A DNA stretch of 64,000 nt from Longitalea arenae (GTDB lineage: Bacteria; Bacteroidota; Bacteroidia; Chitinophagales; Chitinophagaceae), in contig NZ_JAFFJX010000008.1 of assembly GCF_016924755.1 (NCBI RefSeq), positions 248,001 to 312,000 of the forward strand, written 5' to 3'. Position numbers and translations under genes: made by a program. The notes below the pieces were generated by a model. The model saw only the letters and a list, made by a program, of their open reading frames with translations, searched no databases and had not been told where the DNA came from. This document shows positions 1 to 64,000 of this stretch, piece by piece (the first letter of the stretch is position 1; every line of letters starts with the position of its first letter).

Positions 1-963
1 GACCTGCAGGCCCGTATCCAGGTGGCGCTTTTCAATATCCTGGAGGAAGGCGATGTACAGATCCGCGGCTTCAAGCTGCGCATGCCGCTCGATATCCTCT
101 TCGTATTTACGGCCAACCCCGAAGACTATACCAATCGCGGTTCGATCGTAACACCGTTAAAGGACCGTATCGAAAGCCAGATCTTGACACACTATCCAAA
201 GACCATCGAAACGGCTCTTACCATTACGGAACAGGAAGCCGATATCCTGAAAGAACAGGATGCCAAAGTACAAATGAGCAGCCTGATCAAAAGACTGATA
301 GAACAAATTTCCTTTGAGGCCCGCGCCAGTGAGCTGGTTGATAAGAAAAGTGGTGTATCGGCCCGTTTGAGCATCTCCGCCTTTGAAAATGCCGTAAGCT
401 CAGCCGAACGGCGGGCGCTTATTAATAAAGAAAATGCCACACAGGTATGGATCAGCGATATGATCGGGCTTATACCTTCCATCACCGGTAAAATTGAACT
501 GGTGTATGAAGGCGAACAGGAAGGGCCTTACCAGGTAGCCATGAACCTGCTCGATAAAGCCATCCGCTCACAATTCATTCAATACTTTCCCAATCCGGAA
601 ACACTCAAGAAGAAACGCAATCAGCAGCAGGCGGAAGAAAATCCCTATCGTTCCATTTCATCCTGGTTCGACAAAGGCAATTCGCTGAACCTCTTATTCC
701 ATACGAAAGACGAGGAAAAGATCCAGCAATTGTACAAGGTGGATGGATTGCATGCGCTCGTAAAAAAGTATTTTAAACAGGCCAATGAAAAAGAAGCCGC
801 ATTACTAATGGAATTTGTGTTGCACGGACTGGCTGCTTTTTCCATGATCAGCAAAAAAATAATGGAAAGCCGCATCGAATTCAAAGACCTCATGGGGTCC
901 ATGCTGGGCAATGCCACTTCTTCGTACGGAGAAGAGGAGTTCGATAACGATGATTTTAATTAA
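1..963 (+). CDS. MoxR/ChlI-type AAA+ ATPase, 3' part
   Basis: The reading frame is open from the first base of the window, so the gene starts upstream; 320 residues are visible. The visible N-terminus (DLQARIQVALFNILEEGDVQ, then a beta-strand and FVFTANPEDY with TPLKDRI) matches the sensor-1 and arginine-finger part of magnesium-chelatase subunit I/MoxR-like AAA+ ATPases. The Walker A and B motifs must lie upstream of the window. The C-terminal two thirds is helical and charged. In Bacteroidota such proteins are often annotated as magnesium chelatase although no chlorophyll pathway exists; a chaperone-like role on an unknown partner is the usual assumption. No VWA partner gene follows within the window. 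Confidence 0.85.
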   Translation, partial: DLQARIQVALFNILEEGDVQIRGFKLRMPLDILFVFTANPEDYTNRGSIVTPLKDRIESQILTHYPKTIETALTITEQEADILKEQDAKVQMSSLIKRLIEQISFEARASELVDKKSGVSARLSISAFENAVSSAERRALINKENATQVWISDMIGLIPSITGKIELVYEGEQEGPYQVAMNLLDKAIRSQFIQYFPNPETLKKKRNQQQAEENPYRSISSWFDKGNSLNLLFHTKDEEKIQQLYKVDGLHALVKKYFKQANEKEAALLMEFVLHGLAAFSMISKKIMESRIEFKDLMGSMLGNATSSYGEEEFDNDDFN

Positions 964-1022
964 TTAGAAAGAGCTGTATGGTGCATCATTTCAGCCTGCA
1001 TTAGTAGTTGATAATGGCACCC

Positions 1023-1109
1023 GACAGGTCGATCCCAACTGTATCAAGACCTGTCAGCATCGCTTCCACACCTTGTTAATGTGGATCCAGGAGGCGAACC
1101 TGACAGGTC
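1023..1109. repeat. GACAGGTC palindromic repeat cluster
   Basis: The 171-base gap between the ATPase and the DUF2891 gene holds GACAGGTC at 1023-1030, its exact reverse complement GACCTGTC at 1048-1055, and GACAGGTC again at 1102-1109, just before the DUF2891 start. The first two can form an 8-bp stem with a 17-base loop. A related inverted pair lies inside the coding sequence at 36854-36915. Confidence 0.6.
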
Positions 1110-1134
1110 TTTGTTTTTTCATTATTTTCACGCC

Positions 1135-2232
1135 ATGAGATCACTACTGACTGTCCTTATTTCCCTTTGCCTGACCACCGCCAAAGCCCAGCCATCCCTC
1201 TATATCATTAATGCCGACAGCACCCGCATACAATTAACGCCGGAAGGCGCTGCTCACCTCGCCTCCCTGCCCCTCAAATGCATTTACCAGGAATATCCCA
1301 ATAAGACAGGCCATACCGCCAGTGGCGACAGCGACCAGGTACTTACGCCCAAACAACTGCATCCCACTTTCTATGGATGTTTCGACTGGCACAGCTGTGT
1401 ACATGGCTATTGGATGCTGGCGCGTTTACTGAAACAGTTTCCGGCCCTGCCGCAAAAAGCAGATATAGAAAAAGTATTCAACGAAAATATTACGGCCGAA
1501 AAGATCGCTACAGAAGTCGCTTATTTTAAAGCGCCATTGGCAAGATCGTGGGAGCGTACTTATGGCTGGGCCTGGTTACTCAGGCTCGATCAGGAACTGC
1601 TGCAATGGGATCATGCCAATGCACAGCAATGGCGCACCACCCTGCAACCGCTAACACAAACGATCGTTGCACTTTGGAAAGCTTATTTACCCAAACTCAC
1701 CTACCCCAATCGTACCGGCGTTCATCCCAACACGGCGTTCGGATTGGTATTTGCGCTGGATTATGCCCGCGCGGTTGGTGATACGGCATTTGAGCGGGCC
1801 ATTGTAAAAACAGCCAGCGGCGTGTACGGTAAAGATGAACAGGCGCCCATTCGCTGGGAACCCGACGGCTCAGATTTCCTGTCGCCCTCGCTGGAAGAAG
1901 TAGACCTGATGCGGCGGGTATTACCAGCCGCTGAATTTATGAGCTGGTTCAATAAATATATTCCCGCCAATGGCTTGCAAAATATCATGCAGATCCCTAT
2001 AGTAAGCGACCGCACCGATCTGCAGATCGTGCACCTGGATGGATTATGTTTTAGCCGCAGCTGGTGTTTGAAGGGATTAGTAACAGCCCTGCCGAAAACG
2101 GATAAACGCCGGCCGCAATTACTGAAAGCCGCCAACCGCTTATTAAGCAGCGCGCTGCCCCATGTAGCCAGCGGCCATTACGGTGGTGAACACTGGCTGG
2201 CCAGCTTTGCTGTATATGCGTTGGTGGAATGA
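1135..2232 (+). CDS. DUF2891 family exported protein
   Basis: The 365-residue protein begins at ATG 1135, chosen because MRSLLTVLISLCLTTAKAQ is a good Sec signal peptide; an in-frame start 54 bases upstream (GTG 1081) would place a hydrophilic leader before it. Family signatures are the FYGCFDWHSCVHGYW segment near residue 100 and GGEHWLASFAVYAL at the C-terminus, typical of DUF2891, an alpha-helical (alpha/alpha toroid-like) family without assigned activity. Location is predicted periplasmic. It converges tail-to-tail with murB with only three bases between the two stop codons, so neither gene has room for its own intrinsic terminator there. Confidence 0.88.
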   Translation: MRSLLTVLISLCLTTAKAQPSLYIINADSTRIQLTPEGAAHLASLPLKCIYQEYPNKTGHTASGDSDQVLTPKQLHPTFYGCFDWHSCVHGYWMLARLLKQFPALPQKADIEKVFNENITAEKIATEVAYFKAPLARSWERTYGWAWLLRLDQELLQWDHANAQQWRTTLQPLTQTIVALWKAYLPKLTYPNRTGVHPNTAFGLVFALDYARAVGDTAFERAIVKTASGVYGKDEQAPIRWEPDGSDFLSPSLEEVDLMRRVLPAAEFMSWFNKYIPANGLQNIMQIPIVSDRTDLQIVHLDGLCFSRSWCLKGLVTALPKTDKRRPQLLKAANRLLSSALPHVASGHYGGEHWLASFAVYALVE

Positions 2233-2235
2233 GGC

Positions 2236-3255
2236 CTACACCACATTCACTTCCCTTTCCAACCCTACCCCAAACTTCGCCTGAACGCTGCGCATTACGT
2301 CTTCGCTCAGGTCATAGATCTCTTTGCCGGAAGCGTTGCCATAGTTCACGAGCACGAGGGCCTGCTTTTCATGCACCCCCGCATCGCCGCGGCGATAACC
2401 TTTCCAACCCGCCTGTTCAATTAACCAGCCCGCAGCCAGTTTCACAGTGCCATCGGCATTGGGATAAGCTACGATGGCCGGATACACTTTTTTTAACTGC
2501 GCATATACATCGGCTTCAACAGATGGATTTTTAAAAAAACTGCCGGCATTGCCGATCTTTGCCGGATCGGGTAATTTGGAGCTGCGGATATTGATCACCG
2601 CCTGCGAAATAGCCTGGATGCTCAATTGTTGCACGCCCATCCGTTCCAGTTCCTGCTCAATAGCGCCATAACTGGTGTTGAAGCGTGGTTTCTTGTTTAA
2701 CCGGAAGGTTACATTCAGGATCACAAATTGATTGCGGTACTTTCTTTTGAAGACACTTTCGCGGTAGCCAAACGCACAGTCAGCCGCGCTGAATACCTGC
2801 TTTCGTTTATCATGTACATGCCAGGCTTCCAATTCAGCAAAAACCTCTTTGATCTCGACCCCATAAGCGCCAATATTCTGCATGGGGCTGGCCCCAACAC
2901 AGCCCGGTATCAGGGATAGATTCTCCACCCCTGCCCAATTATGCTGCAGGCAAAACTGTACGAATTTATGCCAGTTCTCTCCTGCCCCGGCCTTAACATA
3001 TACATGATCGGCGTCTTCCTGAACGATCTCCACCCCGGGAATATCGTTTTTCAGCACGAGACCATTTACATCCTCTTTAAAAAGAATATTACTGCCACCC
3101 CCTACAATCAGGGGCGCTTTTCCCGGTATGGGATTTTCTTCTATTAATTCACTCAGTTCGTCGAGGGAAGTAAAACTGGCAAAATGCCTGGCTATTGCGT
3201 CAATACCCAGTGTGTTGTATTGCCTAAGCGGAATATTTTGTTGAATTTGCGTCAT
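2236..3255 (-). CDS. murB: UDP-N-acetylenolpyruvoylglucosamine reductase (MurB)
   Basis: This FAD flavoenzyme reduces UDP-GlcNAc-enolpyruvate to UDP-MurNAc, the second committed step of peptidoglycan synthesis, in the cytoplasm. At 339 residues it has the length of type I (E. coli-like) MurB. Visible signatures: LGIDAIARHF near the N-terminus, the FAD-binding segment LIVGGGSNILF (about residues 49-59), PGCVGASPMQNIGAYGVEI, the catalytic-serine segment GNAGSFFKNP, and GWLIEQAGWKGYRRGDAGVH near the C-terminus. It is divergent from the SDR gene, 22 bases away. Confidence 0.96.
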   Translation of the reverse strand: MTQIQQNIPLRQYNTLGIDAIARHFASFTSLDELSELIEENPIPGKAPLIVGGGSNILFKEDVNGLVLKNDIPGVEIVQEDADHVYVKAGAGENWHKFVQFCLQHNWAGVENLSLIPGCVGASPMQNIGAYGVEIKEVFAELEAWHVHDKRKQVFSAADCAFGYRESVFKRKYRNQFVILNVTFRLNKKPRFNTSYGAIEQELERMGVQQLSIQAISQAVINIRSSKLPDPAKIGNAGSFFKNPSVEADVYAQLKKVYPAIVAYPNADGTVKLAAGWLIEQAGWKGYRRGDAGVHEKQALVLVNYGNASGKEIYDLSEDVMRSVQAKFGVGLEREVNVV

Positions 3256-3277
3256 CAGCAGGGCAAAATAACAAATT

Positions 3278-3949
3278 ATGCATCGAAAAACCGCCGTTGT
3301 ATTGGGCGCTACCGGTTTAATCGGTCAGCACCTGGTACAGGATCTGTTAGAAAACGAATTTTTCGTTAAAGTGAGGATTTTGGTTCGCAGACCCTTGACC
3401 CTTAAACATCCCAAAGCCGACGTTCAGGTGGTTGATTTTAACGATGAAAAAGACATTGCAGCCAGGATCGACATTGGCGATGTGATCTTTTGCTGCATCG
3501 GCACCACCCGCAAAAAAGTAAAAGGTAATAAAACAGCCTACCGCAAAGTTGATTATGATATTCCCATCATTACTGCCCGCCTGGGCGTTCAGCATGGATT
3601 TAACCAGTTCCTGATGGTCTCAGCCATTGGGGCCAATCCATTAGCTGCTAATTTTTACCTGCAATTAAAAGGATGTATTGAAGAAGATATTACCGCCCTG
3701 CCTTTTGAAAGCATTCATATTTTCCGGCCATCTGTCTTACTGGGAAAAAGGGATGAGTTCCGCCTGGGCGAAAAGATCAGCAAAGTGGTGATAAAAGCCA
3801 TTTCATTCCTGCTGATCGGCGGCTGGCGCAAATACAAACCCATTCACGCGGCCGAAGTAGCCAGCGCCATGGTAGCTGCCGCCAACAAAGAAGTGGCAGG
3901 TGTGCACCTGTATGAATACGATGAAATGATGAAATTGCAGGCATCGTGA
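3278..3949 (+). CDS. Atypical SDR / NAD(P)H-binding protein
   Basis: The 223-residue protein has an N-terminal Rossmann glycine-rich loop, GATGLIGQHLV (residues 10-20), and an RILVRRP segment as in the HTATIP2/TIP30-like atypical short-chain dehydrogenases. A YLQLK sequence about residue 127 fits the YxxxK active-site pattern, and SAIGA precedes it in the usual serine position. C-terminal FRPSVLLGKRDEFRLGEK is also characteristic of this group. The substrate cannot be read from the sequence. It is divergent from murB with only 22 bases between start codons. Confidence 0.88.
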   Translation: MHRKTAVVLGATGLIGQHLVQDLLENEFFVKVRILVRRPLTLKHPKADVQVVDFNDEKDIAARIDIGDVIFCCIGTTRKKVKGNKTAYRKVDYDIPIITARLGVQHGFNQFLMVSAIGANPLAANFYLQLKGCIEEDITALPFESIHIFRPSVLLGKRDEFRLGEKISKVVIKAISFLLIGGWRKYKPIHAAEVASAMVAAANKEVAGVHLYEYDEMMKLQAS

Positions 3950-4187
3950 TTATACCATTACCTGCTGCGATTTAATAGGACATTTACATTAACAAGCTGG
4001 TGATTTCAACATCACCCCTACAGCTTTCTGCAGCGACCGTCAATTATTTAAACACAACGTTGCTTTGAACTGAAATTGCCACTATATTGGCACGATATTT
4101 AATATATCGAATCCATAATGTCTTTAACCATTATACCTTATCGGTTATATATTAAATCATTTACCCTTTGAATTAACATTTACAATT

Positions 4188-4892
4188 ATGAAACATTCGT
4201 ACCTGCGATCATCCATGGTCGCTATGTCGGCAACACTTCTTTTTGCCTGTCAGAAAGATATGTCGAACCAGAACAGATCAGCATTAAGCAGTTTAGAATC
4301 TTCATCCCGTTCATTCTCCATGGCCTCAACCTGTGGCCAGTTCAGAACACAAACCCAGGGCGGCTGGGGATCTACCCCCTCTGGCAATAATCCCGGTGCT
4401 TACTTACATACGCATTTCAAGGAAGTATTTGGTGACCAATTGACCGTAGGCTGCTATCCAAACAATTTAATTACCTTAAGCTCGGCACAAGCCGTAACTG
4501 ACCTCTTGCCTACCGGCGGCAAGGCTTCTGCATTAACAGCTAACTATGCCGATCCTGTATCGCTCAACAATGTATTGGTTGGACAGGTAGTCGCCCTGAA
4601 ATTGTCAGTCAGTTTCGATGAATATGATCCCAACTTTGGGGAGGCTTCAGAAGTATTGCTGGGTGAAATGATCATCGGCAGCGGCCCCTTCGAAGGCATG
4701 TCAGTATATGGCTTTCTGAATATTGCCGAGCGCGTTTTAGGTGGCTGTGAAACTGGCTATACACCACAACAGGTTAATGAAACAGCATCTTCCATTAACC
4801 AGAATTATGTGGATGGAAAATCCAATAACGGTTTCCTCTTATGCCCTGATAATAACGGCGGCGGAGATCCCGGCGGCATACAACCAGGATAA
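4188..4892 (+). CDS. Small lipoprotein of unknown function
   Basis: The 234-residue protein starts MKHSYLRSSMVAMSATLLFAC, a lipoprotein signal with lipobox LFAC (Cys about 21), so it is probably anchored in the outer membrane. The mature part is Ser/Gly/Asn rich and contains a repeated-strand-like core (VALKLSVSFDEYDPNFG; LGEMIIGSGPFEGMSVYGFL). It ends in a flexible tail GGGDPGGIQPG. I do not recognise the family. It stands alone, with a clear terminator about 60 bases downstream. The 238 bases upstream are AT-rich and hold no other gene. Confidence 0.78.
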   Translation: MKHSYLRSSMVAMSATLLFACQKDMSNQNRSALSSLESSSRSFSMASTCGQFRTQTQGGWGSTPSGNNPGAYLHTHFKEVFGDQLTVGCYPNNLITLSSAQAVTDLLPTGGKASALTANYADPVSLNNVLVGQVVALKLSVSFDEYDPNFGEASEVLLGEMIIGSGPFEGMSVYGFLNIAERVLGGCETGYTPQQVNETASSINQNYVDGKSNNGFLLCPDNNGGGDPGGIQPG

Positions 4893-4952
4893 TAGATCAA
4901 TGTGCTAATTAGCTGATTAGCCAATGTGCTAATGCATTGATACCATAATAGC

Positions 4953-4987
4953 AAACTCATGCTGCGCAAGTAGCATGAGTTTTTTTA
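4953..4987 (+). terminator. Rho-independent terminator
   Basis: An 11-bp stem (AAACTCATGCT / AGCATGAGTTT) with an 8-base loop runs directly into a T tract, 60 bases after the lipoprotein stop codon. Confidence 0.85.
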
Positions 4988-5077
4988 TTATCTCATCAGG
5001 TTCATGAACATGTGTTTGTCATTTCATTAGCACATCAGCAAATTAGCACTGTCCCGCTTTGCGGGATCAGCAAATTG

Positions 5078-7558
5078 CTACACTGCGTCCACGTCAGCGA
5101 TCACTACCACGCTTCTGAACCTTTTATCGTTGTGCATGATAGCCACCTGCTCCTGGATAAAGCGTTTGCAACGCTGGATCAACTCTCCATCTTTCGGCAG
5201 TTTGATCAGCAATTCCATCAGGAACTGGTTTCGTACGCGGTTTACCACGGGTTCTGCCGGACCAACCAGGTATTTGCCAAAATCGCCCTGTAAAGAGAAA
5301 CTCATTAATTGCGCGGCGGCTTCAGCCACCTCTTTTACCTTATGCTTGAACGTAAGTTGGATGAGGCGTGAAAAAGGCGGGTAAAAAAACATCCTGCGCC
5401 CTTCTATTTCCTGTTGATAGAACAATCCATAATCATGCTGTTGTACAAAATAAAGCACCGGGTGCTGGGTATTTGACACCTGGATAAATACCCTGCCCTG
5501 CTTATCCTTGCGCCCTGCGCGCCCGCTCACCTGCTCCATCAGCTGAAAAGCGCGTTCATTGACCCTGAAATCGGCAAAGCTTAATAAACTGTCGGCATCG
5601 AGAATGCCAACGAGGTCAACGTTTTCAAAATCGAGTCCCTTCACCACCATTTGCGTGCCTACCAGTATATCCAGGCGGTTCTGTTCAAATTGTTGTATCA
5701 GGTTATCATGCGCTGTTTTGCCCCGCACACTATCGATATCCATACGGGCAATACGGCCCTGCGGAAACATTTCTTCCAGCTGCTCTTCGATCCGTTCTGT
5801 ACCGAAATTCCGCTGGGCGAATTTATCGCTGCCGCAAGCCATACAACTATGCACCGGCGGGTATACAGTGCCGCAATAATGACAATGCAGCTTATGCGTA
5901 TTCTTATGAAAGGTCAATGTAACATCGCAATATTTGCAATGCGGGATCCAGCCGCAAACCTGGCAAACCTGGTAGGGCGAATAACCGCGGCGGTTCTGGA
6001 AGAGGATCACCTGTTTGCCCTGCGCCAGCGACTGGTCAATGGCTGCTTTTAACGGAGGCGTAATGATGATCTTGTTCTTATCGGCCCCGTACATTTTTTT
6101 GGTATCGATGATGTCGATCACCGGCAACTGTACGCCGCCGAAGCGCTCACCCAGTATGGCCAGACCATATTTTTGCGACTGGGCATTGAAGTAACTTTCT
6201 ACGGAAGGCGTGGCACTGCCCAGCAAAACGTTTGCATTAAATAAAGAAGCATAATAAATAGCACCATCGCGGGCATGGTAGCGCGGCGCAGGATCCTGCT
6301 GTTTATAAGAGGTGTCGTGTTCTTCATCCACCACGATAAGCCCGAGGTCGGTAAAAGGCAGAAAGATCGCTGAGCGCGCACCCAGCACCACTTTCAGCTC
6401 ACCGGTCTTCACCTTGTTCCAGATCTCTACCCGTTCATTCTGATTGAATTTACTATGATAAATGCCGATATAACCACCAAAGTGTTTTTGCAGGCGCCGA
6501 ATGACCTGCGAGGTAAGGGCGATCTCCGGCAAGAGGTACAAAACCTGTTTACCCTGCCTGATGTAGCGCTCAATGACTTTGATATAGACCTGGGTTTTGC
6601 CGCTGGCGGTGATCCCATGCAGCAGGCATACCTGTTTACTCACCAGTTGTTCTGATATGGCGTCGAAAGCCCGTTGCTGGGCAGGCGTTAATTCAAAATC
6701 GATCTGGATATTACGCGGCAAATATTGCAACCGGTCAACCTGCCGTTTTTCAAGCCAGAGAATGTTTTTGTCGACCAATCCTTTTAACTGTGCATCAGAA
6801 GCGCCGCTCTTTTTCAGCAGCTCGGGTTTGGTGACCTCGCCCTGGGTTTTTACCAGGTGCAGATAACTGAGCAAGAGCTCAAGCTGCTTTTCGGCGCGCT
6901 GCAGTTTTTTATCATCGTTTAATAAAGAAGCCAGGGCTTCTTCATTGTCGTATTTGGCGTTTAAGAGCACAAAGGTCTCTTTTTTGGGCGACCAGGTCTC
7001 TTTCAGGGCCTCCCATACAAAACATACCTTTTTTTCGATCAGCCTTTTGATCACAGGATATACCCGGTGCGAATCGAGCAGCTGTTGCACCTCACCGAGC
7101 TTTAATTCTTTTTTAAGTAAAAGGGCTTCCCCTACCAGGTATTCATCATGATCGAGGGTAGAAAAATTATCGCCGAACTCTTCATTGAACACCAGCACCG
7201 TTTCGCTGCTTAGTTTAAAATGGGCAGGTAAGGCTGCAGCCATTACTTCACCTTCGCTGCACATATAGTAGCGCGCGATCCACTCCCATAATTTCAATTG
7301 TTGCGGAAAAATGACAGGCTCTGTATCAAGGATGTTGAGGATATCCTTTGCTTCAAAAGCCTCCGGCTTTTCGCTATGAAGGCGTTTGACCACCCCTGCA
7401 TATTTCTTGTTCTTACCCAGGACCACCTCTACGCGAACGCCCGGTTTTATTTGATCACGCAGCGATTCGGGCACCGACCAGGTATAATTCTTGGGCAAGG
7501 CCAGGGGAATAATTACTTCTGCAAACAAAACGGGATTACTCAATATGCTTATTTTCAA
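5078..7558 (-). CDS. priA: Primosomal protein N' (replication restart helicase PriA)
   Basis: The 826-residue superfamily 2 helicase restarts stalled replication forks. Signatures in order: the N-terminal DNA-binding region beginning AEVIIPLALPKNYTW; Walker A GITASGKTQVY; the DEEHD Walker B box; the zinc-binding insertion with paired cysteines (CQVCGWIPHCKYC, CHYCGTVYPPVHSCMACG); and GTERIEEQLEEMFP followed by helicase motifs V-VI (GTQMVVKGLDF, VSGRAGR). The only plausible start at the conserved N-terminus is TTG at 7558; no ATG or GTG occurs in frame nearby upstream. The start lies about 30 bases from a heptad repeat array, so its promoter must sit within or beyond the repeats. Confidence 0.95.
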   Translation of the reverse strand: MKISILSNPVLFAEVIIPLALPKNYTWSVPESLRDQIKPGVRVEVVLGKNKKYAGVVKRLHSEKPEAFEAKDILNILDTEPVIFPQQLKLWEWIARYYMCSEGEVMAAALPAHFKLSSETVLVFNEEFGDNFSTLDHDEYLVGEALLLKKELKLGEVQQLLDSHRVYPVIKRLIEKKVCFVWEALKETWSPKKETFVLLNAKYDNEEALASLLNDDKKLQRAEKQLELLLSYLHLVKTQGEVTKPELLKKSGASDAQLKGLVDKNILWLEKRQVDRLQYLPRNIQIDFELTPAQQRAFDAISEQLVSKQVCLLHGITASGKTQVYIKVIERYIRQGKQVLYLLPEIALTSQVIRRLQKHFGGYIGIYHSKFNQNERVEIWNKVKTGELKVVLGARSAIFLPFTDLGLIVVDEEHDTSYKQQDPAPRYHARDGAIYYASLFNANVLLGSATPSVESYFNAQSQKYGLAILGERFGGVQLPVIDIIDTKKMYGADKNKIIITPPLKAAIDQSLAQGKQVILFQNRRGYSPYQVCQVCGWIPHCKYCDVTLTFHKNTHKLHCHYCGTVYPPVHSCMACGSDKFAQRNFGTERIEEQLEEMFPQGRIARMDIDSVRGKTAHDNLIQQFEQNRLDILVGTQMVVKGLDFENVDLVGILDADSLLSFADFRVNERAFQLMEQVSGRAGRKDKQGRVFIQVSNTQHPVLYFVQQHDYGLFYQQEIEGRRMFFYPPFSRLIQLTFKHKVKEVAEAAAQLMSFSLQGDFGKYLVGPAEPVVNRVRNQFLMELLIKLPKDGELIQRCKRFIQEQVAIMHNDKRFRSVVVIADVDAV

Positions 7559-7589
7559 TGCACAAGATACGGAATTACGGCCGGTTAGC

Positions 7590-7850
7590 GGATGCCAGTT
7601 GCCAGTTACCGGTTACCGGTTGCCGGTTACCGGTTACCGGTTGCCGGGAATGCAGTTACAGGTTACATGTTACAGGGGTTGTTACCGGTTACCAGTTACC
7701 AGTTGCCAGTTACCGGTTACCAGTTGCCGGTTACCAGTTACCGGTTGCCGGGAATGCAGTTACAGGTTACAGGTTTCAGGGGTTGTTACCGGTTACCAGT
7801 TACCAGTTGCCGGTTGCCAGTTACCAGTTGCCGGTCACCGGCCATCGCTA
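7590..7850. repeat. TTACCGG/TTACCAG heptad array
   Basis: Tandem 7-base units alternate among TTACCGG, TTACCAG, TTGCCGG and TTGCCAG, interrupted twice by the same non-heptad block (GGGAATGCAG ... CAGGGGTTG). This gives a higher-order repeat of 104 bases (copies at 7641 and 7745). All three forward frames are open across the array, so the apparent proteins here are repeat artefacts. Related heptads recur near 11194-11260, 14716-14840 and inside the gene at 46221-48695. Confidence 0.9.
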
Positions 7851-7864
7851 CGGCTCTACCAGCC

Positions 7865-8248
7865 ACTTCACATTAGCCACCTAGCCATTTACCTCCTCAG
7901 ACTTACCTTATTCGCCATTTACCACTCGCCACTAACCCTATTAGCCATTTCTCACCTCCCCACTAGCCTACTAACCATTTACCACTTACAACTAACCCTA
8001 TTATCCATTACTACTTCGCACTAACCCTAATAGCCATTTATCATTCGCCACCAGCCCCACTAGCCTACAAGCCACTTACCACTCGCCACTACCCCTATTA
8101 GCCATTACCACTTCGCACTAACCCTACTAGCCATTTATCATTCGCCACCAGCCCCACTAGCCTACAAGCCACCTACCACTTGCCACTAACCCTATTAGCC
8201 ATTTACCACTTGCCATTAGCACTGCGAGCCACTTACCACCTCCCATTA
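7865..8248. repeat. Degenerate AGCCATTTACCACT-type array
   Basis: The rest of the priA-plsC gap is filled with short degenerate units such as AGCCATTTACCAC, CGCCACTAACCC and TATTAGCC. A longer unit of about 97 bases is duplicated, with copies beginning near 8013 and 8110. The last unit (CATTAGCC) contains the plsC stop codon at 8246-8248, so the array runs right up to the gene end. No credible gene lies in it. Confidence 0.8.
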
Positions 8249-8998
8249 GCCTTCAGTAATCCAGCCAGCCTTGTATTCGCGCAGCTTCTGCTCCATGAGC
8301 GCCGCTACCTGCTGCTTAAGCGCTTCCAGGTCTTTTACTGTTAGTCCGGCTACGGGTATCTCTTTTAAAAAAACGGTGCGCGAACAACCGGGGTTTAAAC
8401 TGAAAACAGAGCTATAATGCATGCGGTGCCAGCTATCTAAAAACAACAATGGCTTTATGGGCGTTTGCGTTTCTATGGCAATGCGAAAAGCACCGTCGTA
8501 AAATTCTTTCAGGGGTTTGCCGGTCTCATTAAAAGTGCCTTCCGGAAAAATAAAAATGGAAATGCCTTTCCGTATTACCGATTTCAGAATACGTACACTG
8601 TTGGCGCGGTGGGCGGCACTGCTTCTGTCGACCGTCACCACGGTATTGCGATAGATAAAGCCGAACAGCGGAACTTTCGATACTTCCACTTTGCCCAAGA
8701 CCCGCAGTTTTTGCCGGAGGGTTTTTACAATGATGGGCGCATCGAGGTAGGAAATATGATTGGCGACAAAAATGTATTGTTTGCTCTTATCGTGGGGCGA
8801 CTCATAAAAATTGCGATGCCGGATGCCCACCAAAAAGAACCAGACATCGGCCCAATAACTGCATAAGCGGTAAATAAAATTGCCCCCTTTCACTTTACCA
8901 AAGAAAGACGCTACCACTACCGGCGGGATCACCAACAGCATAAAAAGGACAAATATTACCAATGCGTATATACAGTAGAAGAATCGCAGCAACTTCAT
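8246..8998 (-). CDS. plsC: 1-acyl-sn-glycerol-3-phosphate acyltransferase
   Basis: The 250-residue protein transfers an acyl chain to lysophosphatidic acid to give phosphatidic acid in membrane lipid synthesis. An N-terminal hydrophobic anchor (about residues 8-33) precedes the PlsC domain. The catalytic NHISYLD box (NHx4D; His81, Asp86) is intact, as is the FPEGTF substrate-binding block near residue 150. Length is usual for the family. Lysophospholipid or ornithine-lipid acyltransferases share these motifs, so the acceptor is inferred. It is flanked by repeats on its 3' side. Confidence 0.9.
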   Translation of the reverse strand: MKLLRFFYCIYALVIFVLFMLLVIPPVVVASFFGKVKGGNFIYRLCSYWADVWFFLVGIRHRNFYESPHDKSKQYIFVANHISYLDAPIIVKTLRQKLRVLGKVEVSKVPLFGFIYRNTVVTVDRSSAAHRANSVRILKSVIRKGISIFIFPEGTFNETGKPLKEFYDGAFRIAIETQTPIKPLLFLDSWHRMHYSSVFSLNPGCSRTVFLKEIPVAGLTVKDLEALKQQVAALMEQKLREYKAGWITEG

Positions 8999-9118
8999 GC
9001 GTGAATTAAATAGGATGACGGATAATTAAGGAAGTAAAGTACTACATATAAAATGATTATTCGGCCAGTGGCTTAATTATTAAAAAAGTATTGAGCCAGA
9101 TCAATTTAACAGGCGAAC

Positions 9119-9616
9119 TCACTTACAATCACAGCTCCATTCAGTTTCCAGGTCGATGACCGTAATGACCACCATACCTCTTTTAGAGGGGGCAAAAATG
9201 ATGCGTACATCCTGTCCGTCACGGGTAGTCCCTTCCAATGCATATTTGGGATCAGGCCGGCCGGCGGGTTCGCTTTTCCGGTAGTTGATGCGGCCTTCCG
9301 CTAAGATCTCTTTCACTTCAGCCTCATCAATATGGCGGCATTGCATGCGGCAGCGCGCATGTTTAGTATAAATGAGACGATCAGGGTGGCGATCGATCAG
9401 ATCTGAACCGGCAGGACCGCTTTCCGGGCCGCGCATCGCCCCATTCTCAGCATCGTTGCCGGCGTTCTCCCGATTGTCCCGGTCAGGCTGATGGTATTGC
9501 TTGTGACGCCTTTCTTTGTGTTGTTTGCGGGGCTCCTCGCTGCTGGTATTGGCGCCCTGGCAGGCCATTAATAAAACAGTGCAGAAAACGGCGAGATACG
9601 ATAGTATTTGCTTCAT
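9119..9616 (-). CDS. DUF4258 domain lipoprotein
   Basis: The 165-residue protein opens MKQILSYLAVFCTVLLMAC, a lipoprotein signal with lipobox LMAC (Cys19). A long, charged, low-complexity linker (about residues 25-75, Arg/His/Asp/Glu rich) leads to a DUF4258 domain: YTKHARCRMQCRHIDEAEV, then a GRDGQDVRIIFAPSKRG-like strand pair and VVITVIDLE. DUF4258 resembles RelE/BrnT-type folds found in toxins, but a secreted lipoprotein form is unlikely to act as a cytoplasmic mRNA interferase. The role is unknown. The protein ends CDCK with two cysteines. Confidence 0.82.
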   Translation of the reverse strand: MKQILSYLAVFCTVLLMACQGANTSSEEPRKQHKERRHKQYHQPDRDNRENAGNDAENGAMRGPESGPAGSDLIDRHPDRLIYTKHARCRMQCRHIDEAEVKEILAEGRINYRKSEPAGRPDPKYALEGTTRDGQDVRIIFAPSKRGMVVITVIDLETEWSCDCK

Positions 9617-9800
9617 AATGAATGAAAAAGTGGCAATTTAAGGCAAATGAGATAATGTGATAATGTGATAATTTGATAATTGAAATACAAGGTTTGATTA
9701 AATGCTTCCGGGAAAGCAGCAAAGAGATCTGAACATGCGGTGATCAAAAACCCAGACGGGAAGCTCCCCTTCTGTAAGCCGGGCGGCTGAATTATTTGAT

Positions 9801-9808
9801 TATCTTTG
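9801..9808 (+). promoter_or_regulatory. Candidate Bacteroidota -7 element for mtaB
   Basis: TATCTTTG matches the Bacteroidota TAnnTTTG -7 consensus and ends 8 bases before the mtaB ATG, which would give a leaderless or nearly leaderless transcript. No convincing -33 TTTG was found at the usual spacing, so this rests on one motif. Confidence 0.5.
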
Positions 9809-9816
9809 CGGCCTCT

Positions 9817-11118
9817 ATGGGCTCAAAAAAAACAGTGGCATTTCACACCCTTGGTTGTAAGCTGAACTTTTCAGAAACCTCTACCCTTTCACGTTTGCTT
9901 GAAAATGAAGGGTTTGAAAAGACAGCCTTTGAAAATGTGGCAGATGTGTATGTTATCAACACCTGCTCGGTGACCGATAATGCCGATAAGGAATGCCGGC
10001 AACTGGTACGGCGTATCCAGCGCAAATCGCCGGAAAGCCTGGTAGTGATCACCGGCTGTTATGCGCAGCTGAAACCAAAAGAAATTGCCTCTATCCCGGG
10101 GGTTGATATGGTTTTAGGCGCTGCCGAAAAATTTAACCTCGCCCAGCATTTGAAAGAGCTCACCAAGGGCGATGCCACTAAGATATGCAGCTGCGATATT
10201 GAGGAAGTAAGCGGTTTCCATTCCTCTTTCTCCCTGCACGACCGCACCCGTACCTTTCTGAAGGTGCAGGACGGCTGTGATTATAACTGTTCTTTTTGCA
10301 CCATTCCCATGGCGCGGGGCAAAAGCCGCAGCGATCTGATTGAACGGGTGGTGGAGAATGTAAAAAAGCTGGCCGCTAATGGTGTTAAGGAAGTAGTGCT
10401 GACCGGCGTAAACCTGGGTGATTTCGGCAAAGGCCCGCAGGATGGTCTGGCAACGAACAGCACTGGCAGCCCCCGGAACAGGGAAGAAAATTTTTACGAA
10501 CTGGCCCAGGCACTCGACCAGTTGGAAGGTATTGACCGGTTCCGCATCTCTTCTATAGAGCCGAATTTGCTTACCAATGACATCATTGAACTGGTAGCCA
10601 ACAGCAATAGCTTCATGCCGCATTTTCATATTCCCCTGCAAAGCGGCAGTAACCGCATTCTGGGTTTAATGAGAAGACGGTACCGCCGTGAATTGTATGC
10701 AGAACGGGTGAAACTGATCAAAACCCTGATGCCGCATGCCGCGATCGGCGTTGACGTAATTGTCGGTTTCCCTGGGGAAACAGATGATGATTTCCAGGAA
10801 ACATTCGAGTTCCTGCATTCGCTCGACATTACATACCTGCACGTATTTACTTACTCTGAGAGAGATAATACCCATGCGCTCACGCTGGGTCCCGTAGTGC
10901 CCATACCGGTCCGCCATGAACGCAACAAGATCCTGCGTAACCTGTCGTATATGAAATCGCAGTACTTCAGCCAGCAGTTTACCGGCCAAACGCGCAAAGT
11001 ATTGTTTGAAGAAAACGAAAAAAGCGGCATGATGGAAGGGTATACCGATAATTATATCAAGGTAGTTGCTCCTTACAAGCAGGAATGGGTAAACCAGATC
11101 GTGGATTGGAAGCTGTAG
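9817..11118 (+). CDS. mtaB: tRNA t6A37 methylthiotransferase MtaB
   Basis: The radical-SAM enzyme adds the 2-methylthio group to t6A at position 37 of ANN-decoding tRNAs. Domains in order: an N-terminal MTTase domain with three cluster cysteines (GCKLN, NTCSV, GCYAQ), the radical SAM core with CDYNCSFCTIP followed by RGKSRS, and a C-terminal TRAM-like region. HTLGCKLN and VQDGCDYNC are typical of MtaB rather than MiaB or RimO. I start the gene at ATG 9817 (433 residues) instead of TTG 9796, because a -7 promoter element overlaps the longer start. Confidence 0.94.
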   Translation: MGSKKTVAFHTLGCKLNFSETSTLSRLLENEGFEKTAFENVADVYVINTCSVTDNADKECRQLVRRIQRKSPESLVVITGCYAQLKPKEIASIPGVDMVLGAAEKFNLAQHLKELTKGDATKICSCDIEEVSGFHSSFSLHDRTRTFLKVQDGCDYNCSFCTIPMARGKSRSDLIERVVENVKKLAANGVKEVVLTGVNLGDFGKGPQDGLATNSTGSPRNREENFYELAQALDQLEGIDRFRISSIEPNLLTNDIIELVANSNSFMPHFHIPLQSGSNRILGLMRRRYRRELYAERVKLIKTLMPHAAIGVDVIVGFPGETDDDFQETFEFLHSLDITYLHVFTYSERDNTHALTLGPVVPIPVRHERNKILRNLSYMKSQYFSQQFTGQTRKVLFEENEKSGMMEGYTDNYIKVVAPYKQEWVNQIVDWKL

Positions 11119-11193
11119 GCTTCGGTTTATAGATTATATAAACTGTAATGTCGGGAGAAATGTAGAAGGTCTTACAAGTCCAGGTTACAGAGC

Positions 11194-11260
11194 CCGGTTG
11201 CCAGTTACCGGCCGCCAGTTACCAGTTACCGGCCACCAGTTTGCGGCCGCCAGGTTCGAG
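11194..11260. repeat. Short heptad repeat tract
   Basis: The mtaB-tag gap contains GTTGCCAGTTACCGG / CCAGTTACCAGTTACCGG units, the same 7-base family as at 7590-7850. Further on, AACCTGTCAAC occurs twice (about 11308 and 11350). No gene is seen in this gap. Confidence 0.75.
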
Positions 11261-11356
11261 ATACCAATTTAAACCGGGCACACCTTTATCGGCGCCTACT
11301 TGTTAACCTGTCAACTAATGAACTTATATTTATCACCGCTGTCGCCTTTCAACCTG

Positions 11357-11917
11357 TCAACGCTTCTTCATCATCCAGGCGGGCTTTGACTTCAACACCG
11401 TCTTATACACCGGACAGGTATTAATATGCGCTCCGGGCAGATAGCCGGTGCTCAAGAGGAATTCACCCACGATCTCTCCTCCGGTAAAGCGGAAGGTCTT
11501 TTTAAACAACTTTACCCATTCTTCTTTCGATAAGGGATGGTGGGCATCGAGCCAGTTCTTAAAGGAACCATGTTCCTGCTGGATCTGCAATATGCGTTTA
11601 GCGTTTTCAATAGCAGCATCGATCTTTAACCGGTTACGGATAATGCCGGCATCCTGCATCAGCTTTTCAACCTTTTTATCGCTGTATCGCGCCACCTTTT
11701 GAATATCGAAACCATCAAACGCTTTAAAGAAATTATCCTTTTTCTTCAGAATGGTCGTCCAGCTTAAACCAGCCTGGTTGATCTCGAGCACCAGCCGGGC
11801 GAATAATTCATTGTCGTCATTTATAGGAAATCCATATTCCTTGTCATGATAGTGTATATGCACATTACCTGCTTCCATCAGGGATACTGCCTGGCAATAG
11901 CTAGAAGGTTTTTCCAT
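11357..11917 (-). CDS. tag: DNA-3-methyladenine glycosylase I
   Basis: The 186-residue base-excision repair enzyme removes N3-methyladenine from alkylated DNA. Family signatures: YHDKEYGFPINDD, LFARLVLEINQAGLSW followed by ILKKKDNFFKAFDGFD, then IIRNRLKIDAAIENAKRI, and the zinc-site segment PGAHINTCPVY near the C-terminus. The early cysteine (SYCQAVS) and the His in YHDKEYG supply the other zinc ligands expected in Tag. Length matches the E. coli enzyme. Confidence 0.93.
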   Translation of the reverse strand: MEKPSSYCQAVSLMEAGNVHIHYHDKEYGFPINDDNELFARLVLEINQAGLSWTTILKKKDNFFKAFDGFDIQKVARYSDKKVEKLMQDAGIIRNRLKIDAAIENAKRILQIQQEHGSFKNWLDAHHPLSKEEWVKLFKKTFRFTGGEIVGEFLLSTGYLPGAHINTCPVYKTVLKSKPAWMMKKR

Positions 11918-12316
11918 ACGAACAAAAATAATGAGTTCCCGCTTCAGAAAAGCGCCGGTTAAAGCTTTAGAAAAGCGCCGGTTGAAATAAGAGGGCTTAA
12001 AGCACCTGTGCGACCTCCGGCGCCTTCCGCGTTCTGCGTTAAGCGTTTTGCGTAAGCGTTAAGCATCAGGCCCATCTCATACTAAATACACAACAAATAA
12101 GTTATTTTTTGCATGAAATAAGTGATTTTCTGTATGAATTTAAATTATGATTATGCGAAATATTTTACCCAAATGGAGTAGATTACATCCGGTTATAGTA
12201 GCACGGTGAATGGCATTAATATTACTAGGTATACGTTGTTAATTACATTCACACAGGAAAACACGGTTAAAAGCTCTGGAGTAGTATATTAATTATACAC
12301 TGCTCAAAATCTTGCT
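11918..12316. other. Intergenic region with short direct repeats
   Basis: The 399-base gap between the divergent tag and histidine kinase genes has no credible reading frame. It contains AGAAAAGCGCCGGTT twice (11946-11960 and 11969-11983), a GCGTTAAGCGTTTTGCGTAAGCG tract near 12035-12065, and a 21-base imperfect tandem duplication at 12095-12136. It must hold the promoters of both flanking genes; no exact TAnnTTTG element was found close to either start. Confidence 0.55.
12095..12136. repeat. 21-bp imperfect tandem duplication
   Basis: AAATAAGTTATTTTTTGCATG (12095-12115) is followed at once by a copy with three differences (12116-12136), about 180 bases upstream of the kinase start. Such tandem sites can bind regulators; that is inference only. 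Confidence 0.5.
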
Positions 12317-13756
12317 ATGCTTGCAGCGAACCATCCTTTAAACATATTGGTGGTAGAAGATAACCAAAGTGATTTCGTGCTCTTTTGTGAATATTTGAAG
12401 CTCAGCAAACTTCCCACTAAAAATGTATTTCGCGCCGAACGGCTCGGCGAAGCCATCCAGTTATTATCCGAACACCAACCAGATCTCATCTTCCTCGACC
12501 TGAGCCTGCCTGATAGTGATGGCATCCATTCTTTTGAGCGATTGAATAATGAAGCCCGGCATATTTCCATTATTGTATTATCGGGCCTGTCGGACCGGCA
12601 AATTGCATTGAATACGATTGCCCTGGGCGCACAGGATTACCTGGTAAAAGGCGAATTTGACGATAAGCTGCTCGCGAAATCCATCCAATACAGCATTGAA
12701 CGCAAAAAGATCCTGCAAAAAGTAGTGGAAAACTTTGAGCGGTACAATACCCTTATCAAAGCCACCAGCGATACGATCTGGGATTGGGATCTGCGTACCA
12801 ATGACGTCTTATGGAATGAGGGGATCCTTTCCATCTTTGGATATGACCCTGCCGAAGTACAAAATACGATTGAATGGCACCAGGAGAACATTCATCCCGA
12901 TGACCGAGAACGTATTTTGCAAACCATCGATGAATGCATGAAAGAAGGCAGGGATCACTGGCAGGAGGAATACCGGTACAGATCGGCCAATGGCGTTTAT
13001 AAGTTTGTGTATGACCGGGGCTATATTTTGAAAACAGAACACAATAAGCCCTATCGGATACTGGGCGCCATGATGGATATCACCGAACGGAAAAAAATGC
13101 AGGAAGAACTGGTGCGCAACCAGATCGAAACGCAGAAACTGATCACCCAGGTCACTATTCAAACCCAGGAACAGGAAAGGCGGGAGATTGGCCGCGAGCT
13201 GCACGATAATATCAACCAGATACTGGCTACGGCCAAACTTTGTGTAGATATGGCGCTGAATGAAGAGGAACACCGCAAGGAACTGCTGAGCAAGAGCTAT
13301 GAAAACATTACCAGGGCCATCAATGAAATACGCATCCTGTCAAAAACACTGGTGCCCCCATCCCTGGGTGATATCGGCTTAAAGGAAGCCCTGCTGGAAC
13401 TTATTGAAAACCTAACAGTGTCCCCTGAACTAAAAATAAAAATTAAAGCGAACGACAATCATATTGAAAATATGTCGAACAACAAAAAGCTCATCATGTA
13501 CCGCATCGTACAGGAGCAGTTGAACAACATATTGAAACATTCAGGCGCCACCGAAGCGCTGATAGAATTAAAGACCATGCGCAACTGGCTTCAGCTGAAC
13601 ATTAAAGACAATGGGGTTGGTTTCGATACCCGCAAAAAGACCCGGGGCATCGGGCTGAACAATATCATCAGCCGGGTGGAAATGCAGAATGGAAAAATGG
13701 AGATCATCAGTGCGCCGGGAAAAGGATGTACATTAAAGATTGAAATACCGGGTTAG
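12317..13756 (+). CDS. Hybrid REC-PAS sensor histidine kinase
   Basis: The 479-residue signalling protein has no membrane segment and is predicted cytoplasmic. Order of domains: an N-terminal receiver domain (residues 8-125; acidic pocket Glu14-Asp15, phospho-acceptor Asp61 in LIFLDLSLPD, conserved Lys in YLVKGEF), a PAS/PAC domain (about 140-265; WDWDLRTNDVLWNE, GAMMDITERK), a HisKA_3 dimerisation domain with ERREIGRELHDNINQ (phospho-His near 296), and a HATPase_c domain with NNILKHSGA, DNGVGFD and GIGLNNI boxes. An N-terminal receiver suggests it is controlled by another kinase. The response regulator facing it (13837-14271) is the obvious nearby candidate partner. Confidence 0.92.
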   Translation: MLAANHPLNILVVEDNQSDFVLFCEYLKLSKLPTKNVFRAERLGEAIQLLSEHQPDLIFLDLSLPDSDGIHSFERLNNEARHISIIVLSGLSDRQIALNTIALGAQDYLVKGEFDDKLLAKSIQYSIERKKILQKVVENFERYNTLIKATSDTIWDWDLRTNDVLWNEGILSIFGYDPAEVQNTIEWHQENIHPDDRERILQTIDECMKEGRDHWQEEYRYRSANGVYKFVYDRGYILKTEHNKPYRILGAMMDITERKKMQEELVRNQIETQKLITQVTIQTQEQERREIGRELHDNINQILATAKLCVDMALNEEEHRKELLSKSYENITRAINEIRILSKTLVPPSLGDIGLKEALLELIENLTVSPELKIKIKANDNHIENMSNNKKLIMYRIVQEQLNNILKHSGATEALIELKTMRNWLQLNIKDNGVGFDTRKKTRGIGLNNIISRVEMQNGKMEIISAPGKGCTLKIEIPG

Positions 13757-13836
13757 TTTACAGTTCAAAGTTAAACGTCTAAAGTTTGCGGCGGCCAATA
13801 ACCAATTAACTACAAACCACAAACGACAAACAAAGG

Positions 13837-14271
13837 TTATGCGCATTTATCAGGAAAGTATTTCTTCAGGATATCCTGTAACAGGTTTGGCGTTAATGGT
13901 TTATTTCTAAATTCTTTTACAGAAGCTATTTTGCGGGCTTTTAACTCATCTTCGGGATTGAAAGAGGTAGTCAGCATGATCACAATAATGCTTCTCTTCC
14001 GTTCTTCTGGCAGGGCTTCGTATTTCTGTAAAAATTCCCAGCCATCCATAGCCGGCATATTGATGTCGAGGAAAATGATCTCCGGACTGGGACAATCTTT
14101 GTTTAAAGGGGCGGGCTGACCGGCGCAGGCAAGATAATCCAATGCTTCCCGGGCGCCCGGGATGATCTTAATGTGATGGGTACACTCCAACTCCTCAACA
14201 GCCAGTTTATTCAAAAAGTTTGTTGGCTCATCATCATCTATCAATAAGATACAATTTAATTTCGCCTTCAT
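13837..14271 (-). CDS. Single-domain response regulator
   Basis: The 144-residue protein is a lone receiver domain with no output domain. The acidic triad is Asp12-Asp13-Asp14, the phospho-acceptor Asp69 in IIFLDINMPAMDGWEF, the switch Thr in MLTTSFNPED and the Lys in FRNKPL. The LACAGQPAPLNKDCPSPEII insertion before the phospho-site strand is typical of Rcp1-like phosphorelay regulators. It converges with the hybrid kinase gene, leaving about 80 bases between stops. Confidence 0.92.
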   Translation of the reverse strand: MKAKLNCILLIDDDEPTNFLNKLAVEELECTHHIKIIPGAREALDYLACAGQPAPLNKDCPSPEIIFLDINMPAMDGWEFLQKYEALPEERKRSIIVIMLTTSFNPEDELKARKIASVKEFRNKPLTPNLLQDILKKYFPDKCA

Positions 14272-14366
14272 AACAAAGCAGGTTTCAAGATAGGTTAAAA
14301 TGCGAATTCCAGGGGTGCAGCAAATCGTTTTATAAGAATTATAAGTCAGGGTTTAAACACACTTAA

Positions 14367-14522
14367 CTATGCCCGAAGTGCCACGAACATGCTAATCGAC
14401 TGTACAACAATAGCATCAATGGCTACATCGGCCAAAACAGCAACCTTTCATTAAAACGGATGTACGAAGCGGAAGTATTGGATGCAGGTTCCAATGGCAA
14501 GTTCACAACAGATCAAGGGTAA
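14367..14522 (+). pseudogene. Possible gene remnant with CPKCH motif
   Basis: A stop-to-stop frame of 51 codons without a start codon reads LCPKCHEHANRLYNNSINGY, continues with SLKRMYEAEVLDAGSNGKF and ends TTDQG. The amino-acid composition and a CPKC zinc-knuckle-like start look more like protein than chance. I do not recognise a parent family, and it may still be random. Confidence 0.3.
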
Positions 14523-14715
14523 AATCAGGAAACCGGCAGGTCTTAATGCCCGTATGTTTTCTTAGGGTTACATGCTTATGGGTTTGTGTGGACTGTATAA
14601 AGATAAATTATAAACTGGAATTAAAATACAATTAATTTTGTCATCTATAGATTTTCACTTATGCGTTAGGTATACTAAAGCGTTTTTATAATAGGAATGC
14701 TTACAATCTTTGAAG

Positions 14716-14840
14716 GGTTACCAGTTGCCGGTTACCAGTTACCAGTTACCAGTTGCCAGTTACCAGTTGCCGGTTACCGGTTACCAGCCGCAGGTTACCG
14801 GTTATCAGTCAACCGGTCGCAGGTCTGCGGTTACAGGTCA
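14716..14840. repeat. TTACCAG/TTGCCGG heptad tract
   Basis: About 15 heptad units of the same family as at 7590-7850 lie between the response regulator and the DUF4249 gene. They degrade toward the right end (GTCAACCGGTCGCAGGTCTGCGG). Confidence 0.8.
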
Positions 14841-14842
14841 CT

Positions 14843-14877
14843 AAAAAAAAAGCCGGTAGCCAAACAGACTACCGACC
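14843..14877 (-). terminator. Rho-independent terminator of the TonB/DUF4249 operon
   Basis: Read leftward, CGGTAG and CTACCG (with a further flanking pair) form a stem over a 9-base loop followed by a run of nine T residues. It lies 44 bases past the DUF4249 stop. Confidence 0.85.
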
Positions 14878-14920
14878 TTTATCAACGTTATCTACTTTTA
14901 TTAACTTAATCAACCACCAA

Positions 14921-15793
14921 CTACTCCACCTTCCTGCTGGCCGATATTTCGGCCACCGTTCCAAACCAGCCGTAAATTTTCGTTGTACCGCCTGCCTGCA
15001 TATTTTGCACATTGGAAGGCACATTGGTAAGCACCTTGGCAAATAAACCTCCATTGGTCAGTTGCTCCAGTACCTGCTGCATAAACTCGTGGCTGGGCCT
15101 CGACAATGAGCGGAATAACACTTTTACGTTATCACCTTTTTCATAAGGCTTTTCACCCGATGTAACCCCATCGCGGAACGGAGGGATGAAAGCAAAACCA
15201 TCGGTGATCCCTTCATCACTGCCCATGGAACCATCAGCACTCAACATTTCACCCACGTAATGATTCAATTCACCATTGCGGTAAGTGCGGATCCAGGTAT
15301 AATCCACTGCACCAACCGGGTCATGCGCATATAATTTTACATAATAACCGGCTTTATCTTCACCATCTTCTTCCTCATATTCCGAGGTCAGCGAATCGAT
15401 GATGGAATTGCGCTTCAGTTCATCTGTTGCTTCAAACTGTTCGCCTTTCCATTGTATACTTAACTTATAGGTATGTCCGATTACGCCGATCGGATTGCTG
15501 CCGGCATTGTAGTTATAAGCGCCATTCTGATAAGTAAACGGATAAGATTTACCGGCGGTTAGATCGGTAACCGTTATTTGCGCATCGGAAATTACTTCGG
15601 GTGCGGTCTGGCTCATATAACTGGTAGCCTTTAAAAATTTGATGGTTTGCACACCCGGCTGATCAGTGAGCCAGGCATCCACGTAAGGAAGATCATCGCC
15701 ATCGGGCAGGTCAAGGTCGATCACCCGTTCACAGGCGGTTACAGAAACAGCTAACAATAAAACGGAGATATATTTAATTGCTTTATTTCGCAT
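14921..15793 (-). CDS. DUF4249 domain lipoprotein
   Basis: The 290-residue protein carries a lipoprotein signal, MRNKAIKYISVLLLAVSVTAC (Cys21), followed by ERVIDLDLPDGDDLPYVDAW. This and the beta-rich body (VISDAQITVTDLTAGKSYPF, GHTYKLSIQWKGEQFEATDE) are characteristic of DUF4249, a family found next to TonB-dependent receptors in Bacteroidota. It is transcribed just after such a receptor (42 bases apart) and probably forms a surface-exposed accessory of that transporter. The substrate is unknown. Confidence 0.9.
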   Translation of the reverse strand: MRNKAIKYISVLLLAVSVTACERVIDLDLPDGDDLPYVDAWLTDQPGVQTIKFLKATSYMSQTAPEVISDAQITVTDLTAGKSYPFTYQNGAYNYNAGSNPIGVIGHTYKLSIQWKGEQFEATDELKRNSIIDSLTSEYEEEDGEDKAGYYVKLYAHDPVGAVDYTWIRTYRNGELNHYVGEMLSADGSMGSDEGITDGFAFIPPFRDGVTSGEKPYEKGDNVKVLFRSLSRPSHEFMQQVLEQLTNGGLFAKVLTNVPSNVQNMQAGGTTKIYGWFGTVAEISASRKVE

Positions 15794-15835
15794 CTTTTAC
15801 AATTTATAAGTTCATGTTTATTAACAGCAGGCCGG

Positions 15836-18208
15836 TTAAAATTTAAAGTTCCAGGTTACAGAAGGGATCAGTGATCCGATGATGGATAAACGGATGGCTT
15901 CCTTCTTTTGCGGCTCATCTTTGTTCTGCTGGAAATAAATACTGTAGGCATTCTGACGTGCATATAAATTATAGATCCCGAATACCCACTCCTGCTTCAT
16001 CTTTTTACCCTGGCGTCCTTTCATGGTAGCGGATACGTCTAACCGGTGATACGCAGGCAACCTGAAATCGTTCCGTTTGCCGGTACTGTTATAAGGGATC
16101 GGCATACCCTGGATATCCAGTTTCACATCAGGAAAGGTAGAAGGTGTACCGGAACCATAGGTGAAATTGCCGGAGAACTGCCATTTATCATTCAAGGTAT
16201 ACATCACACAGCTGTTGATCACGTGCGGACGGTCATAGCGGCTGAGGTACCAGTCGTCATTGCTGATGCCGGCTGTTCTGCGCAAGGATCTTGACAAGGT
16301 GTAGTTCACCCAACCCTGCCATTTACCGGTTTCTTTTTTCACTTCCAGTTCAACGCCATAGGCTTTTCCTTCGCCGGTAAGCAGATCGGCTTCTACCAGC
16401 TGGTTCAGATCGAGGTTGGCATTATCAATATAATCCAGCACATCATCCATCTTCTTATAAAAAGTTTCTACCGAAATTTCTACAGGCCAGCCGCTGGGCA
16501 ATGTAACGAAGCCAACAGAGAACTGATCGGTCAAAGAAGGTTTGATATTATTGGTGCTGGGGAAATACAGGTCAACCGGCGTGGGCGAAGCTGTATTCGA
16601 AAGCAGGTGAATATATTGCGTGCTGCGGCTGTAACCAGCTTTGAAGAAGGTGTTCTTTTTCATTTCATAGCGCAATGAAACGCGCGGCTCAATAAAGGAC
16701 CAGTCATTCACTGGTTTTCTGCTGGTCACTATTTCTTCGCGGTCAAGCGGCTTGCGTATATTGGCGGTCGTATCCCTGAAATGATATACAGAGGTTTTAC
16801 CCAGGTAAGCATAGCGGTTAAGGCGAACACCTGCCTGTAACTGCCATTGCGAATTCATTTTCCAGGTATCTTCCAGGAAGGCAGCCATTTCAGAACCGTA
16901 GCGGCGTTTCAATTCAATTTCCGCTTTATTGCCTTCACTGGTGGCCGTTCCTTTGCCAGGGTAGAAATCATAATAGATCACGTTCACACCGGTCTTGATC
17001 GTATGTTTATTGCTTGCAAACCAGGTAAGCGAAGGCTTTACGCCATAGGTTTGAATATTGGAGATCCAGTCATAACCCTGTGGGATCTCATCATCAGAAC
17101 TAAAATTCAGGCTGTAATCGTATTTTGAATAATATACACTGGTGTTCAGGAATAATTTGCGGTTGAACAAATGGTTCCAGCGGAAAGTACCGGTGGTGTT
17201 ACCCCATTTGAAACTCACCTGGTCGCCAAAACCAAATACATCGCGACCTAAGTAACCGCTGAGGTAAATGGTATTTTTTTCATTCAGCTCATAGTTCACT
17301 TTAGCGGTGAGGTCATAAAAATACATGGTGCTGTTCCGGTCTTCTTCTTTCAGGAAGGGCTTGGCCAGAACATCAATATAAGAACGGCGGCCAGCTACGA
17401 TAAAGGAAGAACGGTCTTTTTGCAGGGGACCTTCTATCGACAAACGGCTGAACACATTGCCGACACCACCATTCACGGCAAATTTCTGGTTATTCCCTTC
17501 TTTCATGCGGATATCGAGCACCGAAGATGTACGGCCACCGTATTCGGCGGGAAAAGCGCTTTTGTACATCGTCACATTCTTTACGGCATCGGGATTGAAG
17601 ACCGAGAAAAAGCCAAGCAGGTGCGAAGAATTATATACAGGCGCTTCATCCATGATGATGAGGTTTTCATCCACATTACCCCCGCGAACGTTAAAACCAG
17701 CAGCACCCTCGCCCACAGTAGTAACACCAGGTAAGGTAAGCAGGGCTTTCACCACATCTGGCTCACCCATAAAGGCGGGGATCTTTTTTATTTGAGCAGC
17801 GCTTAGTTGTTGAATACCCATACCAACGGTATTGGTCCGGCGCAGTCTTTTTTCACCGGTGATCACCACCTCCTGCATGTCTTTACCGGCGGTGGCTAAT
17901 GAGAACTCCTGGGTGGTATTCGCTTTCAACTCAATTTCTTTTTGATACGTTTTGAACCCTGAGTAAGAGATCAGCATGGTATATTTACCAGCAGGCAGGG
18001 TTACAGAATAATAACCATAGGAGTTTGTCATAACGGCTATGCCGGAAGGCTGCATGGTGATGGTTGCATTGATCAGTACTTCACCACTGGACTCATCTTT
18101 AACATAGCCGCTAATGGTGTATTTGCCGGTTTGTGCCTGTAAAGGCCCCATGGCAAATAGCATTAACAAAAATGGGACAAGAGAAAAACGCATCAACTGT
18201 CGAATCAT
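15836..18208 (-). CDS. TonB-dependent receptor with CarboxypepD_reg-like domain
   Basis: The 790-residue outer-membrane receptor has a signal peptide (residues 1-25, ending LQAQ), a carboxypeptidase-regulatory-like beta-sandwich (about 30-110, YTISGYVKDESSGEVLINAT), a plug domain (about 115-230, with FNVRGGNVDENLIIMDEAPV) and a 22-strand-type barrel ending SVTWNFKF with a terminal aromatic residue. The plug region and the DUF4249 partner match a recurring Bacteroidota receptor pair distinct from SusCD. The ligand cannot be inferred. It is the first gene of a two-gene operon. Confidence 0.93.
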   Translation of the reverse strand: MIRQLMRFSLVPFLLMLFAMGPLQAQTGKYTISGYVKDESSGEVLINATITMQPSGIAVMTNSYGYYSVTLPAGKYTMLISYSGFKTYQKEIELKANTTQEFSLATAGKDMQEVVITGEKRLRRTNTVGMGIQQLSAAQIKKIPAFMGEPDVVKALLTLPGVTTVGEGAAGFNVRGGNVDENLIIMDEAPVYNSSHLLGFFSVFNPDAVKNVTMYKSAFPAEYGGRTSSVLDIRMKEGNNQKFAVNGGVGNVFSRLSIEGPLQKDRSSFIVAGRRSYIDVLAKPFLKEEDRNSTMYFYDLTAKVNYELNEKNTIYLSGYLGRDVFGFGDQVSFKWGNTTGTFRWNHLFNRKLFLNTSVYYSKYDYSLNFSSDDEIPQGYDWISNIQTYGVKPSLTWFASNKHTIKTGVNVIYYDFYPGKGTATSEGNKAEIELKRRYGSEMAAFLEDTWKMNSQWQLQAGVRLNRYAYLGKTSVYHFRDTTANIRKPLDREEIVTSRKPVNDWSFIEPRVSLRYEMKKNTFFKAGYSRSTQYIHLLSNTASPTPVDLYFPSTNNIKPSLTDQFSVGFVTLPSGWPVEISVETFYKKMDDVLDYIDNANLDLNQLVEADLLTGEGKAYGVELEVKKETGKWQGWVNYTLSRSLRRTAGISNDDWYLSRYDRPHVINSCVMYTLNDKWQFSGNFTYGSGTPSTFPDVKLDIQGMPIPYNSTGKRNDFRLPAYHRLDVSATMKGRQGKKMKQEWVFGIYNLYARQNAYSIYFQQNKDEPQKKEAIRLSIIGSLIPSVTWNFKF

Positions 18209-18575
18209 AAAAATTGTGGTTTGAGAATATGTGACAACGGGGATTCTATTCCCCCCTATTTCTTCTAAAAATTTTTATCGTCCTATGGTCAGCCCGAACG
18301 ATCATTCGTTGCAAGGCATAAAAAATAAGCGGAACAGAGCCCGGCCGAACACATAAAGCAATAATCGAATACATGGCAGCAAAAGAGAACAGTTCGTAGC
18401 ATAAGCCAGGTTATTATTACATGATAAATTCAATAGAACATGCATAATACCCAGCTACCCCAACTGATAAGGCAGACGAATAAGCCGTTTACAGATTGCA
18501 AAATTGAAACAAAAAGATGGGTAATTTTTCTTTTTGGCCGAGAACTTACCGATATTTTACCGGTGCGTTGGAAGC
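18209..18575. other. Intergenic region upstream of the TonB receptor
   Basis: This 367-base gap separates the end of the carbamoyltransferase operon from the TonB receptor start. It should contain the receptor promoter, but no exact leftward TAnnTTTG element was found. No credible gene, terminator or repeat was seen. Confidence 0.4.
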
Positions 18576-18932
18576 TTACCACATGTCTTCGAGGTGTTGG
18601 GCGGTATACGTTTCATTCCGGCTTTTAAAAAGACTGCCCTCGTTGCGTTTCAGTTTCAAAACCGGCTTTCGGAACCGGCCCGCAATCCACGCAACAGGCA
18701 CTAAAAAAAAGAAGAAGATCAGGGTGAGCATAATTTTACCGGATATAAAGCCCAATGTTTCGCCGAGCTTCATCCACAAGAGATGTATTTTTTCGGCCAG
18801 TGCAGGTAAAAATACGCCGATGCCTGCCGTTGCAATAGCAGCTATCAGCACATACCGGTTCTGCCCCAGATAATACCATACCAGTTGCGCCAGTACGAGC
18901 ACCAACATTGTTTCCAGCGCTTTTACCCGCAT
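18576..18932 (-). CDS. SxtJ-like membrane protein
   Basis: The 118-residue protein has three to four hydrophobic helices (about residues 8-23, 27-47, 65-85) and then a basic tail (FRKPVLKLKRNEG). Size, topology and position behind a NodU-type carbamoyltransferase and a DUF5989 gene match the SxtJ family, first named from the saxitoxin cluster but widespread beside carbamoyltransferases. It starts 6 bases after the DUF5989 stop codon and is the last gene of the operon. Biochemical role unknown. Confidence 0.8.
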   Translation of the reverse strand: MRVKALETMLVLVLAQLVWYYLGQNRYVLIAAIATAGIGVFLPALAEKIHLLWMKLGETLGFISGKIMLTLIFFFFLVPVAWIAGRFRKPVLKLKRNEGSLFKSRNETYTAQHLEDMW

Positions 18933-18938
18933 ATTTGA

Positions 18939-19085
18939 TCAGAATAATGTATAAATGAAAGGAGCAAGTGATGTTCCACCAAGGATGATGAGCACCCCGA
19001 TCAACAATAAAATAATTATCAATGGCAATAACCACCACTTTTTCCTGGCGGTGATAAATTTCCAAAGGTCTCTTAATAATTCCAT
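18939..19085 (-). CDS. DUF5989 family small membrane protein
   Basis: The 48-residue protein reads MELLRDLWKFITARKKWWLL, then a hydrophobic helix with IIILLLIGVLIIL, and ends SLAPFIYTLF. The ELLRDLWxFxxxRKKWWL start followed by one transmembrane helix and a G-T-S-x-APFIYTLF end is the DUF5989 pattern. It lies between the carbamoyltransferase (11 bases upstream) and the SxtJ-like gene (6 bases downstream), a conserved trio in many bacteria. Confidence 0.88.
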   Translation of the reverse strand: MELLRDLWKFITARKKWWLLPLIIILLLIGVLIILGGTSLAPFIYTLF

Positions 19086-19096
19086 GTATACAGCAA

Positions 19097-20962
19097 TTAA
19101 TCCAATACAAATTCCTGTTTCCAGTTATCCTTTTCCGGCCAAACAGGTTGTAGTTGTTTGTCAAAAATAAAATTCCCGATCACCAGGTAATCCATATCTG
19201 TGCGCATAAAGCAGCGATAAGCGTCTTCCGGACTTTCAACTATCGGTTCACCCCGGACGTTGAAACTGGTGTTGATCAACACCGGACAAGCGGTTTGGGC
19301 CTTAAAGATATTCAACAGTTTCCATAAGCGGGCATTGGTTGTTTTATGCACGGTTTGCAAACGTGCCGAATGATCGACATGCGTAACGGCGGGAATGTCG
19401 CTGCGCGTATAATACAGGGTAGCTGAGAGGCTGCCGCTTTTGAAATCATCCGGGTAAGGGATCTGCCGGTTTTTCCTGACCGGTTTTACCAACAGCATAT
19501 AGGGTGAACTACCTGTAAATTCAAACCAGCTCGACACATCTTCCACCGGTACCACCGGTGCAAAAGGGCGAAAGCTTTCCCTGAATTTGATCTTCTCATT
19601 TACCTTTTTTTGCATTAGCGGGTTACGGGCATCGGCCAGGATGCTGCGGGCCCCAAGCGCCCGGGGACCAAACTCCATCCGCCCCTGATGCCAGCCAATG
19701 ACAGCGCCATTGGCAATAAGTTGCGCCACTTCCTTCAATAGGGCATCTTCCTCCTCGACCAGCTTGTACGGCGCCTGAAATTTCCGGCTCATGGCCTCAA
19801 GGTCCTTAGCTGAATACTCAGGGCCCAGGAAGGAACCCTTCAACGCATCCAGTTGGCCGGGATCTAATTTGCGGGTGCGGTCAAAATAAATATAATATGC
19901 GGCACAGGCCGCGCCCAATGCGCCACCGGCATCACCGGCAGCCGGTTGTATGAATATTTCCTGGAACAGTTTTGCATCATCGATCTTGCCATTGGCCACG
20001 CAGTTCAGCGCCACGCCACCGGCCATGCACAGGTGATCGGCCCCGGTGAGTCGTTTTGCTTCCTGCGCCATTTTCAATACAGCTTCTTCGGTAACGATTT
20101 GAATGGCCATGGCCAGGTTGCAATAAGCCTGGGTTAATTCCGATTCAGGCTTACGCTTTGGGATGCCAAACAATTTTTCCCATTTGGCATCAGGCACCAT
20201 GCGCAAACCGGTCGCATAATTGAAGTAGTGCTGGTTCAGGAAGACCGACCCATCTACTTTCAGATCGATCAATGTGCTTTTTATTAATTGCACAAATTGC
20301 TTCACCTGCTCACTCCGCGCATCACCATAAGGCGCCAGCCCCATCAGCTTGTATTCCCCCGAATTCACTTTGAAGCCGCAGAAATAGGTAAAAGCAGAAT
20401 ACAGTAAGCCCAAGGAATGCGGAAAATCCAGCTCTTTTAAAATGGTGATCTTATTCCCTTCGCCCAGGCAAATGGAAGCGGTGCACCACTCTCCCACACC
20501 ATCGATGGTTAAGATCGCCGCTTTTTCAAATGGCGATACAAAAAAAGCACTGGCCGCATGCGAAAGATGATGTTCGGGGAACAGGAGCTTCAGTTTCTTT
20601 TTATCGACCGGCTCAATGGCATTAAGGCCTTGGCGGATCAGCTTTTTCAAAAAGAGTTTTTCTTTGACCCAAATGGGCATGGCCGTGAGGAAGGAACGCC
20701 AGCCTTTAGGCGCATAGTTATAGTAGGTTTCCAATAAACGCTCGAATTTCAGAAATGGCTTTTCGTAAAAGACCACGGCATCCAGATCATTGATTGACCG
20801 GCCGGCATATTGCAGACAGTATTTGATGGCGTTTTCCGGAAAAGCAGCATCCTGCTTTTTACGGGTGAACCGTTCCTCCTGGGCGGCAGCGAGCACTTCC
20901 CCATCCTGGATGATAGCAGCGGCTGAATCGTGATAAAATGCGGAGATACCTAATATGGTCAT
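19097..20962 (-). CDS. NodU/CmcH-type carbamoyltransferase
   Basis: The 621-residue enzyme belongs to the family that moves a carbamoyl group from carbamoyl phosphate, via carbamoyl-adenylate, to a hydroxyl of a sugar or secondary metabolite. The N-terminal ASKHA-fold domain shows ILGISAFYHDSAAAI and PEHHLSHAASAFF (metal-binding HxxxH); the YrdC-like C-terminal part shows WHQGRMEFGPRALGARSIL and NTSFNVRGEPIVESPEDA. I start at ATG 20962 (MTILGISAFYHD), not TTG 20971, because family members begin here. The acceptor is unknown; the SGNH-like neighbour hints at an extracellular or envelope glycan. Confidence 0.92.
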   Translation of the reverse strand: MTILGISAFYHDSAAAIIQDGEVLAAAQEERFTRKKQDAAFPENAIKYCLQYAGRSINDLDAVVFYEKPFLKFERLLETYYNYAPKGWRSFLTAMPIWVKEKLFLKKLIRQGLNAIEPVDKKKLKLLFPEHHLSHAASAFFVSPFEKAAILTIDGVGEWCTASICLGEGNKITILKELDFPHSLGLLYSAFTYFCGFKVNSGEYKLMGLAPYGDARSEQVKQFVQLIKSTLIDLKVDGSVFLNQHYFNYATGLRMVPDAKWEKLFGIPKRKPESELTQAYCNLAMAIQIVTEEAVLKMAQEAKRLTGADHLCMAGGVALNCVANGKIDDAKLFQEIFIQPAAGDAGGALGAACAAYYIYFDRTRKLDPGQLDALKGSFLGPEYSAKDLEAMSRKFQAPYKLVEEEDALLKEVAQLIANGAVIGWHQGRMEFGPRALGARSILADARNPLMQKKVNEKIKFRESFRPFAPVVPVEDVSSWFEFTGSSPYMLLVKPVRKNRQIPYPDDFKSGSLSATLYYTRSDIPAVTHVDHSARLQTVHKTTNARLWKLLNIFKAQTACPVLINTSFNVRGEPIVESPEDAYRCFMRTDMDYLVIGNFIFDKQLQPVWPEKDNWKQEFVLD

Positions 20963-21012
20963 GCGGGTCAAATATAAACCGATTTACTCATTTTTATGAG
21001 CCATGGCGTAAA

Positions 21013-22128
21013 TCACGGTATTTGGGCAGCCAGCCAGCTGGCAATAGCCTGGTTGGCAGCGGCGGAGGGATGGCCATCGTCCCGGATAAAATTCTTTTGA
21101 TCCTTCAGATCAATGATGGAAGCGACCGGGATCACCCGCACGCCCAACTTCGATAGGATCTCGAATTGCTGGTTGATCTTTGCCGTTGAGATATCACTGA
21201 GCGGTTTATAAAACCAGTTATAGTCCGCCCAATTTAAAATTACCAATCTGCCGCCGGAACGATTGATCTTTTTGGCCATTTCCTGAAACATCAGAAAGCA
21301 ACGGTTATAATCCGCCTGGGAAAGGTTTTTAGCCGCTGCCCGGTAAGCGATCTGATGGAGATTGTCTTTTATGACGGTAAATGCGCCAAAGCAACTGGCA
21401 TAGAAAGCCAATTTATCGCCTTTAAGCGCTTTATACCTGTATGCAGGGCCCAGGTTGACGAGGGTATCCTCTTGAACCTCAAAAAAAGGACCGGCATTAT
21501 TCCAGCTATAAACGCCATTGGCGCGCAGAATATGATCGTAAAAGAAAGGATAGATGAAGGTGCGGCTATGATTATCGATTTGGCTGTATTTTGAATTGAA
21601 CAACTGGTATACCTGGTGAATACCATAACCGATACAGGCCCTATTTACCGTAGAAATATCAGCCGTGGCGCCATAACGGTAAGGCAGCGACAGGCTATCG
21701 GGCAATCCCTGTCCAAAAGTAAGACTGCAGCCCAAAAACACTACTTCTTTATTGGTGTTATTGCTTTTATAGCCTTTGCGAAAGTTGAAATGAATACCAG
21801 TACGGGAAGTATCCGCGAGGATTGTATAGGAGGTATTATAAACGATATCGCCATTGGGGAAGCTGTTCAATACATTAAATACTGCCGGCCCATTGAATTT
21901 GTAGCCCAGTAAAGAATCATTGACATAAAGACTAAAAGGATAGACTTTATCTGTTGAATCCTTTTTTTTAATGATGGTGCGGTAGCCGAATTCGATCAAC
22001 AAAAGCGATAACAATACCGATGCACCGGCCATGAACATGTTACTTAATGATTTCCTGCTCCTGAAGGTAAAGGATAAGAAAAACAATAAAAAACCGAGCG
22101 CAATCAGGGCGATTATCTTTTTTTCCAT
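21013..22128 (-). CDS. SGNH/GDSL-like membrane-anchored hydrolase
   Basis: The 371-residue protein starts at ATG 22128 (MEKKIIALIALGF), 10 bases after a -7 promoter element; longer starts at 22161 and 22170 would fall inside the promoter. Two hydrophobic helices (about residues 5-22 and 29-48) anchor an extracytoplasmic domain. VVFLGCSLTFGQG resembles SGNH block I (Gx-Ser-xxx-G) and DDGHPSAAANQAIA the block V DxxH, giving a Ser/Asp/His hydrolase or acyltransferase. It is the first gene of the carbamoyltransferase operon, 50 bases before the next start. Confidence 0.8.
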   Translation of the reverse strand: MEKKIIALIALGFLLFFLSFTFRSRKSLSNMFMAGASVLLSLLLIEFGYRTIIKKKDSTDKVYPFSLYVNDSLLGYKFNGPAVFNVLNSFPNGDIVYNTSYTILADTSRTGIHFNFRKGYKSNNTNKEVVFLGCSLTFGQGLPDSLSLPYRYGATADISTVNRACIGYGIHQVYQLFNSKYSQIDNHSRTFIYPFFYDHILRANGVYSWNNAGPFFEVQEDTLVNLGPAYRYKALKGDKLAFYASCFGAFTVIKDNLHQIAYRAAAKNLSQADYNRCFLMFQEMAKKINRSGGRLVILNWADYNWFYKPLSDISTAKINQQFEILSKLGVRVIPVASIIDLKDQKNFIRDDGHPSAAANQAIASWLAAQIP

Positions 22129-22137
22129 AACAGCTGC

Positions 22138-22171
22138 CAAAACTATGGAAATTATTTCCATTTTATCCAAA
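22138..22171 (-). promoter_or_regulatory. Candidate Bacteroidota promoter of the carbamoyltransferase operon
   Basis: Leftward, TTTG (22171-22168) and TAGTTTTG (22145-22138) are separated by 22 bases and match the -33 TTTG / -7 TAnnTTTG consensus. The -7 element ends 9 bases before ATG 22128, predicting a nearly leaderless mRNA. Confidence 0.6.
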
Positions 22172-22235
22172 TGGAAGTATTGCTACTATCGGCGAAAATA
22201 TGTAGTGGTGACGGTTAGAGTGATGATATGTTTTC

Positions 22236-22264
22236 GGGGAAACAGCTGTTTAAAGCTGCTCCCC
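22236..22264. terminator. Strong hairpin at the end of the RHS operon
   Basis: GGGGAAACAGCT and AGCTGCTCCCC form a long, slightly imperfect stem over a short AT-rich loop between the last RHS-operon gene (ends 22313) and the next operon's promoter. No T tract follows on either strand, so it could be a weak terminator or an RNA 3'-end stabiliser. Confidence 0.5.
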
Positions 22265-22312
22265 AAAAACGCTGATTGAACTTACTATATGATTACAACG
22301 ATGCCGGCAGGT

Positions 22313-23533
22313 TTAATATTTACTGATACCCACCCAAGAGGTACCGGTGTATTTAACGGTGATGGCCCCGCGGGTAGATATACTGTTCGACTCATTGGTA
22401 TCTAAACCAGATAAAATTACTGTATTGGCAGTGTGAAGGTTCTTGATGGTTATTTCCCGGTCCAGGGTACCGGTGGGTAAAGAAATAGTTGCTTGTCCGG
22501 CCCCGTAGTTTACAAATACCACATCAATATCGGCAGGTATAGTATAGGAAGCGCCGGTAACGGTGATGCTTTTGCGGGTGGGTGATTGGGAGCGTTTTTT
22601 AATTTGGCCATTGTTATCTACGACAAGAATGCTGTCGCTGCTGCTGGTGGAGGCGGGAAGACGCATTATAAAGAAATTAGTATTCTTATTATCATTATTT
22701 CTAAAGAAAAATCCCTCACTGTTTTGGCTATACCGGCTGATGGTACCGGGTGCCCCACAACCAATTACCAGGCTATCAGACTTATTTAAATTCAAAAAAA
22801 TAGACTTGTTAGTTTCAGAATTATTGGTATAAATATGTATAGGTCCTTTTTCAGCGAAAATATCGATTTGCTTGGGATCGTAATCAGTCAGAAGTCCCAT
22901 GCTGATGCCTACGGTTGATCCTTCGCCTGTACTCATATCAAAATCGCCTGTAGTAAGAGATAATTGTTGAGTATTAAACGATAAACCAGAGGCACTTCCA
23001 AAATTGCCGCTGGTTTTTCTGGTATCCAAATCAATATACTCCATATTCATCGTTTGGCTGGTAGAATAAACTACATCAGGATTACTTGCATTCTTCACTA
23101 TCAGGCTGTAGCCTTCCAGGCTATCCATTTTCATTTCACTGCTATAAAAATCATCCGATGTTTTTGACTTAAAATACAACTCACCAAAATTGGTAAGCTT
23201 CATGGAATGTGATAAACCATTATGAATCCGGTTCCCCGTAAAGGTCAGATCAGCATTCGCAAAGTTTTTATTGCCTCTCCCCAAATGAATGGTATCACCA
23301 CCTATCACTACAGAGGTATCGTCGAATTGAGACACTCTTCTAAACTCGGTTCTACCGCGGCCTTTGTTAAATAAGAAACCGGGTACATTTTGCGTATGGT
23401 TCTCGATGATCAGTTCTGCTGTATCGCAGGTGTTGGTGATCTTTACACTATCAGCCTTGATGGTGTAGATGTATTGGGCATAGAGGGCTTTTTCAATGCA
23501 AAGCAGGGTAATGACAATAAGGATCTTCTTCAT
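22313..23533 (-). CDS. Tail-fibre-like exported protein, family member 5
   Basis: The 406-residue protein has a signal peptide (MKKILIVITLLCIEKALYAQ) and then the family's near-invariant N-terminal segment YIYTIKADSVKITNTCDTAE...HTQNVPGFLFNKGRGRTEFRR (about residues 20-68). The middle is beta-rich and Asn/Ser/Thr-rich. The C-terminus (about 325-406) is a beta-sandwich-like unit, SITVTGASYTIPADIDVVFV...ITIKNLHTANTVILSG, seen in tail-spike and tail-fibre-like proteins. It is the last gene of the 28.7-kb block, 27 bases after its paralogue. Function is inferred as surface adhesion or display. Confidence 0.8.
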   Translation of the reverse strand: MKKILIVITLLCIEKALYAQYIYTIKADSVKITNTCDTAELIIENHTQNVPGFLFNKGRGRTEFRRVSQFDDTSVVIGGDTIHLGRGNKNFANADLTFTGNRIHNGLSHSMKLTNFGELYFKSKTSDDFYSSEMKMDSLEGYSLIVKNASNPDVVYSTSQTMNMEYIDLDTRKTSGNFGSASGLSFNTQQLSLTTGDFDMSTGEGSTVGISMGLLTDYDPKQIDIFAEKGPIHIYTNNSETNKSIFLNLNKSDSLVIGCGAPGTISRYSQNSEGFFFRNNDNKNTNFFIMRLPASTSSSDSILVVDNNGQIKKRSQSPTRKSITVTGASYTIPADIDVVFVNYGAGQATISLPTGTLDREITIKNLHTANTVILSGLDTNESNSISTRGAITVKYTGTSWVGISKY

Positions 23534-23560
23534 AATAATATATCTGTATTCGTTTTACTG

Positions 23561-24712
23561 TTAGTTCCACTTGAGCCATACAGTACCGTCACTGATCAAT
23601 TCAATGGTGCTTTGATTCGGAATGGAGTTGGTGGTTGTATTGTCAGGTAAGGTTATTGAAGAAGAGAAGGTCCACCAGTTAGCGCTACTGTTCCTGTTCC
23701 AGATGTATATTTTCTGACCAGCATAAGCTGAAGCAGCAGGAAGAATAACGCTGTGACTGCCGGTACCGGTAAGATCAGGCAGTTTGGTAACAGTGCCTAT
23801 TGCAGCAGTAACATCAGAGGTACTGGCTCCGCTTATTACAGCCATTGAACTTGTTGAGGAGCCTGGCCATGATTCTAATTTGTATAAATTCCCCTTTGCA
23901 TCGGCTACAACCGGTTTATACATGAAAGTATCTGATTTGGAAAGGATGTTGGGCAGTTTCAATGTATCGGTAAATAAACCGTTTCCCCGTACCGCCAATC
24001 TATCGGTTAAGCGATAGCTGTCAGTACCAATTCCAACATTCCCATTCCGGTAAAAGCGGGTAAAATGATGATGATACTGTCCTACACTGATTTCCACAAA
24101 CATACCAGGTGCATTTTCCGGATACATAGCATACGTATATTTATCGCCCGCTGAGAAAAAAAGACATCTTGTGTCTATATTGGCATCATTTCTAAACGAC
24201 ACTACACCCTGACGCGTAACAGTATCTTTCATATAAAAATTTATCTGTGGATAAGAAGTTTGGTTGCCACCGCGAGGGCCCTGAATGCCAAAACCATAAT
24301 CTGCCGTGTTTATTAAAAAATTTCTCGAGCCTGAACCTAAATTGAAAATCAAATTCTTTGAGTTCAGGTCGATTACTGTAGAATCTTTGATTAACCGACC
24401 TCCCAGTTGCACATCTTTTCCGCCCATACTCAAACCATTGCTGGCGGTTGTGTTCCCTCTAAGCATAAATGTATCATTACCCAAAACCAATGTTGAATCA
24501 TTTAGCTTTACGCCTCTTTTGAATTCGGTTCTTCCTTTGCCCTTATTGAACAGGAAGCCCGGCACATTTTGCGTATGGTTCTCAATGATCAGTTCCGCCG
24601 TATCGCAGGTATTAGTAATCTTTACACTATCTGCTTTGATAGTATAGATGTATTGAGCTTGCAGCGCCTTGTTGAAGCATCCGAGGATAAGGAAAAACAG
24701 CATTTTTTTCAT
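23561..24712 (-). CDS. Tail-fibre-like exported protein, family member 4
   Basis: The 383-residue paralogue has a signal peptide (MKKMLFFLILGCFNKALQAQ) and the shared segment YIYTIKADSVKITNTCDTAE through NKGKGRTEFKRG. After residue 70 it is unrelated in detail to its neighbours: a beta-helix-like middle with GNVGIGTDSYRLTDRLAVRG and a C-terminal sandwich (SVILPAASAYAGQKIYIWNR, ending LISDGTVWLKWN). It lies 31 bases after the 602-residue member and 27 before the 406-residue one. The shared segment differs from that of member 5 mainly at silent codon positions. Confidence 0.8.
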   Translation of the reverse strand: MKKMLFFLILGCFNKALQAQYIYTIKADSVKITNTCDTAELIIENHTQNVPGFLFNKGKGRTEFKRGVKLNDSTLVLGNDTFMLRGNTTASNGLSMGGKDVQLGGRLIKDSTVIDLNSKNLIFNLGSGSRNFLINTADYGFGIQGPRGGNQTSYPQINFYMKDTVTRQGVVSFRNDANIDTRCLFFSAGDKYTYAMYPENAPGMFVEISVGQYHHHFTRFYRNGNVGIGTDSYRLTDRLAVRGNGLFTDTLKLPNILSKSDTFMYKPVVADAKGNLYKLESWPGSSTSSMAVISGASTSDVTAAIGTVTKLPDLTGTGSHSVILPAASAYAGQKIYIWNRNSSANWWTFSSSITLPDNTTTNSIPNQSTIELISDGTVWLKWN

Positions 24713-24743
24713 ATAATGGTATTTACTGAATAAACATGTCGTA

Positions 24744-26552
24744 TTATCTTTTTTCTTTTATTAATGCTTTCAATTCAGCCATCTCTTGTTTTAACAATTG
24801 CAGTTCTTTATCCTGTTGAATAGAATATAAAGTCAACTCTTCAATTTTCTTCAATAAGGCAGCCTGATTGTTACCAATGTCGATGCCTTTTTTCTGCACC
24901 TCTGCAGCTGAAGGAATACCGGGCAAATGATTATTTTGTTTAATAAAAGCTTCCACTTCATTTAATCCAGGAAGTTTATAATCTTTATTGAATACATAGT
25001 CGGGCCAGCGGCCGGTTTGCGTGATAAGCATTTTTTGGGCGGAAATGCGGCCATTGACTGCCACGTCAGAATTTAAAGAACCATTAAAAGATGAACCTGA
25101 CTCTTCTCTGTAATAGAGGTTTCCATTGGCATCGGCCACTACAAAACGGGTGAGACTATTATTGCTACTCAAACCACCGAGGCGAACAGTGCCTGTAGTA
25201 TGTAATTGAGCTGTAGGCGTCTGCGTGCCAATACCCACCCGACCCACCATATTTACCGCTAAACCGGGTGTGTATTGTTTGCCGTATACATTTAACGCCA
25301 ACTGATTATCGGGTAAAAGCTGATAATATCCCGGATCGATGGTCACCAGTGTGCCTGTAAATGCGGTGCCAATACTATTTTGAAAACGATGCTGATCGCT
25401 GTTACTATTGGATTGATACGTAATTCCCCTTTCAGAAAAAATCCTGGCTCTACTACTTTCCTGATTGAATAAAAGTCCATTACCGAAAAATGCAGTCATA
25501 TTAACCGCTTGAGCAATATTACCTCCCACCGCAACATCACCAGCAAGAGTGGAGTTACCCATTACCTGAAAACGATTACCATTATCGGTAGTTGTTCCAA
25601 TTACTACATTTTGCGACTCTGTAACACGCATTGCTTCACCTTCTGAAACTCCGGATATAAAATGTAATTCACGCCCACTTATTTTTAAATCAGCTCTCAC
25701 ATTACCACCCTCTGCTCCGTTTAGTACGGTTCCAAACCAATAATGATTTTTTCTGCTAATGTAATTGCCGGCCCCTTCACGCCATTCACTGGTATCAGAT
25801 ACCAACATAACGAGGGCAGACGAATTAAAGGGTCCTCCTGTATTTCCAAAATAGAAAGGATTAGAAGCTATGGACACCCGTCCATCAGAAGCGATCCGTA
25901 GCGCAGGATTACCTACCCACCATGAAGAAAATGTCACATTACTATTTCCTAGTCCAATGTGACCATCACGTTCTATCATTATATTCTTATACTTTGCACC
26001 ATTATCGTTAGAAGTACGAAATAAAATGTTTTGTCCATCCCATGTATTTATCGCCCGCCCTATTTCTATACGATCGCTTGGTCTCGACAAATTTGCCGAA
26101 ATCGTTACTACGCCGTTGCCCGCCACTTGCAATTTATCGCCGTTGTCTGCAATATTACCTATGTGGAAATTGCCTGTATTCGTAAAACGCCCGCGGAAAC
26201 TGTTGTTTGTATAGAAATCGATATGATTGTTGTCCAGAGTTCCCAACACACCGGTTGAGCCGAACCGGTTGCCACCCTGCAGCCAGGGATTCATTCTTAA
26301 TGTATCACCACCTACAATGTAAACACTATCGGTTAACTTGAGCAGTCCTCTTCTAAATTCTGTTCTTCCGCGCCCCTTGTTGAACAAAAAGCCCGGCACA
26401 TTTTGAGTATGGTTTTCAATAACAAGCTCCGCCGTATCACAGTTGTTGGTGATCTTTACACTATCGGCTTTGATGGTGTAGATGTACGGTTGTTGGGCAT
26501 GGAGGGTCTTTTCGAGGCACACAAGTGCCAGAACGAAGACAATTCGCTTCAT
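24744..26552 (-). CDS. Tail-fibre-like exported protein with coiled-coil C-terminus, family member 3
   Basis: The 602-residue member is the longest. After a signal peptide and the shared segment (TIKADSVKITNNCDTAELVI, then NKGRGRTEFRRG) it has NPWLQGGNRFGSTGVLGTLD and several GxxxIGxxxDNGxKLQV-type strands (about residues 140-350). It alone ends with the Bacteroidota tail module WPDYVFNKDYKLPGLNEVEA, then HLPGIPSAAEVQKKGIDIG and a coiled coil to residue 602. That module resembles the self-trimerising ends of tail fibres. Its start codon overlaps the stop of an interrupted small frame (26549-26770). Confidence 0.82.
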   Translation of the reverse strand: MKRIVFVLALVCLEKTLHAQQPYIYTIKADSVKITNNCDTAELVIENHTQNVPGFLFNKGRGRTEFRRGLLKLTDSVYIVGGDTLRMNPWLQGGNRFGSTGVLGTLDNNHIDFYTNNSFRGRFTNTGNFHIGNIADNGDKLQVAGNGVVTISANLSRPSDRIEIGRAINTWDGQNILFRTSNDNGAKYKNIMIERDGHIGLGNSNVTFSSWWVGNPALRIASDGRVSIASNPFYFGNTGGPFNSSALVMLVSDTSEWREGAGNYISRKNHYWFGTVLNGAEGGNVRADLKISGRELHFISGVSEGEAMRVTESQNVVIGTTTDNGNRFQVMGNSTLAGDVAVGGNIAQAVNMTAFFGNGLLFNQESSRARIFSERGITYQSNSNSDQHRFQNSIGTAFTGTLVTIDPGYYQLLPDNQLALNVYGKQYTPGLAVNMVGRVGIGTQTPTAQLHTTGTVRLGGLSSNNSLTRFVVADANGNLYYREESGSSFNGSLNSDVAVNGRISAQKMLITQTGRWPDYVFNKDYKLPGLNEVEAFIKQNNHLPGIPSAAEVQKKGIDIGNNQAALLKKIEELTLYSIQQDKELQLLKQEMAELKALIKEKR

Positions 26553-26770
26553 AAACGATTATATAATTTTATTAATGCTATTTCCTTTGGAGCGGTTTCA
26601 ATTTCACCATTGCGGCCAGCTGTTAATCCCGGCTTTTTATTTTTTAATTCAAGAATTTCCGGCTGTTGTTTTTGCACGGTTTCTCTTTGGCGTTGGAATT
26701 CTTATTTATTAATGAACCTGCTGCTGTATACTCCAGTTCGCGTATAAAGGAGCGCAGCTGGTTGTTGCAT
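26549..26770 (-). pseudogene. Small frame interrupted by one stop codon
   Basis: Leftward from ATG 26770 the frame reads MQQPAALLYTRTGVYSSRF then INK and a TAA stop, and continues in the same frame as EFQRQRETVQKQQPEILELK...GRNGEIETAPKEIALIKLYNRL, ending TGA overlapping the ATG of the 602-residue gene (ATGA). The second half has coiled-coil-like heptads. It may be a decayed gene, or a small protein whose first stop needs confirmation. I do not recognise it. Confidence 0.35.
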
Positions 26771-26830
26771 TATATCTTCACAACAACAACCATTACGCTA
26801 TTCTTCTTATAAAACCGGTAAAACCTTTAT

Positions 26831-27325
26831 CTAAACCGAAGGGAGGTAATCAACTCCGTTTACTACCCAGTATTTCTCTGTATCTGGAATTAACTCATAA
26901 AAGTTCTCATACTTCCCAACCCACATATCTGGAACAAATTCCTCAAAAGTTAAATATTCTGGGAAAAACGAAAAAAGCACCTTTTTATCAAAGTCTATAA
27001 ATAGTGAAGGAAAAAGATGTCCTTTTGTTTCCCAACTTTCGATAGGCATATTTTTAATAATCATGTCACTCAACTGTTCCTTGGTAACTAAATAACCTTT
27101 AATTACCTTTTCAAATGACGGCCAATTTTCTGTATCAAGAACCTGGAAATTATCCCTCAAATGATCTTCATATTCTGTATTATCATCTCCTAAGCTTTCA
27201 AATATAGATTCCCATTTATTGTAATCAAGCACCCAGTACTCCTTGTCACTTAAATACCAGGAATATTTTTCCTTAAACTTGACTAATACAATAATATCAA
27301 CGCTATATTCCGGGTTTAAACTCAT
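26831..27325 (-). CDS. Putative immunity protein for the RHS toxin
   Basis: The 164-residue protein starts at ATG 27325 (MSLNPEYSVDIIVLVKFKEK), 13 bases after the RHS stop codon. It has no signal peptide, is acidic, and is rich in aromatic residues (WYLSDKEYWVLDYNKWESIF, SFFPEYLTFEEFVPDMWVGK), typical of polymorphic-toxin immunity proteins. It is clearly more AT-rich than its neighbours, as is the adjoining 3' end of the RHS gene, which suggests the toxin tip and immunity gene arrived together. I cannot assign a named Imm family. The immunity role is inferred from position, size, acidity and composition. Confidence 0.72.
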   Translation of the reverse strand: MSLNPEYSVDIIVLVKFKEKYSWYLSDKEYWVLDYNKWESIFESLGDDNTEYEDHLRDNFQVLDTENWPSFEKVIKGYLVTKEQLSDMIIKNMPIESWETKGHLFPSLFIDFDKKVLFSFFPEYLTFEEFVPDMWVGKYENFYELIPDTEKYWVVNGVDYLPSV

Positions 27326-27338
27326 AATTCTAACTGTT

Positions 27339-30300
27339 TTATTTATTAAAATCAAATGTCTTTCCAGAGCCAGGAACAACAACCTCATTTAACCACTGTG
27401 ACCATACAGGGGGTAATTCCAAAGAATAACCTGGTTGTCTTGGATCCACAACCTTTGGCGCCAACATTTTTTGATTATTTGGGTTGCTTTTATATCCTTT
27501 TTGTTTTATTGCATATTCCTGTATCATATCGTCAAACCAGGTTGGAACTTCAAAACTAATTACGGAAGAACCGGGACGACGGTATTTTTGGAAATACAAA
27601 GCATGGTCCCATCCATTTGTACTAACATTTAATGTTCCCGTATTGAAAGTTACGTTACCTGCATCATCTATCATAACCCGGCCTTGACTAGCTGCAGTTC
27701 CAGTTCCACCTTGAACGCGCCAATATATCTTAGTATTTGCAGTATTTGCGGTTGCACCTTTTTTTGTTACACCTGAGGTTGTCGCTCCGGAATTCGCTGT
27801 AGTTGACCTTTCGGCTGTTTTCGCAGCAGCAGCCGCTTTTTGTTCCGTTTTTAAAACTGTGCTTTTAGGTCCCTGAAATACTTTTCGGGTAAGTAAAAAT
27901 CCGCCAAAATTTTCAAAAGCACTCCAATAATTGTCAGGGTTTTTCCAATCTGACCACGAGATACTTTTGAATCCCTTAATTGCATCGTCAAAAGTATCAC
28001 CTACTTCCTCATTAAGTTGATTTATTACTCCGGAAGCGCCTTGACGACCAAAAGTCTTTACATATTTTACACCTGTATTCCATGTTGAAGCAATGCCATT
28101 ATAAGTACCAACCAATGCGTTATATGGTGCATTACCGAGACGGTCAACGGTAGATTTCGACTCGTTTTTTTCTATATAAGGCAACTCCTCGTTTCCATCC
28201 AAATCCAATGCATAAATAGGTTTATTTCCAGCAAATTGAAATGGAGTATACCATGGATAATCTTTAGTCAACGGATCCACACTCAAAAACTTCCCTAACC
28301 GCGGATCATAAAACCGCATCCCATAATCCTGCTGCTCTCCCACTCCCTTCACCTCATTATCATTCTCCTTGCCATTAAACCCATACCTATACCCGCCGGC
28401 ATTATAACTCCTTCCTGGCTGCAGCATTCCAAAGGGATAATAGTCCTGCGCACTTATGACCTGTGGATTGAAATAATCTACGATGCTGTTATTAGAAGAA
28501 ACCCCAAGTTTCTTATCATTCACAGTCACGAGTATGTTCCCTAAATGATTGCCAAGTTCAAAGAGCTTGTTACCCCGCACAAAGGTAAGACTATCGCCCG
28601 TACCGAGTAATGGCATCGTTATTTTCGATGAATCAGCGCCAGGCTCCGGCTGATAACCCATATCCAATTTACGTCTGAACAAGCCTATCCGGCTACTTCC
28701 ATACAAATGCAATTCAGACTGTGTTAAATGGCCATTATTCACTGCAGGTTTACCCGACTCATACACACTCATTACATTACCCTGGGCATCTCTTACATAC
28801 CATGTCCGCGCCGTATCTGTTGATCCTGATCTTATAACCGTTTTGCCGATCCGGTTTCCACCGGCATCATAAACATATCTTATATCAACACTATCTCCTT
28901 TGACAATGCGGCTTATTTTTCCATACACTGTCCAACTAATGCTGGTGATCCCTTCCGCATTATCTTTAACCAGGTTCCCGATAGAGTCATATACATAGTT
29001 TCCGGCAGCCTGCGCATCTATATCAACATCGTAGTTACCAGCAGGCACTGTATCGTAAACGTAGTCCAGTTGATTGGTACCTGGTTTATAACCGTAAGCC
29101 AGTTTGTCCATATCCATTGGCTTGCCGCCTGTCGTATTGCCATTACGTTTATAAGCCAGGATATTCCCATTGGCATCATAACTCACCCGCTCCTGGAAGT
29201 CACTTTGATGCGTCAGATCTCCCCATGTATTACCTGTCTTTTTCCAGGCATCCATAGCTACGATCCTATTAAGCTGATCGTACTGATAATTGTACAAAAG
29301 CGGATTACCCAGTTTCTCGATGTTCACCGCCATACTGCTGATGTTTCCATTGTACAGCGGTCTATAAGCGCCTCCCAGCACCGCACCTACACCTGCATCC
29401 ATTGGCGTAGCGCCGCTGATGGCTTTATAATCTCCATTATAATAATTGAGCATCACATTGTAGGCGGTTTTTCCAACCACACTGCCTGTACTGCCATCGG
29501 GTTTTAATGTGTAACCTGCGCCAACATGCACATCCGGATTGATCGACTTTAACCAGCCCTGAAGGTTGTACGCATAGTTTACGCCCTGCACCTGTTGCTC
29601 GCCCAATACGGTACGTGCCAGCGGGCCATGATCATAATACTCATAGAAGGCGTCATTATCCCAGTTGATACTATCTGTACTCGTAAGCACATTCGTTATC
29701 CGGTTCTCAGCATCGTATATGTATTTATGATAAAACGCATCTGGCTGGCCGGGCTGATAACTTACCTGGTTCACTTTACCGCTTACCAGGTCATAGTCAT
29801 AAGCAATTTTCTTTACACCAATCTTGTTATCATATAGAACGCCTTGCTTATAATACTGCAACAAGGTATCTACATTACCAAGGATATCATATGTGTAAAA
29901 GCTGGCGGCAGCGAAGTTAAAACTGCCTAGTTCATTAGCCTTATTGTACAAAGCAGTCCATGACACGCGGTTGCGCAGGTTCCTTGTCTTCAACACGGGG
30001 TCCACACCCGGATATTCAATATCATAGGTAGTTTTAGTGATCTGCTCTGCGGTGGGCGCTGCGCTTGTCAACCAGGCTTCCAGGGCGCCCTGGCTTCTGC
30101 TGGTAACATCGGCCATGGCTGTGCTGCTGGTTAACTGTCCAACTTCTGTGATCCGGCCTATGAGATCATATTTTGTATAGCTGTATTGTGCGCTGTCCTG
30201 CTGTTTAGCATTCTGCGACACACTTAATCTTCCCAACCGGTCGTACCAGAAGGCGCTTGTTCCTCCATCGGGTGAATGCTGCGCCACTACCTGGTTCAGG

Positions 30301-33300
30301 GTATTGTACCGGTAATCGGTATACAACGTATGTCCCGGCAGTTTTTCCGTTCCAGCAGCCCTGGCAGCCTTCACCTGCACCAATTCCAGCGAATCAGTTA
30401 TAGGATGCACACCTGCTGGTGGTACAGTACGGATCAGATTACCCGCCTGATCATAATAATATAATGTATAATGATATTCATTCTTGGTATAGGTAACCGT
30501 AAACGACTCATAGCGGTAAGCCTGCAAACATTCTTCAATATAGTTCCGCTCAAACGCCCCCGTCAGTGAATCGGTATATACTTTGTGTAATTCCGTTCCT
30601 TTACTGATTGCAAAGAAAGTACTATCTGAACAGGCGCCTATGTATTCATCTCTGAAGGGCGGCAGTACAGGCTGTGATTTACCACACAACCTCGGCCCAT
30701 CATACAATTCGTAACAATTGCCGCTGCCCGGGCAGGTCAGGCTCGAGTCTTTGGCTAACACCGCCATTGGCGTTAAACTAATTTCGGTGTTTGCAGGCGT
30801 TACAAACTCACTGGCCACAGGCGCCCAATTGATGCGGCCCAAGATAGGATCAGTACTACCCAACTCAACTGTATTATCATAACAACCGAAATTGGGTTTT
30901 ATCACCAGCATCACCATCTGGTTATTGTTATCGCCCACCAGCGCAAAACTGCTATCGCTCTTTTGTATTAGGCGGCCAACGGTTTGTTTGCCCGGTAATG
31001 CCGTTTCTGCCGACCACATCAAAGTTCCAGCGGCATCCATCCGTTGCCAGATAATATGCTGGCTGTTATTGCCCGTTTGTGCAATCATATAACCTCCATC
31101 GGTAGTAGGGAACACGGCCGAGGTTACCATCTTATTGCTACCCGCTGGTACATTGAAGCGTTTGTATGACGTTACTTCGCCACTCTTCGTTAGCTTAACC
31201 ACCGACACCTGCTGATTGGTGGTGCCCAGTTTTTCGGCATTATTGGCCATAATTAAATAGCCATTGGCTGTGGCATAAATATCGCGGAACCAAACACTCT
31301 TGGTATCACTGGTGCTATCGGCATAATGCCAGGAGCATAGCAGACTGCCATCGTGTTTATCGATGCGGTGCACAACGCCAAAATAGCGATCACTTACATT
31401 GCGGTCATAAGCGGCGCCGGTCACCAGCAGCGTATCGGCATCCTGCAACAGGCCGTAAGACGGAGAACCATCATAATCCACGGTATCTGCGCCCGGGTTA
31501 TAACAGGCATAACTATTATTCTGCAAGCGGCTGGTGCCAAAACGGTGTGTCCAGTTGATCGTACCATTGCTTTGCAAACTGGTGAGTACAAACTCGCCAA
31601 AACCAGTGTGTTGGTTATATAAGCCCAGTGCAGCGTAGCCTCCATCGGTAGTCTGGATGATATCATAACCTCGCTCACCCAACGGCGTTCCAAACCCGAT
31701 CGTTTTTTCCCACAGGACCGCACCGCTTGCATCAGTCTTAACAACCAGTATGGCGCCGCTGGAATAATGTCCCGATTTTGTTGTACCAATGGCGATGTAA
31801 CCATTATCTGAAGTACGCCGTACCCGCTTAAAGTAATCATCACTGCTGCCTTCATATTGTTTCGACCATTGAATGGCGCCAACGCTGTCCGTTTTTATCA
31901 GCACCGCATTCGAACCCGTTTTACCGGCCATGATATAACCAAAATCAGGCGTAGCCTGCACATCTTCCAGTTTACCAGAAGCGGCCGCCAGGAAAAATCC
32001 TCCAATCCGCTGGTCAACACATTCGGTAACATTGCGGATCAACCCGGCTGAGTCGGCACACTGTTTCATAAACTGCAGGTACTCCCAACTTTGCAGGGAA
32101 TAACCCAACCGGTTATTCATATAGTTCTGGAAAAGCGTATTGCGCTTGATCTGCAAGGTATCATCTGCTTCTGCTATACGCGGTGTATCGTTGGGATACG
32201 CCTGTTTAAAGCCTTGATACAACTCCTGCACTACGGTGCAAGAGGTACATACTTCCCCGGCATTACATTGCAGGGCCGGTGGCAGGTAAATGGGCGTTTT
32301 CAGGAACGTACAGGCTATACCCGCTTCCGTGGGAACAGTAAGGGTGTTACACACATTGCGCAAAATCTCAAGATCACTGTCGGTCATGGTTACCCCTTGC
32401 GTTCTTTTAATATAAGCCGCAAAACTGCCATCGCCACTGCCCCGTCTTTTGCCTACTGTATAACGGATATAATGATCATTGATCAGTTTACACTCACATT
32501 CCGCCGGTTTGGTAAAGACCGGTTTGTTATAATATACCGGTTGTTTGTCATAGGGACCAGGCATCGTGATCAACTCTGCATTACAATCTACATTATTGGT
32601 TATGCCATGCGTATTGTTATAGTTGTCTAAAATCTCTTTAAAGCTGTGATAGCCCTGATAATCTCTTCCGGCAGGCAGGGTACTGGCGCCAAATAAATGC
32701 TCCAGATCGCAAGCCGTGCGGCACAGCCCCTTTAACAAGGGCAGGATCGTATTTAAAGCACCTTCATTATAACAGCCTGACAATTGCGCGCGCCATTGTT
32801 CTACGAGCGCCGTACAGTGCTCATCAAACATTTTATTCAGCTCCTGCTGGCCGCCGGCCTTGGCCTCGTTCACCTTATCAGGATCATTCATATAATCAAG
32901 CCCTTCATCGCTGGCAGCCTGTTTGGTATCTTCTGTAAACTGCGGCTGATGGCCTTTATCAATGAGCTCCTTACGCGTCGGGATCTTATTTTTAAAGGCT
33001 TGATTGAGCGGCGTACAGCCCGTGGGATTGTTCACCAGTTTGTTGATGATGTCCTGTTTCGCCGCCAGATACAACTGACGGAAGGTTTGCCAGGCCTGGT
33101 CAAGATCACCGTCGCACCAGGAAGGATCAAAATTGCGTGACTGATTGCCGTTATTGTGGTAATAACTCACGCAGGCCGTATTACCTGAATCACACTTCAC
33201 GATCGCATTGGCCATACTCCACATATTTACCATCGGGCCGTTCTTCAACTGCAGGTACTGATTCAGTCTTGTCTCCAGCTCCGCTTTTTTATCGGGACGT

Positions 33301-36080
33301 AAAGTTATAAACGGATCCAGGTTACTGGTATTGATCGGATACTTACCGCTCAAGCTTTGTATGCCTGTAGGGTTCAGGTAACCTGAATCAATGGCATCAT
33401 GGTAGTTGTCGACCTTCTCCATCCGGCGGTCCCACACATTGCTGGCCTTTAACGACTCCAGCACCTTCAGCTTGCAATACTCCGGGTGATAAGGCAACAA
33501 CGCTTCGGCCCAGCTCGTGCGGAAGTTCTGCGTAAACTCCAGCTTCGTCAGTGCGTTCGGTTCTACCATCAAATTCGTCTGCAGGTTGTAGACCTTGTCA
33601 GGTTGCCCATTGGCATCACGGTACACCACAGCTTCGAGTTTGAATACCGGATCATAGGTAAATTCTTTCTTCGGATCTATATAAAAGATCGAATAAATAT
33701 CTTCGCCGTTCTCTTTGGTCGTATCGGCATACTGGCCGTAGGGCGGCGTCAGGTCCTGCAACATCGCAGCCCGAACATCATTATCGGTGGAAGAACTATC
33801 ACCACAAAGTTCATTACAGGCTTCGATGGCGCTTTTATAAGCCAGTGCTATTTGCGTTTCATAACCTGCCACGTCTTCCGGCGCTATACCGGTTTGCGTA
33901 ATAAATTTTGTGCGGTACTGCTCCAGCGTGCCTACACTGGCCCGGCAGCCATCACAGGTGGGCTCACAGTTAGCGTTCTGCGCTGCAATCAATGTACGTT
34001 GCTCCGTGATAAAATCCTGCAGTGACCGGCAGGTATTATTGGGCATGTACACGCTATCGCGGTAGTAATTAAAGGCATCCCGGTTCACTGTAAGCCGTTT
34101 GGTTACCTGGTAACTGCCTGCAGGCAAATACAGGGTAAACTTCAGATCCACCGGTGAGGGGCTGCTGCATGCAGGCGTAATAGCACCCAGGGAAAAATTA
34201 CGCAGCACCGTATCAAATGCCTTTTTACCGGGCAAGAGCTGGTTATTGCAATTGTCGGTGATCGTTACCTGAAGATCGTATAAACAGGTATAACAAATAT
34301 TTTGTTTATCACAGTTCTGCTCTATTAAAGAGGCTGGATCGAGCTTATATCTAAAGGTGTGCTCCCCCGGTTTGGATACTACCAGCGATTTCTGGCTCAG
34401 CAGGTCCCAGTTCTGAATGAACCTACCAGCAGAATCGACCAGGTTCTCCGTCACCTGGCGGCTGCCGTTCGACGCCAATGGCGCTATACCCGTCGGCGCC
34501 TCTCCGGCCAGGCCGGAGGCAATGGTGCGGCCATGCATATCTACATAACTGATGCTGAACTGTCCGTTGGCATCCCGCACCATATTCTTAAAGTAGTGCG
34601 AGGCATCTCCTACATCCGTACCAAACAGGCCATCCAGTTCCTTCTGATCGGGCGTGCCATAATAATATTTTGTTTCATGACCACTGCCCAACTGGTGGTC
34701 AGGCCCTACGCCACTTTGCCGGCTGATGCGGCCCGTATTATCAGGTGTATATTCCGTTTCGGTAAAGGGATAACCTTGCGCATCGGGAATGAACTGGTTC
34801 ATCCCGGCCGTTTTCTTCAGGTTGTTGGGGGAAAAGTACTGGCTGGCCCCTGAGCCTGAGCCCATCGCATCGGCATGCGTGTTACAATACAGATCAGGGC
34901 TGATCAGCGTATCATAATTACTTTGGCTGTACTCTGCATTATTGATACTTACATTAAAACCGGCAGCATACCGGATCACATTACTCAACGAAGGCGTCGG
35001 CATCACCTGGATGGCCGGCCGGCCCTGGTAATCATAAAAAGTCTCTGCAACAATTACATTGTTATTGGTATTGTCCTTGGTCACGGTCTGGCGGCCTCGA
35101 AGCCCCCCGTCATAATACTGAACCACCACTTTTCTTTTGCCTTCTTCCGCAAAACTGATGCTTGATTGCCAGTTCAACGGCCGTTCATGACCAGTAAATA
35201 TATACTGCCCCATTACTGAAGGCGATGCTTCCGAGCTCCAGATGGCAGCCAACACCGAGTTAGCTTTACCAAGCTGCACGGGTCGTACCCTTATGAATAA
35301 TGTTCCATCGTTATCATACATCAATGGAATGTTATAGGTATTGCCCGTGGTGCTTACGCGCGTGGCATTATGATAAAAGATCAATGCCGGGTCAGCCACC
35401 CCGTTGGTCTTGTACCGGCCCAACGCCAGCGCTGAAGCATCGATGTAGGTCCATTCCAGGTCGTATTGATCGGCGCCCCGCACGGCTGTCCAGCTTACCG
35501 GCAGTTCATCGGCTTTGGGATCCGGCGAAGGTGATACTGTAATATTTGTTACCGTATTGGTGCAGGTGAAAACGTATTTGGGTTTGGCGGTCAACTGGTT
35601 TTCAATCATCAGTGCCGATGATACATTCCAGGTAGCGCCGTTGGAATCTATCGACAACACCTTTACCGTCACTCTCCGGCCGCCATAAAACACAAAACTG
35701 TTGCGGGCATTGTAACTGTTAGCCGAGTCGTAGTTGATGGTAAATGGCCTGTCGATCGAATCTATAGCAGACCCATTGCTATAAATGATCCGCAGGTGTG
35801 CGGTAACGGTGAACGCCGTTCGCAGGTATACTCTGGAAGCTTCATTTATTTTAAACGTGATCACATTCTGGACCGAATAACCGGTATCAACGCCAATGGC
35901 AGCAGCATTGAAAAAAGCGGAATCTTCTACGGTACGTGAAGAATCTGCATGTACCTGGTTTTTACTACCATCCAGAACAGTTCGGGCCACCACGCCTCCG
36001 CCATCGCCGGCACGGGCTACAGCTATACTACAAATAAAGCCGATCAGTAGTAAATAACGTTTAAGGAAATGGGTCTGCAT
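27339..36080 (-). CDS. Giant RHS-repeat polymorphic toxin
   Basis: The 2913-residue exported protein starts with a signal peptide (MQTHFLKRYLLLIGFICSIA, to about residue 24). Beta-rich regions follow, with a fibronectin-like stretch near 170-280 and a YD-type segment near 300-350. A cysteine-rich helical region (about 590-1310) leads to repeats of the GYIAIGTTKSG / DxxGxxxWxK type resembling a beta-propeller (about 1380-1730). RHS/YD repeats (about 1865-2600) end in the RHS core GMRFYDPRLGKFLSVDPLTK. The last 281 residues are unlike the rest: a linker, an Ala/Thr-rich hinge, then a 129-residue tip (IYWRVQGG ... SFEVPTWFDDM ... VVPGSGKTFDFNK). The layout fits an RHS shell with a variable C-terminal toxin; the target is unknown. 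Confidence 0.9.
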   Translation of the reverse strand: MQTHFLKRYLLLIGFICSIAVARAGDGGGVVARTVLDGSKNQVHADSSRTVEDSAFFNAAAIGVDTGYSVQNVITFKINEASRVYLRTAFTVTAHLRIIYSNGSAIDSIDRPFTINYDSANSYNARNSFVFYGGRRVTVKVLSIDSNGATWNVSSALMIENQLTAKPKYVFTCTNTVTNITVSPSPDPKADELPVSWTAVRGADQYDLEWTYIDASALALGRYKTNGVADPALIFYHNATRVSTTGNTYNIPLMYDNDGTLFIRVRPVQLGKANSVLAAIWSSEASPSVMGQYIFTGHERPLNWQSSISFAEEGKRKVVVQYYDGGLRGRQTVTKDNTNNNVIVAETFYDYQGRPAIQVMPTPSLSNVIRYAAGFNVSINNAEYSQSNYDTLISPDLYCNTHADAMGSGSGASQYFSPNNLKKTAGMNQFIPDAQGYPFTETEYTPDNTGRISRQSGVGPDHQLGSGHETKYYYGTPDQKELDGLFGTDVGDASHYFKNMVRDANGQFSISYVDMHGRTIASGLAGEAPTGIAPLASNGSRQVTENLVDSAGRFIQNWDLLSQKSLVVSKPGEHTFRYKLDPASLIEQNCDKQNICYTCLYDLQVTITDNCNNQLLPGKKAFDTVLRNFSLGAITPACSSPSPVDLKFTLYLPAGSYQVTKRLTVNRDAFNYYRDSVYMPNNTCRSLQDFITEQRTLIAAQNANCEPTCDGCRASVGTLEQYRTKFITQTGIAPEDVAGYETQIALAYKSAIEACNELCGDSSSTDNDVRAAMLQDLTPPYGQYADTTKENGEDIYSIFYIDPKKEFTYDPVFKLEAVVYRDANGQPDKVYNLQTNLMVEPNALTKLEFTQNFRTSWAEALLPYHPEYCKLKVLESLKASNVWDRRMEKVDNYHDAIDSGYLNPTGIQSLSGKYPINTSNLDPFITLRPDKKAELETRLNQYLQLKNGPMVNMWSMANAIVKCDSGNTACVSYYHNNGNQSRNFDPSWCDGDLDQAWQTFRQLYLAAKQDIINKLVNNPTGCTPLNQAFKNKIPTRKELIDKGHQPQFTEDTKQAASDEGLDYMNDPDKVNEAKAGGQQELNKMFDEHCTALVEQWRAQLSGCYNEGALNTILPLLKGLCRTACDLEHLFGASTLPAGRDYQGYHSFKEILDNYNNTHGITNNVDCNAELITMPGPYDKQPVYYNKPVFTKPAECECKLINDHYIRYTVGKRRGSGDGSFAAYIKRTQGVTMTDSDLEILRNVCNTLTVPTEAGIACTFLKTPIYLPPALQCNAGEVCTSCTVVQELYQGFKQAYPNDTPRIAEADDTLQIKRNTLFQNYMNNRLGYSLQSWEYLQFMKQCADSAGLIRNVTECVDQRIGGFFLAAASGKLEDVQATPDFGYIMAGKTGSNAVLIKTDSVGAIQWSKQYEGSSDDYFKRVRRTSDNGYIAIGTTKSGHYSSGAILVVKTDASGAVLWEKTIGFGTPLGERGYDIIQTTDGGYAALGLYNQHTGFGEFVLTSLQSNGTINWTHRFGTSRLQNNSYACYNPGADTVDYDGSPSYGLLQDADTLLVTGAAYDRNVSDRYFGVVHRIDKHDGSLLCSWHYADSTSDTKSVWFRDIYATANGYLIMANNAEKLGTTNQQVSVVKLTKSGEVTSYKRFNVPAGSNKMVTSAVFPTTDGGYMIAQTGNNSQHIIWQRMDAAGTLMWSAETALPGKQTVGRLIQKSDSSFALVGDNNNQMVMLVIKPNFGCYDNTVELGSTDPILGRINWAPVASEFVTPANTEISLTPMAVLAKDSSLTCPGSGNCYELYDGPRLCGKSQPVLPPFRDEYIGACSDSTFFAISKGTELHKVYTDSLTGAFERNYIEECLQAYRYESFTVTYTKNEYHYTLYYYDQAGNLIRTVPPAGVHPITDSLELVQVKAARAAGTEKLPGHTLYTDYRYNTLNQVVAQHSPDGGTSAFWYDRLGRLSVSQNAKQQDSAQYSYTKYDLIGRITEVGQLTSSTAMADVTSRSQGALEAWLTSAAPTAEQITKTTYDIEYPGVDPVLKTRNLRNRVSWTALYNKANELGSFNFAAASFYTYDILGNVDTLLQYYKQGVLYDNKIGVKKIAYDYDLVSGKVNQVSYQPGQPDAFYHKYIYDAENRITNVLTSTDSINWDNDAFYEYYDHGPLARTVLGEQQVQGVNYAYNLQGWLKSINPDVHVGAGYTLKPDGSTGSVVGKTAYNVMLNYYNGDYKAISGATPMDAGVGAVLGGAYRPLYNGNISSMAVNIEKLGNPLLYNYQYDQLNRIVAMDAWKKTGNTWGDLTHQSDFQERVSYDANGNILAYKRNGNTTGGKPMDMDKLAYGYKPGTNQLDYVYDTVPAGNYDVDIDAQAAGNYVYDSIGNLVKDNAEGITSISWTVYGKISRIVKGDSVDIRYVYDAGGNRIGKTVIRSGSTDTARTWYVRDAQGNVMSVYESGKPAVNNGHLTQSELHLYGSSRIGLFRRKLDMGYQPEPGADSSKITMPLLGTGDSLTFVRGNKLFELGNHLGNILVTVNDKKLGVSSNNSIVDYFNPQVISAQDYYPFGMLQPGRSYNAGGYRYGFNGKENDNEVKGVGEQQDYGMRFYDPRLGKFLSVDPLTKDYPWYTPFQFAGNKPIYALDLDGNEELPYIEKNESKSTVDRLGNAPYNALVGTYNGIASTWNTGVKYVKTFGRQGASGVINQLNEEVGDTFDDAIKGFKSISWSDWKNPDNYWSAFENFGGFLLTRKVFQGPKSTVLKTEQKAAAAAKTAERSTTANSGATTSGVTKKGATANTANTKIYWRVQGGTGTAASQGRVMIDDAGNVTFNTGTLNVSTNGWDHALYFQKYRRPGSSVISFEVPTWFDDMIQEYAIKQKGYKSNPNNQKMLAPKVVDPRQPGYSLELPPVWSQWLNEVVVPGSGKTFDFNK

Positions 36081-36156
36081 GTTAATCTTATTTTATACCT
36101 TCTCAGTGTTACAATGCCTGAAAAAGCTTCTATATGGTTAAGGTCTCTGATTAAGC

Positions 36157-36996
36157 TTATAATTTTGGAGATGCCAGGAATAACTGGTAATCCCTGTACT
36201 TTTCCGATGGTTCATATTTTCCCTGGCCCAGCCGGGTAAAATACCGCTCTTCGTTAAACAACTTATCGGTGAACTGTCCCTGCCGATAATCACTAAACAC
36301 GATCTCTATACGTCCTTCGGTCTGATAAGTTCCATGATTACCGGGTTGCATCAACTGATCTTTCTCCACCAATCCTTCGGTATATAATTCATATACTATT
36401 TTTTGAAAATAGCCTGTTGCTTCATTCACTGACATAGTGATGTTCTTATAGGTATGCCCGGGTGGAAAATTCATTTGCAAGGTGGCAATGCCTTTATTAC
36501 GGGTAATCTGCGTACGTATTCCATCCAAACGGGTCAGCACCGTATCGAGCATAGCCACCGGATCGGGCAATTGGACAGAGTGTGGCACAGAGAGATAGAT
36601 CAGTTTTTGATCTTTTATCACCTGTATAGTATACTTATCGTTGGTGACCGTTTCTATATCCCCGATCAAATACCGCATACGGTTCCTATCCATAGCCACC
36701 TCGCCTGACATGGTATCGATATAATTATCAGGTTGGTTCTGATTGGCATACCGGTAATGCACATGAAAGCTCAGGTACGACGCCGACCTGTATGCCTGCT
36801 GCACCCGCTGCATAAACTGTTTTATTGCACTGGTGGTATCTCCCGAAAAGGAAGACCTTTCAGGTGCACTGAGCTTTCCAGCACTTTCAACAGGTTTTTG
36901 TGCACCTGACAGGTCTTCTGCCACTGGTGCAGCTCCTGCCCATCTAACTGCCAATAGGAAAACCCCTGTCATTAATAACACACAAAATTTCTTCAT
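36157..36996 (-). CDS. LolA-like exported protein
   Basis: The 279-residue protein has a signal peptide (MKKFCVLLMTGVFLLAVRWA, cleavage after GAA). A low-complexity linker follows (about residues 26-55), encoded by an inverted repeat of the GACCTGTCAGGT family (36854-36915). The mature domain alternates strands such as SYLSFHVHYRYANQNQPDNY, SGEVAMDRNRMRYLIGDIE and GIATLQMNFPPGHTYKNITM, resembling the LolA/LppX half-barrel that carries lipids or lipoproteins through the periplasm. It sits between the two giant genes (62 and 76 bases apart), so it may assist their export or anchoring. That role is inference. Confidence 0.68.
   Translation of the reverse strand: MKKFCVLLMTGVFLLAVRWAGAAPVAEDLSGAQKPVESAGKLSAPERSSFSGDTTSAIKQFMQRVQQAYRSASYLSFHVHYRYANQNQPDNYIDTMSGEVAMDRNRMRYLIGDIETVTNDKYTIQVIKDQKLIYLSVPHSVQLPDPVAMLDTVLTRLDGIRTQITRNKGIATLQMNFPPGHTYKNITMSVNEATGYFQKIVYELYTEGLVEKDQLMQPGNHGTYQTEGRIEIVFSDYRQGQFTDKLFNEERYFTRLGQGKYEPSEKYRDYQLFLASPKL
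36854..36915. repeat. Inverted repeat inside a coding sequence
   Basis: GACCTTTCAGGTGCAC (36854-36869) and GTGCACCTGACAGGTC (36900-36915) are reverse complements at 15 of 16 positions, around a 30-base loop. The element encodes the linker just after the signal peptide of the LolA-like gene and keeps the frame open. It belongs to the GACCTGTCAGGT family seen at 1023-1109. Confidence 0.7.
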
Positions 36997-37058
36997 ATAA
37001 TAAGTTATATTACTCAGTTAATACTATTGCCCATTGTCGATTGTCAATTGCCTGTTGT

Positions 37059-40000
37059 CTATTGTTCTTCTTTAATCAGCGCACTTCTGCTTTCCTTAAC
37101 TGTTTGCACCCCTCGCTCTGTTTCCTTTTTCACCCGAACCAGCGTACCATCATCGTCGTATTCATAGAAAGTAGCATAGTTGTTCTCATCCAGCTCTGCC
37201 ATTAACCGCAGGTTCACCGCATTGTATACAAACGATTTCATTTGTGCATTGAAAGGATGAATGCGGATGTCGTCGAAATAAGTAGTAGCTGAATCCGATG
37301 CCTGTAAGGTCAGCGTCATTTTTGTAGCATTGGCCGGGATCTCCACCACGGCCTCATACCGTTGCCATCCTTCTACCAGGTTACCGGATGGGCTTAACTG
37401 AATGGTATTCACGGTTCCGCCTACCGTAAAGCCAACCAAAATGTGATTGCGGGTGTAAGTTTTACACTGGCAGCTGTTATCTTCTTTCACCCATCCCCCA
37501 ACGATCACCTTTTTACCGGCTATTGGTGCAAAGTTTGGCAGCACTGTACTTTTTGAGGCCAGCATGCCCTTCAGCTGGTTGCCGCAGGGGCCTGATTTCA
37601 CTGATGACGCCAGCGTTGGGATCACGGCATCAGCAGCAGGCAGTATCTCGGCGCTTATACTTGTGAGGCTATCTTTGTCTACCTTCAGACTATATAAACC
37701 CGAATGCGATTGTACTTTGGTGAAATCGTCCTGATGAGATGACCAATCAAAGGACCTGGCAACCGGACAGGCATTGTCACAGTTGTTTGTTTCAAAGCCA
37801 TAATCTTCAAATCCTTCATAAGCACCTTCCTGGAAATGACTGTTCTGCAGCACGGCTACCGGCAGCGTTAAACCATAGCCATAGATACCGGCGTTATAAC
37901 GGCCGAGCGGGTCTTTATTTTCCAACTCAAAACCTTTTCGGTTGAATAAGGTGGTTTGTGCATTCCATACCCAGCGGGTGGTATCGTAAGAAGGCACCCA
38001 GTTTTTACCCTGTAGGATCCAGAATGGTGCGAAATCTTTTATAACACCATTTTTACGGGTATTGATGGGCTGCATGGGATCCGATTCCATCCGGCGGCCA
38101 TAATACACATAACTGCGCAAAGGACGATAGTTACCCAGGATGCCGTACTGATAGGGGTTTATCGTGGTATCTGTAATGGCACTGTAACATAAGCCGCTGC
38201 TGATATCAGTACATTGCAAGGTAGAATTATAGCGCAGCACCGCGCCCATGGTATCAGGGAATGGCGGATACACTACGTAGGTCACTTCCATTACCGGCCA
38301 CTTTGCCGCATCGGCATATCGCTGCGAATAAATGGTTGAATAATAATTTCCATAACCACTTTGCATATAACCGGGCGCTCCCTCATATCCTGCACCGTAA
38401 CCGGAAACATTTGTATGAAAATCTTTAGTGCCCTGCGCCAGGATAAACGACGCGGAGGTATAATCTCTATTTCGATAGCCATCCACATATTCTTTCACAT
38501 CGATGGTGTCATTCTGGAATGGTACTGTTCTCCTCACCTCTCTGTGCCAGGGACTGGTGGTCAACTGTTCGTGCAACGATTCCAGCGGCACGCGGGGGAA
38601 CCATCCTGATGCAGACAAGGACACACTCAGGCTATCAACCAAATTCATGGAGTTGGCATCGGGCCAATAAGTGGAGTGGTGACCGCGCTGATCGGCCTGC
38701 AAAATGAGCCGGGCTGATAGAATGTCGGCCCTGGCAGGGATCTGGCTTACATTGTTAAAACGCAATATTGAAATGGCATTGCGTTCAGCGCCGCCCAGGT
38801 TGAGGTTGGTCTCCACTAACAACCTGTCTGACGTTGAATCGATCAGGGTAAGCGAATCCCTGAATGTGGGACAGTTCTGCGTCGACAACATGCTTGCCGA
38901 AAAATCAGGCGCTATCCGAACCGTAACGGTATCGGGTTCGGGGATCACCACATTCGGACTTTTATAAATAACCCCTTCCGATGTACATGTGCTCGTCGTT
39001 AAATCATAAAATGACATGCTGGAAGGATTGCGGCGAAGCAGGTTGATCTCGATATTTCCAATACGGCAGGTATAAACTTCACCATTAGGATCAGCAGACA
39101 CGGGCCGGAAGTAGCTGTTCAGGTTCTCCTTCAATATGGGACAGTTGTTTACATTAAACCCCGGCGTATTGATCTCACTCACCAACTGGCTTATGGTTTT
39201 ACGCTGCAAAAAGCCTCTTACAAACAACTGATTGCTCTGTATCAGATGATCAAAGAAGGGTTTCATGCATGAGCAGGCTTCATTGGCAAACCGCGCACTA
39301 TCATTGGACGTGGGAACACAATCTTTCAGCACATCCATTTTTCTTTTATCAGCTACTTTCCAGTATTGCGCCAGCTCACTGGCTGCAGCATTTACCACTT
39401 TTGTAGCCGTATCAAACACCAGGTGATATTTTCCATCGCCACCCCGTACCAACGGGCTGCGTAACGATGTTACCGTACCTACTGAACCGTTCATATTGCG
39501 GTGACCCGAGCGGGTTACCTTCAATGTTATATCATTTCCGGAGAAGGGGGTTCCATTTTTATCTACGAGGAACAGTTGCTGTGGACCTCCGTTAACTGCA
39601 TTGGAATCTATCACCCATAATTTATAACTATCCGGGAAAAACGCATAGGAACTGGTAGAACAGCCTGTTGCATTTATAGTTTCCTTGCTGTACACCAGCA
39701 GTTCATCGCCGGCTGTCAGATACAAGGTATCCAAACCATTCAATCCGTCAGTGATCTTACCATTTTTTACTTCCAGGTGTTCAAGAATAGCACCGATATT
39801 CTGGTAAGCGGGTCCCACGCCTTTATACACCCAATGTGCCGGGTAATTGAAATTGTACACCGGATCATTGAACTCATTTTGTGTTCTTGTCAGCAACGGA
39901 TCACCGGTTTCTGCGTCATACAGGATATTTTTCGTTGAGATCCTGCTTCCTTTATCTATCACCACTACACTATCAATGATCCCATAGCGGCGGATCACTT

Positions 40001-43000
40001 TTGTCATAGCCGCTGACCTGAACTGGTTGGTCTCTTTCTGGAACAGCGGTATGAGTGATGGTATAAGGGCCGGGAATGATCCCACGGTAAAAAAGTCGCT
40101 GTTCACATTTACGTTGGCGCCGATGGACACAGATGTCTGGTCACGCATATCGGCCATCAATTCCACATCCTTTCCAATCGTCGCTGCAGTATCAACATTC
40201 CCGTACGGATCGATGGTGGTAACCAGGTTCTTCAATTGTTTAAACGTTACATCGCCGTTTTCAACATGATAGAAATATTCTGCATGCGAAACAGGGTTTT
40301 TAGCATCATTCTCAGCATAACTTGCTTCAGAACGCAGTTTTCCATTCATATCATTCAGCTCCACTTTAAAGCCCTGGGCAATGCTGAGGAAGCTTTTTGC
40401 ATCTATGCGAAGGAAATTCCTGAGCAAAGGTTTATAGCGTTTCTTGGTGTCATTATCCAGCACCGACCAGTCCCAGGTAGTGGGGAAATCGTAGGTTGTA
40501 TAGAACCTTGTTTCAGCATAGCCATTGGCAGAACGCGTTTTATCGGTATGTATACTTCTCACCCGTACTTTACTGTAACCAACAGATGCACCCGGAAAAA
40601 ATGCTTCACCCAATGGCTCTTCACTATACTGCGCTGCAGTAGGCGCCATGATCGACACGCGGTCCTGGTATTCAATGGGCAGATGGAAAGGATTTTCCTC
40701 TGCACCGATCACCGGTTCCCATGCAGCCACGCCACTGCTTACGCGCGTTTCTTTTCCATGTATGGTCTGCGTGGTTGTATAATCATAATTCTGTCCAAGT
40801 ACGGTTTCCTTTTTCTGCGTCATGGCGTTCCAGTGATCGTAGATCAGGATGGTCTTTACCCGTAAGCCGCCGCCTAATTTTTTGCCGGTTGCACAATTCA
40901 ACCGTACATATGAACGGGCAGGAACAGTATGCGCAGCCTGGTTCCTGAACCGTGCTGATTTGGTATAACCGAGCAGCATGTTCGACAGGTCGGGCAATGA
41001 TGGCACCAGTACCCGGACTGCATCCATGGGGTTCAGATCATCACCAGGCTCTGACCGGTAGTATGCTTTTGATGGCAGGTTCAACCGTAAATAATTGATA
41101 GCGGCCTGTGCCAGCGGGCTCAATGATCCGCCGCCATCACCGTCATTATTCACTCCGGCCATTTTGATCCAGATCACATTGGGATCGTTGGTAAATCCAT
41201 ACCAGTTGGCGGCCGCTACATCGGGCTCCGCATAACAGGGCACATACTCGGAGCCGGAACCATACCCATCATTATCCGGCATCTGCACATATAGCCTGAA
41301 GTATAATTTGCTCATACCTTCCAGGTAACGGGCAAACAATTCTGCTTTTGTAGAAACCGGTACCGGAATCCTTACATAAGCAAATAAATGATCGTGTGTG
41401 CTCAGATCGCCGTCCACTGTATACAATCTATCGTTATACGAGCCGGAACTGGTTTGTCCAAAGCCGGCCAGTTGCAGCATTTGTGTCGACCGCCTGTTTT
41501 GAACATACGCATAATCGTCACTTTCATATTTCACTTTGATGCGCCCGCCTGAAGGTAATTTTATTGAATCCAGCATCCACGCAGCTGCGTTATAGGCAGC
41601 CAGGGCGCTGTCCTGTATTGCATAAGGATAATCGGCATTGGTCAGCGGATTGCCTGCTGTTGCATCAGGGTTTTGCGCCGGATCCTTATAGGTTCCCCAT
41701 TTATCGCTGGCATTGCTTGTGTACCGGGGATTGTTGTTGTGGTAATAGAACACATACGGATTCAGCTTGCCTTTCTCGTTGCCATTATAAGTGAACCATA
41801 TTTTTTTCAAGGTCAGTTTACCTGAATCGTTACCCTGGTTATTTCCAAATTTGTTTATACCACGGCACAACTCATAGCTATATTCAAAATGAACTGTTTT
41901 TACCGGAGTTGCATTTGTACCGCGGGCTAAAAAGTCAGCTTTTGAATACAGGTCTATCTGTTTCAGGCTATAGGCTTTTCCACTGTTCAATTTGACGCCG
42001 CTTTCGCTGATGGCCTGCAGGTCTTCCCGGTGTTGCAGGGTAAAAGTGGCGATCATGGTCTTTGATTCAATAGAATGCAGGTACCACATTTCCTTTTTAC
42101 CGCTGATATAATGCGCTTTGTCGTCGCGGTTATAGGTCTTCAGCCCTTCGCTGTAATTGGCGCTGTCGTTATAAGGCGCGCGCCACTCAAAGGGACTTGC
42201 AATACCGGCGCTTTTGGCATAATTGAATTTTACCGCATCGCCGATATCATCATCGCTGATACCATTACTGGTAACATCTACATAGTCGGGCGACAAAATG
42301 CCCGTCAACAGGAACGAGTGTGCATAAGCAGGCGTTTCCTGCCGGCTGTAATAACCTGACTTGCCACTGGTATTACGCGTACTGTTCTCATCAGAAGAAA
42401 AACTGGTCATGCCCGTCTGGTTATTCTGACGATTGTCTTTCGTTACAGAAAAACTTACCTCCTTCTGTTGAATATTATAGACCGGTATACCGTATACATA
42501 TCGCCGTCCGTCGGCATTCAACACATTTATTTCAGAAATGTGATTGCTTTTACGGAAATTATTTACGCGGTCTTCGCGGGTAATGACCTCGTCTACAATA
42601 GCAGTATCCACATAGGTGGGAGGATACATGTATATTCCCGGAATAGAATCTTTATGGTCTTTGTCCCACGGGCGGTTTTGCTGATCGGGTCTTCTCCAGG
42701 CAAATGCCATATGTGCATACCCATTACCCCCCAGTTCTATGTATTCTACGCGAAGTTTATAGAAATGGTCCTTGACCAGGTTTATCCTTCTCGTCATCCA
42801 ATCGGGGCCGGAACCTGGCTTCCAGTTATCAAACAACAGTGTATCGTTCATCCACAGCCTGCACCTGTCGTCCATGCGCACACCAAAATCATAGGTGCCG
42901 GTCACCGGGGCTTTCAGGCTGCCAAGCCAGCGGACAGTGAAATTATCATTCACAAAATTTTTGTCAATCAAAATTTTCGGGTACCCTTTCTTATCCAGCC

Positions 43001-45032
43001 AGTAAGGAGTCCACCTTTCCCAGTCGAAGTAAATAGTAGAGTTTAATTGTGTGGGATTAAAGTAGGGAGGTTTAAACTCCCTATTGGGGTAATAATATCC
43101 GATCACGCCAACGCCATTTCCCAATTTATCGCTTACGGAAACATCGTCACAATGGCGGGAACCGAACTTGTTTATCGTATGATGATATATGTATTTATCC
43201 AACCCGGAAACGGCTGCTTCCTGCGCCGTAAGGTAAGTGATCACCTGCGACCGTTTGTCGCGGGTGTTGCGCGCAGCACTGGCTGCATTGATATCGATGC
43301 TGCCTACTTTGGTTTTTCCCCTGTACCTGTTAAGTGTGTTTGAGGCAGTGATTGACGGGCTGTTCCTGCTGTCCTGTGCGAGGGCTGGCACTACTACATC
43401 ATCGCCTCCTATGGCGTCATAAAAAGCAGTTGTATTGATCGTTTTTTCCGCGGGATTGCGAAAATACACCGCTTCAAAAAGATTTTTGCTGTTTTTGAAA
43501 TTGATCGTATTTCCTATAATGTTTTCCGATTCCCAGGGCCCGGTTTGTGTATATGAATAGTTGCGGTTCAGATCCACCCCGCCATGCACCGCGTCGCCCA
43601 ACCCGATATCAACACTCGCAGCACCAGTAGTTGTTTTTGTGCGGCTGCGGTGATCTGCAATAAATCCTATGTCGCCGCGGTAAGGCCGGAAACTGCCACC
43701 GGTACCTTCGCCAGACATGGAGAACACATCATAGGTATAAGATGGCACTGCGATATGTGGAATAGCCGGTTTTTCGCGGTAGATCATTTCTTTTTCGCGG
43801 TTAAAATCTGTTACGGCATCGCGGTTACCAACCAGGTTCTGGTAATTGAGGTAACCGAATACAGGGATCGACACAGCCGTATCCGCTGGCGCTATGTACT
43901 CCTGCCCCCAATAGCCGCTTATATATCCTGTAGGATGGGTTCCTTTTGCCTCATATCCTACTTTAATGGTCACGCTGGTGTTTGAATTGGTCATTGGCAT
44001 GGTGATACTGGGCGAATAGGTTGGCCAGGCAAAGTCGAGACCGGCCTCCAGCCGTCTGCTGATCCCGTATATCCTTGGCTTTACATTCATTCCTAGCTGA
44101 ATCGCCTTTAAACCGGTTCTGGAATTGTAGGGAGCAGCCAGCGATATGCCGGCTCCGGCAGTAAAATTCTCATTCTTTGTATTCAACGTATACTGGTAAG
44201 ACAAACTGGGTCGTATGGTAATACCTTCCTGTGAATTATCCGTCAGGGAAAGGCCACCGCTCAGGGTACCGGTTGATTTATTACCCACATTTATGGAGGC
44301 ATTCAAAGAACGTTCAAAGCCCCAGCCTTTATAGGTATTATGAAAAATACCAAAACTTCCACCAACGGTTATGCCTTTACTAACGGTATCTATAACGATC
44401 TGGTTGTTTTTTGCATAGGCAGAAAGACCAAACAATTCAAAATCTGCCCCCACTGTAACTCCCCAGTTCTTATTTGGCTTTATTGACGACACTTTCGTCA
44501 TGGTATCGGCCCCGCCATTGAAATCATCCGGCACACCGCGCATATTCCGGGTAATGGAACCAGGGTTAATGTTCCAGCCTAATCCTACCCAGCTGGCCTC
44601 TTCATCCATGGTAATTCCACAGTGATAAGCAATATTAACCGGGTAACCGCCCACATCCAGCAACGGAATGTTGTAGCTGAAGTCGCCCGTGAACAGGTCT
44701 ACCATATTGTTGCTGTTGACCGAGGAGAAGGACTGGCTCTCGGGTTGCGAAGGCCCGCCAATGAATACGCCCTGGTTATTTTCCCTGGTCCCCGGCGAAC
44801 CATTTGCTTTTACGATTTTAATGTCAGGCGCATGTTCACGTACAGGCCTGTTCGAAGACATGAACACATTTACCGCTTCAGCGGCCGGCATTTCATAAGT
44901 ATAAGGAATGCCAGAGCTGCGGGGCGCATTCCAAGATCCCATCCGTTCCGCTATCGTCACCTGAACGAATGAAATGCTCAACAGGAACAAGGCTATATGT
45001 TTCTGATACCTATAAGCTAAACTCAATATCAT
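37059..45032 (-). CDS. Giant exported PA14-containing protein paired with the RHS toxin
   Basis: The 2657-residue protein has a signal peptide (about residues 1-28) and a Bacteroidota RHS/SpvB-like N-terminus (NMVDLFTGDFSYNIPLLDVG, then DEEASWVGLGWNINPGSITR). A PA14-like carbohydrate-binding module spans about 690-780 (FTVRWLGSLKAPVTGTYDFG, RMDDRCRLWMND). A DNRLRE-like region (about 2080-2210, ADILSARLILQADQRG) and a CBM-like jelly roll (about 2410-2590, GLYSLKVDKDS ... TTYFDDIRIHPF) follow, and it ends with YD-like NYATFYEYDDDGTLVRVKKE. It lacks the RHS core motif and a toxin-like tip, so it looks like a structural partner of the 2913-residue protein. Confidence 0.85.
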   Translation of the reverse strand: MILSLAYRYQKHIALFLLSISFVQVTIAERMGSWNAPRSSGIPYTYEMPAAEAVNVFMSSNRPVREHAPDIKIVKANGSPGTRENNQGVFIGGPSQPESQSFSSVNSNNMVDLFTGDFSYNIPLLDVGGYPVNIAYHCGITMDEEASWVGLGWNINPGSITRNMRGVPDDFNGGADTMTKVSSIKPNKNWGVTVGADFELFGLSAYAKNNQIVIDTVSKGITVGGSFGIFHNTYKGWGFERSLNASINVGNKSTGTLSGGLSLTDNSQEGITIRPSLSYQYTLNTKNENFTAGAGISLAAPYNSRTGLKAIQLGMNVKPRIYGISRRLEAGLDFAWPTYSPSITMPMTNSNTSVTIKVGYEAKGTHPTGYISGYWGQEYIAPADTAVSIPVFGYLNYQNLVGNRDAVTDFNREKEMIYREKPAIPHIAVPSYTYDVFSMSGEGTGGSFRPYRGDIGFIADHRSRTKTTTGAASVDIGLGDAVHGGVDLNRNYSYTQTGPWESENIIGNTINFKNSKNLFEAVYFRNPAEKTINTTAFYDAIGGDDVVVPALAQDSRNSPSITASNTLNRYRGKTKVGSIDINAASAARNTRDKRSQVITYLTAQEAAVSGLDKYIYHHTINKFGSRHCDDVSVSDKLGNGVGVIGYYYPNREFKPPYFNPTQLNSTIYFDWERWTPYWLDKKGYPKILIDKNFVNDNFTVRWLGSLKAPVTGTYDFGVRMDDRCRLWMNDTLLFDNWKPGSGPDWMTRRINLVKDHFYKLRVEYIELGGNGYAHMAFAWRRPDQQNRPWDKDHKDSIPGIYMYPPTYVDTAIVDEVITREDRVNNFRKSNHISEINVLNADGRRYVYGIPVYNIQQKEVSFSVTKDNRQNNQTGMTSFSSDENSTRNTSGKSGYYSRQETPAYAHSFLLTGILSPDYVDVTSNGISDDDIGDAVKFNYAKSAGIASPFEWRAPYNDSANYSEGLKTYNRDDKAHYISGKKEMWYLHSIESKTMIATFTLQHREDLQAISESGVKLNSGKAYSLKQIDLYSKADFLARGTNATPVKTVHFEYSYELCRGINKFGNNQGNDSGKLTLKKIWFTYNGNEKGKLNPYVFYYHNNNPRYTSNASDKWGTYKDPAQNPDATAGNPLTNADYPYAIQDSALAAYNAAAWMLDSIKLPSGGRIKVKYESDDYAYVQNRRSTQMLQLAGFGQTSSGSYNDRLYTVDGDLSTHDHLFAYVRIPVPVSTKAELFARYLEGMSKLYFRLYVQMPDNDGYGSGSEYVPCYAEPDVAAANWYGFTNDPNVIWIKMAGVNNDGDGGGSLSPLAQAAINYLRLNLPSKAYYRSEPGDDLNPMDAVRVLVPSLPDLSNMLLGYTKSARFRNQAAHTVPARSYVRLNCATGKKLGGGLRVKTILIYDHWNAMTQKKETVLGQNYDYTTTQTIHGKETRVSSGVAAWEPVIGAEENPFHLPIEYQDRVSIMAPTAAQYSEEPLGEAFFPGASVGYSKVRVRSIHTDKTRSANGYAETRFYTTYDFPTTWDWSVLDNDTKKRYKPLLRNFLRIDAKSFLSIAQGFKVELNDMNGKLRSEASYAENDAKNPVSHAEYFYHVENGDVTFKQLKNLVTTIDPYGNVDTAATIGKDVELMADMRDQTSVSIGANVNVNSDFFTVGSFPALIPSLIPLFQKETNQFRSAAMTKVIRRYGIIDSVVVIDKGSRISTKNILYDAETGDPLLTRTQNEFNDPVYNFNYPAHWVYKGVGPAYQNIGAILEHLEVKNGKITDGLNGLDTLYLTAGDELLVYSKETINATGCSTSSYAFFPDSYKLWVIDSNAVNGGPQQLFLVDKNGTPFSGNDITLKVTRSGHRNMNGSVGTVTSLRSPLVRGGDGKYHLVFDTATKVVNAAASELAQYWKVADKRKMDVLKDCVPTSNDSARFANEACSCMKPFFDHLIQSNQLFVRGFLQRKTISQLVSEINTPGFNVNNCPILKENLNSYFRPVSADPNGEVYTCRIGNIEINLLRRNPSSMSFYDLTTSTCTSEGVIYKSPNVVIPEPDTVTVRIAPDFSASMLSTQNCPTFRDSLTLIDSTSDRLLVETNLNLGGAERNAISILRFNNVSQIPARADILSARLILQADQRGHHSTYWPDANSMNLVDSLSVSLSASGWFPRVPLESLHEQLTTSPWHREVRRTVPFQNDTIDVKEYVDGYRNRDYTSASFILAQGTKDFHTNVSGYGAGYEGAPGYMQSGYGNYYSTIYSQRYADAAKWPVMEVTYVVYPPFPDTMGAVLRYNSTLQCTDISSGLCYSAITDTTINPYQYGILGNYRPLRSYVYYGRRMESDPMQPINTRKNGVIKDFAPFWILQGKNWVPSYDTTRWVWNAQTTLFNRKGFELENKDPLGRYNAGIYGYGLTLPVAVLQNSHFQEGAYEGFEDYGFETNNCDNACPVARSFDWSSHQDDFTKVQSHSGLYSLKVDKDSLTSISAEILPAADAVIPTLASSVKSGPCGNQLKGMLASKSTVLPNFAPIAGKKVIVGGWVKEDNSCQCKTYTRNHILVGFTVGGTVNTIQLSPSGNLVEGWQRYEAVVEIPANATKMTLTLQASDSATTYFDDIRIHPFNAQMKSFVYNAVNLRLMAELDENNYATFYEYDDDGTLVRVKKETERGVQTVKESRSALIKEEQ

Positions 45033-45106
45033 AGTACTGGGGTATGTATGGTGGTACAGTAATTATTCAAGTCGTATTAAGGTTCTATGTTCTTTATGAT
45101 CGCTGG

Positions 45107-46210
45107 TTATTTTGTCACAGTGAATTTCACAGTCCAGCTTTCATTACGGCTACTGGTAAACCGGAACAGATATACCCTGTTCTTAACGATCCTTTTATTC
45201 TTTTTAATGGGCACCTGTAATTGATTGGGGCCATATTGCACCGGCACTTCGCCTTCCTGCACAACCGGGTTGCCGGGTTCTTCAATACTGGTGATGGTAT
45301 ATTTTATCGAGGTATCGGCGGCTGCATTATTATACGTTACCCGCAACACATTGCCTGCAGTGGCGATCGATGCATCCTGGGCGCGTTGTACTTCAACATA
45401 AGGGGCTTGTTTTACAGAGGCAGCAGATGGTTGAACGGCCGTTACCCGGAAGGTCCAGATCTCACTTAACGCCACCGCTTTCCCGCTATTCATAGCCACG
45501 ATCCGCCAGGCATACACTTTACCGGTATCCAATGACCTGGTAGATGCCGGGTAATTCCAGAAAAGGTCTTTCGTATATACCGCGGCGTTCAATGGCACAT
45601 TCTGCTGTATGGCGTCGGCTTTTCCCTGCCCGGGCAAAACCTCTACCACTACAATAGCATAACCCAGGTCATTGAACAATCCCAATGGCGTAGGCGGCAA
45701 CCAGGTAAATTGCGGATAAGGCGTAATGAGTTTGTCTTCATTGGCAGGCGTATTCAGCAAGGGCGGGCTCAGCGGATCTACGTTGACCGGAATACAATTT
45801 TCCACCCAGGTAATATTGCCTTTATCTGCGCTCACCACCGAGTAACAGGCCTGGTAACGGCCTGCAGGCAACAAACCATTCGGGTCCATATCAATTTTCC
45901 CGCCGGGAATACTATAGGTATATTGAACAGGCGAAACATCTTTGGCCTGCAATTGCCGGGCGCCTTTGCCCAATGACACGGGCGCCGATACCGCAGTGAT
46001 CACCGGCTGGTTCGTCTGCGCATCCAGCAATACCAGATTCACCTTTACCAGCATATTGGAATTACTGGCATTTACCAGCACCACATTCCATAGCTGGTTC
46101 TTCATGAGTACGCCTGCCGGTGGCACCTGTAGCGTCATGCTTAGCTGTGCTTGTGATGTAACCATTACACCGGACAGCAGTAAACAAAACAGCATCCATT
46201 TTCTAGACAT
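45107..46210 (-). CDS. Exported beta-sandwich-rich protein of the RHS operon
   Basis: The 367-residue protein has a signal peptide (MSRKWMLFCLLLSGVMVTSQ, then AQ). The body is almost all strand: an N-terminal Ig-like region (VLMKNQLWNVVLVNASNSNM; LLPAGRYQACYSVVSADKGN), a fibronectin III-like middle (PLLNTPANEDKLITPYPQFTW ... VYAWRIVAMNSGKAVALSEI) and a third sandwich to the C-terminus (LYRFTSSR-like end, WTVKFTVTK). It starts 10 bases after the upstream barrel gene's stop, so the two are probably translated together. A periplasmic or surface scaffold role is inferred. No catalytic motif is visible. Confidence 0.78.
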   Translation of the reverse strand: MSRKWMLFCLLLSGVMVTSQAQLSMTLQVPPAGVLMKNQLWNVVLVNASNSNMLVKVNLVLLDAQTNQPVITAVSAPVSLGKGARQLQAKDVSPVQYTYSIPGGKIDMDPNGLLPAGRYQACYSVVSADKGNITWVENCIPVNVDPLSPPLLNTPANEDKLITPYPQFTWLPPTPLGLFNDLGYAIVVVEVLPGQGKADAIQQNVPLNAAVYTKDLFWNYPASTRSLDTGKVYAWRIVAMNSGKAVALSEIWTFRVTAVQPSAASVKQAPYVEVQRAQDASIATAGNVLRVTYNNAAADTSIKYTITSIEEPGNPVVQEGEVPVQYGPNQLQVPIKKNKRIVKNRVYLFRFTSSRNESWTVKFTVTK

Positions 46211-46220
46211 AATTACCTGT

Positions 46221-48695
46221 TCAAAATGTTTTAAAATAAGTTGCCCTGCCTGTATTGTTTGGCACGAGTTGTTTATTCATACCGGGAATAAATCCTTTCT
46301 CGGCTGAAAATTGTATTTGTCCCAGCTTCGGCAGCTGCACCGTCGTTTCTGCAGAGTACCCCAGCTGTTCTATATTGAACTGCGTTTGATGATTGTATTT
46401 CAGACCTGCACCCAAAGACAGGTATTTATTAATGTTATACAAGGCTCTTCCTTCCAGCGTGTATAACCGGTAATCCTGGTTAAGGGCTGCAGCCGCATTG
46501 GCCTGCAAAGTCAGCTGTTGAAAGAAAGCAGACTGACTCAGCAACAGGTTCTTCGTATTGAAGTACACAAATCCTGAATCGGAAGAACGGTTATAGAACT
46601 GGGTGTACACCAGGGCCGAATTCATCATCAACTGGCGCATTTTATAAGTATGGGTAACATTACCGGTAAGTGTATAAAAGAGGTTTTCCTGGTACTGGCC
46701 ATCGCCCAGTTTCGTGATCTGACTGCTGGGAAAATAACCGGCCGACAACACCGGCCATCTGTTCCTGCGCCAGGTGGCCTGTATGCTTTTAAACACTGTA
46801 GTACTTTTATACTGGCTGCCGATGAATGGATTACTGAAATCATTGGTATTGGCGCCCACGACCATGGTCAGTTGCCGCCTGAAGAACAACTGCTGCACAT
46901 GGGCGCTCCAGGCCGTTTGCGCAGAACCATCGGTAAAGGTGCTGAATGACTGAAAATTCGCCCCCAGCCGTTTGAAAGTGCCACGCACCGTAGTCTCCGT
47001 TTTAGGAAAAAAAGCATCTGCTTTCAGGGAATACGCTTCATTATGACGATTGCTCATCTCCAGCATCTGGGCAGGCAGGCTGTTATTGTGAGAAGAATCT
47101 TTTGCATATACGGGATAAGAAGATTTGGCCACTTCCGCCGTCACCAGAATATTTTTAGTAAGCCGGTAAGTACCTTCCAGCGTAAAACCCATCAGGCCAG
47201 AAGAAGGCGTTTGTACCTGTTGGGAATCTACAGTACCTGAATTGTATAATTGCCGGCGGCCGCCAAACCAGGTGAAGATGATATTATTGCCGTCTTTTAA
47301 GCCACGGCCATAGCGCAACACCGTGAGGTATTGTCCCGACTGCTTCGGTCCTTTTACTATAAAATCGCGGAACCGGTAATCAACACTACCCGTGGCCACT
47401 GCATAATACGCATCGGGATTGTACTCTGCCTGGAACCCATTCACCGAGATATTTTTGGCAGACAACTCTGAATAATTGACTACACTCCTGCCGATACCAA
47501 ATGAGCGGATAGCCATTAAAGTCTTATAGCCCCTGGGCAGCACCGTATCACTAATATGATTGTCCTGCATGATCTCTTTTAGCCTTGCTGGATTTTTCGC
47601 TTGTTCAATATCTCTTAACACTTTATTTACTGCTGCCTGCGACTTTCCTTTGGCCGCTTTGATCATATGTTGCAAGGCTATTACACGGGTACGTAAGGAA
47701 TCTGCCTGTTGCTTTCGCCTTGTGTATAGTATATTAATATCAGTGGTATCTGCTCCCAAACTGCTTAGTATTGTATCGGTCAACTTTTCAAAACCGGGAA
47801 CCGGCACCTGGTAACCGGTAACTGGTAACGAGAGCGTGGTATCCGGTTTTTTCACCAGCCGGGCCAGGGAATCGCGCATGGCTTTTTCCCTTGCTTCTAC
47901 CATTTTCTGGATCAGGCCGGGATTTTTGATCCATCCATCCAGCATTTTTAATTTTTTGATCGTTGCTTCCAATTCATTCTTTAAACTATCCGGCGCCGTT
48001 GGGGATGGTAAAGAGGCCAGGAACTTGTCCCGCACCTGCGTCTTTATTTTCTGGGTGAACTGGGTATTGTTATAATTCAAATTGAGATCTGAAAAATTCC
48101 GGAACTGTTTAGAGTTGGTGAACCGGTTGGTGAGGTACACCCGCATCGGATATTGTCCTTTGACAGTTACGTCCAGATAAGTTTGAACCGTATGCTGGTA
48201 AATATCCTGTTCGTTAAAAGGCGTATCGATATTACTGTAATAATTCACATTGTACATAATGTTGCCATGCACCTGCAGGAAAGGCGTACGGGCTGGTTTT
48301 GCAGGTTCCATCATTCGCACTGGTTCTTTCATCACGGGCACGTATACATACGCATAGATGGGCACTCTGATGACGGTTTTACACCCCCGGTGCTCCAGAA
48401 GCCAGGCGGTGGGTCCATCGTCTTCTGAGTCTGCGATTGGTTCTGCCGGCATTACTCTTTTCGGGATGGCCGTATCAACAGGATGCGGCATCGTACCTGC
48501 AGCTCGTTGTAGAGGCGATTGCTGCAACACCTGTTTGGTTGATGTAATTACGGAATCCTTCAACGTGTTTGCTTTGTTTTTAGCTGCTGAATAAAGTGTT
48601 GTAGCCGGTTTGGTAATGGCAGACTTATCAACCTGGCTAAAAGTTGTTAGCCAGCTTAACAGTATAAGCAATATGGTCCCTATCCACTTTTGCAA
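46221..48695 (-). CDS. Predicted outer-membrane beta-barrel protein
   Basis: The 824-residue protein has a signal peptide (MQKWIGTILLILLSWLTTFS), a proline-rich linker and a strand (TPFLQVHGNIMYNVNYYSN). A helical coiled-coil-like insert follows (about residues 210-385, NELEATIKKLKMLDGWIKNP ... VNKVLRDIEQAKNPARLKEI). From about 395 to the end come alternating amphipathic strands typical of a barrel (YLTVLRYGRGLKDGNNIIFT, LMGFTLEGTYRLTKNILVTA), with a final aromatic residue in ATYFKTF. The only available start is TTG 48695; a stop codon lies four codons upstream. It is a candidate exporter or anchor for the operon's giant proteins (inference). A heptad repeat lies in frame at 47792-47829. Confidence 0.8.
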   Translation of the reverse strand: MQKWIGTILLILLSWLTTFSQVDKSAITKPATTLYSAAKNKANTLKDSVITSTKQVLQQSPLQRAAGTMPHPVDTAIPKRVMPAEPIADSEDDGPTAWLLEHRGCKTVIRVPIYAYVYVPVMKEPVRMMEPAKPARTPFLQVHGNIMYNVNYYSNIDTPFNEQDIYQHTVQTYLDVTVKGQYPMRVYLTNRFTNSKQFRNFSDLNLNYNNTQFTQKIKTQVRDKFLASLPSPTAPDSLKNELEATIKKLKMLDGWIKNPGLIQKMVEAREKAMRDSLARLVKKPDTTLSLPVTGYQVPVPGFEKLTDTILSSLGADTTDINILYTRRKQQADSLRTRVIALQHMIKAAKGKSQAAVNKVLRDIEQAKNPARLKEIMQDNHISDTVLPRGYKTLMAIRSFGIGRSVVNYSELSAKNISVNGFQAEYNPDAYYAVATGSVDYRFRDFIVKGPKQSGQYLTVLRYGRGLKDGNNIIFTWFGGRRQLYNSGTVDSQQVQTPSSGLMGFTLEGTYRLTKNILVTAEVAKSSYPVYAKDSSHNNSLPAQMLEMSNRHNEAYSLKADAFFPKTETTVRGTFKRLGANFQSFSTFTDGSAQTAWSAHVQQLFFRRQLTMVVGANTNDFSNPFIGSQYKSTTVFKSIQATWRRNRWPVLSAGYFPSSQITKLGDGQYQENLFYTLTGNVTHTYKMRQLMMNSALVYTQFYNRSSDSGFVYFNTKNLLLSQSAFFQQLTLQANAAAALNQDYRLYTLEGRALYNINKYLSLGAGLKYNHQTQFNIEQLGYSAETTVQLPKLGQIQFSAEKGFIPGMNKQLVPNNTGRATYFKTF
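47792..47829. repeat. Heptad repeat inside a coding sequence
   Basis: On the minus strand this reads GTTACCAGTTACCGGTTACC followed by AGGTGCCGGTTCCCGG, the same 7-base units as the intergenic arrays. It encodes LPVTGYQVPVPGF (about residues 290-302) of the barrel protein, within the linker after the coiled-coil insert, without breaking the frame. Confidence 0.8.
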
Positions 48696-48719
48696 ACGAA
48701 AAGGTTATTAAGTTTTAAA

Positions 48720-49853
48720 TTACTTCGTAAACCAGTGCAATCCGTTGCTATATAATTCTATAAGCCCGTAATTCGTACTGATCACTTTGGAAGCGGCGCC
48801 ATCTATTGTTCCGCCAGCCGATACATTTACTGTAATGTTGTAAGTGGCAGCAGCGCCACTTTCATCTTTTATGATTAGAACTTTATTCGTCATACCTGAA
48901 GCACTGGGCAAGGTTACTGTACGGGCAGCGGTCAATGCGGTATAAGCAATCAGGTAATCCGAGGATAGCACCGAGTAACCGGCATCGTTTACAGCGGTAC
49001 GATTTAACTGAGTAAGATTCCAACCTGCCATTTTAACTACATTTCCATTAGCATCAATTGCAACAGGCTTATAATTTACCGTATCAGACTTGGAAAGAAT
49101 ATTGGGCATTTTAAGAGTATCACTGAGATAAGTAGTACCACTAACTTGTAGTCTGTTACCATTGTCTACATTCGTTCCCACCAATGTATTGTTTTGCATG
49201 ATAACCACCTTGCTACTTAAAATAAGTCTGTGCTGTGGTCTTGTAGAAATAACAGCATCTGAAGGAATTGCCATAGGAGACCAGGCGTAATAACCTCCTG
49301 CTACACCAAGTGTTAAATAAGGACCAAAGTTTCCGTTTGAGATTACTACGCTCGATGATTGCGTAGGGCTTAAAGCCCATACATCAAACCTGTTAATGGC
49401 TTTAATCGCGCCCACACTTCCAGTTTCAACTTCCATCTTCCACCTTCCATCTTCGGTGGTGGTACCCCATAAAAAATTGCCGCTATTGCTAATTCGACCT
49501 CTAAAGGCACTATTTGAGTAAAAATCTATTGGATTATTGTCCATGGTTCCTATACTCCCGATTGTTCCAAACCTGTTTCCACCCTGCAACCAGGCATTCA
49601 TCCGTAATGTGTCGCCCCCAATTACGTATATACTATCGTTGCTTTTCTGCAATCCTCTTCTGAACTCTGTTCTTCCCCTGCCTTTGTTGAATAAAAAGCC
49701 TGGCACATCCTGGGAATGATTCTCAATGATTAACTCCGCTGTATCGCAGGTGTTAGTGATCTTCACACTATCAGCTTTGATCGTGTAAACATACTGCGCG
49801 CATAATGATTGTGCTACGCCTACCAGAAATATGATCAGGACTATTCTTCTCAT
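48720..49853 (-). CDS. Tail-fibre-like exported protein, family member 2
   Basis: The 377-residue protein starts at ATG 49853 (MRRIVLIIFLVGVAQSLCAQ); a TTG three codons upstream is less likely. The shared segment is intact (YTIKADSVKITNTCDTAELI, with HSQDVPGFLFNKGRGRTEFR). NAWLQGGNRFGTIGSIGTMD closely resembles the 602-residue member, and the remainder diverges. The C-terminus is a sandwich unit (TAARTVTLPSASGMTNKVLI ... LIELYSNGLHWFTK). It starts 20 bases after the first gene of the operon and ends 24 bases before the barrel gene. Confidence 0.8.
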   Translation of the reverse strand: MRRIVLIIFLVGVAQSLCAQYVYTIKADSVKITNTCDTAELIIENHSQDVPGFLFNKGRGRTEFRRGLQKSNDSIYVIGGDTLRMNAWLQGGNRFGTIGSIGTMDNNPIDFYSNSAFRGRISNSGNFLWGTTTEDGRWKMEVETGSVGAIKAINRFDVWALSPTQSSSVVISNGNFGPYLTLGVAGGYYAWSPMAIPSDAVISTRPQHRLILSSKVVIMQNNTLVGTNVDNGNRLQVSGTTYLSDTLKMPNILSKSDTVNYKPVAIDANGNVVKMAGWNLTQLNRTAVNDAGYSVLSSDYLIAYTALTAARTVTLPSASGMTNKVLIIKDESGAAATYNITVNVSAGGTIDGAASKVISTNYGLIELYSNGLHWFTK

Positions 49854-49873
49854 TGCAATCAATGGTTAAATTA

Positions 49874-50980
49874 TTATTTGATTACCCTCACTTTATACGT
49901 ATCAGACGCAATTGTTACTGCGCTGTTGCTGGCATTGTATGCCTGCAGCGTTACCGTATTATTGGATGTTACATATGCAGTGACTATTATGGAAGGGGGA
50001 TTAACCGCGCCGTTGTTAGCGCTTACGTTCACCACATCCCCTGGTCTTGCCCCATTAACAGAGAGCGTGGTAGTAACTGAATTGAAGGCGCTTAAAGAAG
50101 GGCCGCCAAAACTGGTAGTCAACTGGCCGTCGAGCATTTTTGCGAGTTTGTACCGAACGGAACCTGCTGTTAAGTACAGATCAGAGCCATCGTATTCCAC
50201 TGCATCATTTTCTATGTTAGTGAGTAATGCGCCAGGTGCAAATTTCATGGCGGCGGTACCGGGAGCAGAAGTTCCGGCGGCAATCTGCAACCATGCTCTG
50301 CCAAGACTGTAATGAGGACCTCCGCCCGGGAAACCAACCGTGATACGCCCATTGATCACCTGCAAAGCAACAGTATCAAACCTTACTGCTTTATTCACAT
50401 TTCCCGGTACACCCGCAGTAGCCGCGAAACCAGTATGATCGCACCCAAAACCTGCATGTGAATAAGGCGTCCAGGAATGAAAAACCAATGAAGTGGGGTT
50501 ATATTGCTGCCCATTATGATCTTCCCCCTCATACATTTCCTGAATCTGGAAGAAAGAATTGTCATCATGCGATTTAATCCTGAACCACTTGGAGGTAAAA
50601 AGCTCTTCTTCCGTGAACCGGAACTTCAGATCCGTTTCCATGTCAACCAATTCACCGCCCATTTTCACGTGGCCGTCAGTAGCATGTAAACCATTCGAAG
50701 CCGTTACATTCACCCGGCCTTTATACAAGTTGATCGTATCGTCACCTATAAGATAAAGGCTATCATTGATGGCAAACGCCCCGCGCCTGAACTCTGTGCG
50801 ACCTCTGCCTTTATTATATAAGAAGCCAGGCACATTTTGGGTGTGATTCTCAATGATCAACTCCGCTGTATCACAGGTATTAGTGATCTTCACGCTATCA
50901 GCCTTGATCGTGTATACATATTGGGCATAGATTGCCTGGCCCGTACAGGTGAGTACAAGCAACATAAGGAAGCGATTCAT
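49874..50980 (-). CDS. Tail-fibre-like exported protein, family member 1
   Basis: The 368-residue protein is first in the 28.7-kb block. Signal peptide MNRFLMLLVLTCTGQAIYAQ is followed by the shared segment (VYTIKADSVKITNTCDTAEL, then FLYNKGRGRTEFRRG). A beta-rich, His/Gly-containing middle (GEDHNGQQYNPTSLVFHSWT) precedes KLAKMLDGQLTTSFGGPSLS and a C-terminal sandwich (NGARPGDVVNVSANNGAVNP ... ASDTYKVRVIK) like those on phage tail-fibre tips. About 260 bases separate its start from the candidate promoter, leaving a long leader. Confidence 0.8.
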   Translation of the reverse strand: MNRFLMLLVLTCTGQAIYAQYVYTIKADSVKITNTCDTAELIIENHTQNVPGFLYNKGRGRTEFRRGAFAINDSLYLIGDDTINLYKGRVNVTASNGLHATDGHVKMGGELVDMETDLKFRFTEEELFTSKWFRIKSHDDNSFFQIQEMYEGEDHNGQQYNPTSLVFHSWTPYSHAGFGCDHTGFAATAGVPGNVNKAVRFDTVALQVINGRITVGFPGGGPHYSLGRAWLQIAAGTSAPGTAAMKFAPGALLTNIENDAVEYDGSDLYLTAGSVRYKLAKMLDGQLTTSFGGPSLSAFNSVTTTLSVNGARPGDVVNVSANNGAVNPPSIIVTAYVTSNNTVTLQAYNASNSAVTIASDTYKVRVIK

Positions 50981-51240
50981 AAAACACTAGAGTTTTACAA
51001 TTAGAAAATATGATCCCTGCTCTCGAAATACGAGAGGTAAATACAATAAATAACCGAACAACTAAAGCATTGTCAGTTTAGCCAGCAAAGCTGATCGCTT
51101 CAATAAATAAATTGGAAAAATGATTGACTGGAAAAATGGGTGGCAAAGCGATAAGGTTGCGATTTCATACTACAAATCATAAACAGGTTTTGGTTGGGTT
51201 ATTAAAATGGTTGCAGGTCTTTTTTGAGAGTGCTGTGATG

Positions 51241-51273
51241 CAAATATACATTACCTGATCATCGACCGGCAAA
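51241..51273 (-). promoter_or_regulatory. Candidate promoter of the RHS operon
   Basis: Leftward, TTTG (51273-51270) and TATATTTG (51248-51241) are spaced by 21 bases, an exact match to the Bacteroidota -33/-7 consensus. It is about 260 bases upstream of the first gene of the block, and no other exact match was found closer. Confidence 0.6.
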
Positions 51274-51389
51274 TTCTCCGTTAGTTTTTAGTTACCAAAT
51301 TAGGCACATAACCACATAACAAAAAAACAGCCGGTTGAAAATAAAATTAATCATCCTGTTAAAAACAACCTAATAAAAAATAACTGTGC

Positions 51390-51428
51390 CGTTTTGGACG
51401 AAAAGCGCGTCGTTTTAGGCCAAAAGCG
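51390..51428. repeat. 18-bp direct repeat upstream of the RHS operon promoter
   Basis: CGTTTTGGACGAAAAGCG (51390-51407) and CGTTTTAGGCCAAAAGCG (51411-51428) match at 15 of 18 positions with a 21-base period, two helical turns. Each half is itself roughly palindromic (CGTTTT...AAAAGCG). It lies about 120-155 bases upstream of the candidate promoter and could be an operator. Confidence 0.45.
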
Positions 51429-51479
51429 TGCAAATGCGATCCGTTAGGTTATTTAGCATATACATCTATGATACGCTGA

Positions 51480-51511
51480 TAATTAAAAGAACCCGCTGTT
51501 CAGCGGGTTCT
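51480..51511 (-). terminator. Rho-independent terminator of the GH114-like gene
   Basis: Leftward, AGAACCCGCT and AGCGGGTTCT form a perfect 10-bp stem over a 4-base loop, followed by TTTTAATT, about 120 bases past the stop codon. Confidence 0.8.
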
Positions 51512-51631
51512 CCGTTAGTCATTCCGCCGGGGCGGAATCGCGATACGTTCATGGCTATGTATGCAAAAAGAATATTGGTGTTAATGGTGAAACGTCAGAC
51601 ATCTTCGTGCTCCACCCCTCGGGTTTATACC

Positions 51632-52657
51632 CTAATCATGCGTTTCCCAATATTCGTAATCATACAGGTCGAGGTAAGCACCATCGAAACCTGCATTGGT
51701 AAACCGCTTTATATAAGATGTATCGTTACCGTAAACAATATTCTTCCAATCCTGCATCCAGTAACGTACCATATAATTTCCCTCCCAATCTTCATCTTCT
51801 GCGATATCTAACCAGGCGGGCGGATTCGTTAACCAGTCAGGATTCCAGTAAGCCCGATAATCTTCCGCATGTCCGATAGCGACATAGGCCAATACCAGGC
51901 GCCGGCCGCCATTGGCTTTTGTTTTTAAGAGTTGAACGTCGTTATAGGTCAACGGTTCTGAATCATCGTTAAAAAATCCGTCCAGGATAAGCACATCGAA
52001 ATTCGTAGAATCTACCTTTTTTATGAATTGCGACTTGCTGGTATAGGTATGCGGATTGATCAGGTAGAGAAAATTCTTCGCATCAGCCAGGGAATTTACG
52101 TTACCGGCATGTACATTATGCGGCGTAGTTGTGGCAATATTGTCCAACTCGCGACTCGTAGCAACATAGGAGATAAAACCATTGTTGAAATTGTTGGTGT
52201 ACGAGTTGGTGATCTTTGTTGGCGAATAACAATAATCGGTGACCAGGGCCTGCTTGCCATTTCTTTCGGCCAGCCGCAACATGCGCAGATAGGCATTGCG
52301 GGCAGTGCTGGGCGTAGCTACATCGTCTTGATTATCGTAGCCATAATATACTTCTTCCTGTCCTACCCCATTGATCGCATTCAGGTAGGCAGTATCCGGC
52401 GTTCCGGTGGAATCGCCCGTGTTGGTCAAGAGGGGCAGTCCATCCTGCGGTACGATGAGAAAACCGGGCCTCTGTTGCCGGGCATACGCACTGATGTCTT
52501 CAATGAAAGTTCTCATTTCCTCTACATGATCAACCACTGCATTGATCTTCGAAGGGTCTTTTTCTTTTACATCAGCATCATCTGTATTCTTCTTACAGGC
52601 TGCTCCAAAAACTAAAAATGCGGCTATCCATAGATAGCGGGTCTGGATCTTCTTCAT
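51632..52657 (-). CDS. GH114 / TM1410-like lipoprotein
   Basis: The 341-residue protein has a lipoprotein signal (MKKIQTRYLWIAAFLVFGAAC, Cys21). The rest fits the TIM-barrel of the GH114/TM1410 group: FIEDISAYARQQRPGFLIVP, FDVLILDGFFNDD, GGRRLVLAYVAIGHAEDYR with the YWNPDW sequence, and FTNAGFDGAYLDLYDYEYW near the C-terminus, which carries the conserved acidic residues. GH114 members include endo-alpha-1,4-polygalactosaminidases acting on galactosamine-rich polysaccharides; whether this protein does so cannot be told. It is monocistronic with a strong terminator. Confidence 0.85.
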   Translation of the reverse strand: MKKIQTRYLWIAAFLVFGAACKKNTDDADVKEKDPSKINAVVDHVEEMRTFIEDISAYARQQRPGFLIVPQDGLPLLTNTGDSTGTPDTAYLNAINGVGQEEVYYGYDNQDDVATPSTARNAYLRMLRLAERNGKQALVTDYCYSPTKITNSYTNNFNNGFISYVATSRELDNIATTTPHNVHAGNVNSLADAKNFLYLINPHTYTSKSQFIKKVDSTNFDVLILDGFFNDDSEPLTYNDVQLLKTKANGGRRLVLAYVAIGHAEDYRAYWNPDWLTNPPAWLDIAEDEDWEGNYMVRYWMQDWKNIVYGNDTSYIKRFTNAGFDGAYLDLYDYEYWETHD

Positions 52658-52847
52658 ATTATAAGGATTGTTTGCTCAATGTGCCTGTTCGTAAAAATCG
52701 CATACAGCTTGTACATATTTGTCGTTAGCATATAAGCATTTTCAAGAACTGCCCCATCCTTTCAATAACTATACCAGCTATGCGTATGTGAATAAAAACC
52801 AAAGATCAATGTGCTGATTTGCTAATGTGCTGATGTGCTAATTCAAC

Positions 52848-52980
52848 AATTCGATAATTCGATAATTCGATAATTCGATAATTCGATAATTCGATAATTC
52901 GATAATTCGATAATTCGATAATTCGATAATTCGATAATTCGATAATTCGATAATTCGATAATTCGATAATTCGATAATTC
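52848..52980. repeat. Perfect octamer tandem array (GATAATTC)
   Basis: The unit GATAATTC repeats without a mismatch for 133 bases, about 16.6 copies. Perfect identity points to recent expansion by slippage, so copy number probably varies between cells or strains. Confidence 0.95.
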
Positions 52981-53109
52981 AATAAGGCAATATTTTATGA
53001 TTACAAAAAATTCATCCGGTTTTTTTGCGATCATCCAATTGTCAGCTTGCTCAGAAATAACAGAGTGCAGGTTTGCTTACCGTTTAACCATTAACCAGCA
53101 ATGACAGCG

Positions 53110-53220
53110 ACCTCTATTCACCATTGCCTATTGACCATTGACCATTGACCTTTCACCATTGCGCATTCACCATTGACCATTCACCATTCACCATTCACCA
53201 TTGACCATTCACCATTCCCA
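53110..53220. repeat. TTCACCA/TTGACCA heptad array
   Basis: Seven-base units CATTCAC and CATTGAC alternate irregularly upstream of the cyclase gene, with a few degenerate copies at the left edge. The period equals that of the TTACCGG arrays, but the sequence is different. Confidence 0.8.
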
Positions 53221-53299
53221 CCCGCCATTAAGCCCTTGGAGCGCCCCCTGGCTACTTCCTACGCGCCACTAGCCGGAGATTACTTAAATTGCAGCTGTT

Positions 53300-55213
53300 A
53301 TGCGTCAACTTGCAGCTATATTATTTGCCGATATGACAGGGTATACCGCCCTCATGCAGGAAAATGAACAACTGGCCCGCAGTAAACGCCAGCGGCTTAA
53401 AGAAGTCCTGGAATCTACCATCGCCCGGTTCCATGGTAAAATTTTACAATATTATGGCGACGGCTCCCTGAGCATTTTTAACAGCGCCATCGATAGCGTT
53501 CATGCCGCCATTGACATTCAGCGGCAATTACAACAAGAGCCGCGGGTGGAATTGCGCATCGGCATCCATACCGGCGATGTGACCATCGAAGAAGAATCCA
53601 TTTACGGCGATGGCGTTAACCTGGCGTCCCGCATCGAATCGCTGGCCGTGCCCGGTGGGGTTTTTGTGTCAGAAAAAGTGTATGACGAGATCCGCAACCA
53701 GGAACATATTCAAACCCGTGAATTGGGGTATTTTGAACTAAAGAATATCAAACAGCCCGTCAGGGTTTTCGCCATAGCCAACAATGGCATTGTGGTGCCC
53801 GGGCGCAATGAAGTCCGGGGTAAAACAGCCGCCCCGGTGAACCGGCTGGCCGTACTGCCCTTTGTAAATATGAGCGCTGATCCCGACAATGAATATTTCA
53901 GCGACGGCATTACCGAAGAACTGCTGAATGCCCTTACCCGGGTAAACGGCCTGCAGGTAACCTCCCGCACGTCGGCCTTCGCCTTTAAGGGAAAACATGA
54001 CGACATTCGCGACATTGCCATTCAACTGAACGTTGACAAGATCCTCGAAGGCAGTGTGCGCAAAGCGGGCAACCGGGTCCGGATCACCGCCCAGCTCATC
54101 AATGCCGCCGATGGTTTTCATATCTGGAGCGAAACCTATGACCGCAAGCTCGATGATATCTTTGAGGTACAGGATGAGATCAGCAGCATTATTGCCAATA
54201 AGCTGAAAGAAGATCTCACTGCCCGCGAAAAACCAACCATTAAATCGAGCATCAAAAATATTACGGCATATACCCATTACCTGAAAGGTTTACACTTCAA
54301 GAACAAGATCACCCCGGCAGATAACCGCAAAGCCATCGAATGTTTTAAACAGGCGATCGCCCTGGAACCCGATTATGCCCAGGCCTATGCGATGGTGGCG
54401 CAGACCTATTGCGCGCTGGGATCGATGGGGCAAATGATCCCGCATACCGCATTCGAGATCGGCCACCAGTATGCCGATAAAGCTCTTGAGCTCGATGATA
54501 CGATCGCCGAAGGGCATATTGCCAAAGCCATGGCCAATTTATATTACGAATGGAAATGGCAGGAAGCATATGATGCCTTACAAAAAGCTATTGAACTGAA
54601 CCCCAGCCGTGTGGAAGCATACGACCTCCTGGGCTTTTATTATATTGCCAAAGCTGAAAAATCGAAGGCGGTGAAAGTGCTCGAGCAGGCTGAACAGATC
54701 GACCCCCTCTCTCCTACGATCATCCGGTCGCTGGGCACGATGTATATCTTTGAAGAGCGTTTCGATGACGCCATTCGACAGGCTGAAAAGCTGCTGGAGA
54801 TGAATCCCGAAATGCGCAGTGCGATCGAACTGAAAGCATGGGCGATTGGCATGAAGGGCGATTGGCAATCGGCCCTCGTGCTCTTTGAAGAAGTGCACCG
54901 GCTCACGAATCATCCGCTGAAAGGCCTGATGGGCTTGGGCGTTTGTTATGCACGTTGCGGGATGATGGATAAAGCCATGGATTGCGTGCATAAGCTGGAA
55001 CAAAGACAACAGGAAGAACCCGATTCCGTGGTGGATGGTGACCTTGCCGCGGTGTGGCTGGGCATTGGAGACCTGGACAAAACCTTCCATTATCTCAACG
55101 AATGCATCGATAAAAGAATGGGCCCCGTAGCCTGCTTCATCGAATATCCGCCATACAAAGTGGTGAAAGCAGATCCGAGGTTTGAAGGGTTAAAACAAAG
55201 AATGGGCATCTGA
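53300..55213 (+). CDS. Class III nucleotide cyclase with TolB-like and TPR regions
   Basis: The 637-residue protein has an N-terminal cyclase homology domain (1-165): metal-binding Asp11 (LFADMTGYT) and Asp54 (YYGDGSLSIF), Asp104, and transition-state Asn107/Arg111 (GDGVNLASRIESL). The usual base-selecting lysine three residues before GDG is Gln50, so substrate choice (ATP or GTP) or activity is uncertain. Residues 185-300 resemble the FlgO/TolB N-terminal domain (RLAVLPFVNMSADPDNEYFS), and 320-637 carry TPR repeats (AIECFKQAIALEPDYAQAYA). No membrane segment is seen. The AraC-type gene begins 9 bases after its stop. Confidence 0.9.
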   Translation: MRQLAAILFADMTGYTALMQENEQLARSKRQRLKEVLESTIARFHGKILQYYGDGSLSIFNSAIDSVHAAIDIQRQLQQEPRVELRIGIHTGDVTIEEESIYGDGVNLASRIESLAVPGGVFVSEKVYDEIRNQEHIQTRELGYFELKNIKQPVRVFAIANNGIVVPGRNEVRGKTAAPVNRLAVLPFVNMSADPDNEYFSDGITEELLNALTRVNGLQVTSRTSAFAFKGKHDDIRDIAIQLNVDKILEGSVRKAGNRVRITAQLINAADGFHIWSETYDRKLDDIFEVQDEISSIIANKLKEDLTAREKPTIKSSIKNITAYTHYLKGLHFKNKITPADNRKAIECFKQAIALEPDYAQAYAMVAQTYCALGSMGQMIPHTAFEIGHQYADKALELDDTIAEGHIAKAMANLYYEWKWQEAYDALQKAIELNPSRVEAYDLLGFYYIAKAEKSKAVKVLEQAEQIDPLSPTIIRSLGTMYIFEERFDDAIRQAEKLLEMNPEMRSAIELKAWAIGMKGDWQSALVLFEEVHRLTNHPLKGLMGLGVCYARCGMMDKAMDCVHKLEQRQQEEPDSVVDGDLAAVWLGIGDLDKTFHYLNECIDKRMGPVACFIEYPPYKVVKADPRFEGLKQRMGI

Positions 55214-55221
55214 AATTGAGC

Positions 55222-55965
55222 ATGAAATACAGGGAAATAAAACCAAAAGGATTCTTGACCAATTTTATTGAATGTTTTTGGGAATATGAAACAGCAGACA
55301 TTGAACTTGAACACACGATCATTCCTGATGGCTATTTCGATCTGATCGCAACATTTGAAAAAGGAATTTTAAGCCGGGTAAAGTTAACGGGCGTTTGGAC
55401 AAAACCGGTAAATGTAAAGATCTCAAAACAAACAAAACTATTTGCCATTCGCTTCAAACTTTTAGCAACCGAATATTTGTTTCAACACGAGATAAGGAGC
55501 ATACTCAACACAAGCAAAACCCTGCCATTACACTTTTGGAATATTGACAAGTACCAAACCAATGATTTTGACAAATTTGCCCTGGCAATAACCAATCGTT
55601 TGGAAAGTTCCATCAAACACCTGCAAGAGATCGACAACAGAAAGCTTAAACTGTTTGAATTGGTCTACAACAAGCCAATTCATACTGTCGACGAACTTGC
55701 CACTAATGTTTTTTGGAGCAGTCGCCAGATCAACCGGTATTTTACCAGTCGGTTTGGCTTTTCGCTAAAAACCTTTCTAAACGTGGTTCGATGCAACGCT
55801 TCCTATCATGAGATTGCTAAAGGAAACCTGTTTCCTGATAATAATTTCTTTGACCAGTCACATTTTATCAAAGAGATCAGGAAACACACAGGCACTACAC
55901 CGCGCGAACTGTTCAAAAACCAGAACGTCCGATTTTTACAATTGACAACGAGATCCGGTAAGTAA
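55222..55965 (+). CDS. AraC-family transcriptional regulator
   Basis: The 247-residue protein starts at ATG 55222 (MKYREIKPKGFLTNFIECFW); a TTG two codons earlier is less likely. The N-terminal half is a DUF6597-like sensor domain (IIPDGYFDLIATFEKGILSR, FAIRFKLLATEYLF). The C-terminal half is an AraC double helix-turn-helix: VDELATNVFWSSRQINRYFT with SRFGFSLKTFL, then FFDQSHFIKEIRKHTGTTPR. It starts directly behind the cyclase gene and is followed by a VOC protein 32 bases away, so it may regulate this group. The ligand is unknown. Confidence 0.9.
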   Translation: MKYREIKPKGFLTNFIECFWEYETADIELEHTIIPDGYFDLIATFEKGILSRVKLTGVWTKPVNVKISKQTKLFAIRFKLLATEYLFQHEIRSILNTSKTLPLHFWNIDKYQTNDFDKFALAITNRLESSIKHLQEIDNRKLKLFELVYNKPIHTVDELATNVFWSSRQINRYFTSRFGFSLKTFLNVVRCNASYHEIAKGNLFPDNNFFDQSHFIKEIRKHTGTTPRELFKNQNVRFLQLTTRSGK

Positions 55966-55997
55966 TTTTACATTATCGATCATTAAAAAAGATTATA

Positions 55998-56420
55998 ATG
56001 CAGATTACGAAACTCACCCCAAATTTCGAAGTAAAAGATGTAATTGAAACTGTAGCTTACTACGAATCGCTTCTCGGTTTCAAACTGGTGATGTGCGTTC
56101 CGGAATCACAAGACGGAATAGAACAATCCTTTGCAGAAGACAAATCATATGTTTATGCAATGATGCAAAAGGATAATGTAGAGATCTTTTTCCAGCGGTC
56201 CGACTCATTCAGGGAAGATGTTGTTTTTGCGCAGGGTTTACCTATCGGCGCCTCGGTCTCATTTTATATGGACGTCAAGGGGATCAAAGAATTTCATCAA
56301 AAAATGAAAGAGAAAAGCCTGCAAATAACCGATCTGAAAACTGCATGGTACGGTATGCACGAATTTTATTTGAAAGACCTTAATGGTTACATACTCGGAT
56401 TTGCTGAAAAGGCCGGCTAA
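55998..56420 (+). CDS. VOC (glyoxalase/bleomycin-resistance) family protein
   Basis: The 140-residue protein has the paired beta-alpha-beta-beta-beta layout of the VOC superfamily: TPNFEVKDVIETVAYYESLL with GFKLV at the N-terminus, VEIFFQRS mid-way, and HEFYLKDLNGYILGFAEKAG with the C-terminal metal-ligand glutamate position replaced in the GYILGFAE segment. Such proteins act as lyases, dioxygenases or antibiotic-binding proteins; the substrate is not evident. It is probably co-transcribed with the AraC regulator and converges with the GH25 gene. Confidence 0.9.
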   Translation: MQITKLTPNFEVKDVIETVAYYESLLGFKLVMCVPESQDGIEQSFAEDKSYVYAMMQKDNVEIFFQRSDSFREDVVFAQGLPIGASVSFYMDVKGIKEFHQKMKEKSLQITDLKTAWYGMHEFYLKDLNGYILGFAEKAG

Positions 56421-56462
56421 CCCCCAACTCCAAGGGCAGCTTATTGTTCTCTGCCAATCAGG

Positions 56463-58208
56463 CTAGGGAGTTAAAAATTTCGCAAATTCACTTCCATTTC
56501 CAACAAAAACATCGAAATCACTCTTTCTTGAATCGATCGTCAGCGTATCGTTCTTCTGCCAAAAAACAATTCCTTTCGCCTTCCAGGTTTCCGGTAATAC
56601 CGGAACAGGTCGCCGGGAGTATTCAGCCAACCATAAGGGATAGTCTGCCAATGCAGGCTGCCGAAGATAAGTATTCGCAAACGACAGGTCGGTATAGATC
56701 ACCGGCTCTCTGCCTGAATGCTGATGCAGATATTTCAAACACCGTAGCAAATCATTTTGCAATTTATTGGTATTGACGGCCCCGGTCAAACTGCCCTCTT
56801 CAATATCAATGATCAGCGGAATATCGTTTTTCGCCAACGCACCTACTGTTTGTAAAAAATGCTGCGCCTGTTGTACCGGATCATCGTTGGCTACAAAAAA
56901 ATGATATGCGCCCCTTACCAGTTTTAGCTCTTGCAGGCGCTGCCAGTTGTATTTGAATTCGGCATCTATCAGCGTAGTACCCTGCGTTGCCTTGCAGATC
57001 ACAAAATGCAGGTTGTCGAGTTGGGGCAGGTCCTTCAACAGGTTACCCTGGTATTTTGAAATATCCAGTCCGCTTACCATAGCCACTGAATCAGGTGGCA
57101 ATACCGCGCCTGTTGGTTTGGGTTGAACGGGGTCTGATCTTTGTTGCTGCAGAACCGTGTCTTTAGGTACCGTTGCAGGGGTGTTATTACCGGCCATCGC
57201 GGCCTGCTGCCGCTGGCCGGTGAACCGGCCACCCAGGAAGCAACCAACGACCAATAACAACAGCGCTGCCCATGCGGCCATTCTTTCTTTTTTCCCGAAT
57301 ACCCAGACTGCTTTTGCCGGCGCCGGACTATCCTTGTACAATGGCGTCATTTCCGTCATTTTTTCGCCCGATAATAAAGCCATGACCCGCGCCGCTCTTT
57401 TGTTGCTTTGCTGGAATTGCTGCAGGGTATTGAGATATTCGCTATCTAAAGCTGTTATGGTCTCAAAGGACTGTATACACTGATGCGCTTTGTCATTGGT
57501 TTTAGCGGCAAACGCAACCCCGGACTGACGCTTGTTGAGATCAGATAGCTGCTGCACGATCTCCTGCTGTAATACGCTCATGTCTTTATTGGCGCCATTG
57601 CGCAGCCATTGATCAAAGATGGAAAAATAACCCTTTACCCAATCGGCTGACTGCCGGTTCAGGGTTTTGCCCCGCAGATATTCTTTCAATTCTTCGTTCA
57701 GCGTCATCAGGTCTGCGATATTGTTATAATAGGTCGTATATGCTTTCCCATAAACACCGTGAAAGCCAGCCTGTATGTGCTGCAGCTGCTGCCAGCGCGT
57801 TTGTACTTCATATAAAACATCCAATAAAATCGTAAGAAAGCGCGGCGCTTCTTTATCGGCCAGCAAGGAATGATACGTTTTTAAGTAAGCGCCCCGGTCT
57901 ACGACAACCGCATCCTGATCATTGATCAGCAAAGCATCCTGCAGTTGGCTTCCTTTTGTTCTTACATATTCCTGCAACAAGTGGCTGGCTTTACGTAATG
58001 CGTTTGCATACAATTCACTTAACCGATGCAGGTCACGGCCCAACTGTTGTTTAAGAACCGTATAATTACGGCGCTGTTGTTTTTGCTGAAGCCACCGGTA
58101 AACGAGATATATCAACCCTGCAACTACCGCCACTACGGGAACGGCCTGTAGTAATTGTATATCAAATAACCAGTTCATTATACGCTTTAGCAGAACGAAC
58201 ATGTGCAT
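56463..58208 (-). CDS. Membrane-anchored GH25 lysozyme-like protein
   Basis: The 581-residue protein starts at ATG 58208 (MHMFVLLKRIMNWLFDIQLL), 4 bases after the preceding stop; a GTG at 58238 would overlap that gene. An N-terminal membrane helix (about 18-37) is followed by a long helical region (to about 300), a second membrane helix (about 308-328, WAALLLLVVGCFLGGRFTG), and a GH25 domain (about 375-580) with GLDISKYQG, FVICKATQGTT, GAYHFFVANDD and the catalytic-acid strand LIIDIEEG. GH25 enzymes cleave the MurNAc-GlcNAc bond of peptidoglycan. The long N-terminal part is unusual for this family. It is the last gene of the cluster. Confidence 0.88.
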   Translation of the reverse strand: MHMFVLLKRIMNWLFDIQLLQAVPVVAVVAGLIYLVYRWLQQKQQRRNYTVLKQQLGRDLHRLSELYANALRKASHLLQEYVRTKGSQLQDALLINDQDAVVVDRGAYLKTYHSLLADKEAPRFLTILLDVLYEVQTRWQQLQHIQAGFHGVYGKAYTTYYNNIADLMTLNEELKEYLRGKTLNRQSADWVKGYFSIFDQWLRNGANKDMSVLQQEIVQQLSDLNKRQSGVAFAAKTNDKAHQCIQSFETITALDSEYLNTLQQFQQSNKRAARVMALLSGEKMTEMTPLYKDSPAPAKAVWVFGKKERMAAWAALLLLVVGCFLGGRFTGQRQQAAMAGNNTPATVPKDTVLQQQRSDPVQPKPTGAVLPPDSVAMVSGLDISKYQGNLLKDLPQLDNLHFVICKATQGTTLIDAEFKYNWQRLQELKLVRGAYHFFVANDDPVQQAQHFLQTVGALAKNDIPLIIDIEEGSLTGAVNTNKLQNDLLRCLKYLHQHSGREPVIYTDLSFANTYLRQPALADYPLWLAEYSRRPVPVLPETWKAKGIVFWQKNDTLTIDSRKSDFDVFVGNGSEFAKFLTP

Positions 58209-58212
58209 CCTA

Positions 58213-59661
58213 TTATACAGTTGTTTTATCAACACCACCTGAAGCAGGTGTTTCCTTTTGCGGATAGTACTTTTCCATCCACGCTTGTATCAGTTGCTGT
58301 CTGGAAATACTCTTTATATAGAAATGAACGGGCACACCGCTGCTTTCTTTTTCTTTGATCATGAGCAGATAGTTCTCAAACGCATTCATGAGGGAATTGA
58401 TATCGAGCACCTTATTGGAACCCTGGTCTATTTCACCCAGTGAACGGATCACCGTTTTCATGGTGCCGTTCTGCATTTGCAAGAGCCGGTTTCCCATTTT
58501 GGCTTTCTCGGCCCCAGACTCAACAGAATCAGTGGCCGCCGTATCTTGCGATAACGCCGATAAATACTCGTTCATTTTTTCTGCATCGGGTGCTAAAACC
58601 TGCCGCAGGCCCAGCTTTACCTGGCTGCTGCTGATAGCAGGAACAGCACCCATAACGATCACACTTATATGGGCATTCACTTTCTGCGTGCTCAGCATTT
58701 TCTTTACCTCATTCATCACTGAGGCATCGATCCCAAAGCCGCCCGATGCATTTTCCAGCCAGCCTCCCAGTGTCAATTTCTCCTGCAACCGGGTGGTGTC
58801 TGTTTCTGTTGGCCCGCTATCGGTTGCATCGGATTGCAGCATGTGCACCATCCCAATAAAACCTGAGCCATAGACAACACCCGACAAAACCGTCATGCTA
58901 TTTGCCGCTGCTCCCGTGGAAGTCCCCGCCTGTTGCTTCAACAGGGCGGGGTCACTGGTATCGATCGTATCTGCTGCGCCATTTTTACTGTTGTTCCAAA
59001 CGGTTATGGCTTTGTCGATATCCAGCACAAGCGGTTCTATGATGGCTACATTCCGGTGTCTGCAGCTGGCGGTAATGATCAGGGTGCCAGCGAGGTTATG
59101 ATTTTGCCGCTGCCGGTTGATCTGGGCAGCGGCCGATTTGGCGAGCTCACCTGATTGACTGCCCAGGTTACTCGTTGACTCTTTGATATATTTCTCAATG
59201 CTGGCCATCGTATCATCCTGCAGGTTGCTGCCAAAGGAGAAATACTGGGCATCCATTTGCAGCGACTCGGCCGACAAAGGCAATTGTTTGATCAAACTGC
59301 GGGAAAAATCCAGCGGGCTTTCCAACATCTCATCCGGCTCCAATGCACTGATCTGTTCCCTGTATACCTGAATGCCTTGCTGCGTTTCGATACATACAGT
59401 CATGTAGTCGGTCGCTGCCTGCGTAACAGAAGCGTCCACATTGGTAATGGTGTTTTTGAGTTCAGTTACATCTACATTCATATCGGTGAGCTCATTAATA
59501 GTCATGGCCAGGCTCCTTTTCATCATTACGAGGGAATTCATTTTCTCGCGTGCTGCATCCAGTTTGGCTTGCAGGCTGCCGGCTTTCTTTATCAGTTCCA
59601 GCACCCGGGGGTTTACTACATTACCTAAGACCATTGATGGATGATCGAATGGGATTGTCAT
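58213..59661 (-). CDS. Conserved protein of unknown function, paralogue B
   Basis: The 482-residue protein has no signal peptide or membrane helix. The N-terminal 130 residues form long helices with coiled-coil character (MVLGNVVNPRVLELIKKAGS, KMNSLVMMKRSLAMTINEL). A mixed domain follows with LAGTLIITASCRHRNVAIIE, VVYGSGFIGMVHML and LTLGGWLENASGGFGIDASV, and it ends FYIKSISRQQLIQAWMEKYY. It is clearly homologous to the 497-residue protein at 60963-62456 over its whole length. I recognise no characterised family. It starts 17 bases after the nitrilase-like gene. Confidence 0.8.
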   Translation of the reverse strand: MTIPFDHPSMVLGNVVNPRVLELIKKAGSLQAKLDAAREKMNSLVMMKRSLAMTINELTDMNVDVTELKNTITNVDASVTQAATDYMTVCIETQQGIQVYREQISALEPDEMLESPLDFSRSLIKQLPLSAESLQMDAQYFSFGSNLQDDTMASIEKYIKESTSNLGSQSGELAKSAAAQINRQRQNHNLAGTLIITASCRHRNVAIIEPLVLDIDKAITVWNNSKNGAADTIDTSDPALLKQQAGTSTGAAANSMTVLSGVVYGSGFIGMVHMLQSDATDSGPTETDTTRLQEKLTLGGWLENASGGFGIDASVMNEVKKMLSTQKVNAHISVIVMGAVPAISSSQVKLGLRQVLAPDAEKMNEYLSALSQDTAATDSVESGAEKAKMGNRLLQMQNGTMKTVIRSLGEIDQGSNKVLDINSLMNAFENYLLMIKEKESSGVPVHFYIKSISRQQLIQAWMEKYYPQKETPASGGVDKTTV

Positions 59662-59678
59662 TGTTTTACATTGAATGA

Positions 59679-60893
59679 TTACAATGGTAAGGTCCTGATC
59701 ACGCGCACGCTGCCTGCACCGGATTTCCAGAGCTGGGTATCGGCAATCTGTCCATTCCCTGGCGTCATTATATTTGATACTACCCGGGCTACCTGGGTAT
59801 TTGCCACCTGTGCGCCATTGCTTGTTTCAAATAACCTGCTGGTAACCGGTACCTTCGCTCCATTTGCACCATTCCATATCTGGGTATGGCAACCTTCGGT
59901 GTCAGGCACCAGGTTATTCAAGCCATCACAATTGAATGCATAGGAATTGGTGGTTGGGCCACCGGCTGGTTGCAGGCGGATCGAATCTTCTACAAGGTCC
60001 ATCCCGGCAGAAGGCACCAGCTGGATCTTTACATATTGGTTGGCAGTTCTCAGGCGGCCATAATCATTGGCGCCATTGCCTCCACTGCTCGCATGATCGA
60101 GACAGATCTCAATCCCAAAATCAATCGCTTTGCCTTTGCTGTCGTTCACATTGGGGATGTTGAATACCGCAGCCCCTTCGGCCACGCCTAAGACATCGGC
60201 CGGGATCAGCGTTTTTGGATCAGCAGGCAATACCGTATGGCCTTTGTACTGGACGGTATTGGTACGGGTATACCATTGCAGAAAGTCGATCCCCGAAATA
60301 TAATGTTTACGGCTGGCATAATGAGCAGCTGTATTACCGCTGCCGCCGAGTTGAATAAGCGATGAGTTATAGATCTCGCCCAGCTTTTTGCTATCCAGGT
60401 AATATTTTCCATCAGTGTCTTTGAAGGTTGGCAAGGAAGCACTGATGGCAGTCCCAAACACAAATAGCCAGTTTTTATAATCGTCATTGGCAGCCAGCGC
60501 TTGCAGTCCTCCAAACAAGCCGCCCCATTTATTATTAAAAGGAGCCAGCAGATTGAACTCGGCCGGCGCAGCGCCCTGCCAACCATTGATCAGGTCATGC
60601 AAATAAGCGCCGCCCGCACCGCGGTATAAAAATTCAGGCGCCATAAAGATCTTCAGCACATCCGCACTGGCATCTGCCAGCTTATGCGCCTGGGTGATAG
60701 CGTTTGCTGTAAATGCGATCCGCGCTTCGATATCCACACATTGAGAATTTACATCCAGGCGATCGTCTTTGGCGCCATTCAATCGTATCCCGGGATAATA
60801 GCCTTTTAACAAGGTTGGATATCCAGGCCATGGTTCCTGAACCGGCCCTGTATTTATTTCCCATGAAATGAACTGTACTTTACTGTAATTCAT
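59679..60893 (-). CDS. Nitrilase-superfamily-like (C-N hydrolase) protein
   Basis: The 404-residue protein shows the three catalytic segments of C-N hydrolases in the right order: Glu87 in FMAPEFLYRG, Lys196 in ASRKHYISGIDF and Cys264 in DFGIEICLDHASS. The family cleaves or forms amide/nitrile C-N bonds. Spacing is wider than in typical enzymes of 260-330 residues, and a Thr/Ser/Asn-rich C-terminal extension (about 330-404) is additional. No signal peptide is seen. It lies between two paralogous unknown genes, 17 and 69 bases away. The substrate is unknown. Confidence 0.8.
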   Translation of the reverse strand: MNYSKVQFISWEINTGPVQEPWPGYPTLLKGYYPGIRLNGAKDDRLDVNSQCVDIEARIAFTANAITQAHKLADASADVLKIFMAPEFLYRGAGGAYLHDLINGWQGAAPAEFNLLAPFNNKWGGLFGGLQALAANDDYKNWLFVFGTAISASLPTFKDTDGKYYLDSKKLGEIYNSSLIQLGGSGNTAAHYASRKHYISGIDFLQWYTRTNTVQYKGHTVLPADPKTLIPADVLGVAEGAAVFNIPNVNDSKGKAIDFGIEICLDHASSGGNGANDYGRLRTANQYVKIQLVPSAGMDLVEDSIRLQPAGGPTTNSYAFNCDGLNNLVPDTEGCHTQIWNGANGAKVPVTSRLFETSNGAQVANTQVARVVSNIMTPGNGQIADTQLWKSGAGSVRVIRTLPL

Positions 60894-60962
60894 AACTATT
60901 TTTTTATGGTTGATTGATTAATAATTGATTTAACTGAATAACTTATGAACTGAATAACTGAA

Positions 60963-62456
60963 CTATGTAGTGGCCCCGGCATTAGTACCGTTACTGCTGC
61001 CGCTTGTACTGTTATCACTGTCATCCCCTTTTCCCGCCTGGTTCCATTTGCTGGGATAGTATTTTTGCAACCACATTTGCGCAAGCTGTGACCGGGTGAT
61101 CGGTTTGGTATAGTAGTTAATCGGCACCCCGATATTCCCATTTAAACATTTATTGATATAATCCTCCATGGCGTCGATCATGGAATTGGTGTCGAGCATT
61201 TTATTGTTATTATTATCGATATCGCTCAACCCGCTGAGCACGGCATTCACCTTCGCCGTTTGCATGGAGATCATCTGCTGGCCGGAGCGGGCATTGGCAG
61301 CAGCCGAATCGATGGTGGTAATGTCGTCGGCAGTCGCATTTTGCAGTTTCTGCAAAGCGCTCATCGATTTGGCGCCATCATCATCGGTGAAGCCTTTAAC
61401 GGCCATGGTCACCTGGTTCGATTTTATAGAAGGAATAGAGCCCATGGCAATGAGTGTACAGTGCGAGGAGATCTTCTGCGAGCTGAGCAGGTTCTTGGCA
61501 TCGCTGGAAAAGCTGGAGTCAACGCCAAAACCGCCGGACTCAGCAGCGAACCAGCCGCCCACACTGAATTGGCCCTGGATGCTTTCAGCAATGGAGTACA
61601 TGGTCTCCGTGCTGGAAGTATCGGTAGTGTTCAGCACATGCACCATCCCTATAAAACAGGAACCGTAGGTGGCGCCCGATAAGATCGTAAATGATTTCTC
61701 CTGGGCCGTTTCCGCCCCGGCGGCGATCTGCGCCATGCTGGCCATACTATTCGTTTTTATGAGCGCATCTGGAAACAAGCGGTTCCATACCCGGATGGCT
61801 TTATCAACATCAATGATCAACGGCGCCAGTAACTGGGCGTCTTTATGCGTACAGGTAATGCTTAGCACCAATGTTCCGGCGATGCTATGCCGGGCATGCT
61901 GGCTATTCATTTGCGACTGGGCAGAAGTGCGGGCTTCCGTAGCATAGGAATCGCCAAATACGCTGAGCTGCTCGCTGACGAATGCAGCAACGGTAGCTGC
62001 ATGCGTGGCCGAACTTTGCTGGTTCTCATCAAAAGCAAAATACTGGCTGTTCATTTTCAGCGAATCGGCGGCCAAGGCCATCTGCTTCAACTGGCTCTTG
62101 TTGTAATCGATCGGACTTTCCACTTCATCGTTAAGGCTGCGGATCTTTGCTTTCAATGGTTGAATGCTTTTTTCGGCATCCAGTTTTGCTTTGGCGTAAT
62201 CGGTCGCCGCCGCTTTGATCTGGTTACCCACCTCCTCGCTTTCTTTGATGAGATCGGCCGGATCAATTTGCATGTTGATCATTTCCTGTACGGTCATATC
62301 GATACTTCGCTTCAGGGCAATGAAGGAATTGAGCGTGTCCTCAGCAGCGTCTACCGGCGCCTGCAGCGCACTGATAGCGACCAGGTTGTCTAGTTTGGCC
62401 TGACTAACCACGTTGCCCAACACCAGGGATGGGTCGTAGGGAATGCTTGATGGCAT
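60963..62456 (-). CDS. Conserved protein of unknown function, paralogue A
   Basis: The 497-residue protein starts at ATG 62456 (MPSSIPYDPSLVLGNVVSQA); a GTG 24 bases upstream is less likely because the paralogue also begins at this point. Layout is as in paralogue B: helical N-terminus, LAGTLVLSITCTHKDAQLLA, ATYGSCFIGMVHVL, FSVGGWFAAESGGFGVDSSF, CTLIAMGSIPSIKSNQVTMA, then INYYTKPITRSQLAQMWLQK and YYPSKW. A Gly/Ser/Asn-rich tail follows. The glycine-rich GGFGVDSS and SCFIGMVH blocks are the most conserved between the pair. No known family is recognised. It is the first gene of the cluster. Confidence 0.8.
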   Translation of the reverse strand: MPSSIPYDPSLVLGNVVSQAKLDNLVAISALQAPVDAAEDTLNSFIALKRSIDMTVQEMINMQIDPADLIKESEEVGNQIKAAATDYAKAKLDAEKSIQPLKAKIRSLNDEVESPIDYNKSQLKQMALAADSLKMNSQYFAFDENQQSSATHAATVAAFVSEQLSVFGDSYATEARTSAQSQMNSQHARHSIAGTLVLSITCTHKDAQLLAPLIIDVDKAIRVWNRLFPDALIKTNSMASMAQIAAGAETAQEKSFTILSGATYGSCFIGMVHVLNTTDTSSTETMYSIAESIQGQFSVGGWFAAESGGFGVDSSFSSDAKNLLSSQKISSHCTLIAMGSIPSIKSNQVTMAVKGFTDDDGAKSMSALQKLQNATADDITTIDSAAANARSGQQMISMQTAKVNAVLSGLSDIDNNNNKMLDTNSMIDAMEDYINKCLNGNIGVPINYYTKPITRSQLAQMWLQKYYPSKWNQAGKGDDSDNSTSGSSNGTNAGATT

Positions 62457-62487
62457 ATGTGTTTTATTTAATTGGTTCACAGATCTA

Positions 62488-62605
62488 AGCAGGGATTTAC
62501 ACCTGCTTTTTGTTTGTACTGAATGTTCAGCAAAGATGCTTTTGGCAGCAGGCGGAAATAAGCGCTGGAATACGTGATTTTAAAAACAGGTATTTATACC
62601 TGTTT
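62488..62605. promoter_or_regulatory. Two related inverted repeats in a divergent promoter region
   Basis: AGCAGG...CCTGCT (about 62488-62507) and AAACAGGTA-TTTA-TACCTGTTT (62584-62605, perfect 9-bp arms) share a CAGG/CCTG core and lie in the 233-base gap between divergent starts at 62456 and 62690. They could be operators for a dimeric regulator. The left one is followed by TTTTT rightward, but no rightward gene precedes it. Confidence 0.5.
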
Positions 62606-62689
62606 GCAGGCATTTAATGGGAGCGAATAGCTAAAAAGAGGTATATTTAAGATGTCAAAATCATTTTAAACCGTTAGACCTATATTACC

Positions 62690-63067
62690 ATGAGCGTAGA
62701 AGCCTCCCTCCTGTCTGTGCCACTCGGCACGGCTATAACCTGGACAACCAACTGGCGCAATTCAGATCATTTCCTGACAGCAAACTCTTTTATTTTCAAG
62801 GCGGAAGATTTCCGGAAAATACTACAAGAACCTTCGGTTGAGTATGTTCGTGTATACCTGGGCTTGAAAGTAGGCATTCAACATACACCCGGTCATGAGC
62901 AGAATATTCTTGAAGAAAAACTGCTTTGCGTGGGGGCCGACCGCGATCAGAAAGATATCTTAAAAGCCGGCGACGCCAATATCGTCAGCGGCGTGTATGA
63001 TTTCTCACATCCCTGCCCGCCTTTATGCGAAGACGCAGAAAGTCCGCTCGCAGGCGGTGAACAATAG
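62690..63067 (+). CDS. Small hypothetical protein
   Basis: The 125-residue protein has no signal peptide or membrane helix. It begins MSVEASLLSVPLGTAITWTT and contains FIFKAEDFRKILQEPSVEYV, RVYLGLKVG and LLCVGADRDQKDIL, suggesting a small alpha/beta domain. The C-terminal YDFSHPCPPLCED has a CPPxC motif that might bind metal. I do not recognise the family. It is divergent from the paralogue A/nitrilase/paralogue B/GH25 cluster and precedes a membrane protein by 13 bases, so it could be co-regulated with either. Confidence 0.72.
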   Translation: MSVEASLLSVPLGTAITWTTNWRNSDHFLTANSFIFKAEDFRKILQEPSVEYVRVYLGLKVGIQHTPGHEQNILEEKLLCVGADRDQKDILKAGDANIVSGVYDFSHPCPPLCEDAESPLAGGEQ

Positions 63068-63080
63068 CCAACCCGTTTTT

Positions 63081-63728
63081 ATGGTAACTGTATTGCAGAA
63101 AATCCTGCTATTCTGTTCTGCATGGATAGTTATTGTTCCTGTACTCATTTGTATACTGTTTTACAGGAATTATAATGCCGGACTAAAAGTGCTGGGCATT
63201 CATGTATTTATTGCCTGTGCCGTAGAGTTATCCTCTTACCTCCTTATGAAGCTGGGACGCAACAACCTGCCCCTGCTTCACTTTTATACATTATCTGAAT
63301 TTGTGCTGTTGTATATCTACTACGATCTGTTCTTTCACAATACATTCCCCAAATGGTTGTTGCGGGGATTAGCAGGCTGTTTTGTGTTGTTTACTTTGAT
63401 CAATTCTATTTTTGTTCAAAGCATTTACACATTCAATAACTATGCAAGGGCCCTGGAGGCGCTATTGCTCATCATCCTGGCCCTGCTCTGCTTTTACAAG
63501 CTCTACCTGCCGGTACAAACTACCGGCGCCACTCATCATTCGGTAGTTTGGATCAACTCGGGCATCCTGCTCTACTTTTCAGGGGCGTTTACTTTATTCA
63601 TCTTAAGCAATTACATTCTACCGTTGGGCAAAACCTTGAACACCCGGATCTGGGCGGTGCATTCTTTTTTAAGCATACTGTTGTATGTATTTATTTCGAT
63701 CGGTTTATGGAGGGAACGAAAACCTTAG
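63081..63728 (+). CDS. Multi-pass membrane protein
   Basis: The 215-residue protein starts at ATG 63081 (MVTVLQKILLFCSAWIVIVP); a longer frame from 62997 would overlap the preceding gene. About seven hydrophobic helices are visible (approximately 8-28, 38-58, 66-86, 94-114, 124-143, 155-178 and 187-208). No catalytic motif is seen. Its stop overlaps the start of a histidine kinase gene by 22 bases, so it may serve as an associated sensor or simply be co-translated. Function unknown. Confidence 0.82.
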   Translation: MVTVLQKILLFCSAWIVIVPVLICILFYRNYNAGLKVLGIHVFIACAVELSSYLLMKLGRNNLPLLHFYTLSEFVLLYIYYDLFFHNTFPKWLLRGLAGCFVLFTLINSIFVQSIYTFNNYARALEALLLIILALLCFYKLYLPVQTTGATHHSVVWINSGILLYFSGAFTLFILSNYILPLGKTLNTRIWAVHSFLSILLYVFISIGLWRERKP

Positions 63729-64000
63729 ATATTTACCTGCTGCTTTTTTGTGGCACACTCATCTTCTTTATGCTGGCCGCTTCGGTGGTGGCATTCATTT
63801 ACCTGTACCGCAAACGGCTGCGGCAACAGCAGACAGCCATGCGCGACATGCACACGAAATTGAAACTCGACCTCCTGCAAAGTAATATGGAAGCATTGGA
63901 GACCGAACGCCAACGCTTTGCAGCCGACCTGCACGACGAGATCGGCGGCAAACTGGCTACCCTGCGCCTGACCCTCTCGCAATTGCAAAAACAGGGGAAC
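63707..64000 (+). CDS. Sensor histidine kinase, 5' part
   Basis: The frame runs from ATG 63707 to the window edge (98 codons, no stop). MEGTKTLDIYLLLFCGTLIF begins a membrane helix to about residue 30, followed by YLYRKRLRQQQTAMRDMHTK and a coiled coil. RQRFAADLHDEIGGKLATLR is a HisKA_3 phosphoacceptor box with the His in LHDEIG, typical of NarL-type LytTR/LuxR-coupled kinases in Bacteroidota. The HATPase domain lies beyond the window. It overlaps the upstream membrane protein gene by 22 bases. Confidence 0.88.
   Translation, partial: MEGTKTLDIYLLLFCGTLIFFMLAASVVAFIYLYRKRLRQQQTAMRDMHTKLKLDLLQSNMEALETERQRFAADLHDEIGGKLATLRLTLSQLQKQGN

Follow-up and report, generated by a model that had tools for sequence, protein, structure and literature searches.

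Organization of the locus

The analysed window is a 64,000-nucleotide stretch from a genome in the Niastella/Longitalea group of the Chitinophagaceae. Eleven minus-strand frames run from position 50980 to position 22313, which agrees in coordinates and strand with the 28.7-kb single-direction locus described in an earlier, sequence-only reading. That reading counted ten intact genes and one interrupted frame; in fact, all eleven frames are intact and an interrupted frame was not found. The intergenic gaps are mostly 10-76 bases, as had been reported, with an exception of 278 bases ahead of tagC. Sec-like N-termini, judged by eye, occur in 10 of the 11 frames (all except the immunity-like gene), in line with the claim that nearly all products carry Sec signal peptides. 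The features are as follows.

51241..51273, minus strand: promoter-like site TTTG-N21-TATATTTG, about 260 bases upstream of the first gene; suggestive
49874..50980, minus strand: tagA, 368 aa; signal peptide, N-terminal segment common to five tag proteins, variable C-terminal part
48720..49853, minus strand: tagB, 377 aa, start at the ATG at 49853; N-terminal tag segment
46221..48695, minus strand: barrel, 824 aa, predicted outer-membrane protein; conserved barrel-family region in about the second half; C-terminal F
45107..46210, minus strand: 367-residue free-standing TANFOR and Fn3-like module, from profile-profile matches; TANFOR 22-145, Fn3-like 146-260, then a C-terminal part
37059..45032, minus strand: RHS1, 2,657 aa; PA14 domain at about 691-788
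36157..36996, minus strand: 279-aa predicted exported protein ('LolA' slot) between RHS1 and RHS2
28194..36080, minus strand: conserved part of RHS2; DUF6443, CylK-matching repeats, YD repeats and Rhs-associated core, to about residue 2629
27339..28193, minus strand: variable tip of RHS2, 284 aa, predicted toxin; from tip comparison among relatives
26831..27325, minus strand: immunity-like gene, 164 aa, start at the ATG at 27325, 13 bases after the tip; low-GC stretch
24744..26552, minus strand: tagC, 602 aa; N-terminal tag segment
23561..24712, minus strand: tagD, 383 aa; N-terminal tag segment
22313..23533, minus strand: tagE, 406 aa; N-terminal tag segment

The site upstream of tagA resembles the Bacteroidota-type promoter consensus. 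Since the pattern matches three times in the window against 2.2 matches expected, a single transcript starting at about 51.24 kb is only plausible. A near-identical site is present at a similar distance in one relative genome (G007), and the pattern was found within 700 bases, at varying distance, in 4 of 8 genus loci, the window counted.

A conserved five-gene unit

The order barrel, 367-residue protein, RHS1, slot protein, RHS2 was kept in all 20 further family loci that we fetched; in three of these RHS2 was cut by the contig end, and in three RHS1 lay in two frames. The genes are thus one unit with a conserved order and not scattered homologues, and the reading of the locus as a polymorphic RHS toxin locus holds for this unit across the family. 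The barrel and the 367-residue protein do stand side by side, a 367-type module lying within 300 bases of 42 of the 48 barrel places. The proposed co-occurrence within the Chitinophagaceae was confirmed for the barrel, the 367-residue protein and the RHS genes, but not for the tag segment, which was present in 10 of 195 family genomes compared with 35 of 195 for the barrel. The genome from which the window comes also contains the greater part of a second unit, and a second locus in one relative (G003) has kept the 367-type gene and both RHS genes but has neither barrel nor slot gene. From its sequence, we conclude that the unit is a conserved operon of predicted exported RHS toxins with exchangeable tips in soil Bacteroidota.

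The slot protein had been described as a 'LolA-like' carrier. Pfam (E ≤ 1) gave no LolA family among 25 members and no LolA structure was matched among solved structures, which rules out LolA membership of the 279-aa protein; a convincing match of any kind was not found for it among solved structures.

RHS2 and its variable tip

RHS2 scored 39.1 bits with TIGR03696 (Rhs-associated core; cut-off 32.5) and 20.7 with TIGR01643 (YD repeats; cut-off 15.8), and its CylK-matching repeats presumably form a propeller. In six genus members, the identity to the window protein per 100-residue bin was 0.53-0.88 up to residue 2600 and 0.24 or less thereafter. When 24 tips were compared, only five pairs showed short BLAST similarity at E ≤ 1e-3, and orphan tips were found downstream. 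With a conserved core, a variable tip and orphan tips, RHS2 has the appearance of a classic polymorphic toxin. The listed 185-aa frame that follows overlaps RHS2 by 50 bases; with the ATG at 27325 (164 aa) the overlap is gone. The GC content around this immunity-like gene (26001-28000) is 0.389. At E ≤ 0.01, no Pfam family was found for either the RHS2 tip or the 164-aa product.

The locus shares with the RHS/YD-repeat polymorphic toxins, as presented in the available text of PMC3482391, the conserved Rhs-associated core, the variable C-terminal tip, the small gene next to it and the orphan tips downstream. It differs from them in that two giant RHS-type proteins share one operon with a slot gene, a TANFOR module and a dedicated predicted barrel, and in that the RHS proteins are apparently exported by Sec.

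The 367-residue protein is a free-standing TANFOR module

The TANFOR polymorphic toxin class (TIGR02542) was defined in PMC7073777, the only paper on the TANFOR domain among the literature matches listed. The window 367-residue protein gave no direct TIGR02542 match and only two weak Pfam matches, below cut-off; two of 21 members of the 367-type proteins matched TIGR02542 (best E 0.03, below the curated cut-off). In profile-profile comparison, one mis-framed TANFOR row being left out, the 367-type module matched TANFOR with Prob 94.8 and E 5e-8, where the TANFOR sequences used were all matches below the curated TIGR02542 cut-off; controls reached 0.6 or less. Modules from elsewhere in the phylum bridged the two, with Prob 98.7 against TANFOR and 99.3 against the N-terminal part of the 367-residue protein. 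The Fn3-like part that follows TANFOR matched with Prob 99.4, and fn3 matches were present in 2 of 21 members, so the beta-sandwich scaffold proposed earlier is borne out by this part. A convincing solved structure was not found for the module. By profile comparison, the 367-residue protein is therefore a free-standing TANFOR and Fn3 module, which the sequence-only reading had overlooked.

The likeness to the TANFOR toxins of PMC7073777, as far as its available text describes them, consists of homology over TANFOR and the next Fn3-like part and of related barrels in both kinds of loci. The difference is that, in this locus, the module forms a protein of its own and RHS2, not a TANFOR protein, carries the variable tip.

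The barrel family and its link to TANFOR toxins

The TANFOR nature of the 367-residue protein ties the barrel to a described toxin class. The 824-residue protein is predicted to be an outer-membrane barrel. No Pfam family was found for the window barrel at E ≤ 1, and PorP_SprF was not among the 25 of 42 Pfam families listed for its relatives. Solved structures gave nothing convincing for this barrel or for the TANFOR-linked barrels; the matches listed for the former covered profile region 181-371 and included many coiled-coil proteins. Of the 25 members of the barrel alignment, 20 end in F, as do all 14 TANFOR-linked relatives. In a simple test, the strand-alternation ratio was 1.5-1.9 for the barrel sets, 2.5-2.8 for true barrels and 1.7 for RHS1.

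In profile-profile comparison, the barrel family matched barrels from elsewhere in the phylum with Prob 99.9, these matched the TANFOR-linked barrels with Prob 100, and the barrel family matched the TANFOR-linked barrels directly with Prob 96.1, the PorP/SprF, TonB-receptor and reversed controls giving 10 or less. The genus-only barrel profile (Prob 0.67) and the second-locus barrels (1.4) did not match the TANFOR-linked barrels; the barrel link thus runs via the wider profiles. The second-locus barrels were not picked up by the family profile and were recovered through profile comparison only.

Of 15 phylum loci outside the family, 8 have the module fused to the barrel, 6 have it in the next frame and one, with a marginal barrel match, lacks it. 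No RHS gene was detected near these loci in fetched stretches of up to 20 kb. All 17 genomes with TANFOR-like proteins have a related barrel, against 32 of the 178 others, counts that ignore phylogeny; 9 of those 32, which have no TANFOR-like match, matched the TANFOR-linked barrel profile only weakly and in other frames. For 17 of the 18 TANFOR-like genes encountered, a barrel gene is found on the same contig no more than 10.5 kb away, directly adjoining 13 of them and separated by one gene from 1 more; at the TANFOR-like locus of the source genome the distance is 10.5 kb. The module or the RHS pair may be the substrate of the barrel, and we infer that the barrel is the cognate outer-membrane export or anchoring partner of both toxin classes, as SprF is for SprB.

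The tag proteins

The five tag proteins do have an N-terminal segment in common, with 46 invariant positions among 93 alignment columns. In the same genome, the tag-segment profile matched these five proteins with E 5e-52 to 1e-49 and the next match had E 0.2, so the likeness is not due to chance. Over tag residues 22-70, the proteins are 88-92% identical, whereas third codon positions are 35-62% identical. This rules out a recent duplication or gene-conversion tract, and the common tag therefore reflects protein-level constraint. The tag had first been found in 9 of 99 genomes, every one a member of the genus, and had appeared confined to it, which a wider profile overturned by finding it in 8 genera. 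Some tag genes are located away from any known unit, for example on contig C46 of one relative (G001). The tag is an inconstant component of the system.

The description of these proteins as 'tail-fibre-like' finds weak support. PHROGs matches were obtained for the C-terminal parts of two of the five, of which only one is named: tagB matched 'baseplate protein' (E 3e-6) and tagA matched phrog_19253, of unknown function (E 3e-4). A census of the fetched loci showed few tail-fibre-like motifs. We did not retain a phage origin of the tag; tagA, the single tag protein tried, was unmatched in 50,697 phage records.

Discussion

We consider it slightly better than an even bet that the locus encodes a surface-delivered polymorphic toxin in which an adaptor made of TANFOR and Fn3 attaches the RHS pair to a cognate barrel, the tags being optional accessories. 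Apart from the immunity protein, all parts would reach the periplasm through Sec. RHS1 and RHS2 would act as a joint carrier, with the exchangeable toxin at the C-terminus of RHS2 and the following gene protecting the producer. The 367-residue adaptor would dock this pair on the cognate outer-membrane barrel, which would export its cargo or hold it at the surface, as a SprF/PorP-like barrel does for its own type-B substrate. Toxins with an N-terminal TANFOR may be delivered on this principle as well, with the help of a related barrel. The tagged proteins would probably serve as surface or receptor-binding fibres, with the constant N-terminal segment as an address for the same complex.

A possible, although rather doubtful, alternative is that the type IX secretion system (T9SS) crosses the outer membrane, with the barrel only a shuttle or surface anchor for TANFOR-type substrates and no separate exporter. 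T9SS export of TANFOR toxins was proposed by the authors of PMC7073777, in the main text of which no word begins with 'barrel' or 'porin'. A direct precedent, in the available text of PMC12618676 and PMC9143113, is given by the type-B CTD substrates, which need cognate PorP/SprF barrels (PMC12618676); there, the substrate gene stands beside its own barrel gene and the pairs are specific, an arrangement that the locus described here may share. The translocon SprA is present in the source genome and exceeded the cut-off in all 59 of the examined genomes with a barrel or a TANFOR-like protein, but also in 19 of 20 comparison genomes; its presence says little because SprA is near-universal in the sample. 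Against this alternative, no T9SS C-terminal domain (TIGR04183 or TIGR04131; NCBIfam, E ≤ 0.01) was found in the four proteins scanned (RHS1, RHS2, tagC and the 367-residue protein), and the barrel families have no detectable relation: compared with 28 PorP/SprF proteins, whose frames were picked by strand and position, our barrel gave Prob 4.6 or less and the TANFOR-linked barrels 6.3 (whole range 0.9-6.3). The type-B systems also differ in that the proposed docking module of our locus and of the TANFOR toxins is separate or N-terminal.

It is improbable that the locus is an ordinary RHS toxin operon with which the barrel and the 367-residue protein travel as unrelated envelope proteins (for example in adhesion or as a porin). 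RHS2 is built as polymorphic RHS toxins usually are, and the window barrel and module are poorly placed by Pfam, as described above, all of which would suit such an operon; however, in 14 of 15 phylum loci with no RHS gene within the fetched stretches the barrel is fused to the module or directly beside it, and genomes with TANFOR-like toxins also have a related barrel.

Rhs repeats surround a C-terminal toxin in Tc toxins and in the T6SS Rhs effector Tse5, and by eye we took RHS1 to resemble SpvB/TcB. A hollow Tc-like shell, with RHS1 as the TcB part and RHS2 as the TcC part of a free particle aimed by tagged fibres, nevertheless seems very improbable: two giant RHS-type proteins do lie close together in 20 of 20 fetched family loci, and RHS2 has the Rhs core, YD repeats and a weak profile match to Tse5 among solved structures (E 3e-4), but neither of two RHS1 profiles nor the RHS2 profile matched a Tc chain there, 14 RHS1 proteins gave no SpvB or Tc family (Pfam, E ≤ 1), and the signal peptides and the barrel gene in the operon agree with export rather than with assembly in the cytosol.

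An earlier description of the system was not found in the literature covered, to which most subscription journals and all preprints did not belong, and within the same scope no paper on DUF6443 was found. In a broader and more tentative proposal, to which we give clearly less than even weight, TANFOR modules as address and the barrel family as exporter or launcher would constitute a hitherto undescribed platform for outer-membrane delivery in Bacteroidota, a T9SS-independent exit route for TANFOR and Sec-exported RHS toxins. The module would then occur in four contexts: free with RHS pairs, on TANFOR toxins, on an RCC1-repeat protein and fused to the barrel. If true, this would supply the missing exit route of both toxin classes. 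With the barrel fused to the module elsewhere and near 17 of 18 TANFOR-like genes, the exit route of TANFOR toxins becomes testable, and Bacteroidota RHS toxins with signal peptides gain a candidate partner.

Organization and distribution of the unit

All eleven frames between 50980 and 22313 on the minus strand are intact, and the interrupted frame that the sequence-only reading had placed among them was not found. The window spans G000:C38:248001-312000, and its host genome belongs to the Chitinophagaceae.

Features of the window around the locus
53300-55213: gene on one flank, with homologues in six other fetched stretches of the genus
51632-52657, minus strand: GH114-like gene just upstream; of the genus stretches fetched, G007 alone showed a homologue there
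50980-22313, minus strand: tagA and tagB, barrel (824 aa), 367-residue protein, RHS1, slot gene, RHS2, immunity-like gene, tagC, tagD and tagE
19097-22170: gene pair between the operon and the TonB-receptor-like gene, carbamoyltransferase-like and SGNH-hydrolase-like (named by eye), the latter with a homologue at the same place in G006
15836-18208: TonB-receptor-like gene on the opposite flank, with homologues in seven stretches

In the genus stretches fetched, where some loci are broken across contigs, the order was tag(s), barrel, 367-residue protein, RHS1, slot gene, RHS2 and tags, with constant flanking genes. A close barrel had seven named carriers, six Niastella records and Longitalea luteola.

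Of the 195 family genomes, at least 35, from 24 of the 101 genera, encode the barrel and at least 47 the 367-type protein; these counts are lower bounds, since scoring was limited to the top few candidates in each genome. The 55 barrel-profile matches represented 48 places after pieces of one frame were merged, and 42 of these had a 367-type match within 300 bases. The other six comprised three contig ends, two short fragments, and G011 with its 367-type gene 21 kb away. From these places we fetched 20 loci with long contigs, two of which are additional loci from members of the window's genus. Barrel, 367-type gene, RHS1 and RHS2 had the same order and strand in all 20, RHS2 reaching the contig end in three. 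The slot between RHS1 and RHS2 always held a frame of 240-284 aa, matching the genus profile in 13 loci and without a match in seven. RHS1 occupied two frames in three loci (L130-L131, L138 and L148; genomes G024, G223 and G221) and is possibly decayed or split there.

The host genome carries a second unit (L267, G000:C22:950001-970000; 7765-19861) with an 868-aa divergent barrel, a 386-aa TANFOR-type protein, a 183-aa lipoprotein-like gene, RHS1 and the slot gene, at which the stretch ends; G007:C12 (L268) has the same arrangement with RHS2. An extra locus in G003 contains tags, 367-type gene, RHS1 and RHS2 and lacks barrel and slot gene, as if these two could act in trans.

Identification of the 367-residue protein as a TANFOR-like module

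A direct search of the 367-residue protein against protein-family models was nearly blank. Profile comparison identified it as a module of TANFOR, a toxin-class domain (TIGR02542). Residues 22-145 (profile of 21 members) matched the TANFOR region of TANFOR-like proteins with Prob 91.8, and with Prob 94.8 (E 5e-8, 107 collinear columns) when one mis-framed row was removed, while residues 146-260 matched the region following TANFOR (Prob 99.4). Control profiles (slot protein, tag, barrel; swapped regions) gave Prob ≤0.6. The 21-member profile matched all 15 fetched TANFOR-like loci (E 3e-10 to 1e-21); in several of them the Fn3-like part accounted for most of the match. Modules from the wider phylum bridged both groups, with Prob 99.3 to the N-terminal part of the 367-residue protein and 98.7 to TANFOR. 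We use the name "TANFOR-like" because all matches in the family lie below the curated TANFOR cut-off, which was exceeded in none of the 195 genomes.

Pairing of the module with a barrel

Of the 195 family genomes, 17 encoded TANFOR-like proteins, at 18 places in total. At 13 places the gene directly adjoined that of a 564-594-aa protein ending in F, and at one a single gene lay between them; the two were on one contig within 10.5 kb at 17 places, and at the 18th, in a fragmented genome, on different contigs. This TANFOR-linked barrel was found in all 17 TANFOR-like genomes versus 32 of 178 others (Fisher 6e-12, phylogeny ignored), nine of the 32 having weak partial matches only, in other frames. 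Its profile's C-terminal part also weakly matched within 1,657-1,783-aa frames in ten genomes (E 4e-6 to 2e-4; e.g. G196:C106, G103:C1).

Profile comparison relates the TANFOR-linked family to that of the window's barrel (Prob 96.1, E 3e-9 over 369 columns), and barrels from the wider phylum matched both (Prob 100 and 99.9, respectively). The link rests on wide profiles, as a genus-only profile did not match the TANFOR-linked barrels (0.67). The two second-locus barrels reached Prob 97.8 and 93.1 against the wider barrel families and did not match the TANFOR-linked one (1.4). Comparisons of barrel profiles with PorP/SprF, TonB receptors and reversed profiles gave Prob ≤10. Homology, C-terminal aromatic residues (20/25, 14/14 and 11/14 in three barrel sets) and context point to a predicted outer-membrane location; strand alternation did not tell the barrels apart from RHS1.

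Of 395 phylum genomes, each scored on two candidates, 17 matched the wider barrel profile, 15 of them outside the family. In eight of these 15 loci a single frame encoded a fusion, with the TANFOR-type module first and the barrel second, and in six the module lay in the adjoining frame; the only locus without it, L218, has a marginal barrel match. No RHS pair was detected in the 15 stretches. We conclude that module and barrel belong together.

In L212 (9337-14152), the one of these six loci that the RCC1 scan covered, the module is fused to RCC1 repeats and the barrel gene adjoins; a module-bearing protein likewise adjoins the barrel gene in L213-L217.

RHS proteins and the tag segment

RHS2, with DUF6443, YD repeats and an Rhs-associated core, looks like a polymorphic toxin. 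Relative to the window's protein, six genus members showed identities per 100-residue bin of 0.53-0.88 as far as residue 2600, falling to ≤0.24 beyond it. Among 24 distinct motif-found tips (variable C-terminal ends), only five pairs had short BLAST similarity. Pfam matches were NlpC/P60 in two and CHAP, LysM and Ntox46 in one each; the window's tip had none. The 2-kb bin with the lowest GC (0.389) contains this tip and the 164-aa gene after it. Several loci have orphan core-plus-tip pieces downstream of RHS2. RHS1 carries a PA14 domain in nine of 14 family members scanned, including the window's.

The proteins TagA-E share an N-terminal segment directly after the signal peptide. The host genome carries no clear copy beyond these five, its next match having E 0.2. 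Over residues 22-70 the protein identity between them was 88-92%, versus 35-62% at third codon positions and 25-55% for the signal peptides (protein), indicating that selection on the protein maintains the segment, a pattern consistent with a role in addressing or docking. A wider tag profile matched 10 of 195 family genomes, nine of them with the barrel (Fisher 7e-7; seven of eight genera, Fisher 1e-4; phylogeny ignored in both), and tag and barrel matches shared a contig in six of the ten. The tag is an accessory of some units and not a constant part.

Tag genes were additionally found elsewhere, in G001:C46, G002:C14 and G007:C12. The first of these (L271, G001:C46:72001-92000; 8575-14339) encodes three tandem 633-638-aa tag proteins, and the fetched stretch contains neither an RHS nor a barrel gene. 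Orphan tips in several loci of the genus are accompanied by short orphan tag pieces. In L042-L043, L046 and L055, orphan 5' pieces of tag genes (49-112 aa) are interspersed with orphan core-plus-tip fragments of RHS genes, as though tag and tip sequences were shuffled jointly.

Possible role of the pair in export

We infer toxicity, immunity, docking and export for the proteins of the locus. The barrel may be the pore itself or a shuttle of type IX secretion (T9SS). The T9SS translocon SprA was present in all 59 relevant genomes examined, a survey that omitted the marginal genome G555, and among 20 comparison genomes it scored above the cut-off in 19, so its near-universal presence does not discriminate between these two readings. 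The nearest worked precedent for the pairing is that of type-B substrates, for which cognate PorP/SprF barrels are described as necessary for secretion and surface placement (PMC12618676, PMC9143113). By sequence the present barrels fall outside the PorP/SprF family, and the four window proteins scanned showed no CTD. Docking is therefore put forward as a working analogy, in which the TANFOR-Fn3 module would dock cargo onto its own barrel.
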